A stretch of DNA of 57,933 bases. Origin: a virus. Shown one piece after another: positions 1-57,933 of the stretch. Below the pieces are notes generated by a model. It had not been told where the DNA came from. It searched no databases and was given only the letters and a program-made list of their open reading frames with translations. A program made the position numbers and the translations under genes. The stretch lies in IMG/VR virus record IMGVR_UViG_3300029922_000078, positions 1 through 57,933 of that record; one strand, written 5' to 3'. Position 1 is the first letter of the stretch; each line of letters starts with the position of its first letter.

Positions 1-81
1 CTGGCGAGATAGATGCTAGCTGGGACCTAATTCCGTTGATCGGTTCAAGCACGTATGGCTATGGCGGAGGAACAGGTGGAG
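1..81 (+). repeat. Direct repeat unit, left copy (81 bp identical to 36581-36661)
   Basis: Bases 1-81 are identical to 36581-36661. The match stops at base 82 on the right and is cut by the window edge on the left. The offset is 36,580 bp. The repeat lies inside the fibre reading frame in both places. It is either the circle-closing overlap of a siphophage map or the crossover or assembly point where two phages were joined. Confidence 0.9.
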
Positions 82-1199
82 GCGCTGGTGGCTTGGCGGC
101 TCTGTTCTCTTATGCCGGCACCGCAGCTTCTCTTAGTGGCAACATTTACATATCAGGTGGGAAAGCCTACGCGGGAAATGGCTCCCAGCCAACGAGCACG
201 CAAATTCGCGGGATTCTCGGGTCAAATCCGTTTAATGACGGTTTGTTTTTTAGGGGGTCAGCGGGGGTGCCGAATGGATCTGCTGCCTACGGTGACCCCG
301 GACTAGGTGTCACTTTGATCTGTGGCTCTATTGTCGGCACAGACGGCACGCACATCGGGACGCTGCTAGCCAACGGCGGCCCAGCCACGCCTTACAGCAT
401 TGCAGGCGGTGTTCAGGCTGCGGGCGGGGGCGGGGGCGTTGTTGTCTTGTCGTCACAGGCGACAATCGGCACTCTACCTGTCGTTAGTGTTGCAGGGGGA
501 CCAGGCGAAACTGGAACGGCTGTTCTTGCTGCTCCATCACAGTCAGCGGTGACAACAGTCACCACAGGCGGCTCCTGTGCTGCCAGCACACAGTATTGCT
601 ATCAGGTTGCGTCTCTGGAGGGTCCAAGCGGTATAAGTACGCCGCATTCAGAGCTATGTGTTACAACAGGATCAACCACGAACACAAACACGAATACTAT
701 TCCCTGGAATGCTGTCGTCGGAGCAACTGGTTATAACATCTACGGGCGCACAACGGGCGTTGAGCAACTTATCGGAACGGTCGGTGTAGGGACTTCGACC
801 CCATCGTTCGTGGATACCTGCACGGTAACGCCCTCTGGGGCGTTGCCGACAGTAAACACCACAATTAACTGGTATAGCGTCCCTCAAGCTGTTGCTACAG
901 CCGGAAGCTGCACCTCGCCACCGAAGGCTTTGCTCACAGCTGCAAGCGGAGCACTTACAGCCTGCACGGTAATCCAGCAGGGTGCTGGGTGTGGTACTGG
1001 ATCAGGTATCGTTTGGAAAATAATTGACCAGACAGGCGGTTTCAATGCCACCGGATCTATCACCCCCACATGGAGCAGTGGCTCAATGGTAAGCTGCACC
1101 GCGTCAGGCGGAAGCGGATACACAAACACCGAATACACCGGCAGCTACAGCGGCGGAGATGGCGGAGCAGGTTGGTATGCAGTTTTCCAAGGATGGTAA
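3..1199 (+). CDS. Tail fibre, C-terminal part (copy A, cut by window start)
   Basis: The frame is already open at base 3, so this is the 3' part of a longer gene whose start lies outside the left edge. It encodes a Gly/Ser/Thr-rich, beta-structure-like protein and matches the C-terminal part of the fibre gene at 34618-37770 (copy B). Bases 1-81 and 987-1090 are identical to copy B (36581-36661, 37558-37661), while the block between about 82 and 470 has diverged. The reading frame equals that of copy B, so joining base 36,580 to base 1 gives one uninterrupted gene of about 1,053 codons. It lies directly upstream of the minor tail genes, where a siphophage fibre is often found. The exact receptor role is inferred. 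Confidence 0.75.
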   Translation, partial: GEIDASWDLIPLIGSSTYGYGGGTGGGAGGLAALFSYAGTAASLSGNIYISGGKAYAGNGSQPTSTQIRGILGSNPFNDGLFFRGSAGVPNGSAAYGDPGLGVTLICGSIVGTDGTHIGTLLANGGPATPYSIAGGVQAAGGGGGVVVLSSQATIGTLPVVSVAGGPGETGTAVLAAPSQSAVTTVTTGGSCAASTQYCYQVASLEGPSGISTPHSELCVTTGSTTNTNTNTIPWNAVVGATGYNIYGRTTGVEQLIGTVGVGTSTPSFVDTCTVTPSGALPTVNTTINWYSVPQAVATAGSCTSPPKALLTAASGALTACTVIQQGAGCGTGSGIVWKIIDQTGGFNATGSITPTWSSGSMVSCTASGGSGYTNTEYTGSYSGGDGGAGWYAVFQGW

Positions 1200-1202
1200 T
1201 CG

Positions 1203-1487
1203 ATGGATCAGATCGTAGATTTTCAGGCAAACGCGGATGGCACGGCATCTCTCGCGGTCGTGTTCGACGTGAGTGGCATGGGGTTTAATGCCGCTCTGAC
1301 AAGCAACTACACGCGGTTAACGCTTCCCGCACAATCGACAGCGTGGACGCAAGCAACAGCATCTGTGGCACTCGCTTCCCAAATCGCCACGGCCAAGACC
1401 GCATTTCTGGCTGCCGCACCGAACTATGTTTCGCCGTCGGCAATGGTCGTACAGCAAGAGCCGCCGGACGACTCACAAGGTAGTTAA
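1203..1487 (+). CDS. Small phage protein downstream of fibre, unknown function
   Basis: This 94-residue protein starts with ATG two bases after the fibre stop, with an AAGGATGG-type ribosome site inside the end of the fibre gene. The N-terminal part looks like a short beta-rich fold (DxVDFQANADG pattern). The rest is Ala/Thr-rich and ends in an acidic tail. I do not recognise the family. A broken copy of the same start (DLHNNPDG pattern) follows the second fibre copy at 37773, so the fibre and this gene were duplicated or exchanged together. A small tail accessory or fibre-assembly role is plausible from position only. Confidence 0.6.
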   Translation: MDQIVDFQANADGTASLAVVFDVSGMGFNAALTSNYTRLTLPAQSTAWTQATASVALASQIATAKTAFLAAAPNYVSPSAMVVQQEPPDDSQGS

Positions 1488-1498
1488 TTTCTCATTTC

Positions 1499-1545
1499 GC
1501 GCCCTCGCGGCACGCTCCGGGGGCGCATTCTCGTACGTCTTCTTT
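1499..1545 (+). terminator. Possible weak terminator
   Basis: A GCGCCC (1499-1504) / GGGCGC (1521-1526) stem with a GC-rich interior is followed by a T-rich but interrupted stretch (about 1529-1550). It lies between the small gene ending at 1487 and the minor tail gene at 1566. The lack of a clean T run makes it weak. Confidence 0.4.
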
Positions 1546-1565
1546 TCATTTGCATTGGAGCATCC

Positions 1566-2255
1566 ATGTCCTCTCCTACCAATCTCGGCGGGAAAACCTA
1601 TCAGTGTGTCTCCATGCCGACCTCTCCTGGACTTTCTCAGGTAGGGGTAGACATGGTTGATGCGGTTGCGGTAGTGTCCTCACCGTTTGTCCCCGGCCAG
1701 AGCCAGACACAGGCGTGGCCTGGTGCAGATCTGTGGACGATGACCATCACGCTTCCCAAGCTCACCGCGGCGCAGGCTGCCGCATGGCGGGGATTCATCG
1801 CAGAGTTGCGCGGTATGCAAAACATCTTCCAACTCGGCGATCCGTTCGGTACTGCTCCTCGAGGCGTTGCCTTGGGCGCTCCCGTCGCCACCACGGTTGA
1901 CCCTACACTTAACCTTGCATCCGCTATAACGTTGGCTACGGCGGGATGGACCCCGAATATCAATGGCCAGCTCAAAGCTGGGGACTATATCAGCCTTTTG
2001 AGCTGCCCAAGCCTGGGTTCGCCCGGAGTGAACTCGTATCGACTGCACCAGGTGTGCGAAGACGTTAACTCTGATGCGAATGGCGATGCCACGATTACCA
2101 TCTGGCCATCGCTCCGTGAGGCTCCTCCGTCTGGATTGCCTTTGATCCTCAGAAACACCACTGGGACATTCCGCCTAGCCCAAAACCGGCGTGGCTGGCA
2201 AAACGACTTTGGTCGGTTATCCAGCATTTCGCTCAAGTGCGTGGAGGCCCGCTAG
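1566..2255 (+). CDS. Minor tail protein (distal tail region)
   Basis: The protein has 229 residues and an ATG start with a GGAG site 5-6 bases upstream. It is Pro/Trp/Gly-rich, with an early WTMTITLPKLT stretch followed by an AAAWRGFIAELRG helix and a FQLGDPFGTAPRG loop. This pattern is typical of short minor tail proteins between tape measure and tip in siphophages that also carry DUF2163-like proteins. It is the first of four tightly packed genes leading to the tip protein, and its stop overlaps the next start (TAGTG). It most likely forms part of the ring at the tail tip. The family is assigned from context and style, not from a search. Confidence 0.65.
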   Translation: MSSPTNLGGKTYQCVSMPTSPGLSQVGVDMVDAVAVVSSPFVPGQSQTQAWPGADLWTMTITLPKLTAAQAAAWRGFIAELRGMQNIFQLGDPFGTAPRGVALGAPVATTVDPTLNLASAITLATAGWTPNINGQLKAGDYISLLSCPSLGSPGVNSYRLHQVCEDVNSDANGDATITIWPSLREAPPSGLPLILRNTTGTFRLAQNRRGWQNDFGRLSSISLKCVEAR

Positions 2256-2806
2256 TGCGCCAAATCAGTACGGGTATGCTCACCCCACTATTGAGCAACT
2301 ACATCCGACCCATCTTTATGGCGTCAATCGCATTCAAGAGCGAAACCATCTACTGCTGGACCGGAGCTGGAACCATCACCTACAACGGCAATGCCTATCT
2401 GGGCGTAGGCGACTTCGGCAAGCTAAGCCCTGTAGCCGAGGGGACGGATGTGCAGTCGTATGGAGCATCGATCAGCCTCTCGGGAATCGATCAATCCATT
2501 CTGGGAGAGTGCCTTTCCGACGTGCAGCTTGGCGCTCCTGTGACCATCTATTTCGCGCTGCTCGATGACCACGGGGCAATCTACGGAACGCCTTATCCGC
2601 TCTTTGTGGGCGCGGTGGATAAGCCCACTATCTCGATGGGTACAAGCGACATCACCATCACGCTTGCTCTCGAGACAAGGATGTTCGATTTGCAGCGTGC
2701 GTCCCTGCGCCGATATACATCTGCTGACCAGCAGATCGCTTATCCCTGTGATTCGGGGTTTAACTGGGTCGAGCAGCTCAACGATCTCGCCCTGAAATGG
2801 AAATGA
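2255..2806 (+). CDS. Minor tail protein, DUF2163-like
   Basis: I chose the GTG at 2255, which overlaps the previous stop (TAGTG) and has GGAGG 8 bases upstream. The frame is open from 2237. The protein of about 183 residues contains YNGNAYLGVGDFG, then a beta-rich core, and ends with SLRRYTSADQQIAYPCDSGFNW, the Cys/Asp/Gly-containing C-terminus seen in DUF2163/phage_BR0599-type tail proteins. These proteins sit in the tail tip between the distal tail protein and the NlpC/P60-like protein, which is exactly its position here. Role: structural hub component. Confidence 0.7.
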   Translation: MRQISTGMLTPLLSNYIRPIFMASIAFKSETIYCWTGAGTITYNGNAYLGVGDFGKLSPVAEGTDVQSYGASISLSGIDQSILGECLSDVQLGAPVTIYFALLDDHGAIYGTPYPLFVGAVDKPTISMGTSDITITLALETRMFDLQRASLRRYTSADQQIAYPCDSGFNWVEQLNDLALKWK

Positions 2807-3264
2807 TAGCCATGGCAATCAAAAGACAACACCACTGGGCGACACGCAGCTTTCATGGATTCCTTTCTGAGCGTTCGGACTCTACTTTTGTCTGGGGGAA
2901 GAACGACTGCGCTTTGCTTGCGGCTGATGGCATTCTGGCCATGACTGGCGTGGACATCGCCGCAGATTTCAGGGACAAGTATCACGACGAAGCCTCTGCT
3001 ATGGATCTCATCACAGAGCTAACCGGAGTTCAGAATCCAACCGTTGCGGATGCAGCATCTTATTGTGCCAACAAGCATGGCCTCGTGGAGCGCAGGTATC
3101 CGCTCACTGCACAGCGCGGCGATCTCGTAGTTGTTGAGGATGCGGGCCGACTTATTGCCGGCCTGATGCATCTTTCCGGCAGGCATGTCGTAGCTGCGGG
3201 CGAAAGCGGCCTAAAGCGCATCGCTCTCACCAAAACCAACATCAAGCGCGCCTGGAAGGTATAA
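2803..3264 (+). CDS. NlpC/P60-like (DUF6950-type) tail tip protein
   Basis: The protein has about 153 residues. Possible starts are 2797, 2803 and 2812; 2803 overlaps the previous stop. The motif FVWGKNDCALLAADGILAM carries the nucleophile-type Cys of the NlpC/P60/DUF6950 group. A His follows at LMHLSGRHVV, and RGDLVVVED is the usual beta strand of the fold. Small proteins of this group sit just before the J-like tip gene in lambdoid and HK97-like siphophages (compare lambda K). They are thought to help tail assembly or cut peptidoglycan during infection. Catalysis is inferred from the conserved Cys and His. Confidence 0.7.
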   Translation: MIAMAIKRQHHWATRSFHGFLSERSDSTFVWGKNDCALLAADGILAMTGVDIAADFRDKYHDEASAMDLITELTGVQNPTVADAASYCANKHGLVERRYPLTAQRGDLVVVEDAGRLIAGLMHLSGRHVVAAGESGLKRIALTKTNIKRAWKV

Positions 3265-3266
3265 CA

Positions 3267-6200
3267 ATGTCAAAAGCTATTTATGGAGCAGCATTGATCG
3301 CTGGTGCCGCCGCAACATTTTTCACCTGGGGTGCGGCTGGCGCTATATTGCCCCTGATTATCGGGGCCATGGCATCAACGGGCATCAGCCTTGAGGCCGC
3401 TGCGATCTCGCAGGCTCTGACAGACCAACGCGGGATGGGTATCACCACTCGTGAGGCAGCAGGGCTCAGGCAGATTGTTTATGGCCAGCAGCGTATCGGT
3501 GGTGTGACTGTCTACGAGAGCACAACAGGAGCGAATGGATCGAGCGGAAACTATGTATACAACTACGTGATCGTCCTCGCCTCGCACATACTCGATTCCA
3601 TCGTTAATGTCTATCTGGATGGTCGAAAAATATCTTGGTCGCAGGTGGCAAATCACCAGGGATTTCATTCGAACATCGGCTGCGGCACAGTATCTGAGCC
3701 TCCAGCAACACAGGTGACAATAGTTGGGGGTGTGATAACTGCCATTACAGCTAGCACATTTGGTTCGGGCTTTGCTGAGGTTGCTCCTCAGGATGGCTAC
3801 AGGGTGCGCATCTATGATCCTGCTGGATCGGGGTCGGGCGCTGTGGCGTGGGCGTACCAAGTCAATGGCGATGCGTGGAATGTAACTATCGCTAATGGCG
3901 GCAACGGGTACAGCAGCCAGACCATCGCTGATATCCAGGGTGCATATACATTTGGTGGTAACGGCGCAAATACGGAACAGACGCCCTGGACTGACGCAAC
4001 GGCTACAATCAGCAATGGGGCGGTTGTTGCGATTAATAGCACAACCTACTGGCTTGACAGTTTCCACTTTCCGTCAGGTTGCGTGCCTATTGTGTCCATC
4101 GGTGGTGGTGGCGGTTATGGTGCAACTGCGCATTGTGTGATGAGCGGCGTTGGCACCTGTACGACTGGCGGAACCATCGCCAATTATGTAATCGACGATG
4201 GCGGCCAAGGATACACATCTGCCCCTAATGTAACTGTCGGCACCGGTAACAGTGGTGTCCGAATCGGTCACTGCATCGGGCCAGGTGGGCAGTCTTACGA
4301 GTTTCAAGACAAATTGTATTGTGAAGCCCGGTTTGGGGATCAACCAATCGGAGACTATATGCAGTCGCTTACATCCAACGACAGCACATGGGCACAATCG
4401 ACCCTCGGTGGCGGTGCAGTTGCCCATGTTAAGGTTTCTGACATCATTGTGGGAAAAACTGTCACCGCGCATGGGGTGATTACATCTGTCCTTGTAGACG
4501 AGGGCGGTTCTTTTCCGTCAGGTTTTACGCCCACAGTTACATTCATCTCGCATCCACAAACGGGTGTTAAATTTATTGCACAGACCGGAACTGGTGCAAC
4601 CGCCCACGCGGTTATGGGGACTTTATCAAATGGAATGTGGACCGTTAAATCCATCGTCGTAGATACTGGCGGTACTTTCTATGGGGCAGGTACAACACAG
4701 GTTGCCTTTGATTCGGTTGTGGCCACTACTCCGTCACTCAGCGGTTGCGCCTACATTTACCTGAACCTTGGCTATGATACGAGTCTGTTCCCATCTGCTC
4801 CGGAGATCCGCATCACGGTCAACGGTAAGCCAGTTTACGATCCAAGAACGGAGCAGACCGCATTTTCGTCCAACTGGGCATTGCAGGTTGCAGATGTGAT
4901 AGCTGATCCAGTATTTGGCCTGGGCGATAGCTCGATCAATGCTGCGCAGTTGATTGCTGCTGCCAACGTCTGTGACGAGCAGGTCCAGACCTCTCAGGGG
5001 CTTGAAACTAACTTCGCTCAAAATATCCACTACGATACGTCTACTGCGCCAGGTGACGCGCTTGCTCTGATGATGCCTTCGGCTGGAGGAAAGCTGAGTC
5101 GCGTTGGTGGAGAGTGGTACATCTGGCCAGCCTACTGGCAGGGTCCAAGCTTTACCGCGGATGAGTCTATGCTTTTGGACACGGCGGAATGGAATCCCTT
5201 CCGCAGTAAGCGAGACCTTTACAATCGGGTCAACGGCACGTACGTTGCCCCCAATAGTCCTTACAACGTCGCGGGCAATCTCTATGACGCCAACGGCTGG
5301 TACTACGGCACTACGGCAAACCTATGGCCGTTGGCGTGGCAACCAACCAACTATCCGCAGTATGCTTGCGATGATCTGCACGGATATGCAAGCGATGTGT
5401 TTCTGGTGGCTGATGGCGGTTATCAATTGCCCAAGGAGCTGAGCCTGCGCGGAGTCAACTCCATCGTTCAGGCGCAACGACTGGCCAAGATCGATCTGAT
5501 GCGTAATCGCTTTCAGGGGACCGGCGCATTCAAGATGTCGTTGGCTGCTTGGCAGATGATCCCGACATCGATCATGCAGTTTACTTGGCCTGCGCTGAAT
5601 ATGACAAACCAGTATCTGGAAGTTGACAGGATTCAAATGCTTTGCGAGCCCATGAAAGATGAAAACGGCGAGGAGGGAGCGCCGGCGCTCTCTTTGGCTG
5701 TAAGTGTTTCCCAAACTGATCCATCTTGCTATGAGTGGGAGATCAGCGAGGAATTGACTCCATACGATGTTGAGGCGTGTGTCGGGGCGGGTCCAACGAC
5801 TCCAGCCCCACCCACTAACATTGTTCTCGCCGATAGCAGCGCCACTGCTGTGATGCAGCCAGATGGAACGATCATGCCGCGTCTTCTGGTCACTTGGACA
5901 GCGCCGAATGATGTTTATGTCACTGCTGGCGGCAGTATCCAGGTGCAATGGCAGGATGCGTCGGGTAATTTCAATGCCGGGGCATGGATAGATGTTGGGA
6001 CGTTTAGTGGAAGTGCTACTTCCTGCTTTGTGGATGGTGTTAGTTCGGTGACGGCTGTTGATATTCAGATCAGATCGTTGTGGGCTAATGGTGCAGCGTC
6101 GCCCTGGCAGTTGGCCTCAAGTGGTACTACATTCCACGGTAAATATCGTCCTATGATGTCGACTACGAGTTACAGCTCGAGCATGGCCCTCGCTACGAGT

Positions 6201-6566
6201 CAGGCGCTTGCGACAGGAACCCCGCAGACTCTACCGGGGATGGCGTGGACGATTACCGCGCTCAGCCCTGCCGACACCTACAATATCATCGGCACAATCA
6301 GTGCCATCTTCAACGGAGTGTCAGGGGCGGGTGCGATCTCGGTCTCTGTAGTTGTAGATGGGGGCAGCACCAGCTATGGAGGGGGAAACGTCTACGCATT
6401 GCTGGACCACTCTGGCACAGTGACAACAAGTGGTGCCTTCGTAGCCTCGATCTCTGGTTTGACAGCCGGAAGCCATACGGTGACGGTGGTAGCCACCAAT
6501 AACTCCACGGGATATTTCTATGGTGTTTCTTGTACGGGCTCTGCTGTGTGCCAGCATGTGTGCTGA
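3267..6566 (+). CDS. Tail tip / host specificity protein (J-like)
   Basis: The protein has 1,099 residues, and its ATG follows the previous stop at once. The first about 60 residues are hydrophobic and Ala/Gly-rich, then comes QIVYGQQRIGG, a typical start of the J-like hub domain. Residues of about 135-490 form a large insert of repeated beta units with GATAHCVM / GGQGYTSAPNV patterns. The hub resumes at about 500 (GYDTSLFPSAPEIRITVNGKPVYDPR) and runs to about 860. The C-terminus holds fibronectin-III-like and fibre-like domains. It forms the tail tip and contacts the receptor. It is the last gene of the rightward late operon and converges on the integrase gene. Confidence 0.8.
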   Translation: MSKAIYGAALIAGAAATFFTWGAAGAILPLIIGAMASTGISLEAAAISQALTDQRGMGITTREAAGLRQIVYGQQRIGGVTVYESTTGANGSSGNYVYNYVIVLASHILDSIVNVYLDGRKISWSQVANHQGFHSNIGCGTVSEPPATQVTIVGGVITAITASTFGSGFAEVAPQDGYRVRIYDPAGSGSGAVAWAYQVNGDAWNVTIANGGNGYSSQTIADIQGAYTFGGNGANTEQTPWTDATATISNGAVVAINSTTYWLDSFHFPSGCVPIVSIGGGGGYGATAHCVMSGVGTCTTGGTIANYVIDDGGQGYTSAPNVTVGTGNSGVRIGHCIGPGGQSYEFQDKLYCEARFGDQPIGDYMQSLTSNDSTWAQSTLGGGAVAHVKVSDIIVGKTVTAHGVITSVLVDEGGSFPSGFTPTVTFISHPQTGVKFIAQTGTGATAHAVMGTLSNGMWTVKSIVVDTGGTFYGAGTTQVAFDSVVATTPSLSGCAYIYLNLGYDTSLFPSAPEIRITVNGKPVYDPRTEQTAFSSNWALQVADVIADPVFGLGDSSINAAQLIAAANVCDEQVQTSQGLETNFAQNIHYDTSTAPGDALALMMPSAGGKLSRVGGEWYIWPAYWQGPSFTADESMLLDTAEWNPFRSKRDLYNRVNGTYVAPNSPYNVAGNLYDANGWYYGTTANLWPLAWQPTNYPQYACDDLHGYASDVFLVADGGYQLPKELSLRGVNSIVQAQRLAKIDLMRNRFQGTGAFKMSLAAWQMIPTSIMQFTWPALNMTNQYLEVDRIQMLCEPMKDENGEEGAPALSLAVSVSQTDPSCYEWEISEELTPYDVEACVGAGPTTPAPPTNIVLADSSATAVMQPDGTIMPRLLVTWTAPNDVYVTAGGSIQVQWQDASGNFNAGAWIDVGTFSGSATSCFVDGVSSVTAVDIQIRSLWANGAASPWQLASSGTTFHGKYRPMMSTTSYSSSMALATSQALATGTPQTLPGMAWTITALSPADTYNIIGTISAIFNGVSGAGAISVSVVVDGGSTSYGGGNVYALLDHSGTVTTSGAFVASISGLTAGSHTVTVVATNNSTGYFYGVSCTGSAVCQHVC

Positions 6567-6630
6567 CACTAGACTCTCGTCTCCGGTCGCTCTTTCGCTT
6601 GGCGCGGGGAGAGAGGATCGAGTGGGCCGA

Positions 6631-6666
6631 GAACTGTACCTGCTGGTTGGGTAGCGGGTACAGTTC
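6631..6666. other. Perfect 10-bp inverted repeat between convergent genes
   Basis: GAACTGTACC (6631-6640) is perfectly repeated in inverse as GGTACAGTTC (6657-6666), with a 16-base spacer. It lies in the 117-bp gap between the tip gene (stop 6566) and the end of the minus-strand integrase (6684). There is no T run, so it is not a standard intrinsic terminator. It could be a Rho-assisted bidirectional terminator or a protein-binding site. Confidence 0.5.
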
Positions 6667-6683
6667 CCAGTGTAGATGGAGGA

Positions 6684-7883
6684 CTATTTCAATAACGGGT
6701 GAGAGCCTGGTGATTCGATGCGCATGGTGGCGGCATGAACCACGCGGCGACGATGGTGGGCGTAATACTCCATCATTTTCACCGTCACGTGTCCGGCGAT
6801 TGCGCGCACCGTCTCCGGAGAGACATCGTTCTCAAGAAGACGCGTGATGCAGTGGTGGCGGAGGTCATGCGGGTTCAGGTCGTAGAATCCTGTCACTTTG
6901 CGGAGTTTGTTCCAGCTATTGCGAAGGAACCAGCGGGTAGCGGGCTGGGATGGGTCGTACTTATGATTGCGCAAGCGCAACGGGAAGAGGTAATGATCGG
7001 GAAGTCGAGAACCGAGCTTGATGGCCCGCTTCAGGCATTCGCCGACGGCCCATTGGCCCGATGGGTTGAGTGCTATCTTGCGCGGCCTTGAGTTGTTTTT
7101 TACCGAGTCGGCCGGAATGTAGATATCAGTGACCTGCCCATCGTTGATGAAGAGATTTTTGAGGCGCAGGCCGCGCAGCTCGATGCCGGCGGCTGTCGTA
7201 TTGTTGGTGATCAATGCTGCCCAGTAGGCTAGTTTAGCCTCGGGATGGTTCTGCGCTATCGCCCAGAGATCGGCCTCTTGTTCTTCGGTCAGGATCTGGC
7301 GCGGGCTCCATCCTGGGGTGGAGAGTGGGAAGTAGAAGGGTTTGATATTGTGCCAGAGCTTGCAGTGGGTGAGCATCTGTGCCAGCACGCTGATCTCGTG
7401 ATTGATGATCGAGTTGCCGGCAGGATTGCGCCATGGATGTACTTCCCTATCCTGGATGCGCACCAGGTTGTGGAGGCGGGCGACCTGGTAGCTGCGGACG
7501 TGTCCAGGGGAGATAGATCGCAGGGTGAGCCCTCCGAAAAAGCGCTCAAGGGAGCGGAGGTAGCCCAGGTTTGTTTCGTGGGTGCGGCCTTTGAGGGTAG
7601 TTGATTGTTGGCGCAGGAGTATCCACCATTGAGCCGCGCGGCTGAAGGTCAGGTTTTTGAGATCAACGTCTACTGCCTGGAGGGCGACGTTAGATTCCCA
7701 GCAGGCTGGGCAGTTGATGTGGTCGGGGGTATGAAGTTGTGGCGACACGGTTGCAGCTCTGATATTTGGGTTCATGTTGATAAGGGCTAAGGTAGACATG
7801 GGCTCCATTCCGTTTTCGACGGGTAAATCGACGATGACGCCCGGTGCGATGATTTCCGCATCGGTATGCTTTCTTTTATTCAT
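6684..7883 (-). CDS. int: Tyrosine site-specific recombinase (phage integrase)
   Basis: The protein has 399 residues. The minus-strand ATG at 7883 has a GAGAGGA site just upstream. An N-terminal CPACW segment (58-62) looks like half of a zinc site. A helical core-binding domain covers about 80-190. The catalytic domain has H339xLR342, H365 in AGHVTVKM and the nucleophile Tyr374 in EYYAHH. The first catalytic Arg is not obvious: at the place where TxxR-E is usual, the sequence reads TTAAGIELRGLR, with Ala near 232. The enzyme would integrate and excise the phage. The half tRNA at 8402-8452 is the likely attachment site. Its promoter must lie in 7884-8017, shared with the divergent regulator gene. 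Confidence 0.85.
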   Translation of the reverse strand: MNKRKHTDAEIIAPGVIVDLPVENGMEPMSTLALINMNPNIRAATVSPQLHTPDHINCPACWESNVALQAVDVDLKNLTFSRAAQWWILLRQQSTTLKGRTHETNLGYLRSLERFFGGLTLRSISPGHVRSYQVARLHNLVRIQDREVHPWRNPAGNSIINHEISVLAQMLTHCKLWHNIKPFYFPLSTPGWSPRQILTEEQEADLWAIAQNHPEAKLAYWAALITNNTTAAGIELRGLRLKNLFINDGQVTDIYIPADSVKNNSRPRKIALNPSGQWAVGECLKRAIKLGSRLPDHYLFPLRLRNHKYDPSQPATRWFLRNSWNKLRKVTGFYDLNPHDLRHHCITRLLENDVSPETVRAIAGHVTVKMMEYYAHHRRRVVHAATMRIESPGSHPLLK

Positions 7884-8017
7884 GATTTTGTCCTCTCGTT
7901 GTTGTAGTGATGGTGGTCACATTGGAGAGCATCTGGACCCTTCGTGTGTATGATGCGCCCATGATGTGGGATTCAATGGGCATAATATGCACATTCGACA
8001 AGCGTTATGATCTCTCT

Positions 8018-8200
8018 ATGGCGCTTACGCGTATACATGTCGGTCTGACCTCGCAGCAGGTGAAGATTTTGGAGAAGCTGACTCAAAAGCTTGGATTAGA
8101 TAAAACGAACACGATCCGATATTGCGTGATGCGAGTAGCCGAACAGGAGTCGATAGATCGCGGTCGGACGGGTCATTTTCGAGTGGAACCAGAACAGTAA
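8018..8200 (+). CDS. Ribbon-helix-helix regulator, 60 residues
   Basis: The frame is open from 7907, but only the part from the ATG at 8018 looks like protein: a basic strand (MALTRIHVGLT) and two helices (QQVKILEKLTQKLGL, KTNTIRYCVMRVAEQ), the form of MetJ/Arc-type ribbon-helix-helix proteins. No strong ribosome site is visible. It faces away from the integrase gene, so it may act as a repressor or excisionase-like factor on the intergenic region. That role is inferred from size, fold and position. Confidence 0.6.
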   Translation: MALTRIHVGLTSQQVKILEKLTQKLGLDKTNTIRYCVMRVAEQESIDRGRTGHFRVEPEQ

Positions 8201-8238
8201 CTAGGCTGAAATAGGGATATTACAGAGTTACGGCCTTC

Positions 8239-8247
8239 TTATCCACA
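8239..8247 (+). promoter_or_regulatory. Consensus DnaA box
   Basis: TTATCCACA is a perfect match to the DnaA-binding consensus. It lies in the noncoding stretch between the small regulator gene and the half tRNA. A second perfect copy lies at 16796-16804, after the replication gene. A single 9-mer can occur by chance, so a role in replication or in the int/att region is only suggested. Confidence 0.45.
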
Positions 8248-8401
8248 GAAAACGAATAAATATGCAAAACGGGCGCTTGCGAATCGAGCCGGTTGCCTTA
8301 TTGTGAGTAAGCGGTCACCCGCTGAAGAAGATTGTATTTGTATTTCCTATTGAGTCGATTAGGCGATGGTAGGGGATGTGGGGATACCCGGCTTGATATG
8401 A

Positions 8402-8452
8402 GCAACCCCCGGCTTAGAAGGCCGGTGCTCTGTCCAGTTGAGCTACTCGCCC
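8402..8452 (-). pseudogene. 5' half of tRNA-Arg(TCT); candidate attachment site
   Basis: Read on the minus strand from 8452, this gives acceptor GGGCGAG, TA, a D-arm GCTC-loop-GAGC, and a perfect anticodon arm CCGGC-CTTCTAA-GCCGG (anticodon TCT, Arg), then GGGTTGC. It then stops matching: there is no T-arm (no TTCGA loop) and no 3' acceptor strand complementary to GGGCGAG. It is therefore about 50 nt of a tRNA and cannot be functional. It sits 0.5 kb from the integrase start. Phages that integrate into tRNA genes carry part of the tRNA as attP, so this is the best att candidate. It is unusual that the 5' rather than the 3' half is kept. Nothing else is seen between 8201 and 8585. Confidence 0.75.
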
Positions 8453-8585
8453 GCGTTTAACCATTATACCACCGTCCTTATCGACTTGATAAACAAGGAG
8501 ATAGCGATTTACTCACCCGGTATTCCACAATCGTGGTCCCCGGCTGAGCCGTCGCTCTCCCTTGAACCTTATCAAGGAGAGATCC

Positions 8586-9485
8586 ATGGACGTACCTCGC
8601 ACCGTCTCTGCCGTCTCTTCCGCCCGCGCGGAGGAGATTTCCCTTATAAACTCCCATCTGAACACCGTCCCAAATAGTGGACACGTTTCCTCCTCAGTGG
8701 GAATCGACACCCCCGGAGTCGGCATCACTCGCCTCGATGCTGCTCCCGAGCAGGGAAATCTGGACGATTTTCCAGCGTCTCTTCGTGCCTTCATCGACCG
8801 CGATTCCGAGCCCTTCGACCTGCGTAAAAGTCGCCGCGTCGCCCTCCTCGCTCGCCTGGTCGCCGATGCCCGCGCTCTTGCCTGCTCTAACCTCATCGAC
8901 TCCGCGTCCCTGGGATTTGTCAATGGCCGCGAGGTGCGCACCGCCTCCTGCCGTGAGTGCTATGGCGAGCAGGTGGACGGCAGCGTTTGCCACGCCCGGA
9001 ACTGCCAGACCGGTCAGGTGCTGGAGACAATAGCCGGACTGTGCGACGCAGCTCAGATGTCCGCCGCTGACGCTCCCTTTGAGGCGCAGACCATGATTTG
9101 TCCCGAATGCCTGCGCGCTTCCGATCAAGGCGAACTGGTTCACGCCTTTGGATGTAGCGCCGGTTTGATCCCACACGATCCCTGCCGAAAGGAGGCCCGC
9201 GCGCCAGACGAGAAAAACTCTCAGGCGAGTGTTGGGATGCGCTCGCCTGCGCAACCTCATGTATCCCTCCATCAGCACCTGGCCACTGAGGAGACAGCCG
9301 TTCCGGACTTTGATGAGCCGTGGAGCATGGAAAGTTACGGCCCCACTGACGTTGTTTGCGATGGATCAAAAAAATTGGTATCGAGTGGTTTTCGCGAGGG
9401 GTTCGCAAGACGAATCGTAGCTTGCGTGAACTTCTGCCAGGGCGCTACGATCGAATACCTTGAAGCCAATGGCGGTGTCCAATGA
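8586..9485 (+). CDS. Early protein with zinc-binding Cys clusters, unknown function
   Basis: ATG 8586 has AAGGAGA at 8574-8580. The frame is open from 8562, but that start has no ribosome site. The protein has 299 residues. After a Ser-rich N-terminus it has two Cys clusters, CRECYGEQVDGSVCHARNC (about 120-140) and CPECLRASDQ...HAFGC (about 175-195), each in the form of a treble-clef or ribbon zinc site. It is the first gene of the early operon, and its stop overlaps the start of the ParB-like gene (ATGA), so the two are probably translated together. A nucleic-acid-binding role is plausible, but I do not recognise the family. Confidence 0.65.
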   Translation: MDVPRTVSAVSSARAEEISLINSHLNTVPNSGHVSSSVGIDTPGVGITRLDAAPEQGNLDDFPASLRAFIDRDSEPFDLRKSRRVALLARLVADARALACSNLIDSASLGFVNGREVRTASCRECYGEQVDGSVCHARNCQTGQVLETIAGLCDAAQMSAADAPFEAQTMICPECLRASDQGELVHAFGCSAGLIPHDPCRKEARAPDEKNSQASVGMRSPAQPHVSLHQHLATEETAVPDFDEPWSMESYGPTDVVCDGSKKLVSSGFREGFARRIVACVNFCQGATIEYLEANGGVQ

Positions 9486-11326
9486 CAACCGCCCAGGATC
9501 ACGCTCTCGATCAGGTCCAGCAGATCGCCCTCGATCTGCTTCAGCCCAGCCCTCGCAACCCGCGCCGAACGATGGACGCAGCAGCAGCTCGCGACATGGC
9601 GCAATCGATCCGTAGCATCGGGATCACCCAGCCACTGATTGTGCGGCCACTTAATTTCTCGGTTGATCTGGACGAGGATGACATCTATGAGATCGTCGCC
9701 GGCCACCGGCGCTATCACGGCGCGGTGAGTGCGCGACTTGAGACTGCTCCATGTATCGTTCGCAATCTATCCGAAGAAGAAGCGGATGAGATCGCCCTGG
9801 TTGATAACCTCCAGCGCCTGGACGTGTCAGCACTGGAAGAGGCGGATGCCTTCGCTCTGCTCTATCAGCGGCTCGGGTCAGTCGAGCTTGTAGCTGCGCG
9901 CGTGGGCAAGGATATAGAGTATGTCACCAAGCGCCTCAAATTGGTCTCGCTCGGAGAGCTGAGCCGCTTTGCTGTTCGTGATCTTCTCATTACTATGGAC
10001 CACGCATTGCTGCTCGCGCGCCTCGGCGCAGAAGAGCAGGACGCGATGCTCAAGTGGACGCTCGATCACAGCGCCGGGTCCACCGTATCTCCGACCAAAG
10101 TTTACGAAGATACTTTCAAGCGGCGCGAGGAGAGACTTGCCAATAAAGGCTGGGGCTATTGGGAGCCTCAGTCGGTGCTCGCTCTCAAGCGGCAGATCGA
10201 GCAGTCGGGAGGTCGCAGGCTATCGCTCGCTCCCTGGCTGCTCGATGATGTGGATCTGGTTCCCCGCGCCGGAGCTTGTAACGTATGCCCCTCAAACACC
10301 AACGCGAATACTGCGCTGTTCTCTGATCTCGCCATCGAGGAGGCAACCTGCGCCGATGGAAAGTGTTTTGCTTCCAAGCAAGCGGCATTCATCGAGCTGA
10401 AGATGCGCACGGTGAGCGCTCGTGACGAGGATTCCGCGCCGGCGTCTTCCACGCAATCAGCCTCTCCCGTGGCGACAATCCGACTCAGTTATAAGCGGAG
10501 CGAGTCATCTCCGCGTTTGGCTAAGGACAAAAGCGGCCCTAATCTCGATCAGGTTTTTCGTTTAGGTCAATGGACGCCCTCAACACCAGGAAGCTGCGAG
10601 CATCTACGCACTGGCGTCACGGTGGATTTTGATCAAGCATCTTATGGACGCGCCAAAGGTAAGCCTGGAGATGTCCTCCTCGTATGTGTGCAACCGGGCT
10701 GCAAGAAGCACCCCAAGACCTTCGAGCAAAAGGCCAAGCAAGTTGAGAAAGGCGAGCGCATCGATCCGAAGCTTCAAGCGGAGAAAGAGAAGTTGAAGAA
10801 GGACGCGGCGATTGCTGAGAGCAAAATTCGAATTGCGGCTGCCGGCGCGGCAATCGAAACGGTAAAAGGGTTACCTCTGGAAGCTGTTCGGGCCTTGGCT
10901 GAAAAAGCTCTTCCGGATTGGGCAGAAGCACGCCGGCCTTATGAGGCGATTCTTCCGGGCATATTCAAATCCTTGAAAACTGCGGAGCTGGATAGTTGTG
11001 CATTTGCCCAGATCGTGGCGCTCGCTTCGATTGAATCGGACGAGCTTGTAGCGAGTACCTATTACGGGCCTGAGCATGGCCGCAAAGAACTCATTGCTCG
11101 GCTCAAGGCTCTTGGATACGACGCTTCCAAAGCATGGCAAGCACCTGCCAAGCCAAAGGCTGATAAGCCATCCGCGAAAAAGTCTGCTAAGACTGTGGCG
11201 AAGAAAATAGCTCCCAAGAAGGACGCGGCGAAGCGGAAACTCGCTCCTGAGGCACGTAAGCGAATCGAGGCTGCGGTCAAGGCGCGGGGTTCCAAGGGGA
11301 ACAGTTCTGGGAATGGAGGCTCATGA
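9482..11326 (+). CDS. ParB-like nuclease-domain protein with basic tail
   Basis: The protein has 614 residues and its ATG overlaps the previous stop. A ParB/Spo0J N-terminal domain covers about 16-105: LQPSPRNPRR, QSIRSIGITQPLIVRP and the CTP-binding-type motif GHRRYHG at 74-80. A helix-turn-helix-like stretch follows (ARVGKDIEYVTKRLKLVSLGE). A Cys-rich module (about 265-300, CNVCPSN and CADGKC) comes next. A long charged helix precedes a Lys/Ala/Pro-rich histone-H1-like tail (about 555-614). No ParA partner is visible in the window. It may condense or segregate phage DNA, or regulate early genes. Such proteins are common in phage early operons, and partition function is not established here. 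Confidence 0.75.
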   Translation: MTTAQDHALDQVQQIALDLLQPSPRNPRRTMDAAAARDMAQSIRSIGITQPLIVRPLNFSVDLDEDDIYEIVAGHRRYHGAVSARLETAPCIVRNLSEEEADEIALVDNLQRLDVSALEEADAFALLYQRLGSVELVAARVGKDIEYVTKRLKLVSLGELSRFAVRDLLITMDHALLLARLGAEEQDAMLKWTLDHSAGSTVSPTKVYEDTFKRREERLANKGWGYWEPQSVLALKRQIEQSGGRRLSLAPWLLDDVDLVPRAGACNVCPSNTNANTALFSDLAIEEATCADGKCFASKQAAFIELKMRTVSARDEDSAPASSTQSASPVATIRLSYKRSESSPRLAKDKSGPNLDQVFRLGQWTPSTPGSCEHLRTGVTVDFDQASYGRAKGKPGDVLLVCVQPGCKKHPKTFEQKAKQVEKGERIDPKLQAEKEKLKKDAAIAESKIRIAAAGAAIETVKGLPLEAVRALAEKALPDWAEARRPYEAILPGIFKSLKTAELDSCAFAQIVALASIESDELVASTYYGPEHGRKELIARLKALGYDASKAWQAPAKPKADKPSAKKSAKTVAKKIAPKKDAAKRKLAPEARKRIEAAVKARGSKGNSSGNGGS

Positions 11327-11577
11327 TGGGATTTCTCCCGAGTGGAGTCTGCCGGTTCTGCAAGTGCACGGAAACGGAACCATGCACATTGCAGGACGGT
11401 GAAGCGTGCGGTTGGATCGACAAGGACCGCAATTGCTGTAACAACCCTGCGTGCCAGAGGGCAAAAGCAGCGTTGCTTCGCCGATATATCGCGCCAAGAA
11501 AACGCTTGACTCCGATGGATGTACACAAGGATATCGTGGCGCGTGGAAGAAGCAAAAAGAAGAGGAGAGCAGCATGA
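11323..11577 (+). CDS. Small Cys-rich protein, unknown
   Basis: The protein has 84 residues. ATG 11323 overlaps the ParB-like stop (ATGA), which indicates coupled translation. Residues 9-50 hold seven Cys in a CRFCKCTE...CTL...CGW...CCNNPAC pattern that could bind one or two zinc ions. The C-terminus is basic (RGRSKKKRRAA). It is probably a small DNA- or RNA-binding accessory protein. The family is not recognised. Confidence 0.6.
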   Translation: MMGFLPSGVCRFCKCTETEPCTLQDGEACGWIDKDRNCCNNPACQRAKAALLRRYIAPRKRLTPMDVHKDIVARGRSKKKRRAA

Positions 11578-12086
11578 ACGACAAGCCGAATAAGTCCTCT
11601 GAGATTCATCTCCCTTTTGTCCCACTCACTCATGAGGAATTTGAAGCGTTATTGTATTCGAGTCCGAATTCCCACCTGCTCTTCCGCTGCCACTGCTGTG
11701 GTGAAGACGCAACTCAGATGCACGGCGATGTGCATGTGTGTGTGCCTTGCAAGCGCTCGCTGGAAAACTTCGACTTCTGGCTTGTTCATAACGAACCTCT
11801 TGCCATCACCGAGATAGACCCTCAGGCTCATAAGCCCGCGATACTGGGCTCCTTGAATCTCTGTGGTGGATGTGGCCATACACCTGGCGGGAATAAGTGT
11901 GGACCATGTAGATCCTCAATCAACGCGCTCAATCTCTACAACGCGGCGGAGGATCTTCGGGGCCGAATACTGGGTGCCTTCTCTACCTGGCTGTCTCTCT
12001 TGTTTGTGCTGGGTGGACTTTCTATCTTGTGGAGTTCGTTTGGCGCAGAAGCGCTTTCATGGTGGAGCGGCGGAGGTTGGCGGTAA
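11574..12086 (+). CDS. Zinc-ribbon protein with C-terminal membrane segment
   Basis: I chose ATG 11574, which has an AGAGGAGAG site and overlaps the previous stop (ATGA). The frame is open further upstream, but that part reads as shadow of the previous gene. The protein of 170 residues has CHCCGEDA...HVCVPCKR (zinc ribbon), a second ribbon CGGCGHTPGGNKCGPC, and a hydrophobic helix near the C-terminus (LSLLFVLGGLSILW). It may be a membrane-anchored zinc protein. Function unknown. Confidence 0.6.
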   Translation: MNDKPNKSSEIHLPFVPLTHEEFEALLYSSPNSHLLFRCHCCGEDATQMHGDVHVCVPCKRSLENFDFWLVHNEPLAITEIDPQAHKPAILGSLNLCGGCGHTPGGNKCGPCRSSINALNLYNAAEDLRGRILGAFSTWLSLLFVLGGLSILWSSFGAEALSWWSGGGWR

Positions 12087-12568
12087 TGGCAATTCAGATT
12101 GGGCAGGTTGAACTGCAATTGATGTGTACGTTGACGGATCAGGAAGTGCAATCACGTGGGTCCATGTTGGGTGAAACCATCTGGGCAATTGATAGCGCTG
12201 AGCGCGAACGTACGTCGGCGATGAAGACCTTCAAGGAGCGCCTGGTTGGCCTCAACGAACAGCAGCGCAAGTTGGCGCGGATCATCCGCGAACGCGCCGA
12301 GGAGCGCATGGTGCATTGCGTGGTGCAGTTCCATACGCCCTGCGAGGGAATCAAGCGCGTTGTGCGGATGGACACGGGCGAGGTAGTGCGCGAAGAGGGG
12401 ATGACCAACGCTGAGAAGCAGCTCAACCTCTGGGATTCGCAGTTGGAATTCAGGCGCTTCATGGATACCAATGGCGTCTGTGATGCGCCGGAAGAGCCTG
12501 CGCCAGATGTGCCCACGGTACATCCGCCCTTGGTTGAGGGGGAGCCTGATCCCCCACCGCAAGATTAG
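12086..12568 (+). CDS. Early phage protein, helical, unknown
   Basis: I chose ATG 12086 because it overlaps the previous stop (TAATG). The frame is open from 12029. The protein has 160 residues. A charged, probably coiled central helix (EQQRKLARIIRERAEER) is followed by beta-type residues MVHCVVQFHTPCEGIKRVVRMDTGEVVREE and an acidic Pro-rich tail. It resembles conserved small proteins of phage early regions, but I cannot name a family. It is the last gene before a strongly structured noncoding stretch. Confidence 0.55.
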   Translation: MAIQIGQVELQLMCTLTDQEVQSRGSMLGETIWAIDSAERERTSAMKTFKERLVGLNEQQRKLARIIRERAEERMVHCVVQFHTPCEGIKRVVRMDTGEVVREEGMTNAEKQLNLWDSQLEFRRFMDTNGVCDAPEEPAPDVPTVHPPLVEGEPDPPPQD

Positions 12569-12569
12569 T

Positions 12570-12664
12570 TTCTGTGACCGGGGTGCGAGCCGGCACAGAA
12601 TGAGCGCGGCGTCCCTCGATGGCAGGCACCAGCCATGAGACCGATTGGGATGCGACGCCGCGCT
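12570..12664 (+). ncRNA. Two consecutive strong hairpins, candidate structured leader
   Basis: Hairpin 1 pairs TTCTGTG (12570-12576) with CACAGAA (12594-12600) and continues as CCGG/CCGG around an 8-base loop. Hairpin 2 pairs AGCGCGGCGTC (12603-12613) perfectly with GACGCCGCGCT (12654-12664), with an ATGGC/GCCAT stem nested inside. Together they fill most of the 126-bp gap between two early genes, just upstream of the GTG start at 12695. There is no T run, so this is not a simple terminator. A regulatory leader, processing site or small RNA is possible. Confidence 0.5.
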
Positions 12665-12694
12665 GCAAACACAGTTTGTTCCTGGGAGGGAATA

Positions 12695-13027
12695 GTGAAA
12701 AAGAAGCTTTTCAGTTTTGGATCGTGCCCGCGGCCTCTGTCGCGCAAGAAGCTCCGGCAGTTGATGCCGCTCAACCATCGCGCTCTGGCTGCTGGTGAGC
12801 TTGCTCGCAAATATGGACGCAGTCCAGGCAGGGGTAGGACTCGCTGCCGCATGGATCGCCAGCTTGACGAACTGGAGAAGCAGAGCCACTTGGTCGGCGC
12901 CAAGAAGATGGAAAGCGGCGCGTCGATCCTGCTCAAGTGCTTGCGCATCTTGCTTGGGCGTGGCGTTCGCAAAACTCCACGCCGCCCTGCCCGCACCGTC
13001 ACGGCCAAGAAATCGAGCAGGGGCTGA
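12695..13027 (+). CDS. Small basic early protein, unknown
   Basis: I chose GTG 12695, with GGGAGGG just upstream (12685-12691). The frame is open from 12635, but that part lies inside the structured leader. The protein of 110 residues is Arg/Lys-rich throughout (KKKLFSFGSC, SRKKLRQL, RGVRKTPRRPARTVTAKKSSRG) with a central helix. The charge suggests nucleic-acid binding. No family recognised. An overlapping frame at 12795-13064 is considered a shadow. Confidence 0.5.
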   Translation: MKKKLFSFGSCPRPLSRKKLRQLMPLNHRALAAGELARKYGRSPGRGRTRCRMDRQLDELEKQSHLVGAKKMESGASILLKCLRILLGRGVRKTPRRPARTVTAKKSSRG

Positions 13028-13029
13028 CG

Positions 13030-13278
13030 ATGGCAGACAAGGGCAAGGGGTGGGACTTAACTAGCACCCACGCGCTCGAAGGCGCTTGTGAGTGGATTCG
13101 TAAGCGCAGTGGAGCATTGATGGTGGTGGCGATCCGCGTGGAAGATTCCGCGATCGCCGCCGACGTGGAGTTGCCGATCAGGGATTTGCTTCCACGGCTG
13201 GAGTTGGAGATGCCAGATCTAGCCATGAAGCTCGCAAATGTGCGCCATGCAGCACGAACGAAAGAGGCCAGCCGGTGA
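13030..13278 (+). CDS. Small early protein, unknown
   Basis: The protein has 82 residues with ATG 13030, three bases after the previous stop and a GGGG-type site upstream. The sequence is a compact alpha/beta type: a helix (HALEGACEWIRKRSG), strands (ALMVVAIRVEDSAIAADVEL) and a C-terminal helix. No family recognised. It belongs to a run of small genes spaced by 0-3 bases. Confidence 0.5.
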   Translation: MADKGKGWDLTSTHALEGACEWIRKRSGALMVVAIRVEDSAIAADVELPIRDLLPRLELEMPDLAMKLANVRHAARTKEASR

Positions 13279-13280
13279 GG

Positions 13281-13388
13281 ATGAAAGCTGATTTTATCCC
13301 TGGGCTATTGTTCGGGGTGGCATTCGAGGATGGCGTTCTCTTGGTAATGTTCTTCTGCATTTGCGTGGGCATTGAGTGGGAGGCGTGA
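13281..13388 (+). CDS. 35-residue membrane peptide
   Basis: This short frame starts at ATG 13281, with GTGAGG just upstream, and its stop overlaps the next ATG (TGATG at 13386-13390). It is mostly one hydrophobic segment (PGLLFGVAFEDGVLLVMFFCICVGI) with an acidic end. Gene spacing and coupling support it; its size makes it uncertain. Function unknown. Confidence 0.45.
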   Translation: MKADFIPGLLFGVAFEDGVLLVMFFCICVGIEWEA

Positions 13389-13543
13389 TGCTGTTCTGCC
13401 TGTTGCTGACCGTTATAGCTAGCCAGGTTGTGCTCGGCGTCTGCATGGTGCGGGAAGTATACCGCCTTGTGGACGTGGTAATCGGATGGACTATTGGGGT
13501 GCTGGCGCTGAAGCTCCTGCGCAAACATAGGGTGGGCCGATGA
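13388..13543 (+). CDS. 51-residue membrane peptide
   Basis: ATG 13388 overlaps the previous stop, and its own stop overlaps the next ATG (ATGA at 13540). The protein has two hydrophobic stretches (LFCLLLTVIASQVVLGVCM and VVIGWTIGVLALKLL) and a basic C-terminus (RKHRVGR), so it probably spans the inner membrane twice. The chain of overlapping starts supports expression. Function unknown. Confidence 0.5.
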   Translation: MLFCLLLTVIASQVVLGVCMVREVYRLVDVVIGWTIGVLALKLLRKHRVGR

Positions 13544-13824
13544 GTGGGAAAAAGCGTGAGAGGCCTTCGGATGGTGGAATCGTTTGGCATGAGAAGTGGA
13601 ATGCCTTTGAGTGCTATGGGTGCAGCGAATTTGAAGAGATCCATAAAAACTCAGACAGGACTCCTGACAGACTTGCAGAGCATCGGGAATTGCTGGTAAT
13701 CGAGCATACGGAGTGCTGGGAGTTTGATGATCCGCAAATGGCATCTGATGCGCGTCGGCATCGCAAAGAGAAAAAGCGGCGCGCAAATCTTGCATCCCAG
13801 CGGGTTAGCTGGAGGGGACGATGA
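13540..13824 (+). CDS. Small charged early protein, unknown
   Basis: The protein has 94 residues and is coupled by ATGA overlaps at both ends. It has FECYGCSEF with a CxxC pair, then a HAEHRELLVIEH-type His-rich stretch that could complete a zinc site, and a basic C-terminus (RRHRKEKKRRAN). A small zinc-finger protein is possible. No family recognised. Confidence 0.5.
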   Translation: MSGKKRERPSDGGIVWHEKWNAFECYGCSEFEEIHKNSDRTPDRLAEHRELLVIEHTECWEFDDPQMASDARRHRKEKKRRANLASQRVSWRGR

Positions 13825-14207
13825 GATCTGTGAGGGTGTTGGATGCAGCGCAGGCGTATGAGGAAATCTCAAATGGGAACCTTATATGGGGTGATCGTGG
13901 CATTGGGAAGACGCGGGCGTTGTTGCGCGTGATTCATGACAAGCATGATGGGAACGTGTTCGTTCTCTTCCAGAGTCGTGAGCTGGCCAAGGATGCAATT
14001 CGGATGTATGGGGAAATGTTCCCTGATTCCGTATATTTCAAAGCCGTCTCATTTCGTAATGCCTTTATTCATGGCTTAGACGGTATTTCGATCCCAGTCT
14101 ATGCCGACGGGTTGGATCGTGCACGCCCGAGAGAGCATGCATACATCGTAGATCAAGTTGCTGCGATCTTCGGAATTACAGGGCATGAGTTGGCGGGTTG
14201 TTTGTAA
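13821..14207 (+). CDS. Small P-loop protein, unknown role
   Basis: The protein has 128 residues and ATG 13821 overlaps the previous stop. Residues 21-31 (NLIWGDRGIGKTRAL) carry a Walker A motif (GDRGIGKT). The next 40 residues form a strand-helix pattern (NVFVLFQSRELAKDAIRMYGEMF). The Walker B acidic pair is not clear, and the protein is too short for a full AAA or RecA ATPase. It could be a trimmed phage ATPase or a nucleotide-binding accessory factor. About 60 bases of intergenic hairpin sequence follow. Confidence 0.55.
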   Translation: MRSVRVLDAAQAYEEISNGNLIWGDRGIGKTRALLRVIHDKHDGNVFVLFQSRELAKDAIRMYGEMFPDSVYFKAVSFRNAFIHGLDGISIPVYADGLDRARPREHAYIVDQVAAIFGITGHELAGCL

Positions 14208-14218
14208 CCGTCGCCGAA

Positions 14219-14236
14219 TAGGCGCTACTGTGCCTA
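14219..14236 (+). promoter_or_regulatory. Intergenic hairpin (TAGGCGC/GTGCCTA)
   Basis: A 7-bp stem with one G-T pair and a TACT loop lies between the P-loop gene and the next start at 14272. It is one of several related GGCRC/GTGCC hairpins placed just before ribosome sites in this operon (see 14872, 15409-15439, 15702). Possible RNA processing or translation control. Confidence 0.4.
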
Positions 14237-14271
14237 GCGTGGCAACTGCGTTGCACGAGAAAGAGGGATTT

Positions 14272-14856
14272 GTGAACAATTTGACGAGCAACCCTGAACA
14301 CCGGGAGCAGGTCGCAAAGTGGGCAGAAGAGAACGCTCACAAGACGGCTATCGTTGCCGTTGAATCCGGATGGGACGATCAAGCTGTTGGCCGTGTCCTT
14401 GGTGTGCCGTTGGGAGCGTCTATCCGCAAGTCGATTATGCCGGGAATCATGACACTGAAAGCAGAGAACGAGCGGATGAACGCGATGCTCCATATGGCCG
14501 TAGATCGTCTTGGTGGCACCGTGGAAAGTGCTCCAACTCAACCTCTCAACTTCTTGCAGCGGATAGACGAGCTGGTAGACAAGGAGAAGCAGGCCCAGAG
14601 CATGTCCGAACTGCTATGCCCGGTTCACGCTGCTTTGGATTCGCGCAATGAACTGGAGCCATTCGACAACTGCATAGCGTGTATCCGTAACCAGCGCGAT
14701 GAGCTGCTTAAAGCACTAAAATCCGTCCTCGCGTTTGCCGTGGATGAATTTGAGTGCCGTAAGAATAGCTATTTGCCCGACGATGGAGAGGATTACGCGC
14801 AGTACGTCAAGCCAGCCGAGGATGTAGTTGCGTTGATCCGAGCGGCCACCGAGTAG
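14272..14856 (+). CDS. Early phage protein with coiled coil, unknown
   Basis: I chose GTG 14272, with GAAAGAGGGA just upstream. The frame is open from 14158, but that overlaps the previous gene by 50 bases. The protein has 194 residues, starting with a helical region (NPEHREQVAKWAEENAH). Around residue 65 comes IMTLKAENERMNAMLHMAVDRLGG, a coiled-coil-type helix. A Cys set (LCPVHAALDS...CIACIRNQRDELLKAL) then leads into an acidic helical end. The style is that of phage early DUF proteins. Function not recognised. Confidence 0.55.
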   Translation: MNNLTSNPEHREQVAKWAEENAHKTAIVAVESGWDDQAVGRVLGVPLGASIRKSIMPGIMTLKAENERMNAMLHMAVDRLGGTVESAPTQPLNFLQRIDELVDKEKQAQSMSELLCPVHAALDSRNELEPFDNCIACIRNQRDELLKALKSVLAFAVDEFECRKNSYLPDDGEDYAQYVKPAEDVVALIRAATE

Positions 14857-14871
14857 GCGCTGTCGTTGAAT

Positions 14872-14887
14872 AGGCACTTCGGTGCCT
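14872..14887 (+). promoter_or_regulatory. Intergenic hairpin with TTCG tetraloop
   Basis: AGGCAC-TTCG-GTGCCT is a perfect 6-bp stem with the very stable UUCG loop. It lies 5 bases before a GGAGAAAGAAGG ribosome site, in the short gap after the gene ending at 14856. It belongs to the same family of intergenic hairpins as 14219-14236. Confidence 0.5.
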
Positions 14888-14899
14888 GGAGAAAGAAGG

Positions 14900-14920
14900 A
14901 TGAATTGCCTCTACCAATGA
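14900..14920 (+). CDS. Six-codon leader ORF
   Basis: ATG 14900 sits 1 base after an AAGAAGG site and encodes six residues (MNCLYQ), then TGA. The stop overlaps the ATGs of the next gene at 14917 and 14920, which lack a ribosome site at proper distance. It therefore looks like a leader that delivers ribosomes to the next start by termination-reinitiation. The spacing from the site to this ATG is short, so the call is tentative. Confidence 0.35.
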   Translation: MNCLYQ

Positions 14921-15210
14921 TGAAAGTGACGCGCATAGATTCCAAAGATGGACTCGATCCGATAACGGTCTTCTGGCAGGACTTTGGAGTGGGGCAGGGA
15001 TCGGTGACGATTCTCTGTTACGACATGGCATGGACCGCATGGTTCGGCGGGATGGGCGGAAGATCGATCGAGCAATTCTTTACTGAATCTGATACCGATT
15101 ACACGGTGACCAAGCTTTTCTATGCTCAGTTTCTCAAAAACACAGCGGGTCACAAGAAGTACCTGACGCGCATTGTCGAGGCGATCAAGAAAGAGATTGC
15201 TCCGTACTGA
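14917..15210 (+). CDS. Conserved phage hypothetical protein
   Basis: The start is ATG 14917 (or 14920), just inside the stop of a six-codon leader. The protein has 97 residues. The pattern LDPITVFWQDFGVGQGSVTILCYDMAWTAWFGGMG, then FF.....Y...KL, is one I know from many small early phage proteins of Proteobacteria (consensus like LDPIxVxxxDxxPGQGxITIxCxxxAWxxYWxxMG). Its function is not known. It is probably a cytoplasmic, alpha-beta fold, expressed early with its neighbours. Confidence 0.6.
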   Translation: MMKVTRIDSKDGLDPITVFWQDFGVGQGSVTILCYDMAWTAWFGGMGGRSIEQFFTESDTDYTVTKLFYAQFLKNTAGHKKYLTRIVEAIKKEIAPY

Positions 15211-15253
15211 GTAGATAACGTCGCGATTGAATAGGCGCACAGGAGGAGGAAGC

Positions 15254-15409
15254 ATGAAGCGACTTGGATTTGCTTTGCGTATGTTGCGCTACTGGATACT
15301 TGGAGGTCGCAATCCACGCCCTGAAGACGGCGGTTGTTTTTTCTGTTCCGGGATCCCCGTAGACCATTACGGGGTCTGCGAGAGTTGTCGAGAAGCGTGC
15401 AATGGCTAG
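15254..15409 (+). CDS. Small zinc-site protein, unknown
   Basis: ATG 15254 has a strong AGGAGGAGGA site. The protein has 51 residues: a basic helix (LGFALRMLRYWILG), then CFFCSGIPVDHYGVCESCREAC with two CxxC pairs that should bind one zinc ion. No family recognised. It could be a small DNA-binding or membrane-associated regulator. Confidence 0.55.
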   Translation: MKRLGFALRMLRYWILGGRNPRPEDGGCFFCSGIPVDHYGVCESCREACNG

Positions 15410-15454
15410 GCACCGTAGTTGGACAGACGCTATAGTGCCAGAGGAAAGGATGAA

Positions 15455-15688
15455 ATGAAGCTGCATATTGAACATGCTGGCAACGGCCAGACGATTATCT
15501 CAAGCAAGGATGGCCCGGTGGCGTACATGGCTCTCGATCTACCGGAAGGTGTTGAGGAAAGTCTCGCGGCAACATCTCTTGAGACAATCCACGAACAGGC
15601 GGGACACGATGAGTGGATGAAGCGCATGGATCAAGTGCGAGGATACGCAAACAGCAGGGCAACTGTGGCCCGCGAAGCATTGCGGTAG
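15455..15688 (+). CDS. Small early protein, unknown
   Basis: I chose ATG 15455, with GAGGAAAGG upstream. Another ATG at 15450 opens only a two-codon frame. The protein of 77 residues has an alpha/beta look: two strands (KLHIEHAGNGQTIISS, VAYMALDLP), then a helical acidic half. No family recognised. It is the last of the small early genes before the replication gene. Confidence 0.5.
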   Translation: MKLHIEHAGNGQTIISSKDGPVAYMALDLPEGVEESLAATSLETIHEQAGHDEWMKRMDQVRGYANSRATVAREALR

Positions 15689-15701
15689 CACTCACGCCAG
15701 A

Positions 15702-15737
15702 TAACCACTGCGGTGCCTGAGTAAGCGGGCACAAGTA
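15702..15737 (+). repeat. Intergenic element shared with 40250 and 40566
   Basis: The string CTGCGGTGCCTGAG (15708-15721) recurs with small changes as CTGCGGGGCCTGAG (40250-40263) and CTGCGGTGCCCGAG (40566-40579). Here GTGCC (15713-15717) can pair with GGCAC (15728-15732). It lies in the 113-bp gap before the replication gene. It may be a mobile or regulatory structural element of this phage group. Confidence 0.4.
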
Positions 15738-15801
15738 ACAGAATCATTCGAGATCTAAATGACCCCGCACAAGACGACTTGCGCGGGCACGGGAGAGCAC
15801 T

Positions 15802-16689
15802 ATGAGCATCAGGGCAACATTGTACGCAAAAGAGCTTCGGATCTGCCCAAGTGGGGAGCCGGTGTCGAAGCTGGAAAAGCTTGTGCTCTATGCGCTGGCC
15901 GATTACCACCAGGATAAGTTTGGCAATCATACCTTTCCCAGCGTTGGAAGCCTCGCAGACGAATCGCTGATGGATGACCGGAGCTGCCGCCGCATTCTCG
16001 CCTCACTGGAGCGTAAGGGGGTCATTACGCGGGAGCATGGAGATCGCCAGGGTCGAGGCCACGTCACGTTCTATCTGTTCTGTGAATTGGACTCGAAAGG
16101 GGGGCAATCTGACCTCCTTTCTAAGTCGACAATTTCTTTTCCAAAGGGGGACAAAAGGGGGACAAAAGGAGGACAAAAGGAGGACAGTGAGTGTGTTGCA
16201 TTAGATAAACAGGGAACGGTGAACTGTGAACAAAAGCAAATACACCCCCTAACCCCCGCTTCGCAGGGGGATTGTGTTTCGAACGAGGAGGCCGGCGATG
16301 ATGGCAAGACGAAAAGAAGCACCGCGAGGGTGGAGAGCTGCATGCCTGCCGAGATTGCGTGTGATCCGAGCCCGACTGCGAGCGACGTTGATTTGGCAGT
16401 TTCCAGCATCATGACAGGGTGTGGCTTTACCAAGCGCCGACTCCGCGGTGTGATCAAGGCGCAGATCGAGTTGCACCTGGAGTTGGGAGAGAATCTGGAT
16501 GATATCGCTAAACGCATGATTGCTGCTTGGCGCAAGTACGTGCTTCAGGATTGCTCGCTGCGCGTTAAATGGGGACCGCGCAATTTTATAGACGAGGGTC
16601 ATTGGGCCGATGAGCGCGGTTGGCATTGGGATACGCAGTTGATCCGTGAAAAGCGCATGGCCAATGAAGCGCGGGTTGGGAGTTGGTGA
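15802..16689 (+). CDS. Phage replication initiator (helix-turn-helix)
   Basis: The protein has 295 residues with ATG 15802 and a GGGAGAG site upstream. An N-terminal winged helix-turn-helix domain covers about 20-100: LEKLVLYALADYHQDKFG, FPSVGSLADESLMDDRSCRRILASLERKGVITREHG. This is the typical start of phage replication organiser and initiator proteins. The middle is low complexity (KGDKRGTKGGQKEDS, about 115-130), encoded by tandem 11-bp DNA repeats. The C-terminal domain (about 195-290) is helical and may contact the helicase loader or DnaB. An origin inside the gene, as in lambda O, is likely. No separate helicase loader is visible. Confidence 0.7.
   Translation: MSIRATLYAKELRICPSGEPVSKLEKLVLYALADYHQDKFGNHTFPSVGSLADESLMDDRSCRRILASLERKGVITREHGDRQGRGHVTFYLFCELDSKGGQSDLLSKSTISFPKGDKRGTKGGQKEDSECVALDKQGTVNCEQKQIHPLTPASQGDCVSNEEAGDDGKTKRSTARVESCMPAEIACDPSPTASDVDLAVSSIMTGCGFTKRRLRGVIKAQIELHLELGENLDDIAKRMIAAWRKYVLQDCSLRVKWGPRNFIDEGHWADERGWHWDTQLIREKRMANEARVGSW
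16146..16187 (+). repeat. Tandem 11-bp iterons, candidate replication origin
   Basis: There are four adjacent units: GGGGGACAAAA at 16146 and 16157, GGAGGACAAAA at 16168, and GGAGGACAG at 16179. They lie in the middle of the replication initiator gene, in its low-complexity linker. Initiator-binding iterons inside the initiator gene are well known in lambda-like phages, so this is the best origin candidate. Confidence 0.6.
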
Positions 16690-17040
16690 TGACTCGATTT
16701 GTCGTAATCGTGTTGTACGTTCGCCTGCTCGCGATCATGTTGAAGAAATATTTTCGAGTCGAGAAAACGCCGCTAATGTTGCACGCATGATGCGGTTATC
16801 CACAGTTTGTAATTAGTAGCCACTTGCAATTTGAACTGAAGGCAGTTATCGTCAATCTCGGAAGTTGATCGAACAAAGTTCAGCTTCCCGTCATCGACAA
16901 GCATCGATGAGCACTACGATAGTGGGCGGTTGTAAACGGTAACCCGATCCCTGTCTAAAATTGCACATTGACCACATCCCACGTTGCCTCACGGCAACGG
17001 TTGGCCTTCGTGCATCTTCTCGTCTGGCGCTCATTTGTCA
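16690..17040. other. Noncoding region with DnaA box and inverted repeats
   Basis: About 350 bp without a convincing gene. It holds a perfect DnaA box (TTATCCACA, 16796-16804), an inverted repeat TTTTC/GAAAA (16751-16755/16763-16767) and a 7-bp inverted repeat TCATCGA/TCGATGA (16891-16897/16904-16910) that has the form of an operator. It directly follows the replication gene. It could be part of the origin or the late promoter region. I see no clear -35/-10 pair. Confidence 0.45.
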
Positions 17041-17523
17041 ATGGGTAAGCCAAGATCTCAACGTCGCTCCCCGCAAGGAGAGTTTAACCTCTACTCAGCC
17101 GATACTTCTAACGGCTGGCGTGTCTTTCGCACCGTTTCATTCGCCTTTGGCGTGCAAAAAGTTGCCGAAGGAAAATGGAACCTTGTGGTCGATGAACGTG
17201 GCGACCCGTTCTATTTTCAAATCAAAGTCGCCCTATCACCCGTAAAGGTTTTTCGGCGTCGCGCAAGCCCAACGTCCATCACTGCAAGAGATATTCTGTG
17301 CAATGCCGGAGCGTTTGGCGAATCGCAAACCATTCACTTATCTGAGCAGCAAAAGCATGAACAAACTCGCTCGTTGATGGGGAGAAGACCTCCCCTGGAT
17401 GATGCGGTTGAGCTTGCGATTGTCAAAGTAAGAATGTGTCCGTTTCCTGCGTCACGTATTGACGATGGAAGCGGAAAAGCGATCTACGGCGACAAAGCTG
17501 TACGAGCTTATCCAAAAGCGTGA
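17041..17523 (+). CDS. Hypothetical protein, possibly late regulator
   Basis: I chose ATG 17041, although the frame is open from TTG 16984. No strong ribosome site is seen. The protein of 160 residues is mixed alpha/beta (FNLYSADTSNGWRVFRTVSFAFGVQKV, WNLVVDERGDPFYFQIKVAL) with a basic second half (VKVFRRRASPTSITARDILCNAG). The family is not recognised. It stands alone between the origin-like region and a strong terminator, so it may be a monocistronic gene. Confidence 0.5.
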   Translation: MGKPRSQRRSPQGEFNLYSADTSNGWRVFRTVSFAFGVQKVAEGKWNLVVDERGDPFYFQIKVALSPVKVFRRRASPTSITARDILCNAGAFGESQTIHLSEQQKHEQTRSLMGRRPPLDDAVELAIVKVRMCPFPASRIDDGSGKAIYGDKAVRAYPKA

Positions 17524-17528
17524 CATTG

Positions 17529-17568
17529 ACCCCGGTATGCGAGAGATCGCACCGGGGTTTTCTTTTTG
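17529..17568 (+). terminator. Strong intrinsic terminator
   Basis: ACCCCGGT (17529-17536) pairs with ACCGGGGT (17551-17558), with an inner GCGA-GAGA-TCGC stem, followed by TTTTCTTTTT. It ends transcription of the gene stopping at 17523 and separates it from the lysis-like genes. Confidence 0.85.
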
Positions 17569-17588
17569 AGCCTGAAAGGTGGGTTGAG

Positions 17589-17864
17589 ATGCCGAATGCT
17601 CTTGAGCAGTTTCAATGGCCGTACCTGGTCGGAACTCTGCTTTTGACTTCGACGGTTCTCGTCGCCGTATGGAAGATAGCGGAGATCGTAAAAGCGATCA
17701 CGGCTCCGCTACGGCAGTTTGTCTCAGAGCATGATGTGCTTTGGGAAGACTACAACATTCGCACAGGCGGCGCGTATCGCCGTTCAACAGGGCGTGGCGC
17801 GCCTCCAGATCCAGAAGAGTTTTATCGGCATGGGCGTGCCGTGGATGTAGATGAACAGGGCTGA
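17589..17864 (+). CDS. Single-pass membrane protein, holin-like
   Basis: I chose ATG 17589, with AAAGGTGGG 7-8 bases upstream. The frame is open from 17520, through the terminator. The protein of 91 residues has one strong membrane segment (about 12-34, YLVGTLLLTSTVLVAVWKIAEIV) followed by a charged C-terminus. Its position before a second membrane-active protein and a peptidoglycan-type enzyme suggests a holin or lysis accessory. Many other small phage proteins look like this. Confidence 0.5.
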   Translation: MPNALEQFQWPYLVGTLLLTSTVLVAVWKIAEIVKAITAPLRQFVSEHDVLWEDYNIRTGGAYRRSTGRGAPPDPEEFYRHGRAVDVDEQG

Positions 17865-17892
17865 GCAAAATCAACCAAAGGAGATAAACAAG

Positions 17893-18333
17893 ATGTCGAA
17901 TGGTACTCAGGTGTATACAGGCAATGGGTTCGAGCGGTTCTTTGAGCACATTGGCCATGACGTGGCAGTTGTTTTCACTTCCGGCGAAAAGCTGGTTGCG
18001 AAGCTGCCGGAATTTATCAAGGCTGCCAAGGATGCCGGCACAGACGCCGAGCAGCTTGTTCCGCTTGTGCAGAATGTGATCACCGCCGCGATGGCATTTG
18101 TGAAGCCTGCTGCATCGGTGCTGGCTGCTTTTGGCTCGGGTGGTACGAATCTGACCGCCGACGAGAATGCGATTGGCAGTGTGGTTGCTGAAGCCCCGGC
18201 GCTGGAGAGCGATCTCCAAGTGTTCGTCTCGGCTGTCAAGGCGCTGGCGATTGCGATTGGTGCCGACTGGGAGCAGTTGGTTGCCGATCTGACGGGAACT
18301 TCCAGCGCCACGACTGAAACCGCTTCGGCCTAA
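17893..18333 (+). CDS. Ala/Val-rich protein of lysis region, unknown
   Basis: I chose ATG 17893, with AAAGGAGAT upstream at 17877-17885. The protein of 146 residues has amphipathic and hydrophobic helices (AKLPEFIKAAKDAG, VQNVITAAMAFVKPAASVLAAFG) and an acidic Ala-rich second half. No clear signal peptide. Such proteins occur next to holins and lysins in phages, but I cannot assign a function. A terminator follows directly. Confidence 0.5.
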   Translation: MSNGTQVYTGNGFERFFEHIGHDVAVVFTSGEKLVAKLPEFIKAAKDAGTDAEQLVPLVQNVITAAMAFVKPAASVLAAFGSGGTNLTADENAIGSVVAEAPALESDLQVFVSAVKALAIAIGADWEQLVADLTGTSSATTETASA

Positions 18334-18352
18334 AAGCAGTTGATTCACAATG

Positions 18353-18388
18353 ACGGGGCTGATCGCTGATGCGGCTGGCCCCGTTTTG
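18353..18388 (+). terminator. Intrinsic terminator
   Basis: ACGGGGC (18353-18359) pairs with GCCCCGT (18378-18384), followed by TTT. The T run is short. It lies between the gene ending at 18333 and the lysin-like gene at 18402. Confidence 0.6.
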
Positions 18389-18401
18389 TATGGAGAATTC
18401 G

Positions 18402-18770
18402 ATGTGGAAGTATTCGCAGTCAAGCGGTAGAATGGCCAGCTCTGCTGGAAGTTGTACTGGTATTGGTTACTCTGGACATGGTGAAGGACTCAACAACCCG
18501 GCAATGCAGCATGTTCCGGATGTTGGACCGTTGCCGCAAGGAGTCTATGACATCGGAGCATTCTTTGATGATGTTGGCGGCAAAGGTCCGATTGTTGCGC
18601 ATCTGTCCGCGCAGCCAGGTAGTGAGACGTTTGGTCGAAGTGGCTTTATGATTCACGGCGACAATGGAGCTTCGGATCATACGGCAAGTGAGGGTTGCAT
18701 CATCCTTCCGCGTGCAATGCGCGAACAGATCATGGCCAGCAATGATCGTGTTCTGATTGTGACTGAGTAG
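18402..18770 (+). CDS. L,D-transpeptidase-like (Tlde1/DUF2778-type) protein, possible endolysin
   Basis: I chose ATG 18402, with GGAG at 18392-18395. Another ATG is at 18390. The protein of 122 residues has YSGHGEGLNNPAMQHVPDVGPLPQGVYDIG, then RSGFMIHGDN and SEGCIILPRAMRE. The HGD...SEGC His-Cys pair is the active-site pattern of L,D-transpeptidase-like enzymes, and the whole protein fits the Tlde1/DUF2778 group, which acts on peptidoglycan peptides. There is no signal peptide. Next to holin-like genes it could be the lysis enzyme of the siphophage, for which no other endolysin is visible. Lytic activity is inferred. Confidence 0.7.
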   Translation: MWKYSQSSGRMASSAGSCTGIGYSGHGEGLNNPAMQHVPDVGPLPQGVYDIGAFFDDVGGKGPIVAHLSAQPGSETFGRSGFMIHGDNGASDHTASEGCIILPRAMREQIMASNDRVLIVTE

Positions 18771-18772
18771 CT

Positions 18773-19183
18773 ATGTCTGGTAGAACCAAAAGACCGTGTG
18801 CTCGACCGGGTTGTGGTCGGCTTGTGGAGCGTGGGTATTGTGAGTCCTGTGCTTCTCATGCGCCAAAAAAGCTATCTGAACGCGTACGGGCTACGGCTCA
18901 TGAACGCGGATATGGACGGCGCTGGCAGAAAACAACTGCTGGGCGTTTAATCAAGCATCCGCTGTGTGTTGATCCGTTTGGTGAGCATAAGGAGTTTCCT
19001 GCTGCCGCGGTGGTCACTGATCACATCCTTCCGCATAAAGGCGATATGAAGATTTTCTGGAATCCCAGGAATTGGCAATCGCTCTGTAAGTGCTGCCATG
19101 ACAAAAAGACGGCGATGGAAGACGGCGGATTCGGACGGGAAGTGGTAAGGAGTTCCCAAGGGACTGCCGTGAGGATTCCCTAG
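18773..19183 (+). CDS. HNH endonuclease
   Basis: The protein has 136 residues, and its ATG lies two bases after the previous stop. An N-terminal zinc ribbon (CARPGCGRLVERGYCESC, 9-26) precedes the HNH core: VVTDHILPHKGDMKIFWNPRNWQSLCKCCHDKKTA (about 81-115), with DH, the Asn and CxxCH in place. Small HNH proteins beside terminase genes are common in cos-packaging HK97-like phages and are needed for terminase cutting in some of them. It lies just upstream of terS, so it probably takes part in DNA packaging. Confidence 0.85.
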   Translation: MSGRTKRPCARPGCGRLVERGYCESCASHAPKKLSERVRATAHERGYGRRWQKTTAGRLIKHPLCVDPFGEHKEFPAAAVVTDHILPHKGDMKIFWNPRNWQSLCKCCHDKKTAMEDGGFGREVVRSSQGTAVRIP

Positions 19184-19404
19184 GCCGGGGCGGGGTCAAA
19201 TGTTCCCGGTGATTGGGGTGCAGACCGCATGGTTAAGTTAATTTTTAATTCCACAAAATAGGAAATTTGCCTAGTAAATGGGTAATTTCTCGTTTTTGAC
19301 TGACGCCGCTCTAGGTGGGTGTCAGACCACGCATATTTGGCGTTTAAACGCCGCAGAGAGGGTCGTTCAGGTCGCGAAACCCTCCAAAGCTCTGGGAGGG
19401 CAGC
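19184..19404. other. Noncoding region before terminase, candidate cos/pac site
   Basis: About 220 bp without a gene. It holds an AT-rich stretch (19233-19300), an imperfect inverted repeat CTGACGCC/GGTGTCAG (19302-19327) and a perfect 14-bp palindrome GGCGTTTAAACGCC (19339-19352). Packaging sites of cos phages often lie between an HNH gene and terS, and often contain inverted repeats. A promoter or operator role is equally possible. Confidence 0.45.
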
Positions 19405-19827
19405 ATGAGTAGAACGCCGACACCGCTGCACGTCTTGGAGCGTCGTGGGTCAATCAAGAAAAACCCGCAACGCTATCGTGAACGACTTCAGGCGGCTGAG
19501 TTTGCTCCGGAGATCCCTCCGATAGGAGACGCTCCAGCGCATTGGAACGTCCCCGAAGACTCCTACAACGGTCTGAAGTACGCCCGCTGGCGTGCGATCT
19601 GGGAAGAGTTTGCACCGTGCATCCAGACTGGATCGCCTATGCGCCGTGCGCTGCTTGAGATGTTCTGCGAGCAGATGGACAGATTTCGTACTTCGCCGAG
19701 CAGCATGAAGCTTGGCGACAAAAGCAACCTTGCCAACCTCGCGCGGTTGCTGGGAACAGAACAGGGGGCAACTGGTGGCAGCAAAAAGCCCGAAGGATAC
19801 GGGGGTGCATGGGAAGCGTTCGGGTAA
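19405..19827 (+). CDS. terS: Terminase small subunit
   Basis: The protein has 140 residues, with a GGGAGGGCAGC site before ATG 19405. It starts TPTPLHVLERRGSIKKNPQRYRER, a basic segment of the P27-like small terminase type. A helical central part (KYARWRAIWEEFAPC, MRRALLEMFCEQMDRFR) would form the oligomerisation core. The C-terminal end overlaps the large subunit start by about 50 bases. It recognises phage DNA and guides the large subunit. Confidence 0.75.
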   Translation: MSRTPTPLHVLERRGSIKKNPQRYRERLQAAEFAPEIPPIGDAPAHWNVPEDSYNGLKYARWRAIWEEFAPCIQTGSPMRRALLEMFCEQMDRFRTSPSSMKLGDKSNLANLARLLGTEQGATGGSKKPEGYGGAWEAFG

Positions 19828-21562
19828 GCAGAAGCTTTTAGCAGCGGACCGCCATTTCGCGAACATCTGCAACCAATATGCCCGCGATGTGGTCTCCGGC
19901 AAGATCATTGCCTGCAAGAAGGCGATCAAGGCCTGCCAGCGGCACCTGAATGACCTGGAGAGAAGTGCGACGGCGGAATTTTCATACCGCTTCGACCCCG
20001 CACGAGCGGGCCGTGCATGCCGGTTCATCGAGTTCCTTCCGCATGTCAAGGGTGAGTGGGCGCGTGCTGAGATCGGGCACAGTTGCAATATCAAGCTGGA
20101 AGCGTGGCAGGTATTCATTACCTGCAACATCTTCGGATGGGTCTCGAAGGAAACAGGATATCGGCGCTATGCCGAGGCCTACATCAAGGTTGCTCGTAAA
20201 AATGCGAAGACTACCTGGGCGGCTGGCGTCGGCCTATACATGCTTGTCGCGGACCATGAAGTCGGAGCCGAGGTATATTCCGGCGCTACCAGCAAAAAAC
20301 AGGCCATGGAGGTTTTCAAGACGGCGCGGCGCATGGCCAAGAAGGCTATACGCTTCAAGGAGCACTTCGACCTCGACATTAACATCGAGTCCATCACCTC
20401 GCTGCGCGATGAAGGCAAGTTTGAGCCGCTGATCGGCGATCCCGGCGACGGTGCGTCTCCTAGTTGCGCCATCGTCGATGAATACCACGAGCATTCCACA
20501 GCCAACCTCCACGATACGATGGTCACCGGCATGGGGGCGCGTCGCCAGGGTCTCGTTATCGTTATCACTACGGCGGGCACCAACACGGCCAGCCCCTGCT
20601 ACCTCGCAGAGAAGGATGCAGAGAAGATCCTCGATGGCCTTGTCGAGAATGACAGCTATTTCGCCATCATGTACTCGGCCGACGAGGATGATGATTGGAA
20701 GTCCAGGATGGCGCAGCTCAAGGCCAACCCCAACTATGGTGTGTCTGTTTTCCCTGAGTATCTGGAAAAGCAACTGCGCGATGCCATGCAGTCGCCACAC
20801 AAGCAGTTCATCTACAAGACCAAGCATCTTGATCTCTGGGGGAATGCGCTGAATGGCTACTTCAATATGGAGTCTTGGGCGCTGTGCTGCGATAAAAGCT
20901 TGTCGATTGATGAGTTCAAAGGGTGGCAGTGCTGGATGGGTAATGATCTTGCTGCTCAGATCGATCTTGCCTCGCGTATTCGCATCTTCCAGAAGATGCT
21001 GAAGAACGGCGAGGACGTGCTCGTGCGCCACTATTATGTTTTTGGCGAGCATTATGTGCCGATGGACAGGGTGAATGATGGTGATCACCTGCACTACGAG
21101 CAATGGGTCGCAAGCGGTCATTTGAAGGCAGTTCCCGGCTCTGAGATCCAGTTATCGACGATTCAGTCCGACATCGAGTCTGAGCTGGACGACTATGACA
21201 TGCAGCGCATCGCATTTGACCCTTGGAGCGCTCTCCAGATGCAGCAGGAGCTGGCAGAGAAGCTCGGCGACGATGTCGTGGTCACGGTTCCGCAAACAGT
21301 TCAGTATCTGAGTCCGGCAATGAAAGAGCTGGATGCAGCTATCCGTGCCGGTCGAATGCATCACAACGGAGATCCGGTGCTCACCTGGGCCATGTCCTGC
21401 GTGGTGGCGCGGGAAGACGGAAGGCAGAATGTATTTCCGCGCAAGATCGAGAACGGCAAAGACAAGATCGACCCGGCCACAGCGCTGATCACGGGTCTTA
21501 ACCTGGCCATGACCGGCGAAATCAAGCGCCGCTACACCAAACCTATGATCGGAATCTTTTGA
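19775..21562 (+). CDS. terL: Terminase large subunit
   Basis: The frame is open from TTG 19712. I chose GTG 19775, with GGGGG 7 bases upstream, giving 595 residues. The ATPase domain has the Walker A variant ARKNAKTT (about 140-147) and Walker B CAIVDEYHEH. ITTAGTNTASPCY is the coupling motif. The C-terminal half is the nuclease domain, with acidic residues in IAFDPWSALQMQQELAE and YLSPAMKELDAAI. This is the HK97-type large terminase that cuts and pumps DNA into the prohead. Its stop overlaps the next start (TGATG). Confidence 0.9.
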   Translation: MAAKSPKDTGVHGKRSGKQKLLAADRHFANICNQYARDVVSGKIIACKKAIKACQRHLNDLERSATAEFSYRFDPARAGRACRFIEFLPHVKGEWARAEIGHSCNIKLEAWQVFITCNIFGWVSKETGYRRYAEAYIKVARKNAKTTWAAGVGLYMLVADHEVGAEVYSGATSKKQAMEVFKTARRMAKKAIRFKEHFDLDINIESITSLRDEGKFEPLIGDPGDGASPSCAIVDEYHEHSTANLHDTMVTGMGARRQGLVIVITTAGTNTASPCYLAEKDAEKILDGLVENDSYFAIMYSADEDDDWKSRMAQLKANPNYGVSVFPEYLEKQLRDAMQSPHKQFIYKTKHLDLWGNALNGYFNMESWALCCDKSLSIDEFKGWQCWMGNDLAAQIDLASRIRIFQKMLKNGEDVLVRHYYVFGEHYVPMDRVNDGDHLHYEQWVASGHLKAVPGSEIQLSTIQSDIESELDDYDMQRIAFDPWSALQMQQELAEKLGDDVVVTVPQTVQYLSPAMKELDAAIRAGRMHHNGDPVLTWAMSCVVAREDGRQNVFPRKIENGKDKIDPATALITGLNLAMTGEIKRRYTKPMIGIF

Positions 21563-21762
21563 TGAATATGTCGCGTCTCTCGAAAACCATCCCAGATTTG
21601 ATTTTTCTTGTGGGTTTGGGTGCTCTCTCGTACGGCTTCTGGCTTGCCTGGAGGCCTTTGGGCTTTATCGTCGGTGGCATTGTCCTGGCGGCAGCCGGTG
21701 GGCTGCTTGGTCGCGATGCTCAACGTAGAGCGGAAAGTAAGGCCACGAGGAGGCAGTCGTGA
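21562..21762 (+). CDS. Small two-helix membrane protein
   Basis: ATG 21562 overlaps the terminase stop. The protein of 66 residues has two adjacent hydrophobic helices (LIFLVGLGALSYGFWLAW, FIVGGIVLAAAGGLLG) and a basic tail. Its stop overlaps the portal GTG. Small membrane proteins in this slot are common in siphophages, but their role is unknown. Confidence 0.6.
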   Translation: MNMSRLSKTIPDLIFLVGLGALSYGFWLAWRPLGFIVGGIVLAAAGGLLGRDAQRRAESKATRRQS

Positions 21763-23393
21763 GTATTTTCGGATCGATGGTCCGTGGCTTTCAAGGCCTG
21801 CGCGCAGATATCGGAGGCGCACCTGCTCCCTGGGACGATTTCTGGTACAAATCGGTTGGAGCGCCGTCTGTATCCGGTATGCGTGTCACTCCAGACACGG
21901 TGAAGCGCCTTGGTACTGTGCTCGCCGCCGTCTCAGCAAAGGCTCGCGCTATCGGCGTTCTTCCCTGCTTCCTCTATACCGAGCAGGCGGGCATCGATGG
22001 CAAGGTGATGGCGAAGAACCATCCCTATTTCAACCTTCTTCACAAGCGTCCCAACAGCATGCAGACGGCGTTTGACTTCTTTGAGATGATGCAGGGACAT
22101 CTCGAACTGCGCGGCAATGCCTATGCCGAGTTGCTATCGAGTAGCCGCGGCATCGTCGGCGAGATGATTCCTATGCATCCTGATCACGTCAAGGTGGAGA
22201 TGCTTTCCAGCGGACGTTTGAGGTACATCTACAACGATCCGCTCACTCGCACCACGCGCACGCTTCTGCAAGGCGAAGTGCTCCATATGCGCGAGTGGGC
22301 AGATCAGATGCAGGTTGGGCAATCACGCCTTGCCATGGGGTTGGATGTTTTCGGCGTGGCGCTCGCGCAGCAGGATTACGCGGGAAAGTATCTCAAAAAC
22401 GATGCAACGGCAGGCCTCATCATCACCGGTACCAACTTCGAAACCAAACAGGAAGAAAAGGAGTATGAAGAGGCATTTATTAGAGCCAGCACGGGCGAGA
22501 ATCGGCATAAGGTAAAAATGTTGCCGCCTGGTGTTGATATCAAGTCAATCGGCTTAAAGCCAATTGATATGCAGCTCCTTGAAGCCGCCAAGACTTCAGA
22601 TGTAAAGATTTGCAGCATCTTCAACGTGTTGCCTCACCTGATTGGTGTGGACTCCGGCAAGTCGGCAACCTATGCCAGCGTAGAGCAGTTCAACCTGATG
22701 CATGCACAGCAATGTGTACTGCCTATGGCTGTACGTTGGGAGCAGGCGCTCCAGCGCGATGTGATCGAAGATGACCGCTTCTATGCCAAGTTCTCGCTCT
22801 CTGCGCTCTTGCGAGGCGATCAGGCTACGCGTACGCAGTGTCAGGCCGTTGCAATTGAGCACGGATGGCTCTCGCAGGATGATGTGCGAGAGATCGAAGA
22901 CATGAACCCGATTGCCGGAGGTATCGGCAAGAAATACTGGCGCGCGCTCAACTGGACCACGCTTGATGCTCCTGTCCAGCCTCCGGCTACTCAGTCAGGA
23001 AACAAATTCCCTGATAGCCCTGACGATCTGGATCAGGATGAGGGCGACGGTGGGCAGCCAGGAGCGCATGCGCAGCTCATCCTCTTTGCCGAGGGGGCGG
23101 CGTCGCGCTGTGTGCGTCGTGAAGTCAACGGAGTACGCAAGCTTATCGAACGCAATGCTGAGCCGGCTGAGATTGGCGCGTTCTATGAGGGGCAATTCAA
23201 TTTCATTTGCAGTGTGATGCGCATGCCTGCACTGCAAAATCTGAAGGCTAAGCAGGACTGCAATACGCGTGCGTCAGAGCTGATGAAGATCCTTGCAGAA
23301 GATGGACAGCACGATGCTATGGGGTGGATTGAATACCACGCTTTGCATGAACCAATGAAACTGGCGGCTCTGGCCGTCGAAGGAGTCCTTTGA
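21759..23393 (+). CDS. Portal protein (HK97 family)
   Basis: The protein has 544 residues with a GTG start overlapping the previous gene. Typical features are VKRLGTVLAAVSAKARAIGVLP, HPYFNLLHKRPNSMQTAFDFFEMMQGHLELRGNAYAEL, and SIFNVLPHLIGVDSGKSATYASVEQFNLM. These are the hallmark order of HK97-type portals. The C-terminal 120 residues form a variable, acidic and helical extension. Twelve copies should form the ring through which DNA enters the capsid. Its stop overlaps the protease start. Confidence 0.9.
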   Translation: MSIFGSMVRGFQGLRADIGGAPAPWDDFWYKSVGAPSVSGMRVTPDTVKRLGTVLAAVSAKARAIGVLPCFLYTEQAGIDGKVMAKNHPYFNLLHKRPNSMQTAFDFFEMMQGHLELRGNAYAELLSSSRGIVGEMIPMHPDHVKVEMLSSGRLRYIYNDPLTRTTRTLLQGEVLHMREWADQMQVGQSRLAMGLDVFGVALAQQDYAGKYLKNDATAGLIITGTNFETKQEEKEYEEAFIRASTGENRHKVKMLPPGVDIKSIGLKPIDMQLLEAAKTSDVKICSIFNVLPHLIGVDSGKSATYASVEQFNLMHAQQCVLPMAVRWEQALQRDVIEDDRFYAKFSLSALLRGDQATRTQCQAVAIEHGWLSQDDVREIEDMNPIAGGIGKKYWRALNWTTLDAPVQPPATQSGNKFPDSPDDLDQDEGDGGQPGAHAQLILFAEGAASRCVRREVNGVRKLIERNAEPAEIGAFYEGQFNFICSVMRMPALQNLKAKQDCNTRASELMKILAEDGQHDAMGWIEYHALHEPMKLAALAVEGVL

Positions 23394-24559
23394 TGCGTTA
23401 TTCCGCTGTTCTTCGCGCTGTCTATTCGAGCGTGTGGGCAATTCTTCCTGAAAAGCTGGAAGCTATTGCCGCCTTCATCAACCTCAAGGTCTCAGGTGGT
23501 GCTTCAGAGCCTGACGTGGTGGCGGCGATCCGTTCCGAGAATGCAATCGCCGCGGCGCGAATGCAGAGCCTGTCTGCCGGCACGCCGGGTTCGGTGATGG
23601 TGATGCCGCTTTATGGGGTCATCAACCAGCGCGGATCGGGCGACTTCTCCGGTCCGAGCGGGACTTCAGTGCAGCAGTTTACCCAGCAGTTCCGCCAAGC
23701 CGTCAACGATCCCAACGTCAAGGCTATCGTGATCGATGTCGATTCCCCTGGTGGTTCTGTTTCGGGTGTAGATGAGCTGGCGTCTGAGATCTTCAACGCC
23801 CGCAAGCAAAAGAAGATCACAGCCGTCTCCAACTGTCTCTGCGCATCGGCAGCTTATTGGCTGGCGTCGCAGGCTTCTGAGTTGGTAGTGAGCCCCTCGT
23901 CGCTGACTGGCTCTATCGGGGTCTACCAAGCCCACGAAGATGATTCCGAGGCCCTGGCCGCCGCGGGCGTCAAGGTGTCGCTCATCTCTGCCGGCAAGTT
24001 CAAAACCGAGGGCAATAACACCGAGCCCTTGGGGGACGATGCTCGTAGCGCCATGCAGGGTATGGTGGATGACTTCTATTCGCTCTTCACCAAGGCTGTG
24101 GCGCGTGGTCGCGGTGTTGCTGTCAAGGCCGTGGTTAACGGATTCGGACAGGGCCGGGTGTTAACGGCGCAGGATGCCGTCAAGCAGGGATTGGCTGACC
24201 GCATTGGAACTCTCGATGACGTGCTCTCCAAGTATGGTGTCAAACAGTCATCGGGTGGCAGCTCTGCTCTCGTGTCCGGATCTCATCCTGGCGCTCTTGT
24301 GTTCGGTACGTCAACGATTCCAGCTTCTGCTGTTGTCGACGATGGAGTCGAGGAGGCGGCAGCAGATGGGTGCTCTTGCTCGTGTGAGTCCTGCTCTGCT
24401 GGTGAGTGCCCTGGCTGCACGCATGAAGGGTGCGATGCCGATGCGGAGGGCTGTGAGGGGTGCGGAATGGCCGCAAGTGCAACAGCGAAGGCTTCTAGCG
24501 AGCGCGTGGCGATTGAGGCAGTAGAGCGTGACCGTCGTCTCAAGCTGTTAGGTATCTAG
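23393..24559 (+). CDS. Prohead protease, S49/SppA-type, with Cys-rich tail
   Basis: The protein has 388 residues. VMVMPLYGVINQRG begins the S49 fold. AIVIDVDSPGGSVSGVDELA and CLCASAAYWLASQASELVVSP place the nucleophile Ser in the SAAYW motif. SAGKFKTEGNNTEP carries the usual catalytic Lys. This is the lambda C-like protease that matures the prohead. Residues of about 315-365 form an odd acidic Cys-rich stretch with 11 Cys (CSCSCESCSAGECPGC, CEGCG), perhaps metal-binding. No separate scaffold gene is seen, so the C-terminal part may act as scaffold, as in lambda. Confidence 0.85.
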   Translation: MRYSAVLRAVYSSVWAILPEKLEAIAAFINLKVSGGASEPDVVAAIRSENAIAAARMQSLSAGTPGSVMVMPLYGVINQRGSGDFSGPSGTSVQQFTQQFRQAVNDPNVKAIVIDVDSPGGSVSGVDELASEIFNARKQKKITAVSNCLCASAAYWLASQASELVVSPSSLTGSIGVYQAHEDDSEALAAAGVKVSLISAGKFKTEGNNTEPLGDDARSAMQGMVDDFYSLFTKAVARGRGVAVKAVVNGFGQGRVLTAQDAVKQGLADRIGTLDDVLSKYGVKQSSGGSSALVSGSHPGALVFGTSTIPASAVVDDGVEEAAADGCSCSCESCSAGECPGCTHEGCDADAEGCEGCGMAASATAKASSERVAIEAVERDRRLKLLGI

Positions 24560-24572
24560 GAAAGGGTGAAGT

Positions 24573-24758
24573 ATGAAAGCATTTCTGGTTCTACTTGTTT
24601 TTGAAGTTCTCACAACGTGGGGGTTCTTCCGTCGCATAGCGAACGATACGTCCGATGGCGATATTGGCCTTGGGTCTCTCTTTTGGCTGATGGTTGCTTT
24701 GTATGTTCTCGTTGACGGAGCATGGGCGGGAATACTCATCTGGAAGCATTTCAATTAG
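24573..24758 (+). CDS. Small membrane protein (paralogue of 57035-57217)
   Basis: The protein has 61 residues with two membrane helices and a conserved middle FFRRIANDTSDGDIGLGSLFWLM. The same pattern (FYRIKGDTTDGDVGLGLLFWAL) is in the protein at 57035 in the contractile-tail half. The ribosome site GAAAGGG precedes ATG 24573. In the second phage it lies in the lysis cassette, which hints at a lysis or membrane role. A terminator follows it. Confidence 0.65.
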   Translation: MKAFLVLLVFEVLTTWGFFRRIANDTSDGDIGLGSLFWLMVALYVLVDGAWAGILIWKHFN

Positions 24759-24784
24759 ATAAAGGATTTAGTCACTGAATAGTG

Positions 24785-24815
24785 AAAGGCTCCGCAATCG
24801 CGGGGCCTTTTCTGT
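24785..24815 (+). terminator. Intrinsic terminator before capsid gene
   Basis: AAAGGCTCCGC (24785-24795) pairs with GCGGGGCCTTT (24800-24810) around an AATC loop, then TTCT. It separates the protease-side genes from the major capsid gene. The next 120 bp (24816-24938) have no convincing gene and must carry the capsid promoter or leader. Confidence 0.7.
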
Positions 24816-24938
24816 TGGACAAGGAAAAGTTTTCGACGGCCAATGCCGCTCGACTCCTGGCGCTTGCACCTGCCCGATGGTGGGTTTGCGGCGTCTTGGC
24901 CTTAACGCTTTTAAACCAAGAAAGAGAGAAACAAAAAC

Positions 24939-26216
24939 ATGAATCTCCGCCAATTGCAACAGGCCAAGGCTGCCGCCGTCGATGCCGCCAAGGCGATCCA
25001 GACCACGGCAACGGGCCGCTTGCTGACCACTGAGGAGCAGGCGTCCTTTGAGGGGCATCTGGCCACGGCCGAAGCCCGCGAGACCGATATTCAGGGCGCG
25101 CTTCGCCTCCAGTCGCTTGAACGCAGTGCGCCGCCCCTGATCGGATCTATCGAGAACCTGGCCGAAAAGAAACCCTGGCAGAACAAGGCTGATTTCTTGG
25201 GTGCGGTCATCGCCAGCACCCAAGCGGGCCGCGTTAGTGATCCACGCTTGCAGGCTGCTTTGGGTGGTAGTGAATCGGTGCCTGCTGAGGGCGGTTTCCC
25301 AGTTCCCACCGAGTTTGCAGCCGATCTGCTTCAGCGCGCCTATGACGTGGGCGACGTAGCTCGACAGTGCCGAAGGATCGAGATGTCCAGTTCCCGACTC
25401 ATCATGAACGCCATTGATGAAAGTAGCCGCGTGGATGGCGGACGCTGGGGCGGGTTGCTCGCCTTTTGGGCTTCGGAAGCTGCTGCCTATACCTCGACCA
25501 AGCCGAAGTTCCGCGAATTACAGTTCACGGCAAACAAGCTCACTGGTCTCGCTTACCTCACCGAGGAACTGATGGAGGATACGACGGCTGTGTCGTCCTA
25601 CATCGATACCATCTTCCCGGATGAATTTGCGTTCAAGATCGATGATGCCATCATCAACGGTCTCGGCCAGGGGATGCCGCTCGGCATCCTTCAAAAGAAG
25701 TCTGCCGCTACCATCGTGGTGCCTAAGGACGCTGGACAGGCGACGGGTACGGTCAGCTCTTCCAATATCCTCAACATGTGGTCGCGCCTTTGGGCGAAGA
25801 GCCGCAAGAATGCCTGCTGGTTTATCAACCAGAGCATCGAAACGCAGCTTTACCCGTTGCTGATTGCTGGTACAGCAGGCACAAGCACAGCCACGTTGAT
25901 GTACGTTGCGCCTGGCCAGTACGGCAACAACAGTGACTATGGTCTGCTGATGGGAAAGCCGGTGATCCCCATCGAGCAGACCTCAGCTCTCAGCGCTCAA
26001 GGCGACATCATCTTGGCGGATATGAGCCAATACATATTGGCTCAGCGTAGCGAGGTTCGGGCTGACAGCTCCATCCATGTTGCCTTCCTCACTGGCGAGT
26101 TGGCGCTTCGCTTCCAGGTGCGCCTCGATGGACAGAGTTGGTGGAATACTCCGCTGACTCCAAAAGCGGCTGGAGCCCCCACGCTCTCTCCGTTCGTCAC
26201 TCTCGCATCCCGGTAA
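24939..26216 (+). CDS. Major capsid protein (HK97 fold)
   Basis: The protein has 425 residues. The AAGAAAGAGAGAAAC leader has a weak purine-rich ribosome site. The N-terminal about 80 residues form a helical delta domain (MNLRQLQQAKAAAVDAAKAIQ). The mature part starts around 85-105 (NKADFLGAVIASTQAG). GGFPVPTEFAADLLQRAYDVGDVARQCRRIEM is the N-arm and spine helix start. FRELQFTANKLTGLAYLTEELMED and FINQSIETQLYPLL are typical of HK97 capsid proteins. It builds the icosahedral shell, and the delta domain is probably removed by the upstream protease. Confidence 0.92.
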   Translation: MNLRQLQQAKAAAVDAAKAIQTTATGRLLTTEEQASFEGHLATAEARETDIQGALRLQSLERSAPPLIGSIENLAEKKPWQNKADFLGAVIASTQAGRVSDPRLQAALGGSESVPAEGGFPVPTEFAADLLQRAYDVGDVARQCRRIEMSSSRLIMNAIDESSRVDGGRWGGLLAFWASEAAAYTSTKPKFRELQFTANKLTGLAYLTEELMEDTTAVSSYIDTIFPDEFAFKIDDAIINGLGQGMPLGILQKKSAATIVVPKDAGQATGTVSSSNILNMWSRLWAKSRKNACWFINQSIETQLYPLLIAGTAGTSTATLMYVAPGQYGNNSDYGLLMGKPVIPIEQTSALSAQGDIILADMSQYILAQRSEVRADSSIHVAFLTGELALRFQVRLDGQSWWNTPLTPKAAGAPTLSPFVTLASR

Positions 26217-26314
26217 TTTCGACCACGCTTTTGCGGGCTTCCTGGCAAGTGCAGGCGGCCCGCTCGCACTTCTTCTTTTACAACTCCGGCATCGTCCGGG
26301 AAGGGGTTACGCGT

Positions 26315-26797
26315 ATGTCCGCAAAAGGATTTTGGGCATCTCAGGATGGTCACGTGGTCAGCTTGATTTCTCCGCAGAGCATTAGCGGTGGTGTTACTGG
26401 CCAAGTATTCAACATGGAGGGCTATCACCATGCTTCCATCATCGTGCAGCTCGGCGCACAGGCTGCTGCTGCCTCAAAGATTCTCATCAACGCGTGCACT
26501 GATGCGGCGGGCGATGGGGCAACGGCTCAGCCGTACAGCCTTTTCACTCAGGAGACGGCTGGGCTCACCAACGATGTGCTCTCCGTGCGCCAGAGTGTTT
26601 CCGCGGCTGGCTACACGCCCAGCGCCAGTGCCAACATCTTCTACGTGATTGAGATTGACGCAGATCAACTGCCCGTCGGTTATCCGTTCGTGCAGTTGCA
26701 GATCACTAACGGCGCCAACGTCGATTATGCCTCTGCGGTTGTTGTGCTCTCGGGTGGTCGCTTCATCGGCGATCAGTCGCCCACCGCGACCTCCTAA
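26315..26797 (+). CDS. Virion structural protein, possible head decoration
   Basis: I chose ATG 26315, the first ATG after the capsid gene with a GGGAAGGGG site. The frame is open from 26138, inside the capsid gene. The protein of 160 residues is beta-rich with no Cys clusters (VFNMEGYHHASIIVQLGAQ, ANIFYVIEIDADQLPVGYPFVQLQITNGA). Proteins of this form directly after HK97 capsid genes are often minor capsid or decoration proteins. The assignment rests on place and style. Confidence 0.55.
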   Translation: MSAKGFWASQDGHVVSLISPQSISGGVTGQVFNMEGYHHASIIVQLGAQAAAASKILINACTDAAGDGATAQPYSLFTQETAGLTNDVLSVRQSVSAAGYTPSASANIFYVIEIDADQLPVGYPFVQLQITNGANVDYASAVVVLSGGRFIGDQSPTATS

Positions 26798-26873
26798 GCG
26801 GTGGTTGATGTAAATGGATGCGCCGGGGGTTGACACAGCCCCCCGGCCCTAACTTGGCGATGTAGAGGTGCAA

Positions 26874-27287
26874 ATGGCGCAACAGGTAGTTACTCCAAAT
26901 CTGAATCTTTCTCTCCCCGGCGATGATTCGCACAATACCCCATGGGGTGCATGCGATCAGTTGCTGGCAACGGCCATCAATATGATTGATTCGGCCATCG
27001 TCTCGGGAGTCCAGTCCAACTCCTGGAGATACGCGGTGGATGCGGGGAGCGCGGCAAATATATATGCCGGAAGCTATATCCCACCTCAGACGCTACAGGC
27101 TGGAGTTGGTGTTTATCTCAAGGCGGCTCACGCCAACACTGGGGCGTCGACCTTTGCGATAAACGGTGGCGCAACCAAGCCCATCACAAAGACGGGCGGT
27201 GTCGCGCTAGTGGGTGGAGAGATCCTCTCCGGTCAGATCATCCAGATGATCTACGACGGAACCGAATGGCAGTTGATTAGCCAGTAG
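26874..27287 (+). CDS. Candidate head fibre protein
   Basis: The protein has 137 residues. Residues 4-40 (VVTPNLNLSLPGDDSHNTPWGACDQLLATAINMID) resemble the N-terminus of the fibre-like gene at 53881 (TPNIGLQIAAFNQSNW...NWNMLDLI). The C-terminal 80 residues are the collar/fibre repeat of tail fibres (GVYLKAAHANTGASTFAINGG...IVQMIYDGTEWQL type). It is a fibre module placed between capsid and neck genes, so it may be a head fibre attached to the capsid. A terminator follows. Confidence 0.6.
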   Translation: MAQQVVTPNLNLSLPGDDSHNTPWGACDQLLATAINMIDSAIVSGVQSNSWRYAVDAGSAANIYAGSYIPPQTLQAGVGVYLKAAHANTGASTFAINGGATKPITKTGGVALVGGEILSGQIIQMIYDGTEWQLISQ

Positions 27288-27300
27288 GCATGTATTCAAT

Positions 27301-27333
27301 AGGGCTGCGGGTAATCTTGCGGCCCTTTCTTTT
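27301..27333 (+). terminator. Intrinsic terminator
   Basis: AGGGCTGC (27301-27308) pairs with GCGGCCCT (27319-27326), followed by TTCTTTT. It lies after the head fibre candidate and before the neck genes. Confidence 0.75.
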
Positions 27334-27355
27334 CACTAAAAGCGAAGGTGCCACA

Positions 27356-28246
27356 ATGAGCGATACTCTACTGCCCGTCACCTTACCAGCAGATGAGCCG
27401 GTACAGGTAGCCGAATTCGTCCGACAACTGGGAATTCCCTCCTATTCCGATGAGACCCTTGCGCTGGCGCAAGCGGATAATTTCTCCGGCTTTCTGATGG
27501 CTGCTCGTGAAGACTGCGAAAAATGGTGTCGGCGTGGGTTTATTACGCGCAGCTATCTGTTGCGTCTTGATGGGTTCCCTGGCTCTAGTTTGAGCTATGA
27601 TCGCGAGGGCTTTGCAGCCATTCGATTGCCGCGCCCACCTTTTCAGTCCATCGATTCGTTCTCGTACGTGGATACTTCCGGCGCGGTGCAAACGCTCGCG
27701 CTTGATGTCTCCTACGGGTCCAATATCGCTGCTCCCATGTATGGCTACCAGTTGCAGCGCGGATCTATGAATCAGGCTGCTTGCCTTATCCCTCCCTGGG
27801 CTCGACCATGGCCACCTGTGCGACGCGTGCCGGCGTGTGTGGTAGTGCAGTTTCAGGCGGGGTATGGTCAGCCAGTCACAGTCTCGTTGGGTCAGGGGTC
27901 GGCGCAACTGAGTGCACCTGGCTACAGCTTCAACCTAGATGCTGCTCCGCTCCTTTTGGGTGATACCGGCATGCGAATCACGATTCCGGGCGCGGGCGCG
28001 AATGGCGGCGATCTAAAAACCTTTGTAGCGTCCGTGGATGGTAGCGGCAATGCTACGTTGGCATCCCCTGCCCTTACTGCCGTAGACAGTGTTCCGGCGT
28101 GGCTGGGGTACCCGGTCCCGCATGGGATTCGCTTGGCCATCAAGTTTCTCGCGCAGTTCTATTACGAGCAAGGTTCGGTTGTCGATGTGCCGATGCCTCG
28201 TGTCGTTAAGAGTCTGCTTGAGAAACACAGAATCTTGGGGTGCTGA
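27356..28246 (+). CDS. Head-tail connector protein (gp6/gp8-like) with an inserted domain
   Basis: I chose ATG 27356 over the upstream frame that runs through the terminator. The protein has 296 residues. DNFSGFLMAAREDCEKWCRRGFITRSYLLRLDGFP and IRLPRPPFQSIDSFSYVD are typical of phiE125 gp8/HK97 gp6-type connectors. The C-terminal helix (PHGIRLAIKFLAQFYYEQG) completes the fold. About 65 beta-rich residues (185-250) are inserted between the two halves, which makes it longer than usual. It forms the ring below the portal. Confidence 0.75.
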   Translation: MSDTLLPVTLPADEPVQVAEFVRQLGIPSYSDETLALAQADNFSGFLMAAREDCEKWCRRGFITRSYLLRLDGFPGSSLSYDREGFAAIRLPRPPFQSIDSFSYVDTSGAVQTLALDVSYGSNIAAPMYGYQLQRGSMNQAACLIPPWARPWPPVRRVPACVVVQFQAGYGQPVTVSLGQGSAQLSAPGYSFNLDAAPLLLGDTGMRITIPGAGANGGDLKTFVASVDGSGNATLASPALTAVDSVPAWLGYPVPHGIRLAIKFLAQFYYEQGSVVDVPMPRVVKSLLEKHRILGC

Positions 28247-28247
28247 T

Positions 28248-28649
28248 ATGCCTTTGCCTTATCCCTATCAAGGGATCAAAGACCCGCTCGCTATACCGGT
28301 GGGTTTCTTGCGTCACGAGGTGCGCCTCGCAAAGCCGTTGCTTCAAGATCGGGATGCCTCGGGTGAGCCTGGATCAGCATGGACGGTTTACCTGACCGCG
28401 CTTGCTGGCATTGAGCAGCTATCGGGAAAAGATCTACTCCAGGGTGATCAGTGGGCCAGCCAAACGCAATGGCGCGTCACGCTGCGCTGGCCTGGATGCG
28501 ATGTTGTTGCCGGTCAGCGCGTCTACGTGGGGCCGTTTACCGGAAAGTATCCCGCGCATACCTTCGAAGTCCTATTCACCGAAAACGTGCAGTTGCGCAA
28601 TCGCAAACTGTTGCTGACGTGTTTGGAGGTCGACGGGGGGAGTGGATGA
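28248..28649 (+). CDS. Head closure / head-tail joining protein
   Basis: ATG 28248 is two bases after the previous stop. The protein has 133 residues. The fold pattern is that of SPP1 gp16-type head closure proteins: LRHEVRLAKPLLQDRDASGEPGSAW, WRVTLRWPGCDVVAGQRVYVG and a final strand pair (FTENVQLRNRKLLLTCLEV). It seals the head after packaging and receives the tail. It overlaps the next gene (ATGA). Confidence 0.7.
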   Translation: MPLPYPYQGIKDPLAIPVGFLRHEVRLAKPLLQDRDASGEPGSAWTVYLTALAGIEQLSGKDLLQGDQWASQTQWRVTLRWPGCDVVAGQRVYVGPFTGKYPAHTFEVLFTENVQLRNRKLLLTCLEVDGGSG

Positions 28650-29179
28650 TGGATGACTTGAGCATCAAGTTTGATACGCATGAATGGAATGACCTGCTCA
28701 AGTCTCTTCCGCAGGCTCTGGCCGGCAAAGCGGTGAGCGCGTCTCTGGCAGCGGGTGGTGCGGTTCTGGCAGACGCAATGGAAGTAGAAGCTCCGGAGCG
28801 TACAGATGATCCCACCCCTGGCAGCAATTCATTGCCTCCGGGAATCCTGAAGCATGACGTTTCTTTTCAGGTGCAGATGTCGTCGGGGCATATGCCGCGC
28901 GTGAAGGTGGGGTGCACTGAAGTAGCTGGGCGCGTTGCCGGGTGGATTGAAAACGGCTTTGATGTCGTCGTGCATGGTAAAAAAAGCGCCAAGGAGAAAA
29001 GGACAGGTACTGTATCTGCCAAGCACACTCCAAAAACTGGCGCGAAGCATGTAGACGCGAATCCTTTCATGGCGCGAGCGTTTGAATCGGCCATTGAAGA
29101 TGCAACCAACGCGACTCTTGACAGTTTGCAGCAGTCGCTGACTAAGGCGATTGCAGAAAGGGATGGGAGCAGTGGCTAG
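28646..29179 (+). CDS. Neck protein, HK97 gp10-like
   Basis: ATG 28646 overlaps the previous stop. The protein has 177 residues. The helix LLKSLPQALAGKAVSASLAAGGAVLADAMEVEAP, the strand VKVGCTEVAGRVAGWIENGF and the NPFMARAFESAIEDAT helix fit the HK97 gp10 (tail-completion/neck) group. A Lys-rich loop lies between. It is placed correctly between the head closure and tail terminator genes. Confidence 0.7.
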   Translation: MMDDLSIKFDTHEWNDLLKSLPQALAGKAVSASLAAGGAVLADAMEVEAPERTDDPTPGSNSLPPGILKHDVSFQVQMSSGHMPRVKVGCTEVAGRVAGWIENGFDVVVHGKKSAKEKRTGTVSAKHTPKTGAKHVDANPFMARAFESAIEDATNATLDSLQQSLTKAIAERDGSSG

Positions 29180-29582
29180 CCTGGTTGAAGGGATCGTTGC
29201 GTATCTTGTTGCGCAGGAATCAGTCTCATCGGTGGTTGGTCAGTCTATTCAGCCGATCCCTGGGCCACAGGAGCGGGAGTTGTTTCCGGTGATTGTCTAT
29301 CAGGTTGTAAGCGACAAGAACGGAAGAACACTCACAGGGCCGGATGGCGTTGCGAACGCTCGAATCTTGTTTTCTTGCAAGATGTGGAAGGCTCCGGGAA
29401 GTTATCTCGCTGCGCGTAATCTTGGCCTCGCGTTGCACAATGCGCTCGATGGCTATCAGGGAACTCTGCCTGGTGGCCCACAGGTGTTTTATGCCGAGGC
29501 TGAAAACCCTGTGGATGTCTATCAGGAGGATGGGCTGCTCTCGGTAGCGAATGTAACGGCCTTTATCACCTATCAGAACTAA
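29163..29582 (+). CDS. Tail terminator (DUF3168-type)
   Basis: The start is ATG 29163 or GTG 29172; both overlap the previous gene. The protein of about 139 residues begins with a helix (ASLVEGIVAYLVAQ), then LFPVIVYQVVSDKNGRTLTGPDGVANARILFSCK and AARNLGLALHNALDGYQG, the DUF3168 order. It ends the growth of the tail tube and joins it to the neck. Confidence 0.75.
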   Translation: MGAVASLVEGIVAYLVAQESVSSVVGQSIQPIPGPQERELFPVIVYQVVSDKNGRTLTGPDGVANARILFSCKMWKAPGSYLAARNLGLALHNALDGYQGTLPGGPQVFYAEAENPVDVYQEDGLLSVANVTAFITYQN

Positions 29583-29644
29583 CGGCTGCAAACCTCGCAA
29601 CAGCCTGGATATTGCGGATCACCCACAACTGAAAGAGGTAATCA

Positions 29645-30118
29645 ATGTCGGGAACAACTTCCAAAGGCGGTACATCCGCCGGCGCAGTGCTCAGCATTAT
29701 GGTCGGGGCTACGCTAACTCCGATTCTCCAGATCAAGGAGTACGATCTCCCCGAAGCCAAGTGGAAATACGACACCATCACCAACTCCAATAGCCCCACG
29801 ATTGGAGTTGGCAACCAGGTGCTCGACGAGAATGCGCCCACCGTGGTTGATCCCGGCGAGGCCAGCTTTTCCGGTATCTGGCTGCCCTCTGACGCGGGTC
29901 AGCAGGCGGTTGCGGCATCCTTCGCGACGGGCACGGCGGTGGAGTTCACCCTCCAGCTCAAGCCGATTGCTGGCCAGACCACGACAGGCAATCTCTATAC
30001 CTGGATGGCGTTTGTTCAGGCTCTCCCCATGCCCTCCGGCCTGAGTGTGGACAAGGTTGCCCAGGTGAAGATCTCGCTCAAGATGGCCTCTCTGATCGCC
30101 GTCACTGTCGGCAGCTAA
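29645..30118 (+). CDS. Major tail tube protein
   Basis: The protein has 157 residues, and its ATG has a GAAAGAGG site. It is beta-rich with the usual order of small siphophage tube proteins (LKEYDLPEAKWKYDTITNSNSP, AVEFTLQLKPI, ...VKISLKMASLIAVTV). It lies after the terminator protein and before the chaperone pair, where the tube gene is expected. A strong terminator follows, as is frequent for this highly expressed gene. Confidence 0.8.
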   Translation: MSGTTSKGGTSAGAVLSIMVGATLTPILQIKEYDLPEAKWKYDTITNSNSPTIGVGNQVLDENAPTVVDPGEASFSGIWLPSDAGQQAVAASFATGTAVEFTLQLKPIAGQTTTGNLYTWMAFVQALPMPSGLSVDKVAQVKISLKMASLIAVTVGS

Positions 30119-30138
30119 ACATCCGTCAATTCAGCCCG

Positions 30139-30171
30139 AGCGGGCATGGCATGATTCATGCCCGCTTTTTT
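30139..30171 (+). terminator. Strong intrinsic terminator after tube gene
   Basis: AGCGGGCATG (30139-30148) pairs with CATGCCCGCT (30157-30166), followed by a T run. It will limit the level of the chaperone and tape-measure genes relative to the tube. Confidence 0.85.
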
Positions 30172-30182
30172 AGAAGGAAGCC

Positions 30183-30539
30183 ATGAAGAATCCTGTTGCA
30201 CCCAAGACGTCGCTCACTGTTGACGGCGTGACCTACGAACTGCTCTTCGATATGCAAGCCACGGCTCTCGCCGAGGATCTGTCCGACCGGCCCCTGCTCA
30301 CCGGCCTGCGTCAGCGCGATATCGCCACACCGACAATCCGCCTTGTGCAGGCCATGTTCTATGCCTGCCTCCATACTGACCATCCGGGCATCTCCTTCGC
30401 CGATGTCAAAGCCATGGTCACGCGCCACAATATCCACGAGATCTGGCGGGCGGTCCTTGAGGCGTGGGCGGCGGGCCTGGCCAAGCCCAAAGCGGACGAG
30501 GCCGAAGAGGGCGTGGGCCCCATCCAGGGCCAGCGGTAA
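30183..30539 (+). CDS. Tail assembly chaperone (G-like)
   Basis: The protein has 118 residues, with an AGAAGGAAG site before ATG 30183. It begins TSLTVDGVTYELLFDMQATALAEDLS, and an all-helical remainder follows (FADVKAMVTRHNIHEIWRAVLEAW). This is the usual style of short chaperones that precede the tape measure gene. A candidate slippery heptamer lies 18 bases before its stop, so a part of ribosomes may shift into the -1 frame and make the longer GT-like product. Confidence 0.75.
   Translation: MKNPVAPKTSLTVDGVTYELLFDMQATALAEDLSDRPLLTGLRQRDIATPTIRLVQAMFYACLHTDHPGISFADVKAMVTRHNIHEIWRAVLEAWAAGLAKPKADEAEEGVGPIQGQR
30515..30521 (+). other. Candidate -1 frameshift site GGGCCCC
   Basis: In the reading frame the bases read gtG GGC CCC, so GGGCCCC fits X XXY YYZ in the right register. 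After a -1 slip, the frame runs on for 115 codons to 30865. Its product has the usual features of the T part of a chaperone pair. Confidence 0.65.
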
Positions 30540-30865
30540 CCAACGAACAGCGTTGGCTTGACCTCTGGTCCATGGCGCGATATGACCTTGGATTGTCGGA
30601 GCTGGAGTTTTGGCATAGTACGGATCGCCAGCTCAAGGCATTGATAAGCCGGAACGAAGCCCACAAGGAACGTGGATACCTTCTGGCTGCCATCGTTGCC
30701 TCAACCACAGCGAACTTTAGTATGTCTCGCCCCAAAGAGCCATACACGGTGGCTGACTTCATGCCTGCAAGGGGTAAGCGTCAGAGTGAGGAGCGGTCTG
30801 AGGATGAGATTTCCGAAGATCTGGCAAGGCGCTTAGCCTGTTCGATCTCTTCGACGGTTCACTAG
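30518..30865 (+). CDS. Tail chaperone extension (T-like), made by -1 frameshift
   Basis: The -1 frame relative to the G-like gene is open from 30464. No start with a good ribosome site is seen before NEQRWLDLWSMARYDLGLSELEFWHSTDRQLKALI, the region typical of the T part (helical, with FWHSTDRQLKAL). A fused product, joined at 30515-30521, is therefore likely. It binds the tape measure protein during tail assembly. From 30866 to 31083 no gene is seen; a GGAGGG/CCCTCC inverted repeat lies at about 30956-30981. Confidence 0.7.
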   Translation, partial: PHPGPAVTNEQRWLDLWSMARYDLGLSELEFWHSTDRQLKALISRNEAHKERGYLLAAIVASTTANFSMSRPKEPYTVADFMPARGKRQSEERSEDEISEDLARRLACSISSTVH

Positions 30866-31083
30866 GGTGAATCGTCGGTTGCTTATCACTCTATAACCAC
30901 GGCGGAGCATGGCAGATCGACATGCTTCGCCATCGGCTCGGCATCACCTGGTAACGGAGGGATATTGCGAGTAAGCCCTCCGCCCTGGCCGCGCAATTCA
31001 TTTTGGGTCGCAATGATTTTTCAGGGCTATCTATGAGAAAACACGCGGATTTCGGTGGTAGAATTGGCCGAAAGGATATCCCT

Positions 31084-31812
31084 ATGAAAAGGTTTTTTCT
31101 TGTATTTTGCATGGCTTTGATTGTCGTTGTCGTCCCTGCACAGGGGCGTTCCAAGGATTCCGGATCAAATTTGCGCTTGAAATCTTCTTCCGCCGCAGCC
31201 TCTGAGCTTATCCATTACATGGCTGTAAACGCGCACCGACTCCCTACGGACGCTGAATTTGAAGCTGCACGTGATGTCATTTATAAGGCAGAGATTCAGG
31301 TGATCCTTGATGGGCATCCAGAGCTTGTGGATCCGGAAGACTTCAAAGTCTGTCGGGCTATGATCGCGTCAAGTGGTACGGGGAATACTAAAAAGGAAGT
31401 GACTCTTACTCAGCGTCTTCCAAGTAAAGGTGAGGCGTTAGAAAAGATTAGGCGTGAGAAAAGCGCGTTAGGTGGGGCTTCAGTAGAGGATTCATATAAT
31501 GCAGTGATAGCTGCTCAAGCGGCGGAGGTTAACGCGATCAGATCAGGACATCCTGAGTTGGTTGCTTTAGAAGATCTTGCTGGAGCTAAAGAAGTTGCTA
31601 AACAGGAAGATAGGCAGGATCGGTTAGATCTTCACCATTGCCCATCTGTGGTCCGTATTGGCATAGAGGAGGCTTGTGTTTACATTCTCCTCGGCTATCC
31701 AGACCACACCAATGATGACGCTCTAAGTGGGAAGCAACTTGTCTATCCGCATGACTATTTTGTCTATGTTGACCATGATGGGATCGTGGAGAACATCCAA
31801 TCCACTTACTGA
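31084..31812 (+). CDS. Secreted protein moron, unknown function
   Basis: I chose ATG 31084, with GAAAGGATAT upstream. The protein of 242 residues starts with a clear Sec signal peptide (KRFFLVFCMALIVVVVPAQG, cleavage near 20-22). Two similar units follow: AEIQVILDGHPELVDPEDF (about 75) and AEVNAIRSGHPELVALEDL (about 148). The C-terminal part holds DLHHCPSVVRIGIEEACVYILLGYPD. The base composition is lower in GC than its neighbours, and it has its own terminator. It is not a tail gene, so it is a moron inserted between chaperone and tape measure. It may act in the lysogen's envelope. Confidence 0.7.
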   Translation: MKRFFLVFCMALIVVVVPAQGRSKDSGSNLRLKSSSAAASELIHYMAVNAHRLPTDAEFEAARDVIYKAEIQVILDGHPELVDPEDFKVCRAMIASSGTGNTKKEVTLTQRLPSKGEALEKIRREKSALGGASVEDSYNAVIAAQAAEVNAIRSGHPELVALEDLAGAKEVAKQEDRQDRLDLHHCPSVVRIGIEEACVYILLGYPDHTNDDALSGKQLVYPHDYFVYVDHDGIVENIQSTY

Positions 31813-31860
31813 TTCTGTGGCGAGTGGACCATAGTATTTCAATTCGTACTCGTGATTCTA

Positions 31861-31886
31861 GGCGGCCTTCGGGTCGCCTTTTTTAT
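31861..31886 (+). terminator. Strong intrinsic terminator of the moron
   Basis: GGCGGCC-TTCG-GGTCGCC (31861-31878) followed by TTTTTT. The very stable UUCG loop and T run make this a confident terminator. It insulates the moron from the tape-measure gene. Confidence 0.9.
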
Positions 31887-31931
31887 TGAGTCGACAACTG
31901 CGTGGCCGGTCCGCGCAAAGGAGAAACAATC

Positions 31932-34520
31932 ATGGCTACAAGCCGCAAGGTAGCATCCGCTTACGTCGATCTCGAGTTGCAGATCGCCAAGTTTAAAGCA
32001 GCTCTGGGCGAAGCAGACGGAAGTATGAAAAAGTTCTCCAAGCAGCTCCGCGAAGAGAATGAGAAGAGCCGCGAATCTGTCCGGTTGCTCACAGAGTCTA
32101 TTGGCGTCGGCGTACCGCGTGGGTTGCAGAAGATCATCGCCACTGCACCAGGCGTGACTAGAGCGCTCAATATGGCATTCGATGCTGTAGTGGTTATCGC
32201 TCTTGTAAAGGTTGTGTATGAGGCGGGCGAGAAGATCGTCGAGTTCGGGCGTAAGTCAGAAGAAGCGGCAAAGAAGAATATAGAAGCATGGCGTAACCTG
32301 AGCGAGCCTATTGACTCTGCGAACGATAAAATGCGGATCACCAACGACCGACTCGAAGAGCAGATAGCGAAGCTAGAGCACAAGCCAACGAACGAACTCA
32401 AGACAGCGATCGATGAGGCTGCGGATCACGCTAATATGCTCTACAGCGCACTCCAGAAAGCGAATAAAGAGTCTGAGGCTTTGCTGGAGAGTAATCAGAC
32501 AGCGTGGTATTCCGGATTTTTAGGAAAGGAGCAAACCAAGGATATAACCCGAGAGGTGGTGGAACAGGATAAAAATGTAGATGCGGCCAAATCCTCTCGT
32601 GCCGCTCACCAGCAATACTACGGGGACAAGATAGAATCCCTTGGCTCTGCTACGGCGGGCAACAAATTGGCTCGGGAGGCTATTGCTACCGAGGCCATGA
32701 GGCAGTACAGAAGGGATACGGACTCTGTAATCGGAGCCCTGAAAACTGCTGCCAAGACGTTAACAGACACATATAACCAGGTAAATGCATGGCAGACAGA
32801 CCCTAAAGGTAGACATGGTGCTGACTGGACAAACATTCTCACCATAGCGGGTGGCGAAGCTCATAAGTATCAATCTCAGTTGAGTGCTGAGAGTCTGGAC
32901 CAACAAAACCTCGCTGATACAGGTAAGCTCGGAGAGGATAGGGCTAGGAAAGATGCCATCACCCAGGCCTCCGAGGCAGACCGAAAGACTTTGGAAAAGG
33001 CGAAAGATCATCTCACTGAGATGAAAGCCGTCCATGACATGTCTCTTGAGGAGGTTATTGATTATTGGAATAAGATGGCGGCGGCGCAGGCTTCAAATGG
33101 CGCTAAGAAGCTGATGGGAATGGAGGCCTCTCGGACTCAGGCTGAGCTGACAAAGCAGGCGTTTGCTGCTCGGCTGCAAGATTACTTCGACCGCACCAAA
33201 GCATCATTGGAAGCGGAGAGTAAGCGAATTGCTTTGTCTGCTCCTGCGAGCTTGAACGATACCTATGATGCAATCGTGAAGGCTGATGAGGAATCCAGAG
33301 TAGCCGCCAAAAAGGCGGCGCGGATTACTTTTGAGGGAGTGTCTGAAGACCTCAAGCAAAAGGAGAAGCTGGCCGAACTGCAAAACAAGATCGATGAAGC
33401 TAGCGGAAAGTTGTCAGCGTCGCAGGCCGCCAAGCAGTTACAGTCTCTGCATGATCAGACCAATGAGGATTATATAAAAGCCTTCGGGGCCGCGCAAAAT
33501 GCGGGTGCTGGGTATGATCTGAAGACTGCCGAGGCTCATAACGGGGAGGTTGATCTCCAACGTATCAAGGATAAGCAAGATGTCTGGAACTCTTCATTTC
33601 AGGGTGGCATGACGAGTGCGTTTGATGACCTGATCAAGCGCTCTGAGGACTTCAACGCTCAGTTTAAAGACCTCTTGATGAACACGGTCACCGATGTGAA
33701 TGGCGCGATCCTCAAGTTGATGACCACGCACGATGATCCTCATCCCTTCAACGCGGCTGGCAAGGCAATCTTTGCCGGTGTCGCCAAGACCGGTCTAGAG
33801 GATGCAGAGGGTAAGGTGCTGAAGCTTCTCGGCTTTGCCAAAAATGATATCCAGAAAGTGTTCGTCACCAATCCTCCTGAAGGCGGCGCGGCGAATCATC
33901 TCGCCGGCGCGGGCTCATCTGGTTTGCTCGGTATTGTCAAGAATATCGAGCAGAAGGCTGCTCACATCGGAGGCATATTTGGAAAAGGCGGACTCCTTGA
34001 CAAGCAGGCCGGTAGTGTCTCTAAGAATCAGCCAAATGAATCCTCGATTGGGTCTTATGTAAACGCCGGGGGGCAGGCGGCTTCCAAATTGCTCATTCCG
34101 CAATCCGGTAAGGCCTCTTCAGGAAGGTCGGGGGACGATAGTTCGTCAATGATGCCATCGTCACTACTCGCTCCGTCAACCCTGGGTCCAGATGACTTCT
34201 CCGACATACCTGGTCGCGCCGGCGGCGGACTCATGGGGCCCGGTAGCTGGTACCTGACCGGAGAGGACGGCCCCGAGCTGTTGCAAGTCGGCAACACGTC
34301 GAAGATCAACAATGCGAGGGACACGGCCAACCTGATGAATGGAGGCACGACGCACCATCATCACTACCATATCGGCGCTATCGACGCTCGCGGAGCTACC
34401 GATCCCGCCGCCGTCCATGCCGCCGTGCAGCGCGGCATTATGCAGGCAGCTCCGCACATAGCCGCCGCCACGCACGCCGCGGCTGCCGACAAAAAGCGCC
34501 GTACTCCTCGCGGCCACTAA
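31932..34520 (+). CDS. Tape measure protein (siphophage)
   Basis: I chose ATG 31932, with AAAGGAGAAAC upstream. The protein has 862 residues. The start ([31 protein letters not shown]) and long charged helices over about 1-560 are typical. A hydrophobic stretch lies at about 75-95 ([18 protein letters not shown]). The C-terminus is Gly/Ser-rich with a HHHHYHIG stretch and [19 protein letters not shown], as in many tape measures. It sets tail length and is ejected during infection. No enzyme domain is seen in it. Confidence 0.85.
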
Positions 34521-34617
34521 CCCCGCCCTGTCTATCAGGGTCGAATCCCCTGCTCTGTGGCGTACGCCTCGTGTGCGCCATCTCTGCAATTCAGTTGATC
34601 CCGCCAAATGTGAAGGT

Positions 34618-37600
34618 ATGAAAATGAGAACATTGAAAATCGCTCTGGCGCTGCTCGCAGCGCTTTGCATCCTCGCGCCCACGGCGCGCTCTCAATCTGT
34701 ACCTCTGGGCTGCACTAGGGTGTATGGTTTTGGACTACAGGATTCCAGCGGCAAATTGGCAAACAGGGCGCGCATCATATTTACCCCTGTGGATGCTACC
34801 GGTAATCGCCTGAGCTATCGCTCTCAGTGCGCAGTGAGTGGTCAGGTCTCTGCTGTGCCAGTGAGTGCGTTGGTGAGCAATGGAGCGTTTAGCCTGTTGC
34901 TGCCTGACACTACAATCACGAGCCCGCAGAATGTGTGCTTTGCGGTTACCGTGATCGATGTTGCATCAGGCAACAACTTGCTCGCATCTTCTGGGTATGC
35001 GTGCTCACAGCCGCATGCAACAGCGACGGGGGCAAGCGATTGGTGCCAGGCGAGTCAATGTGACTTTGACAACTTTGCGCCTAATCTGACTGCGCTCGCT
35101 GTGACCCAGACGGGGCCTCCTGGCGCTGCCGCAACAATTAGCGTGGGCGCGGTCACCGCATTGGCCCCTGGGAGTACGCCGACCGTAAGCAATACCGGCA
35201 GTCAAAATGCGGCGGTGCTCGCGTTTGGTTTGGTTACCGGAAACACGGGTGCAACTGGAGCTCAGGGTGCGACCGGACCCCAGGGATTGACGGGCCTCAC
35301 TGGGGCCACTGGTTTGCAGGGTGCTCAAGGTATCCAAGGCGCAACAGGCACGACGCCTACTTTTGCAATCGGTACCGTTTCTCCTCTTTCCGCTGGCGCT
35401 TCTCCGACTGTGACCGTTTCTGGCGGCCCAAACTACACGATGAGCTTTGGGCTCCCGGCAGGGGCAACGGGGGCGCAGGGGATTCAGGGCGTAACCGGAG
35501 CGACGGGAGCTGTAGGATCGATAGGGCCGCAAGGTATGCCAGGAAGCTCGGCGACCGTGGCTATCGGTACTACCACAACTGGGGCGGCTGGAAGCAGTGC
35601 CGCTGTGAGTAACGTTGGCACCAATACAGCAGCAGTGTTTAATTTCACCGTACCGCAGGGTGCTCAGGGCATACAGGGGGCAACTGGGGCGACTGGATCG
35701 ACCGGCGCGACGGGCGCTACCGGAACAGCCGCCACGGTGGCAGTCGGTACAACTGCTACAGGAGCGGCGGGCAGCAATGCCGCTGTGACCAATGCCGGAA
35801 CAAGCGCAGCAGCAGTGTTCAATTTCACTGTGCCGCAGGGCGCACAGGGCATACAGGGAATTCAGGGAACCACGGGCGCAATCGGGCCAACGGGCGCAAC
35901 TGGCGCAACCGGCGCGACGGGCCCGCAGGGCATCCAAGGTGCCACCGGGTCCACCGGAGCAACCGGCACGGCGGCAACAATCGCCGTTGGTATTACGACA
36001 ACAGGTGCAGCCGGGTCGAGCGCCACGGTCGGCAACTCCGGCACGACTGGCGCGGCTGTCTTTAATTTCACGATTCCGCAGGGTGCAACTGGGCCACAAG
36101 GCGCTACAGGACCTCAAGGCGCTACAGGTAATACAGGCCTGACCGGAAACACTGGACCTCAAGGCTCCATCGGAGTAACAGTGAACTACTCGCCGTCTAC
36201 GACCTACGCTCAAGGCGCAGTTGTGTTTTGTGCCGTGTGCGCAGCAACCGGATCAAGCTATGTCTCCCTTGCCGGGAATAACACAGGTAATGATCCATCG
36301 ACTACGAGCGGATATTGGCAGATGATCGCGGCGGCGGGAAGCGGACTTGTAACTAACACCCCGGCGTGGCTGACCATGCTCGGCACGGGCGCTGACGGCT
36401 CCTGTGTGGTGGGTACATCGTGCCTTGGCAGTTCCAGCAGCACCCTTACGATGGGCGGTGAGTATTACTTCACTAATTTTTCTGTGCCATATGGGGCTAC
36501 TGTACAAGTTGTCATGCAGGCCCCAACCGGAAGCAATCAAAACAGCCTTGTAGTACACGCCACCGGGGCCTGTACTGTGGCTGGCGAGATAGATGCTAGC
36601 TGGGACCTAATTCCGTTGATCGGTTCAAGCACGTATGGCTATGGCGGAGGAACAGGTGGAGTAGCAACGGGAACGGGTACGATAACTTATATCGGCAATT
36701 CTTCTATCAATGCCTTGCCAGCAGGGAAAGCGTACTCAGGAAATGGATACTCGCTAACGAACACGCAAATTCGTGGAATTCTCGGGGCCAACCCGTTTAA
36801 TGACGGTTTGTTTTTTAGAGGGTCGCCGGGGTCGCCGAATGGTAATATTTTTGTATATGGCGCCCCCGGACTGGGAATAACTTTAATATGCGGCTCTATC
36901 ATCGGCACAGACGGCGTGAACACGGGTACGCTGCTAGCCAACGGCGGCCCAGCAGCAACTTACTCTGCCGGGTCGGGCTACAATCAGGCTGGGGGCGGGG
37001 GCGGGGGCGTCGTTATCTTGTCTTCGCAGGCGACAATCGGCACTCTACCTGTCGTTAGTGTTGCAGGGGGGGCGGGTGAGATCGGAACGGCTGTTCTTGC
37101 TGCTCCATCACAGTCAGCCGTGACAACAATCACCACAGGCGGCTCCTGTGCTGCCAGCACACAGTATTGCTATCAAGTTGCGTCTCTGGAGGGTCCAAGC
37201 GGTATAAGTACGCCGCATTCAGAGCTATGTGTTACAACAGGGTCAACCACGAGCACGAACACGAATACTGTTCCCTGGAATGCTGTCTACGGAGCGACTG
37301 GGTACAACATCTACGGGCGCACAACGGGCGTTGAGCAACTTATCGGAACGGTCGGTGTGGGGACTACAACCCCATCATTTGTGGATACATGCACGGTAAC
37401 ACCCTCAGGGGCTTTGCCGACAGTAAACACCACAACTAACTGGTATAGCGTTCCTCAGGCTGTAGCAACAGCCGGAAGCTGCACCTCGCCACCGAAGGCT
37501 CTGCTCACAGCTACGAGCGGAGCACTTACGGCCTGCACGGTAATCCAGCAAGGCGCAGGGTGTGGTACTGGATCAGGTATCGTTTGGAAAATAATTGACC

Positions 37601-37770
37601 AGACAGGCGGTTTCAATGCCACCGGATCTATCACCCCCACATGGAGCAGTGGCTCAATGGTGAGTTGCACTGCATCGGGGGGAAGCGGGTATACGAACAC
37701 CGAATACGGTAGCAGCTTCAGCGGCGGAGACGGCGGAGCAGGTTGGTATGCAGTTTTTCAAGGATGGTAG
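34618..37770 (+). CDS. Collagen-like tail fibre with signal peptide (copy B)
   Basis: I chose ATG 34618, with a GAAGG site. The protein has 1,050 residues. It starts with a Sec-type signal peptide ([25 protein letters not shown], cut near 26), which is unusual for a virion fibre. Residues of about 200-500 are Gly-X-Y collagen-like repeats ([16 protein letters not shown] type), in four blocks separated by [11 protein letters not shown]-type beta units. The C-terminal 400 residues match copy A at the window start. It is probably the receptor-binding fibre. 36581 is the first base shared with the window start, so the gene may be a hybrid of two phage fibres. Confidence 0.8.
36581..36661 (+). repeat. 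Direct repeat unit, right copy (identical to 1-81)
   Basis: This is the internal partner of the repeat at the window start. On the right both copies diverge after base 36661 and converge again at several blocks, the longest being 104 identical bases (37558-37661 against 987-1090). Confidence 0.9.
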
Positions 37771-37772
37771 TA

Positions 37773-37890
37773 ATGGCGGACAAATACGATTTGCACAACA
37801 ATCCTGATGGCAGATTGCCGTATCGTCAGGTTTGACAATAACAGGAAACGTTGCTATTTCGGCAACTTGGCAATGCGTAATCTAATCAAG
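37773..37890 (+). pseudogene. Remnant of the small gene found after fibre copy A
   Basis: ATG 37773 opens a 20-codon frame (DKYDLHNNPDG) that aligns with the start of the gene at 1203 (DQIVDFQANADG), then stops at TGA 37833-37835. The rest of the 130-bp gap to 37902 holds no other frame with a good start. It is probably a truncated or frameshifted copy. Confidence 0.5.
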
Positions 37891-37901
37891 TAGGAGATCA
37901 C

Positions 37902-40145
37902 ATGAAGTCAACACTCAAATTCGCAGCGTTTCTTTTGATGGCGATTCCGTGCGCTGCGCAGGTGCAGATTGGTAACGGCGGATCTGTGCAGGTGGGCGCA
38001 AACGTCTCAGTAACTGGCTGCGGAGTATCGGCACCTTGCACGACCGCGCAGGGTGGCACGAGTGCCAACACTCCCAACGGCGGGATGTCCAATCTCGGCA
38101 TGACGCAGACTGGCACAGTGGGCACATCTTCCCAGGTGGACACTCTGCCCGGAATACTCAACGTCGTAGGCACCGTCGCGGCTGGCACTGCGGTGTCTGC
38201 GCCGATTGCAACCTTGGGATCTGCTAATGTGCAAGGCGGTCCAAACGCTGTCTCAACGATTATCTACGACGACGATTGCATGTCAGACGCCGACTGCTTT
38301 ATGACGCTGACGGCGCTGCATCACTGGATAGACACTGGCGAGACTAATGTATTAGCGATGGTGGCAGATGCGGCGGGGCTCGGCGCTCCTGTGATGTACA
38401 TCTACAACACGTATTACGGTCACTCTGTACCGATTGGGGCGTATCAGGGTGGTACCGTCTCTGCCGCATCGCCGTTTACGAATGCGGTGGCCCAATTCGA
38501 TCCCGGCGACACGCGGGCGAATTACCCCGATTGTGTCGTGACGCTGCGCACCGCACTTGCTGGGTCGGCAAACAGCAGCGTGACATATGTGGGGACCGGA
38601 TATGCAAATTGCCTGACGGAATTGCTTGCGAGTGGCGCTGATAGCATCTCGTCGCTAACCGGTGTGCAGCTAGTAAAGGCCAAAATCAGCAAGTATGTGC
38701 AGATGGGGGGTGACTATCCGACCGGAAGTGAGTACAACTTTATCGGGACACCTGCGCAGTGGAATACGATATTCTCGACGTGGACCACTGCTAATGGGTA
38801 TCCTCCAATTTATCTTGTAGGTGCAACAGCCGGAAATAACGCTGGTGGATACGGATTGCCGTGCTGGATTCCGCTCTCGCACCCTACGCAGTTTGTTGCC
38901 AACATTATTCATCCGTGTGAACCGGGCGGAGCGTGGGGGGTGATACCCTTTGATGTTCTGGCAGTGTATTACGGGATTTTCGGCAATTCAAATTCAGCCT
39001 TTACGCTGAGCGCAAGCGGTACCAATACTGTCAACGGTTCAACCGGCGCAAATTCGTGGTCGAGCAGTCCCGCATCTGGACAGTATTATCTGTCCGATGC
39101 GCAACCATCCATTTTCTACGAGTCTTATTTCGACGGATTTACTTTCAATGGCGCGGTCGGAAAACTGCCAGCCAGGATCTCCGGAACACTCGGCAACGTT
39201 GACCTGCAATGCACCTATCTGCATGGCTGCATTTTGCCTAATACGGTTTCTCAGGCGCTCAGTGGATTGATTGATCCGAGTTGGACTCAGACTGGAGCCA
39301 CCATGTCGAGTACGATGACTCCGTCAAGCCTGAGATTCGACCAGTCACAACATACGCAGACAGCCCCGTATGTATTCAACACGTTGGCCAACAACTCTGA
39401 AACAGAGGGGCTTGTAACTTTTGCTCCAAATATGAGTGCAGGTTATGCCCTTTCAGCCATTAAATTCGGCGTGATGGACAACACCTACGACCGGGCAAAT
39501 ATGTACTTCAACTACATTGGTGACGGGAGCAACATCAATAACATCGGTTTCGGATTTTACGGTACCGGTCAGTTGTTCCAGATGTATGCTTATGGTCTTT
39601 TCAAGGCCCCGATGATGGCGTTTGGAACTGGAAATAATGTAAGCAGCACTCGCGGTACAGGTGGAAATGTGCAGCTTGCGTGGACCGAGTCAAGCACTGC
39701 TAACGATGTTGCTATCTACGATGCAATAGGCAATGTGCATGATTCAGGCGTGCAGGTCGGCGGTACCGGGTCGCCCATCTTTGGCGTGGTCGGGTCCAAT
39801 GTGTCGCTTTCGAGCACGCAATACACCGCGCCCGGTGTTAGTTCTGTAACAGCGACCGAGACTTCTAAACAAACAATGATACCTGAATCGGGAACGCTTA
39901 GTTCGTTTTATCTGTTCACAACAACGGCTCAACCAAGTGACGCTGGGATGACAGTTACCGTGAGAGTAGCGGGAGCGGACACCGCCCTCACGTTCACGAT
40001 TCCGGCCAATGCGGCGGCAGGAACGTTTTCAGATCTTACACATTCCATGATAGTGACAGCGGGGCAAACACTCGGCGTGAAGTTCGTCAATTCGTCAACG
40101 AGCGCCAGTGCGGTCATTGGCGGATACGGAATCGTCTTGAAGTAA
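37902..40145 (+). CDS. Secreted/tail protein with nucleoside-hydrolase-like domain
   Basis: ATG 37902 has a TAGGAGATCAC site. The protein of 747 residues begins with a Sec signal peptide (KSTLKFAAFLLMAIPCAAQ). After a short Gly-rich beta part, residues of about 118-360 start STIIYDDDCMSDADCFMTLTALHH. This is close to the metal-binding D-x-D-x(4)-DxD start of inosine-uridine nucleoside hydrolases. APVMYIYNTYYGHSVPIGAYQGG also fits that fold (the APxxxxxxNTxYG-xxxPIG pattern). The C-terminal 300 residues are beta-rich and fibre-like. It may be a fibre with an enzyme-like receptor domain. Whether the calcium site is complete is unclear. Confidence 0.65.
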   Translation: MKSTLKFAAFLLMAIPCAAQVQIGNGGSVQVGANVSVTGCGVSAPCTTAQGGTSANTPNGGMSNLGMTQTGTVGTSSQVDTLPGILNVVGTVAAGTAVSAPIATLGSANVQGGPNAVSTIIYDDDCMSDADCFMTLTALHHWIDTGETNVLAMVADAAGLGAPVMYIYNTYYGHSVPIGAYQGGTVSAASPFTNAVAQFDPGDTRANYPDCVVTLRTALAGSANSSVTYVGTGYANCLTELLASGADSISSLTGVQLVKAKISKYVQMGGDYPTGSEYNFIGTPAQWNTIFSTWTTANGYPPIYLVGATAGNNAGGYGLPCWIPLSHPTQFVANIIHPCEPGGAWGVIPFDVLAVYYGIFGNSNSAFTLSASGTNTVNGSTGANSWSSSPASGQYYLSDAQPSIFYESYFDGFTFNGAVGKLPARISGTLGNVDLQCTYLHGCILPNTVSQALSGLIDPSWTQTGATMSSTMTPSSLRFDQSQHTQTAPYVFNTLANNSETEGLVTFAPNMSAGYALSAIKFGVMDNTYDRANMYFNYIGDGSNINNIGFGFYGTGQLFQMYAYGLFKAPMMAFGTGNNVSSTRGTGGNVQLAWTESSTANDVAIYDAIGNVHDSGVQVGGTGSPIFGVVGSNVSLSSTQYTAPGVSSVTATETSKQTMIPESGTLSSFYLFTTTAQPSDAGMTVTVRVAGADTALTFTIPANAAAGTFSDLTHSMIVTAGQTLGVKFVNSSTSASAVIGGYGIVLK

Positions 40146-40694
40146 TCAAGCTGAATACATCTGAACGGTACCTACTCGTCAGGTGGGAGGTAATTCGGGG
40201 CATGAAGCAGATACTCACGGCGCATACGTAGGCAACTAAGATGTGCGCGCTGCGGGGCCTGAGCAGGACCGCAGTGCGCCCTTCATTCCTTCCCGTCGCT
40301 CCAGTGCGGCGCGGTATCATTGCCCCAGACTGGCCGCTCATCGTGCACGATCTGCATGTCGTGGCAGCAATGCTCGCCGCTGGTATGCTTGCGCTTTGGA
40401 GTGCCCGTGCAGTACCGCGGCGCAAAGTCTGCCAGGCCGATGTACCCGCATTTGGACGGCAGTACGCCATGGCGCTGGGATATATATATACCTCATTGGC
40501 GTGACTGGGTCTCCTACTTTCCGATATGCGATGGTAGCGGAACGTCTTCAGTAGCTGAATAACCGCTGCGGTGCCCGAGCAGGACCGGCAGGACTCCAGT
40601 AATCGGGAAGCCGGGGTTGTAGAGATTACGGGCCTATCGCGGGGCGCGTCAAATCGCTGGAGGCAGAGATGGCGACAGCATTGCCAATTCTTAA
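40146..40694. other. Gene-poor debris with repeat elements
   Basis: No single frame in this 550 bp looks like an intact gene. Two copies of the intergenic element at 15702 occur at 40250-40274 and 40566-40591. Protein-like fragments occur on both strands: one ends WRDWVSYFPICDGSG on the + strand near 40550, and another, Cys/His-rich, is on the minus strand at about 40310-40480, with no good start. It looks like decayed cargo genes. Confidence 0.5.
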
Positions 40695-41090
40695 AGACCT
40701 GAAAACCGCAGCGGATCGGCGACTGAGGTACAGTATGCGCGAACTCTTTACCAAATTGGCTACGTGTATCGCGGTTCCACTTATGCTCTGGGTGGTTCCA
40801 AAGGCGGTGCTGGTGGCAACGGGGGCGGTGCGCTTATCCTTGTCTGCCCGACCATCGTTTTCACTGGCACCATTGATGCATCGTGTGGAGCAGGGGGCGC
40901 ATCGACTGGAAACAGTATCGGCGGTGGTAGTGGCGGTGGACTGGTTTTGATGTCGGCGCAGGTCTACAGCGCGAATACCGGAACCATCAATGTATCAGGT
41001 GGCGCGGGTGGCAGTTGTGGGTCGTATACGGGATGCGGCGCGGGTGGGACAGGTGCTGCGGGCAATAAGTATCAGGCCACCATCCAGTAG
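40695..41090 (+). pseudogene. Fragment of Gly-rich fibre protein
   Basis: The frame is open from about 40695 without a start codon before GTG 40764, and it ends at 41090. It encodes VQYARTLYQIGYVYRGSTY, then Gly-rich repeats (GGAGGNGGGALILVCPTIVFTG, GGGSGGGLVLMSAQVYS). The same Gly-rich strand pattern is in the two fibre copies ([16 protein letters not shown]). It is probably the 3' end of a fibre gene cut by recombination. Confidence 0.55.
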
Positions 41091-41156
41091 GAAACGTAGT
41101 TGCACGCTGCTTTGTGCACTATTATCTGAGTGGCATAAACTTCACGGGAGCTAGTC

Positions 41157-41744
41157 ATGATCTCAGTTCAAGAAGTTATTACCGACCCGGACATGGCTGC
41201 TCCTGAGCCTTACCAAATACTGCGGTCTACGGGCACTTACATTGCAGGCGGGTTCCAGAGTGTGACAACCACTATCTCGTGTTTTGGACCGGTTCAGCAA
41301 GCTAGCAACAAAGAAATTCAGATGCTGTCAGAAGCCGATCGTATTGGCAGTATCAGTGCCTTTTGGAGTACGCAGCCCGTTTACACCACGCGCGGAACGG
41401 CGGCAGTACCAAGTGTGCAAGGCGAAGTGCCTAGCGGAGCGGTTCCTGGTACGACTTACACACTGTCGCTTACCCCACCCGGTGGAGTCATCGACTTGTA
41501 TGTCAACAGGCTGCTGAAAACACCTGGTATGGACTATGTATTATCAGGCACGCGCATAGCACTCACCACGCCTACTCCATCGGGTGCAAAGCTGTGGGCG
41601 CAATGGAATGTCACGGCCAACGTGCAGGCTGCCGCCAGCGACATTCTGGTGTATGACAGTGTTCAGTACCGTGTACTTCAAGTTTACCACGACACTGGGT
41701 GCGGCTACTGGAAAGCACTAGGAACGCGGATGTCGGCGGCATGA
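41157..41744 (+). CDS. Neck/head-completion protein with inserted beta domain (myophage)
   Basis: The protein has 195 residues, with GGGAGCTAGTC before ATG 41157. It begins the contractile-tail module. The outer parts (ADRIGSISAFWSTQPVYTTRG and SDILVYDSVQYRVLQVYHDTG) look like the head stopper/connector type. Between them about 60 residues (TTYTLSLTPPGGVIDLYVNRLLKTPGMDYVLSGTRIALT) form a beta domain that recurs in the fibre-like protein at 53881. Its stop overlaps the next ATG. The gene before it (capsid side) is missing. Confidence 0.6.
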   Translation: MISVQEVITDPDMAAPEPYQILRSTGTYIAGGFQSVTTTISCFGPVQQASNKEIQMLSEADRIGSISAFWSTQPVYTTRGTAAVPSVQGEVPSGAVPGTTYTLSLTPPGGVIDLYVNRLLKTPGMDYVLSGTRIALTTPTPSGAKLWAQWNVTANVQAAASDILVYDSVQYRVLQVYHDTGCGYWKALGTRMSAA

Positions 41745-42349
41745 CGACTTCTACGACATATCCTAATGGCCAGACGCTTACCTCCACTGCCGTCACACAG
41801 CAGGCTATGCAGATTTTAATACAGAATGTGACATGCGGAGCGCTGGGAGTTAACCCACCTGATTACTCGCAGGTGAAAATTGATTGGCCGCAGGAAGGTC
41901 AGCCCTTTACACCGTTGCCGTCGGTCGATGGATGCTTCCTGGCCTGCGCCATCAAAGACGAAGATTACAGCAAGGTTCGCGACCAAGTGTTCAGCGGCAC
42001 CGGGCTAGTTACCGAGACGTGGGTCTACACGCGCGGTTGGCACATCGCTTGGACGCTGTATGGACCTAATGCGGTGGATCGTGCACGACAGCTTCACAGT
42101 GCCACTTTCATGGACTGGTTTAACGATCTACTGTCAACCAGCAATCTGTACCCACTCAGCGACCCGCCTAATCCTACTTACATTCCAGAGGCGTGGAACG
42201 CACAGTGGTGGCCGCGCAGTGATTTCTATCTTGATCTTTATGAGAAGGTTACCGAGACCATTCAGGACGGCGCAGTTACTAGCGTCGAGGTAAGTCTTAA
42301 CGCCGATGACCTGGGCAAGGTCGCGGACTTCACAGTTACTAAGGAGTAA
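41741..42349 (+). CDS. Tail terminator / neck protein (LIC_12616-like)
   Basis: ATG 41741 overlaps the previous stop. The protein has 202 residues. QVKIDWPQEGQPFTPLPSVDGCFLACAIKDEDYSKVRDQVF, TRGWHIAWTLYGPNAVDRARQLHSATFMDWFND and WPRSDFYLDLYEKVTETIQDG fit the terminator family placed before DUF3383 sheath genes in short-genome myophages. It joins neck and tail. Confidence 0.75.
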   Translation: MTTSTTYPNGQTLTSTAVTQQAMQILIQNVTCGALGVNPPDYSQVKIDWPQEGQPFTPLPSVDGCFLACAIKDEDYSKVRDQVFSGTGLVTETWVYTRGWHIAWTLYGPNAVDRARQLHSATFMDWFNDLLSTSNLYPLSDPPNPTYIPEAWNAQWWPRSDFYLDLYEKVTETIQDGAVTSVEVSLNADDLGKVADFTVTKE

Positions 42350-42355
42350 GAAATC

Positions 42356-43750
42356 ATGGCCAATGTGCCTCCTCTGTCCCTCAGCGACATCGTGGACATT
42401 TCCGTTACGGTGGCGCCATCGGCCGTGACGGCCAACAGTTTTAACCAGGGTATCATCATCGGCCCTAGCACCGTCATTCCTTCTTACGGTGCCAACCCAC
42501 GCCTGCGTCAGTACGGTGCAGGGGCTACCGCCGCTTTGAACGGCATGTTAGCTGACGGTTATACGTTGGCTAGCCCGGAGTACATTGCCGTGCAGATTTA
42601 CTTCAGTCAGACACCTGCGTCTTCATACGCGTGGGTCGGTTGCCAGGATCTCACCGCGTTGCAGACTATCACTATCAATGCGGCCGGCACGGGCTGGGCC
42701 GTGGGTGATACATTCAGTGTAGTCGCTTCTGGAGGTAGCCATGGCGTGGGCACTATTCTCGCCGCAACGGGCGGTGTACCCAGTTCTATCGGAGTCGCCA
42801 TTCAAGGCACCGGCTACGCGGTTGAGGCAGCCACCACGACTGCCATAGTGCCCTCCGTCGGCGCTGGCCTGACCGTTCATATCACGGCAGTGGGTGAGAC
42901 GCTCCTACAGGCCTCTGAGGCATGCCGCGCGGCTAATTCGACGTGGTATGGATTGATGGTCTGCGGTCCGACAGACGCTGACAATTTGGCCATCAGTACC
43001 TGGGCCGATCCATTGTGGGCTACCACGCGCTACTATCCGTGGTCTAGTACGGCTGCAATTCCGGCTGGCACAGCCGGAAACCTAGCCTTAGAGTTGCAGA
43101 CGCTGAAGCTGCGCGTGATCGGAACTTATGCCACCACGCAAAGCGGTTTGTACCCTAACAACATCTACGCGGCCGCAGCTGCCATGGGTGTTGAAATGGG
43201 TTTGAACACCGGGCTGGCTAATAGTTTCTTTACCATTGCACACAAGCAGCTAGCCGGCATTGCACCTGAGCCGCTTAGCCAGACACAGTACAACACCATC
43301 ATCGCGGCGGGCTTCAACGCTTGTTGCAACTTCGCACCTTATCAGTTGTATGAACCTGGTTTCATGTCCAACGGTGCACCTAGTTATCTGTGGCTGAACC
43401 TCGCCATGTTGGTGGCCAATCTGCAAATCAATGAGCTGAATGTGCTACAGAGCACCGTGGCTGTGCCGCAGACCAACGCAGGCGAGCACTTACTGATTCA
43501 AGCTGCTAACTCGGCTTGCGACACTATGGTGAGTATCGGTTTCCTGTCCGGCGCTGTGTGGGAAGGTGCGCCGGTGTTAAATCTGACTACCGGGCAGGCC
43601 TTGCCATCCGGCTACTTGAATCAAGCCGCACCCTACGCGCAGCAGTCAGCTGGTGACCGAGCTGCTGGCAAGGCGATGCCGATCTATTGCGCGGTGACGA
43701 CGGCGGGCGCAGTTCAGAGTCTGCTCGTCGGCGTGTATACGCAGCTCTAA
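42356..43750 (+). CDS. Tail sheath protein (DUF3383-type)
   Basis: The protein has 464 residues. The start LSLSDIVDISVTVAPSAVTANSFNQGIIIGPS and the order of the C-terminal half (YPNNIYAAAAAMGVEMGLN, FFTIAHKQLAGIAPEPLSQTQYNTIIAAGFNACCNFA, LMLVANLQINELNVLQS type) are those of DUF3383 sheath proteins. A beta-rich insert of about 80 residues (95-175, GTGWAVGDTFSVVASGG) is a decoration domain. The contractile sheath drives the tube through the envelope. A 100-bp gap follows, with an inverted repeat TCGGGGA/TCCCCGA (43763-43769/43812-43818). Confidence 0.85.
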   Translation: MANVPPLSLSDIVDISVTVAPSAVTANSFNQGIIIGPSTVIPSYGANPRLRQYGAGATAALNGMLADGYTLASPEYIAVQIYFSQTPASSYAWVGCQDLTALQTITINAAGTGWAVGDTFSVVASGGSHGVGTILAATGGVPSSIGVAIQGTGYAVEAATTTAIVPSVGAGLTVHITAVGETLLQASEACRAANSTWYGLMVCGPTDADNLAISTWADPLWATTRYYPWSSTAAIPAGTAGNLALELQTLKLRVIGTYATTQSGLYPNNIYAAAAAMGVEMGLNTGLANSFFTIAHKQLAGIAPEPLSQTQYNTIIAAGFNACCNFAPYQLYEPGFMSNGAPSYLWLNLAMLVANLQINELNVLQSTVAVPQTNAGEHLLIQAANSACDTMVSIGFLSGAVWEGAPVLNLTTGQALPSGYLNQAAPYAQQSAGDRAAGKAMPIYCAVTTAGAVQSLLVGVYTQL

Positions 43751-43846
43751 AGAGCTCAACATTCGGGGATAGGGTCTCGAGCCTGACAAGTGCGGCATCA
43801 CTCACCGTGCTTCCCCGATTAACTTTGAGTGCACAGGGAGTGGCTT

Positions 43847-44848
43847 ATGTGCGAAGCAGTTTGTGACAAGCACTTAATTTCTGAGTGCACTGTTTGCGAA
43901 GCTAAATTGCTAGAGGCAGTGAAGGGCCGGCTAGACTTAGCTACTGAACCTTGGGGATGTATCTACAAGTTAACAAGCATCAAGAAGCCGAAGAAGTGCT
44001 ACGTCGGAAAAGATAAGAGTGGCGACCCTGCGCGTCATAGATGGAAGGGCCACCTTGCTGACGCGTTTGCCGAGAAGGATCGCAGGCCGCTGTACAGCGC
44101 GCTTAGAAAGGCCGACCGAGAATCGGGCGGTCTTACCGTAGGCTTTACCGCTGAAGTAATTTGGCGTGGCCCAAGATCACTTCTGAACGAGAAAGAAATT
44201 TATTACATCAAGAAGTGCCGTGCATTCATTGATGAAGGTGGCTATAACTTGACGCGCGGCGGTGACGGGCTGAGCCTCGGATTTAAGCACTCTGAGCAAG
44301 CTAAGAGAAACATGAGCGCAGCGCAAATTAACAATTATGCGAAGCCAGGCAGACTGGAGCGCCAAAGTACTGCGATGCTACGGTGCTACGAAGATTTAGC
44401 GGAGCATGAAAAGAAGAGCGTGGCACAGTTGCGTAGCTATGCTGAGCACCCTGAACGACGCGCACAGCAGAGTGCCATATTACGACTTCGGTATGAAGAC
44501 CCCGACGAACGCGCAAAATCTGGCAGAGCACACCAAGCATACTGGGCCAAGCCAGAGTCGCACGAAAAGGCGTGCATCGCCGTGCAGCTTCGCTATGCAG
44601 ATCCGGCGGAACGCGAGAAGCAACGCATCGGTACTACGCACCGATATGAGGACCCAGTAGAACGCGAAAAGACACGCAGCATAACGGTGCTGCGATACGA
44701 AAACCCAGCAGAGCGCGCAAAGACGGGCGCAACATCGAAGCGTGCCTGGGATCGTAAAACACCCGAAGAACGCGCAGCATTCGGAGCGGCCGTAAGTCGC
44801 GGGCGCAAAGGAATAACATCTAACAACTCAACGAAGACAAAGAGGTGA
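43847..44848 (+). CDS. GIY-YIG homing endonuclease
   Basis: I chose ATG 43847, with CAGGGAG upstream. The protein has 333 residues. Residues of about 35-70 (GCIYKLTSIKKPKKCYVGKDKSG) are the GIY-YIG core in IY/YVG form, followed by RHRWKGHL with the catalytic Arg. EVIWRGPRSLLNEKEIYYIKKCRAF carries the Glu. GFKHSEQAKRNMSAAQ is a NUMOD3-like DNA-binding motif. Then come about eight units of 15-20 residues (RYEDPAEREK pattern), probably helices for DNA binding. It is a free-standing mobile gene between sheath and tube genes. Confidence 0.85.
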   Translation: MCEAVCDKHLISECTVCEAKLLEAVKGRLDLATEPWGCIYKLTSIKKPKKCYVGKDKSGDPARHRWKGHLADAFAEKDRRPLYSALRKADRESGGLTVGFTAEVIWRGPRSLLNEKEIYYIKKCRAFIDEGGYNLTRGGDGLSLGFKHSEQAKRNMSAAQINNYAKPGRLERQSTAMLRCYEDLAEHEKKSVAQLRSYAEHPERRAQQSAILRLRYEDPDERAKSGRAHQAYWAKPESHEKACIAVQLRYADPAEREKQRIGTTHRYEDPVEREKTRSITVLRYENPAERAKTGATSKRAWDRKTPEERAAFGAAVSRGRKGITSNNSTKTKR

Positions 44849-44852
44849 TTAC

Positions 44853-45308
44853 GTGGGCGTCGGCGCAACTTACAGTTTCAAAGCATTAGTCGGAGTTTTA
44901 GTAAATTCGGTCTTTGGCGTCAGCATTCCGCTCACCGGCGGCAATGTTGGCTTTGGCCAGATGACTGTTACCATGACGACGGAGCGCACCGCGCACGATG
45001 TTGCGGCGGACGGTACAGTGCTTATTTCGTACATTGCCGGCGACAACGGCGACATCGCGATCGAAGTCCAGGAGTCGTCCGTCCTGCACTCGGCGTTGCT
45101 CAGCCTCTACAATCAGGCCATCACGGCAGCTAACAACGACGATGTTAGTGGTTGGGCCGCAACTACTATCAGCTTCCGCATGCTTACGGACGGCACCAGC
45201 CATGTTCTGAGCGGTGTAAGCTTTGGAAAAATTCCTGACAAACCTTATCAAGCGTCTGGGCAGAAAATCACTTGGCGCATGATGGCGGCCAATATCGTTA
45301 ACCAGTAG
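44853..45308 (+). CDS. Tail tube protein (DUF3277-type)
   Basis: GTG 44853 follows the endonuclease by four bases. The protein has 151 residues. TYSFKALVGVLVNSVFGVSIPLTGGNVGFGQMTVTMTTERTAHDVAADG and SGWAATTISFRMLTDGTSHVLSGVSFGKIPDKPY are typical of DUF3277 tube proteins that pair with DUF3383 sheaths. It forms the rigid inner tube. Confidence 0.8.
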   Translation: MGVGATYSFKALVGVLVNSVFGVSIPLTGGNVGFGQMTVTMTTERTAHDVAADGTVLISYIAGDNGDIAIEVQESSVLHSALLSLYNQAITAANNDDVSGWAATTISFRMLTDGTSHVLSGVSFGKIPDKPYQASGQKITWRMMAANIVNQ

Positions 45309-45333
45309 ATACCTATCCTGCAAGGAGGACATG

Positions 45334-45777
45334 ATGCACGAAGCTACAATCGTAGTACCAGTTGACGGCGTAAACTATCAGATACGCCGAATGACGCCCG
45401 CCGTAGGAAGTTACATTTGGCAGCGCCTTATGGCCGCCGTGTACAAGGCGAGCGAAGGGCGAAAGGACGAAGTATCTGCGGAGCCTGTAGCAGAGGTTCC
45501 GCAGCCCAGCAACGCAGATCGCCTGCGCGCCATGTGTGGCGTGGCCTTCATGTATCTAGACTTCGACGACTTTGAGTTCGTGCAGAAGAACTGCATGCGC
45601 ACGGTGTCGCGCGAAGAACCTGGCATGGGGTACATTCCAGTAGTGGCGGACAGCGGGCAGTGGGCCGCCAAGGACTTGGAAACAAATCCTTTTACGATCA
45701 CACGCCTGATGGTGGAGGTCTTGGTCGTGAACCTCGCGAGTTTTTTGGAATCCGGCGCGGCTCTGACAGCGAAGTAG
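45334..45777 (+). CDS. Tail assembly chaperone (short form, myophage)
   Basis: Starts at ATG 45331 or 45334 both follow AAGGAGG; 45334 has the better spacing. The protein has 147 residues. It begins EATIVVPVDGVNYQIRRMTPAVGSYIWQRLMA, a typical chaperone start, and ends shortly after a T run. The frame overlaps the -1 frame extension, and the slippery heptamer TTTTTTG lies 30 bases before its stop. It helps the tape measure to fold before tube growth. Confidence 0.75.
   Translation: MHEATIVVPVDGVNYQIRRMTPAVGSYIWQRLMAAVYKASEGRKDEVSAEPVAEVPQPSNADRLRAMCGVAFMYLDFDDFEFVQKNCMRTVSREEPGMGYIPVVADSGQWAAKDLETNPFTITRLMVEVLVVNLASFLESGAALTAK
45741..45747 (+). other. Candidate -1 frameshift site TTTTTTG
   Basis: In frame it reads agT TTT TTG, a canonical X XXY YYZ site. 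After a -1 slip the product continues as FFGIRRGSDSEVEWNP to the stop at 45974. No ribosome site and start are seen for the downstream frame, which favours frameshifting. Confidence 0.75.
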
Positions 45778-45974
45778 AGTGGAACCCCGCGCCATTTCCA
45801 ACCATCGACGCATTGGTGTGGGCGCCAGTAGCAGCAAGCCTCTGGCGCCAGCACGAGATTAGCGATGGAACTTACGACGTTCAGGATTTGCTTGACGTTC
45901 TAGAGTTCTTGGATGTCAAGACCGAGAACGAACGACGCTACCGTGAGTGGCGAGAAGGGCAGGCGGCTCAGTGA
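45744..45974 (+). CDS. Tail chaperone extension made by -1 frameshift (myophage)
   Basis: This -1 frame is open from about 45660 and encodes WNPAPFPTIDALVWAPVAASLWRQHEISDGTYDVQDLLDVLEFLDVK, then a charged tail. It has no good start of its own and overlaps the tape measure start (GTG 45971). The same arrangement of two overlapping chaperone frames before the tape measure is a general feature of long-tailed phages. Confidence 0.7.
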   Translation, partial: FGIRRGSDSEVEWNPAPFPTIDALVWAPVAASLWRQHEISDGTYDVQDLLDVLEFLDVKTENERRYREWREGQAAQ

Positions 45975-47590
45975 ACGTACTCGACGAGTATATGATTCGG
46001 CTAGGAACCTCGGTGGACGCCGCAGGCCTTTCGCGCTTTCACAACGCGTTGCACGAGGCTCGTCAAGCCGTCGACTCTAACATGCAGTCGATGGCCGGGG
46101 CGATGCTGAAGACTTCGACGGAGTTGGTCAGCGGCTTTGCGGCAATCGGCGGTGCGGCAGTTGGTTTGGCTGACAAGGTGGCGATGGCTGATCAGAACTA
46201 CCGCCTCTTCGCGTTAAGGCTATATATGTCAAAAGACGCAGCCCGCAGTCTCAAGGTCACCATGGACGCACTCGGCGAGCCGATGGAAAACCTGATGTGG
46301 GACCCCGAGCTGCGAGAGCGGTCCAAACAGCTTATCGCCGATCAGAAGGCCATGGCCACCGACATGGACTTTGATGCACAGATGCGTAAGATTCGCGATG
46401 TGCGGTTCGAGTTCACGCGCATGGAGGTCGAGGTCAAATACCTCGGCATGCACGTTGTAACTGACTTTATGAAGGCCCTGGGAATGGGCCCTGATGATTT
46501 GCTGAAGAAGCTGCGTCAGGTAAATGACTGGATCATCAAGCACATGCCTGAAATCTCGGCGACAATCGTCAAATACTTCAAGCCAATCTGGAAAGACATC
46601 GTCACCATCATGAAGGACGTAGGCCATGTCTTTCAAGACTTTGCCACGATATTTGATAACGTGGTGGCAATGCTTTCTGGCGACAAGACCCTGCGAGGTG
46701 TGGCTACTTTCGATAAGTTTGCGCATTCAGTGTCGATTATTGTCGACTGGCTGGCTAAGGTCACAGACTTCTTGGTACAAATCACCGGGCTACTGTCTGG
46801 TGCACTTGTAGGCGGCACCGTCGGCGGATTGCTAGGCTCCATCGTCGGCGGCATCGCAGGCATCCCCGGCGGTCCTGCTGGCATCGCGGCGGGCATCGCG
46901 GCGGGCGGGGCTACTGGAACCGCCATCGGTGCTGGCGCAGGCGCTGTGACGGGCGGTACATTCGACATCTACCGGCACTATGCACTAGATCAAGTTGGAG
47001 GCGCTGGTCTTACTGGCACTCCACACATGACTCACGTACCTGGTGTGGCGGACCAATCGTGGCGTACTCTAGCAGGTGCTACGGGTGGCGCGGTTAGTCC
47101 TGAGTTATTGTCAGCTCTGGCACGGTCGGAATCCGGATCGCTCGGCATGTCGGCCGTTAGTTCGAGGGGCGCAGTCGGTTACATGCAGCTTATGCCTGGC
47201 ACAGCCGCGCAGTATGGCGTTGATCCATACAACCCGGTAGATAACTTGCGCGGCGGTACTGCTTACATGCGCGACCTGATGAAGCGGTACAGCGGCAATG
47301 AAGCTTTAGCCCTTGGGGCCTACAACGCCGGTCCAGGTCGGATGGACGCCGTGCTAGCTGGCAAGGCTACACTGCCTGAAGAAACCAGGAACTACATCGC
47401 CTCGACACTCGCTCGTGAAGGCAAGTCTGGCAGTGTCCAGATAGGTTCCGTTACCATTCAAATAACTCAGAAGCCGGGTGAGAGTCAGCAGGAGTTGGCC
47501 ACTCGTACGGCTACCGCACTGCGTGATGTCGCGGGAAAGCAGACGCAGCGTAACTTGGCCGAGTTCAACGCCGTTAGCTGGAGTTACTAA
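45971..47590 (+). CDS. Tape measure protein with lytic transglycosylase domain
   Basis: GTG 45971 overlaps the previous stop. The protein has 539 residues, short for a tape measure and so for a short tail. Helical N-terminal half (about 1-260), then Gly/Ala-rich membrane segments (about 270-330, GGLLGSIVGGIAGIPGGPAGIAAG type). Residues of about 375-470 form a lytic transglycosylase domain: SALARSESGSLGMSAVS with the catalytic Glu, GAVGYMQLMPGTAAQYG, YNPVDNLRGGTAYMRDLMKRY and ALGAYNAGPGRMDAV. It would cut peptidoglycan during DNA injection. Confidence 0.85.
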   Translation: MNVLDEYMIRLGTSVDAAGLSRFHNALHEARQAVDSNMQSMAGAMLKTSTELVSGFAAIGGAAVGLADKVAMADQNYRLFALRLYMSKDAARSLKVTMDALGEPMENLMWDPELRERSKQLIADQKAMATDMDFDAQMRKIRDVRFEFTRMEVEVKYLGMHVVTDFMKALGMGPDDLLKKLRQVNDWIIKHMPEISATIVKYFKPIWKDIVTIMKDVGHVFQDFATIFDNVVAMLSGDKTLRGVATFDKFAHSVSIIVDWLAKVTDFLVQITGLLSGALVGGTVGGLLGSIVGGIAGIPGGPAGIAAGIAAGGATGTAIGAGAGAVTGGTFDIYRHYALDQVGGAGLTGTPHMTHVPGVADQSWRTLAGATGGAVSPELLSALARSESGSLGMSAVSSRGAVGYMQLMPGTAAQYGVDPYNPVDNLRGGTAYMRDLMKRYSGNEALALGAYNAGPGRMDAVLAGKATLPEETRNYIASTLAREGKSGSVQIGSVTIQITQKPGESQQELATRTATALRDVAGKQTQRNLAEFNAVSWSY

Positions 47591-48432
47591 TGACGGTCAT
47601 TGCAGCTACACAGACTTACGGAGCCTACCGTCCACCGCAATGGACCGGCCCGGCCATGGTGTCCATCACTGTTGTGCCGCAGACGCGGTCTAGCACTACC
47701 ACGACCGACGCTGCAGGCAATGTCAGTGTCGTCATCAATGCCACGGCAACAACGACCTACGTCTTCGACGCCGTGTTGGGACTGGACCACGACCAGCGGC
47801 TGGAGAAGACTCACCACCCGGTACAGACCGGAGCGGACATCTCTAGTCACGCATACTTGATGCCGGCTCGGCTCACGTTAGAAGTCGGCATGTCAGATGT
47901 GATGGACAGCTACGCACACAGCGCCGTCAACTCTGTTGCGACAGGGTCTAGTATCATCACTCCATGGGTGGGCCGCGCATCTAAGAGCGTGTCAGCTTAT
48001 CAAACCATACTCGGTCTTCAACAGTCGCGCCAACCACTGACCGTGACGACTAGATTACGTACTTATACTAACATGGTTATCTTGGCAGTATCGCCGCGTG
48101 AGGATTCCAGGACCATCGCTGGGCTGCGCATGCGGGTAGAGTTCGAGCAGATCTTCACAGCGTCTACCACAACCGCGCCGGTCAGCGCGCGCAGTAACGA
48201 CACAAGCACTACCGGGCTGGGCACCGTCAGCCCGTCGCCAGTTCCTACGGTTACACAGCAGCAATTCCAGCAGCCACAAGCCGCTCCCAGTACGCCGTAT
48301 ACTGTGTCTACTCCTGAGTCAGTGTTAGCGCCCTGGAGCACACCGGACAGCTTAACTGGCATCGGCGGCGTAACAGATATACCTGGCGCTGGCAGCTACT
48401 CTAGCGTGGCAGGCCAGCGAGGATTAAAATGA
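47590..48432 (+). CDS. Dit-like baseplate protein
   Basis: ATG 47590 overlaps the previous stop (TAATG). The protein has 280 residues. YVFDAVLGLDHDQRLEKTHHPVQTGADISSHAYLMPARLTLEVGMSDVMDSY and PLTVTTRLRTYTNMVILAVSPREDSRTIAGLRMRVEFEQIF are typical of the Dit-like N-terminal domain of contractile-tail baseplates. The C-terminal 80 residues are Ser/Thr/Pro/Gln-rich and disordered. It links tube and baseplate hub. Confidence 0.75.
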   Translation: MTVIAATQTYGAYRPPQWTGPAMVSITVVPQTRSSTTTTDAAGNVSVVINATATTTYVFDAVLGLDHDQRLEKTHHPVQTGADISSHAYLMPARLTLEVGMSDVMDSYAHSAVNSVATGSSIITPWVGRASKSVSAYQTILGLQQSRQPLTVTTRLRTYTNMVILAVSPREDSRTIAGLRMRVEFEQIFTASTTTAPVSARSNDTSTTGLGTVSPSPVPTVTQQQFQQPQAAPSTPYTVSTPESVLAPWSTPDSLTGIGGVTDIPGAGSYSSVAGQRGLK

Positions 48433-48764
48433 GTTCACAGATAGTGTCACTTGTAACTGCACCTAACCAGACCTTTGCTGTAGAATTGACCGTCAACGGG
48501 CAGGCATTGACCTTGGTGCTTGGACTGAGTTATTCAGCCATGGCCGGTTACTGGCAGTTGTCAGTAACCGATACAAGCGGCAATCTTCTAGTGGCCTCGG
48601 TGCCGCTAGTAACAGGGCGCTACCCGGCGGCAAACATACTGGCACAGTACCAGTATCTGCAGATCGGAAGTGCTTACTTGCTGAATACTGGAAACGCACC
48701 CACTGATTATCCAGGCACCAGTGATCTTGGGCAGTTCAGTTTGCTGTGGGGTGATAATGTCTAA
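48429..48764 (+). CDS. Baseplate plug-type protein (DUF6983-like)
   Basis: ATG 48429 overlaps the previous stop. The protein has 111 residues and is beta-rich (VELTVNGQALTLVLGLSYSAMAGYWQLSVTDTSGNLLVASVPLVTG). It has the usual length and place of the small plug protein between Dit-like and hub genes. Its stop overlaps the start of the hub gene by eight bases. Confidence 0.7.
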   Translation: MSSQIVSLVTAPNQTFAVELTVNGQALTLVLGLSYSAMAGYWQLSVTDTSGNLLVASVPLVTGRYPAANILAQYQYLQIGSAYLLNTGNAPTDYPGTSDLGQFSLLWGDNV

Positions 48765-49794
48765 TGCTGTCAGCAACATCCCACTGTGGGGTCAGGCATG
48801 GAAGCTGGTAGTCACCTATGCTACGAATGGCGGCGCAGCTGAGACCCTTACACTCGGGTCTGAGTCTTGGATTTCAGATTCTCTACGCATAACGTTCGAA
48901 GTTGTGCAGTCCATGAACTCTTCGCCGATCTGGTACGCCGACATTTCCATTTACAACATGGATGCTGAGGTAGCGCAGAACATTTCTTACAACGCTACCT
49001 GGGCAACGCTGTACGCAGGTTTTCAAAGCACGTCCAGCCCTAATTACATGGGGCGTATCTGGGATGGCCCAGTGTTCCAAGTAATCTATACACGCGAGAA
49101 TGTAGTAGATCAGAAGATCACGTTGCACTGCGTCGCGCTACTGACACCTGATGACAGTAACCTAGTTAATTTCCCCATGGGAGCTGGTAGTAGTCAGCAG
49201 CAGCTTGTCAACCGCATGATTGCAGAGAATAACACGCCGGTTCAGCTGGGCACCGTCGCCACGCAGCGTATGACTGCCACACAATATCCACGCGGCAATA
49301 CATGCTTTGGTAGTGTAAGTAAGTTTCTGTCGCAGCTAGCTGACAGCAACTTTGTTCAGACTTGGAACGACGGTAAGCAGGCCTACATCAGCGAGGTTGC
49401 TAGCGGTTCGCTCACACCCAAGTATATCTACAGCCCGGCCTTTCCACCAGGCGGAGTCGCCAATGCCAACGACCTGCCTGCTGGTACTAACCAGAGCATC
49501 ATCGGTACACCGCAGCAGATACAGCAAGGCGTGGTGTTCAGTGTACTGCTGGACCCAAGACTGAGTGTAAGTCTGCCGCCGTTGGTGGTACAGCTAGTAC
49601 GTACCAACATCGCCTTTTTGGTGCGCACACCGTCAGTCAATGATGAACTTCCAACCGTTGCCAATAGTAACCTCATTTTTTATGTCACGCAGGTTAGACA
49701 TAGCGGCGACACGCGTGGCAATGAGTGGTCGACGGAAGTAACTGGATTCGGCACCGATTATGGGCAAGTGCTGCTCAACATGTTTACGAGGTAG
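48757..49794 (+). CDS. Baseplate hub protein
   Basis: I chose ATG 48757. The protein has 345 residues and is mainly beta, starting PLWGQAWKLVVTYATNGGAAETLTLGSESWISDSLRITFEVVQS, then a hub core (DQKITLHCVALLTPDDSNLVNFPM, QQLVNRMIAENNTPVQLG) and NLIFYVTQVRHSGDTRGNEWSTEVTGFG at the end, the usual finish of gp27-like hubs. It binds the spike protein encoded next. Confidence 0.75.
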   Translation: MSNAVSNIPLWGQAWKLVVTYATNGGAAETLTLGSESWISDSLRITFEVVQSMNSSPIWYADISIYNMDAEVAQNISYNATWATLYAGFQSTSSPNYMGRIWDGPVFQVIYTRENVVDQKITLHCVALLTPDDSNLVNFPMGAGSSQQQLVNRMIAENNTPVQLGTVATQRMTATQYPRGNTCFGSVSKFLSQLADSNFVQTWNDGKQAYISEVASGSLTPKYIYSPAFPPGGVANANDLPAGTNQSIIGTPQQIQQGVVFSVLLDPRLSVSLPPLVVQLVRTNIAFLVRTPSVNDELPTVANSNLIFYVTQVRHSGDTRGNEWSTEVTGFGTDYGQVLLNMFTR

Positions 49795-49800
49795 ACGACC

Positions 49801-50595
49801 GTGTCCTCTAATATGCCAGGCCTAAACCCACTTTACAACCTATCTCCAGAGCAGGTGCTGCGCGCACAGTCAACGCAGTGGCGGCAGATTGTTCGACAGG
49901 CGCTGGATGATACGCGGTGTGCTTCACCAGCTTTTCTTACCGAGAATTTGGACCCAGTGACACAGACGGTCACGGTACAGGTGGCGATTCAAGAACGCGT
50001 GCGCACTAACAAAGGTCCTGCTTGGACCGATCTTCCCATTATCATCAAGGTACCAGTGGTACTGCCTCGTGGCGGCGGATTTAGTCTAACGCTGCCCTTG
50101 AAGAAGGGCGATGAAGGGCTGCTTGTCTTCTGTGATACATGCTTCGACTTCTGGTGGCACAATGGCCAGACCAACAGCCCGGTAGCGTCTGGTAAGACGG
50201 CGCCTAGCGGCACCCAGCGGCAGAACGAGGTACGACGTCACTACATCCACGACTGCGGTTTCATACCGGGCATGTGCAGTCAACCTAACAATCTAAGTGC
50301 GTATTCAACCACCAGCATGCAGTTGCGTAGCGATGATGGTACTACAGTGATCGACGTAGCCGCAGGTTCTGTCACGGTTACAGGCGCTCAGGTAATAGTA
50401 AATGCATCGACAAGCGCTACGGTCATTTCGCCCGCTGTCAGCGTCAAGGCTGCTAGTGGCACTCCGCAATTTCTAGTAACGGCTGACTGGCTGACCTGGT
50501 ACACTACAAACATTCAACCATTTTTAGTAAGTAAAGGTTATGTCGGCCCCGTTATGCCATCTGATTCACATACAACAGTTTTGAAAGGCCAGTGA
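49801..50595 (+). CDS. Membrane-puncturing spike (Gp138 N-terminal domain type)
   Basis: GTG 49801. The protein has 264 residues. The N-terminal part contains the OB-fold region of Gp138-type spikes: LPIIIKVPVVLPRGGGFSLTLPLKKGDEGLLVFCDTCFDFWWHNG. SMQLRSDDGTTVIDVAAGSVTVTGAQVIVNASTSATVISPAVSVKA is a trimeric beta-helix stalk. It forms the tip that pierces the outer membrane, which fits a Gram-negative host. Confidence 0.8.
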   Translation: MSSNMPGLNPLYNLSPEQVLRAQSTQWRQIVRQALDDTRCASPAFLTENLDPVTQTVTVQVAIQERVRTNKGPAWTDLPIIIKVPVVLPRGGGFSLTLPLKKGDEGLLVFCDTCFDFWWHNGQTNSPVASGKTAPSGTQRQNEVRRHYIHDCGFIPGMCSQPNNLSAYSTTSMQLRSDDGTTVIDVAAGSVTVTGAQVIVNASTSATVISPAVSVKAASGTPQFLVTADWLTWYTTNIQPFLVSKGYVGPVMPSDSHTTVLKGQ

Positions 50596-50598
50596 CAA

Positions 50599-50988
50599 AT
50601 GGCGTCAATTTCTTATCTGCCGCTCGATTCTGCTTATGACCCTGTATTCTCTGACGGTGCATCGTTAACTGGAGTGCAGGCTGTGTCACAGGCTATCCTT
50701 ACGCGGTTGAAGCTGTTCTACGGTGAGTGGTGGGAAGACTTGACGCTAGGTTTGCCTGTGTTTCAGCAGATGCTAGGTCAACTAGCGTCTAAACGCGGAA
50801 TGGCCGCGATGCAACTAGCCATCGTGCAGAACATCGAAGGGCTAACTGCCTACGTGACGGCTGTACAAGACGTGCAGGTGAGTTTTATCAGTGGGCGATT
50901 CGCCTTCACGGCCACAGCGCAGACGATATTCGGAACTGTAACAGTAAGTAGTGGGCTACCGGGTGCGGCGGCCAGCTTGGAGACATAG
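50599..50988 (+). CDS. Baseplate wedge protein (gp46/gp25-like)
   Basis: The protein has 129 residues. DSAYDPVFSDGASLTGVQAVSQAILTRLKLFYGEWWEDLTLGLPVFQQMLGQ is the usual start of XkdS/gp46-like wedge proteins. The C-terminal half is beta-type. It starts sheath assembly together with gp47. Four bases separate it from the previous gene. Confidence 0.8.
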   Translation: MASISYLPLDSAYDPVFSDGASLTGVQAVSQAILTRLKLFYGEWWEDLTLGLPVFQQMLGQLASKRGMAAMQLAIVQNIEGLTAYVTAVQDVQVSFISGRFAFTATAQTIFGTVTVSSGLPGAAASLET

Positions 50989-50991
50989 CAC

Positions 50992-52206
50992 ATGGCTTAC
51001 GCGCCTCCTACCGTCACCGCCGCTGGGCTCACTGTAGCGACTTACCAAGACATTCTAGCAGACAACCTTCAGGCCTATCTTAACATCTACGGCCAGAATC
51101 AGTACATTGGCAAAGACAGCGCGATTTATCAGCTGCTGTCGATCTTGTCGTTAAAACAGTCAGACGCCAACCTGGGCCTTCAGCTAGTTTACAACCAGTC
51201 GTCACCGCAGACGGCCGTTGGCGCAGGTCTGGACCGTGTCGTCAAGATGAATGGTCTTGCGCGCGAGCCATTCGGCTACTCGACCGCTGTACTAACACTT
51301 AACGGTACGTCTGGCATTCCGGTAACTAATGGCTATGCACAGGATCAATCGGGCAATCTCTGGGCACTGCCGGCGACGGTGACCTTGGTAGGTGGTACCG
51401 CTGCGGCGACTGCTACGTGTACCACGCCGGGTAACATTGAAGCTGAACCTGGCACCATCAACATCATAGCAACACCTGTAAGCGGCTGGGCTACGGTGAC
51501 TAACGCGGCAGCTGCGATAGCTGGTACCGCCGTCGAAGCCGACTCACAGCTACGTGCTCGACAGTCTATCAGTGTAGCGCTGCCCTCACTCACACCGCTA
51601 GCAGCTACGGTAGCTGCCGTACTCGCTGTATCAGGCGTGACACGCGTAGCACCTGGTTACCCCACGCCCGGTGGTCCAGGATCATCGATCGAGAATCCTA
51701 CCGGAGCCACCGATAGCTGGGGCAACCCAGCGCACTCGGTTTCTATGGCTGTCGAAGGTGGTACGGATTTGGCCGTGGCCACTGCCATCTACTCCAAGAA
51801 GACCATAGGCTGTGCCAGTCACGGCTCTACGGCAGTGCCGATTACTGACGCCAACACTGGCTACATAGAGGTCATCAGTTTCTACCGGCCAGCCTACGTG
51901 CCAATCTACGTCAGCGTAGCCATTCATGGTTACAGCGCAGTACCGACCACCACAGTGCAGGCAGCGGTGCAGGCGGCGGTAGTTAACTACTTGAATGAGT
52001 TGTCGATCGGTGAGACGGTGCCTATCTCGGCCGTCAATTACGTGGCCATGGCAGTTAACGCCAGCCTGCCGGCGCCCGCGTTCGGAGTGCAGACTTTGAC
52101 AATGGGCATAGCTGCAACTCCGACTGGAACTTCTGATGTGGCCATGCCTACTTTTTATAGTGTGGCAAGCGGCGTGACTGCCAACGTTGTAGTAAGCGTG
52201 GTGTAG
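50992..52206 (+). CDS. Baseplate protein J (gp47-like)
   Basis: The protein has 404 residues. QDILADNLQAYLNIYGQNQYIGKDSAIYQLLSILSLKQSDANLGLQLVYNQSSPQTAVGAGLDRVVKMNGLAR, then GNIEAEPGTINIIATPVSGWATVTNAAAAIAGTAVEADSQLRARQS, are the hallmark parts of baseplate J/gp47. It forms the baseplate wedge ring, around the hub. The gene order Dit-plug-hub-spike-gp46-gp47-DUF2612 is complete. Confidence 0.88.
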   Translation: MAYAPPTVTAAGLTVATYQDILADNLQAYLNIYGQNQYIGKDSAIYQLLSILSLKQSDANLGLQLVYNQSSPQTAVGAGLDRVVKMNGLAREPFGYSTAVLTLNGTSGIPVTNGYAQDQSGNLWALPATVTLVGGTAAATATCTTPGNIEAEPGTINIIATPVSGWATVTNAAAAIAGTAVEADSQLRARQSISVALPSLTPLAATVAAVLAVSGVTRVAPGYPTPGGPGSSIENPTGATDSWGNPAHSVSMAVEGGTDLAVATAIYSKKTIGCASHGSTAVPITDANTGYIEVISFYRPAYVPIYVSVAIHGYSAVPTTTVQAAVQAAVVNYLNELSIGETVPISAVNYVAMAVNASLPAPAFGVQTLTMGIAATPTGTSDVAMPTFYSVASGVTANVVVSVV

Positions 52207-52209
52207 ACT

Positions 52210-52881
52210 ATGAGTGGAACTAATCCGTACTACGGAGCTGGCGGTTATGGGCAGGGTGGTTATGGAAATCAGCCCTTAGAGGCGCTGCCACTTGGCTACT
52301 ACACTAACCTGCTTTCATCGCAGTATGTAAACTCACCAAAGCTGAACAAATTGCTGAATGTACTACTGCGCAAGTTCGACGATGTCACAAACTGCATGAT
52401 TCAACTGGACACGGCGCTAGACTTGGACGACGCCATAGGCAAGCAGTTAGATCAGCTCGGTACCATTGTCGGAGCCTCTCGCACTCTGGCCTTCCAACCC
52501 AGTCACAGTGTCAGCGCTGTACTAGATGATGGCACTTACCGCACACTTATCAAGGCGAGAATAGCGCAGAACCAGTGGGACGGCACCATTGATAGCCTTT
52601 ATGCAGCGTGGTACAGCCTGTTTCCGACAACCAGTATCGTAATTGCCGACAACCAGGACATGACCGCAACGTTGTTTATCGGCGGGCTACCTTCGTCATT
52701 GCTGTTAGACATGATTGCAGGCTACGCTGTTGGTAGCGCTACTACTGGAGTAGTCAGTAACAGCTTAATCGTGCCCAGACCGGAGGGCGTGCAGTACTCA
52801 TTTAGTACTGGAACACTTCCAGCTTTTGGTTTTGGCAGTTCACCCGGCTTCATCGCCGGCTTTGGAGAGGGGCACTGGTAA
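52210..52881 (+). CDS. Baseplate/tail protein (DUF2612-type, gpI-like)
   Basis: The protein has 223 residues. NLLSSQYVNSPKLNKLLNVLLRKFDDVTNCMIQLDTALDLDDAIGKQLDQLGTIVGASR and YRTLIKARIAQNQWDGTIDSLYAAWYSLFP match DUF2612 (gpI-like) proteins that connect fibres to the baseplate. The N-terminus is Gly/Tyr-rich (YYGAGGYGQGGYGNQP), as is the C-terminus. Confidence 0.8.
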   Translation: MSGTNPYYGAGGYGQGGYGNQPLEALPLGYYTNLLSSQYVNSPKLNKLLNVLLRKFDDVTNCMIQLDTALDLDDAIGKQLDQLGTIVGASRTLAFQPSHSVSAVLDDGTYRTLIKARIAQNQWDGTIDSLYAAWYSLFPTTSIVIADNQDMTATLFIGGLPSSLLLDMIAGYAVGSATTGVVSNSLIVPRPEGVQYSFSTGTLPAFGFGSSPGFIAGFGEGHW

Positions 52882-52883
52882 GC

Positions 52884-53879
52884 ATGGCCACAAGTAACTT
52901 TCTACAGTGGAATCCGACGGCTGCGAATCAAGAGTCAGATTCAACTTACCTGGCAGACTCACAGCGCGTAGGCGGTGCCACAGATCCATCTATCTTCGAC
53001 GCCGCGCTGGCTAACAAACTGTTCTATCAACTTTCGACCGGCATGACTGCTCTGATGCAAATGATGGCCTACAAGGGCTTTCCAGTGTCAGACGCCAGCC
53101 TTGGCACGCTGGCCGCACAACTGGCGAACATACTTACCACGGCCGACCTGCGTGGCTATGCCGGACTACAGACGGTGCCATATGCATCGTCTGTAGTCCT
53201 CAACGCTGGGCAGTATCTAAACTGGCAAGTGGCGCTCAATGGTAACACATCAATCACAGTAGCAGGTGCCTTGCCCGGTGATCTGCTCACGGTGATATTC
53301 GTCAATGACAGTACAGGCGGTCACACTGTTAGTTGGTCGGCTCCATTTGTGAATGGTGCTCAGCCAGGTGCAGCCGGCGGCGCTACCAGCATTTGTACGT
53401 TCAAGGTAAGGTTAGATGGCTCAGTCGTGCCTTCTGGGCCGGTGATGATGCTGGGCGGTGTAGTCAATACTGCGATCGACAGCTCACCGATAGGTGCTAC
53501 TACACCGTCTACTGGAATCTTCACTACTGCGGCGGCGAGTGTGCAACTCACAGCACCTACCGTAGCGTCGACGGATAACAGTACCAAGGTAGCTACCACG
53601 GCATGGGTTCAGTATTTAATGGCAAACTCTATACCCGGTTCTCAAAGTGTAACCCTGCCAGGTGGTTTCATCATTAAGTATGGAACTATCAGCGACATGA
53701 GCTACGGCGCGGTCACGTTTGATACACCGTTTCCTACTGCGGTGCTCGGCTACGCCTGTGCGACGGGCGGGTACTATGACAGGATAACGTTCTTCAACGT
53801 AATTCCATCCACCACCGGGTTCAGCTTGGCTAATAACGGGTCAGGTGCCAGTGCTGGATGGATCGTGGTGGGGCACTAA
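52884..53879 (+). CDS. Tail fibre with gp53-like C-terminal domain
   Basis: The protein has 331 residues, starting three bases after the previous stop. The N-terminal part (FLQWNPTAANQESDSTYLADSQRVGGATDPSIFDAALANKLFYQLSTGMTALMQMMAYKG) is the usual baseplate-binding part. LTAPTVASTDNSTKVATTAWVQ is a Phage_fiber_2-type repeat. The end (FIIKYGTISD, VTFDTPFPTAVLGYACATGGY, TTGFSLANNGSGASAGWIVVGH) is a gp53-like receptor-binding tip. It is the main fibre of the contractile phage. Confidence 0.8.
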   Translation: MATSNFLQWNPTAANQESDSTYLADSQRVGGATDPSIFDAALANKLFYQLSTGMTALMQMMAYKGFPVSDASLGTLAAQLANILTTADLRGYAGLQTVPYASSVVLNAGQYLNWQVALNGNTSITVAGALPGDLLTVIFVNDSTGGHTVSWSAPFVNGAQPGAAGGATSICTFKVRLDGSVVPSGPVMMLGGVVNTAIDSSPIGATTPSTGIFTTAAASVQLTAPTVASTDNSTKVATTAWVQYLMANSIPGSQSVTLPGGFIIKYGTISDMSYGAVTFDTPFPTAVLGYACATGGYYDRITFFNVIPSTTGFSLANNGSGASAGWIVVGH

Positions 53880-53880
53880 T

Positions 53881-54618
53881 ATGGCAAGTGAGACCACGAC
53901 GCCGAACATTGGGCTACAGATAGCCGCCTTTAACCAGTCTAACTGGCAGGTGCCAACTAACTTCAACTGGAATATGTTGGATTTAATTTTTGGCGGCCAG
54001 ATTCAGATTCCTGCACTAGACGTAGCCAACTTCGCGGTGGCTAACGTCGCGGCGTTACTCGTGCCGTGGTTTAAGAGTGAGCAGCCGGCAGGCGTTATTC
54101 CAGGTTCTGTGTATACGTTGAGCTACGCCCCGGTGCTGCTTTTTGGAATATACCAGAACGGCTTGTTGCTACGACCCGCACTTGATTACACGTTAAATGG
54201 CAACGTAGTGACGCTAGCTGCGGCCACTACCGCGTCCACCGATACTATATGGGCAATCTACTTGTGGGAGGCTGCAGCATGGTCTGGAACGTTCCCAGCA
54301 CCGAGCGGCGTAGCGTCTGGTCTAGTCACAGTACCGTGGTCGACTACGCCGGTCTTCGATGCTTCAAAAGGCCTTCAGTTTAACATCACACTTACCGGCA
54401 ACGTAGTAAACAGCTTATTCATCAATGGTGCGGCTGGGCCCACTGTGGTAGTGCTGACCATAGTGCAGGATGCCACTGGCGGGTGGACATTCGTCTGGCC
54501 TTCGAACATGCACAACGGTGGTGTGGTAGATACAGACGCCGGTTCTACCAGTACACAAATGTTTGCGGTCAACGCTGACGGTAGTGCAAACGCAGTTAGT
54601 CCAATGATGTATTCTTAG
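53881..54618 (+). CDS. Fibre-like virion protein
   Basis: I chose ATG 53881, at the previous stop. The protein has 245 residues. Its N-terminus (TTTPNIGLQIAAFNQSNWQVPTNFNWNMLDLI) resembles the head fibre candidate at 26874. The middle (SVYTLSYAPVLLFGIYQNGLLLRPALDYTLNGNVVTLAAATT) is the same beta domain as in the neck protein at 41157. The C-terminal part is a fibre-type beta domain (TVVVLTIVQDATGGWTFVWPSN). It is probably a second, small fibre or fibre accessory. Confidence 0.65.
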   Translation: MASETTTPNIGLQIAAFNQSNWQVPTNFNWNMLDLIFGGQIQIPALDVANFAVANVAALLVPWFKSEQPAGVIPGSVYTLSYAPVLLFGIYQNGLLLRPALDYTLNGNVVTLAAATTASTDTIWAIYLWEAAAWSGTFPAPSGVASGLVTVPWSTTPVFDASKGLQFNITLTGNVVNSLFINGAAGPTVVVLTIVQDATGGWTFVWPSNMHNGGVVDTDAGSTSTQMFAVNADGSANAVSPMMYS

Positions 54619-54627
54619 GAGTTTCAA

Positions 54628-55671
54628 ATGGTGCGCAAAGTATTACTGACTGCCATTTTAATCGGCACTGTCACAGCGGCATTTGCACAATCTCATCAGG
54701 GACCGACCAAGGTGACAGGTACCTTGGAAGTTACAGGTCAAACCACGTTTGACAATGCGCTGCACATGCCACTGATCGCTGCTTTAAGCGGGCATACCTA
54801 CTGCCTTCAGATTGACTCTGCCGGCAACATCACTAACACCGGAGCAGCGTGCGGTGGTAGCGGCAGTGGGTCCGTTACCAGTTTTGCTGCACCATCAGCA
54901 AGCTGGCCCTCATGGCTTGTGCCAACCGTAACAAACTCTACCACTACACCGTCGTTGGCTGTGTCTGCCAGCGCAATTCCTAACAGTGCACTGGCCAGCA
55001 GCGCCACCACTGTTAATGGTCAGACCTGTACCCTAGGTTCTACATGCTCAGTAACTGCTGCGGCCGCTGGTGTCAGCGTAGGCACAACGACAGTTGGAAG
55101 CGGTACGAACGGTTATATACTCTACAACAATGCCGGTACACTTGGCAACCTGGCGACGACCGGTGCAGGTTCGGTAGTTCAAGCTGCAAGCCCGGCACTG
55201 ACTGGAGTGCCTACGGCACCCACGGCAGCGGCAGGTACGAATACACCTCAAATTGCGACTACCAGTTTTGTGCAAAATTCTCTGACTAATTATCTGTTCA
55301 TCTTGCCTGCAAGTTGGAGTGTTCAGAGCACGCTGTTTTCCACGAGCACAATGCTTGGAAGCGTATACTACGTGCAGTATACAAGTCCAGTATACCCGAC
55401 AATGACCGTGCGGTTGTCTGGCGCTATCTCGTGTACGGTAGCACCGATAGTGAACCTTATGGACCTCGGTGTTTCTCCTACTACAGCCTATGGAAGTGCG
55501 ACGTCTATAGGTTCGGTGACGACCGGTACGTCCGATGGTGTGTACGGTTCTGGAACCGCCGTGATCGGCGGCACAGTGACAACGACCGGGCATTACTACG
55601 GAATAGCCTTCAGCGCCGGGACCTGCGCGACTGCCCCGACATTCGATATCAGCGTGCTTTCAGTGTGGTAA
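54628..55671 (+). CDS. Fibre-like protein with signal peptide
   Basis: AGGAG precedes ATG 54628. The protein has 347 residues. It starts with a Sec signal peptide (VRKVLLTAILIGTVTAAFAQ), then VTGTLEVTGQTTFDNALHM, and PALTGVPTAPTAAAGTNTPQIATTSFVQNSL, a common tail-fibre repeat. The C-terminal domain is beta-rich. This is the third fibre-like protein of the window with a signal peptide. It could be exported by infected cells or attached to virions after release. Confidence 0.7.
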   Translation: MVRKVLLTAILIGTVTAAFAQSHQGPTKVTGTLEVTGQTTFDNALHMPLIAALSGHTYCLQIDSAGNITNTGAACGGSGSGSVTSFAAPSASWPSWLVPTVTNSTTTPSLAVSASAIPNSALASSATTVNGQTCTLGSTCSVTAAAAGVSVGTTTVGSGTNGYILYNNAGTLGNLATTGAGSVVQAASPALTGVPTAPTAAAGTNTPQIATTSFVQNSLTNYLFILPASWSVQSTLFSTSTMLGSVYYVQYTSPVYPTMTVRLSGAISCTVAPIVNLMDLGVSPTTAYGSATSIGSVTTGTSDGVYGSGTAVIGGTVTTTGHYYGIAFSAGTCATAPTFDISVLSVW

Positions 55672-55728
55672 CCGCAAGACTCAGTACTGCGGTTACTTCT
55701 TTACGACGGTACGGATTGGGAGGTACTG

Positions 55729-56211
55729 ATGGAGTGTAGTGAAGGGTGCAGAGCTTTGGATAAACTCGCAGGTGAAGTTGATACTACTACCGCGCTGCTT
55801 GACGCACGGACTGCGCGGGTCGAAGATGGTGTCGCCAACTTCAGGCTATTTCAAGTTGACGTGCGTGCCTTTATCACGCGAGCAGACACGCGTGATGAGT
55901 AGCATCGTAATTTTCAAGAGACGCGCGACAAGGAAATCAAGGATGCACTCTTGGTGCATTACCAAAAAATAAACGCCGTGAACGCCGAAATTGGTAACAA
56001 GTTGACACGCAAGAATCTTCTGTGGAACATCGCGGCCGTGTGCGTCGCCGCCGCCGGTATTGCCATAACGCTGGTTATGGGAATCGTGGCTAGCTACGTC
56101 GTGCATCATTCTGCCGCCGCACCACTGGAACTACTGGTGAGACCAGACACTGCACAAGTATTGTCTGCCCACGTAACTCCTCAGGGTTCTTTTGAACCAT
56201 CGATACGATAG
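55729..56211 (+). CDS. Coiled-coil membrane protein interrupted by an amber codon
   Basis: ATG 55729 has GGGAGG six bases upstream. The frame runs 160 codons to 56211, with a single in-frame TAG at 55900-55902. Before it: acidic/helical (DKLAGEVDTTTALLDARTARVEDG, FQVDVRAFITRADTRDE). After it the same helix goes on (HRNFQETRDKEIKDALLVHYQKINAVNAEIG), then comes a membrane segment (NIAAVCVAAAGIAITLVMGIVASYVV). The TAG is one base from CAG, so it is a nonsense mutation, a read-through site or a sequence error. It may be a lysis regulator or anchored tail factor. Confidence 0.6.
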
Positions 56212-56220
56212 GAGAACATT

Positions 56221-56316
56221 ATGCCGCACGATCCACCGCCAGACTCTTGTATCGCAAAGCCGATACCCAACAAGTCAGATTTACCGACTCCTGAGGATCT
56301 TCGAGAAAAGAAATGA
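56221..56316 (+). CDS. 31-residue Pro-rich peptide
   Basis: AGGAGAACATT precedes ATG 56221, and its TGA overlaps the next ATG (ATGA at 56313). The peptide is Pro/Asp/Lys-rich (PHDPPPDSCIAKPIPNK) with no membrane segment. Tight coupling with the spanin-like gene supports it. Function unknown. Confidence 0.5.
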   Translation: MPHDPPPDSCIAKPIPNKSDLPTPEDLREKK

Positions 56317-57038
56317 CCACTAAACAAGGATTGATTAGCGTTGGAATCGCGGCCCTGTCGCTGTCCGCGATTACGATTGAAATAGTTCACGAGCGCGAGC
56401 TACGCATCAAGGCTGAAGTCACGGCCGAGGATGGTGCAAAGATCATAGCAGCTAATAAGCAGGCTATGGATGAGCGCGACAAGGCCGATGCTGCACAGCA
56501 GCAGTCAGCAAAGATCGCGGCGGCAGCCGTAGCTACGGCACCACAGGCTGCTAAGATCATCATGCAGTTAGTTCCAGTGCCTGCCACGTCCGGCGCAGCT
56601 GCTTCGACACTGCCGCAAGCCGTAGTAGCGCAGAAGCCAGATTTGTCAGCGCAGGTTCAAGCACAATTGCCCAATGCAGCCAGCTACGTTGTAACGACGC
56701 AGGATCAGGCCGTAGCCACTGCCAAGAAGCTTATTCAATGTGAGGCTGATTCAACCTCACTTACGGCGTGTAGGTTGGACAAGACTACCTTGACTGATTC
56801 ACTGAAGACTGAGACTGACGTGGCTGCTAGCTGGGAAACAGCAGCCAAAGGTGGTACATTCTGGCACCGCGTTGGCACTGGTTTGAAACACGCAACCTGC
56901 GGTGGCAGCGGCGGTGCGACTGGCATAGGCGTAACCGGTATGAAAGGCTCGACGCCTACTGACGGCCTGATCGCAGGTGGCTCGGTGTTTCTAGGGTGTG
57001 AAGCAGTTAGCTGGTTTGCAGGAAGGACCAAGAAATGA
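56313..57038 (+). CDS. Membrane-anchored coiled-coil protein, inner spanin-like
   Basis: The protein has 241 residues. An N-terminal membrane helix (LISVGIAALSLSAITIEIV, 6-24) is followed by a long coiled coil (HERELRIKAEVTAEDGAKIIAANKQAMDERDKADAAQQQSAKIAAAAV). A Pro/Gln-rich linker and a Cys-containing C-terminal part (TFWHRVGTGLKHATCGGSG) come next. This is the form of Rz-type inner spanins, though longer. No outer-spanin lipoprotein is seen beside it. Role in outer membrane disruption is inferred. Confidence 0.5.
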   Translation: MTTKQGLISVGIAALSLSAITIEIVHERELRIKAEVTAEDGAKIIAANKQAMDERDKADAAQQQSAKIAAAAVATAPQAAKIIMQLVPVPATSGAAASTLPQAVVAQKPDLSAQVQAQLPNAASYVVTTQDQAVATAKKLIQCEADSTSLTACRLDKTTLTDSLKTETDVAASWETAAKGGTFWHRVGTGLKHATCGGSGGATGIGVTGMKGSTPTDGLIAGGSVFLGCEAVSWFAGRTKK

Positions 57039-57217
57039 TTCTAATTGCATTAGTGCTTGAGATTATCACCGCAGGTTGGCTTTTCTACCGCATCAAAGGC
57101 GACACAACTGACGGTGACGTGGGGCTCGGTCTGCTCTTCTGGGCTTTGTGTATTCTGTACGTAGCTATTGATGCTGCGTGGTTTGCTATCCTGGTTTGGA
57201 AGGCGGTGCATCCATGA
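57035..57217 (+). CDS. Small membrane protein (paralogue of 24573-24758)
   Basis: ATG 57035 overlaps the previous stop. The protein of 60 residues has two membrane helices and the same middle motif (GDTTDGDVGLGLLFWAL) and end (DAAWFAILVWK) as the protein at 24573 (DGAWAGILIWK). Its place in the lysis cassette suggests a holin-like or antiholin role. Confidence 0.6.
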   Translation: MILIALVLEIITAGWLFYRIKGDTTDGDVGLGLLFWALCILYVAIDAAWFAILVWKAVHP

Positions 57218-57546
57218 GCGGAAACTGGGCGGCCGGGTTCCTCCGGTCGCAGTTAAGCGATAAAGACGGGTCAGTATCCAACACCCGCGTACTGCAGTGC
57301 ATGATAATCTGCCACGCGTTAGGCTGGGTAAGTGCGCTGTTATTTCTGTACGGGCTCGTCACCTATAAGACGCATGGCATCATTACTATGACTGACGTGG
57401 TGACCTTCGTCGGCGCCGCTGGAACCTTCGTTACAATGCTCGTCGGCACCCTTGGACTTATCAAGGGCGGCACCGACGTAGCCAATAACCGGGCGCCGAA
57501 TGCGCAGGATCAAGTTCAGCCGCCCGCCCAACCGAAACAGCCGTAA
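57214..57546 (+). CDS. Two-helix membrane protein, holin candidate
   Basis: ATG 57214 overlaps the previous stop. The protein has 110 residues. RSQLSDKDGSVSNTRVLQCMIICHALGWVSALLFLYGLV, then VVTFVGAAGTFVTMLVGTLGLIKGG, give two membrane helices with a soluble N-terminus, followed by a Pro/Gln-rich tail. The N-terminal SxxDGSVSNTRV pattern is frequent in small phage holin-type proteins. It stands close to the endolysin gene. Confidence 0.6.
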   Translation: MSGNWAAGFLRSQLSDKDGSVSNTRVLQCMIICHALGWVSALLFLYGLVTYKTHGIITMTDVVTFVGAAGTFVTMLVGTLGLIKGGTDVANNRAPNAQDQVQPPAQPKQP

Positions 57547-57563
57547 GGCAAGGAGATCAAACC

Positions 57564-57746
57564 ATGTTCCATACCGCAGTTACATTCGCAATCGGTGCCG
57601 GTGTCGGTGTTCTCATCGGCGTAAGCTTTGGTTCCAAAGTTCGCACTGAAATCAAGGTAGGTTTCGACAACCTTGCCAACCGCGTGGAGTCCGCTATCAT
57701 CGGTGCGGCGGCGAAGATTGAGGCTGCCATCAAAGGGAAACTGTGA
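57564..57746 (+). CDS. Small membrane protein of lysis cassette
   Basis: AAGGAGATCAAACC precedes ATG 57564. The protein of 60 residues has one Gly/Val-rich membrane segment (VTFAIGAGVGVLIGVSFG) and an amphipathic helical tail (NLANRVESAIIGAAAKIEAAI). Its stop overlaps the next ATG. Possibly a lysis accessory or pinholin-like protein. Confidence 0.5.
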   Translation: MFHTAVTFAIGAGVGVLIGVSFGSKVRTEIKVGFDNLANRVESAIIGAAAKIEAAIKGKL

Positions 57747-57933
57747 TGTCGACTGTCGCTGTTGCCTGCCGTCAGTACGGGCCTGCACTGCTGCACCTTC
57801 CGCCAGGTCTAGACGGCGCGCAGGTACTGTGGGCCTTGTCTGGCAATGAATCTAGTTTCGGCGTCAACTGCACGCCGCGTCACGAACCTGCTTTTGACCA
57901 AGGCGGTGTTTACGGCGACGGACCTGTAATGCG
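57746..57933 (+). CDS. Endolysin, N-terminal part (cut by window end)
   Basis: ATG 57746 overlaps the previous stop, and the frame is open to the window end (62 codons). VLWALSGNESSFGVNCTPRHEPAFDQGGVYG has the ESSFG motif with the catalytic-type Glu of lysozyme or transglycosylase-like endolysins. It is the expected last gene of the lysis cassette. Confidence 0.65.
   Translation, partial: MSTVAVACRQYGPALLHLPPGLDGAQVLWALSGNESSFGVNCTPRHEPAFDQGGVYGDGPVM

Follow-up and report, generated by a model that had tools for sequence, protein, structure and literature searches.

Chimeric contigs that combine different viruses have been described in a simulated-community benchmark, where they were tied to conserved functions or shared sequences (PMC3901335). 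Tail-fibre sharing between distantly related phages, for example Alteromonas phages, has also been reported (PMC10579305). Phages of different types are known to exchange fibre tips. The DNA analyzed here (the window) makes up an entire IMG/VR virus record, listed as 'linear', with a length of 57,933 b. It is most likely an assembly artefact that consists of a circular siphophage genome and part of an unrelated contractile-tailed phage; a hybrid phage with two tails is not supported. Like the benchmark chimeras, the contig mixes different viruses, but in this case the presumed connecting sequence is identifiable as an exact 81-b fibre segment, and a second record shows the correct continuation. 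As in the Alteromonas phages, host-recognition genes are common to phages with unrelated backbones. Unlike in that case, the partners are a siphophage and a contractile-tailed phage, the similarity is in the fibre tip (81 b exact within ~1.2 kb at 86% identity), and both are represented by metagenome contigs only.

The siphophage resembles HK97-type temperate siphophages, including Acidobacteriaceae prophage relatives (Granulicella paludicola DSM 22464, L170) with J proteins that are ~50% identical. Several of these relatives have an integrase, and those in IMG/VR share the gene order tape measure, fibre, Dit, T, gene P, and J. Unlike the integrated relatives, the siphophage in the window was recovered as a closed circle. 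The second phage resembles DUF3383-sheath contractile phages (KPP10/Pam3/E217-related families; Burkholderia phage Magia; Klebsiella phage Mulock), with which it shares the DUF3383 sheath, KPP10_Orf10 tube, Pam3 gp18 plug, and J-type wedge. It differs from the listed records of this group in that its sheath is only 25-33% identical to theirs, an extra fibre cassette lies between capsid and neck genes, and its close relatives are metagenome contigs only.

We consider it probable that the contig is an assembly chimera in which the siphophage circle was glued to a contractile-phage fragment through the 81-b repeat (repeat P). This reading is based on a siphophage closure without the contractile part in another record, the lack of relatives with both systems, and a switch in nucleotide composition. 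Bases 1 to ~36,661 would then represent one complete circular siphophage genome with 36,580 b of unique sequence, closing with a repeat of its own first 81 b. From ~36,787 onward, the sequence would be a fragment of a contractile-tailed phage, including the fibre cassette of that phage. The two phages would carry a homologous fibre gene and have repeat P exactly in common.

Gene families confirm the original prediction that non-contractile and contractile tail systems occur in one contig. The siphophage is characterized by HK97-type head genes and a long non-contractile tail, and everything left of 36786 belongs to it. Its terminase, portal, protease, and major capsid protein (19712-26216, +) form the single head-gene set in the window, with the terminase at 19712-21562 and the HK97-type major capsid protein at 24939-26216 (both +). 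They are followed by a major tail protein, a chaperone-like gene, and a tape measure (29645-34520, +), located at 29645-30118, 30464-30865 (a weak family match to tail protein/chaperone-like genes), and 31902-34520, respectively. A fibre gene encoding an apparent signal peptide and collagen repeats completes this side (34573-36786, +); its right end is set where exact identity with the IMG/VR contig L065 ends. The distal tail genes are found at the other end of the contig (1566-6566, +) and encode the distal tail protein Dit (1566-2255), a tail protein (2237-2806), a small protein conserved in relatives (2797-3264), and a J-like protein (3267-6566). Their order is kept in 14 siphophage relatives (L146-L159), in which tape measure, a variable fibre gap, Dit, T, gene P, and J follow one another without interruption wherever contig coverage allows. 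In these relatives, one operon comprises tape measure, optional fibre, Dit, and J. The non-contractile set is complete, as originally proposed, but its apparent split in two is an effect of the contig opening a circular genome inside the fibre gene. A tyrosine integrase follows on the opposite strand (6684-7883, -). Besides this integrase, the siphophage carries a ParB-like gene with ParB_N and HTH_ParB domains (9482-11326), which might enable plasmid-like maintenance.

The contractile tail module of the second phage spans 41157-53879 (+). Gene families identify a neck protein (41157-42349), a DUF3383 sheath (42356-43750), a KPP10-type tube (44853-45308), the chaperone TAC (45331-45777), and a tape measure with an SLT domain (45947-47590; all +). 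The tape measure is followed by Dit-like, plug (Pam3 gp18), and hub genes, a gp25-like gene at 50599, J at 50992, an I-like gene at 52210, and fibres from 52884 onward (+). Further fibre genes extend to the contig end (53845-57933, +). In sequence comparisons with solved structures, the region 50992-52206 gave weak to moderate matches to baseplate wedge proteins and the sheath gave none. The neck-protein region 41157-41744 has a domain that also occurs in the fibre at 53845-54618. A free-standing GIY-YIG-type homing endonuclease gene (43829-44848) sits between sheath and tube. This gap has no such gene in L003 but related sequence in L011, and similar-looking ORFs lie near capsid genes in L025 and L048.

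Upstream of the neck gene, the contractile phage's fibre cassette (37771-41156, +) comprises an ORF (37902-40145) and a Gly-rich stretch (40764-41090). No relative of the ORF was confirmed in IMG/VR, and it had no Pfam or PHROG match. The Gly-rich stretch is apparently a remnant, a fibre C-terminus that lacks a corresponding N-terminal part. In contractile relatives (62 loci), the neck genes are preceded by a capsid module. In the record of L003 (G001), whose sheath is 94% identical, the capsid module is followed by ~14 kb of signal-peptide fibre genes and then by the homologue of the gene at 41157. Given this order, the window's 36.8-41.1 kb region fits the contractile phage's own fibre cassette. 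The consecutive large fibre-like genes of L003's record (~6528-20400) are unusual in both site and size. The contractile capsid module is absent from the window, so that the contig does not show two complete genomes in one molecule, although a longer molecule may extend beyond the contig end. Of the full contractile set that had been proposed, the tail module is therefore substantiated, but the phage is incomplete.

The two parts are linked by fibre sequence. Repeat P occupies 1-81 (+), so that the contig's first base is also the repeat's first base, and recurs exactly at 36581-36661 (+), the presumed bridge of the chimeric join. The first copy continues into allele segment a (82-212, +), the only stretch where L065 departs from the siphophage part, and the second copy into allele segment b (36662-36777). 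The siphophage fibre gene has its 3' end at 1-1199 (+) and its 5' part at 34573-36580, in frame across the closure. The fibre 3' end linked to the contractile phage (36787-37770, +) is roughly 90% identical to 222-1199. Overall, 1-1199 and 36581-37770 are about 86% identical and share a further exact run of 104 b (987-1090 and 37558-37661). The link through duplicated 3' ends of a shared fibre gene had been read correctly, with an 81-b exact repeat and homology that extends to 1199 and 37770.

L065 (IMGVR_UViG_3300030044_000515; 19,626 b) is an independent IMG/VR contig that corresponds to window positions 27068-36786 joined to 213-10128 with zero mismatches. It continues differently from the window at the junction, passing on the siphophage side from 36786 into 222 and not into 36787. 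The two matches overlap by 9 b, ATTCTCGGG, at 36778-36786 and 213-221. Compared with a simple join of 36580 to 1, L065 has 54 differing positions, all within window positions 82-217, and the fibre reading frame is open through the closure in all three versions. L065 encodes no contractile genes. Because it is continuous across the closure, the siphophage closes on itself as a circle of 36,580 or 36,565 b (36.57-36.58 kb), and contigs of several siphophage relatives (35-41 kb) fit a 36.6 kb genome. The original prediction had called for a search for either half in other genomes, and L065 carries siphophage sequence alone. The possibility that one phage lineage naturally encodes two tail types accommodates the presence of all genes on one contig with intact frames, but it is already contradicted by this record, in which 19.5 kb of identical sequence from the same siphophage occurs and the contractile part does not. 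Relatives have one system each, composition differs between the halves, and the single head-gene set is that of the siphophage; we regard this possibility as extremely remote.

Segment b, which the window links to the contractile phage, sits before the siphophage 3' end in L065, joined through the 9-b identity. K-mer assemblers are not known to join sequences at 9 b. This joint is too short for a k-mer artefact, so that of the three combinations seen, one or more are probably genuine recombinants. A mutagenesis (DGR-type) origin of the difference between a and b was considered and rejected. The L065 segment is identical to 36662-36777 and shows indels against a, which looks like exchange rather than base-directed mutation. 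A fibre-tip segment was probably exchanged recently between the siphophage and contractile types. In one reading, both alleles exist in the siphophage population, and b was passed between it and the contractile phage; in the other, the window is a genuine cointegrate and L065 its siphophage parent. The former needs one small exchange and an ordinary assembly error. If real, the occurrence of one fibre tip in phages with different tails would suggest that they have the same target cells.

The layout of the contig suggests how the join may have arisen. The contig starts exactly 81 b upstream of the divergence between a (82-212) and b (36662-36777), and the exact stretch common to both sides at the junction is 81 b, with the 104-b run further in. 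With a de Bruijn graph at k=81, all paths would break at a common 81-mer that has two entries and two exits. A break at repeat P would leave two contigs, one a siphophage circle with P at its ends and the other the contractile phage beginning with P. A merge or path step could then glue both contigs through P, and acceptance of an 80-b overlap would give this record. A JGI pipeline has been documented with SOAPdenovo -K 81 and minimus2 OVERLAP=80 (PMC5369317), and it may have made this record by such a k=81 and merge-overlap mechanism. The match between k=81 and an 81-b repeat is a coincidence of numbers, not proof. The original prediction had left a choice between an assembler crossing an 81-bp repeat and a hybrid phage or tandem prophage; the former is retained, and the latter has no independent support.

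A true cointegrate would have arisen from a single crossover that joined two circular genomes within their fibre genes, with the window being real DNA that opens in the second phage's fibre. L065, in which b is joined to the siphophage 3' end, equally fits the siphophage parent of such a reciprocal crossover. The window would then show both recombinant joints, a with the siphophage 3' end and b with the contractile-side 3' end, all in frame. However, record searches recovered the siphophage-parent-like L065 but not the predicted second parent, which would have a in front of the contractile-side 3' end, and the contig end coincides precisely with the repeat, as would be typical of an assembly break. 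The 1.2-kb direct repeats would be expected to destabilise the fusion, and 36.6 kb plus a contractile phage of probably at least 40 kb would overfill a 36-kb head. An abundant and stable two-genome molecule would be needed, of which no other trace was found. We thus consider a cointegrate unlikely, and give similarly little weight to the specific version in which a real reciprocal crossover at the 9-b identity fused a temperate siphophage and a contractile phage, with L065 as the unrecombined siphophage parent. Searches for repeat P in other records returned L065 only, an exact search for the junction of b to the contractile side matched no other record, and, as a point against the assembly chimera, record searches yielded no contig of the contractile phage that includes the 5' end of its fibre gene.

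Related records and nucleotide composition favor the assembly chimera. The sheath occurs in 11/20 related records and the siphophage J in 9/20, and no record has both (0/20), which also speaks against a cointegrate; these records were drawn from separate sheath and J searches and many are fragments, making the result supportive rather than proof. A megablast search of 50,697 phage records with the 33.0-57.9 kb region gave no match. The k-mer comparison of the halves proposed originally revealed different tetranucleotide profiles, with a distance of 0.36 between halves and ~0.23 within them (p=0.003). Leave-out Markov scores per kb are positive in 35/36 intervals left of 36 kb, fall through intermediate values at 36-41 kb, and are mostly negative beyond 41 kb. 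Composition thus switches across 36.8-41.2 kb, and the fibre cassette of L003's record is likewise intermediate. Siphophage-like scores at 36787-37770 would agree with a siphophage-like source from which the contractile phage obtained its fibre tip. Taken together with L065 and the contig start 81 b before the allele divergence, these data uphold the chimera that the original prediction offered as an alternative. The IMG/VR entry should be split near 36.6 kb to separate a circular siphophage that is probably complete from the fragment of a contractile-tailed phage; left unsplit, it would falsely tie two unrelated phage groups in gene-sharing networks.

Siphophage J relatives were found in Granulicella paludicola and an Acidobacteriaceae MAG, and in 22/300 genomes of the family of G. 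paludicola (Acidobacteriaceae). The contractile sheath had only two weak matches in the 300 family genomes and no prophage was found, so no host was identified for the contractile phage. A host common to both phages is plausible. Two prophages in tandem in one bacterial chromosome would agree with the Acidobacteriaceae prophages related to the siphophage and with its integrase. This arrangement is nevertheless highly improbable: the join lies inside a fibre gene with no attachment site at the boundary, the window has no tRNA, and no chromosomal genes were recognized between the modules. Furthermore, the integrase region is within continuous phage sequence, flanked by J and replication genes, and contractile relatives were not found as prophages in the 300 family genomes beyond the two weak matches.

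Two other Acidobacteriaceae family genomes encode proteins with 57-62% identity to the fibre's C-terminal 107 residues. One is a 436-aa protein (L185, 8388-9698) beside an unidentified element with a packaging-ATPase-like gene, and the other a 2604-aa protein (L186, 8854-16668) near a head-tail adaptor gene. Apparent Sec signal peptides, recognized by eye, start fibre-like proteins of both phages in the window (34573-34680, 37902-37960, and 54628-54690), in L165 (6528, 9763, and 12995), and in L003's record (5400 and 6920). Such signal peptides are odd for virion fibres, which are assembled in the cytoplasm.
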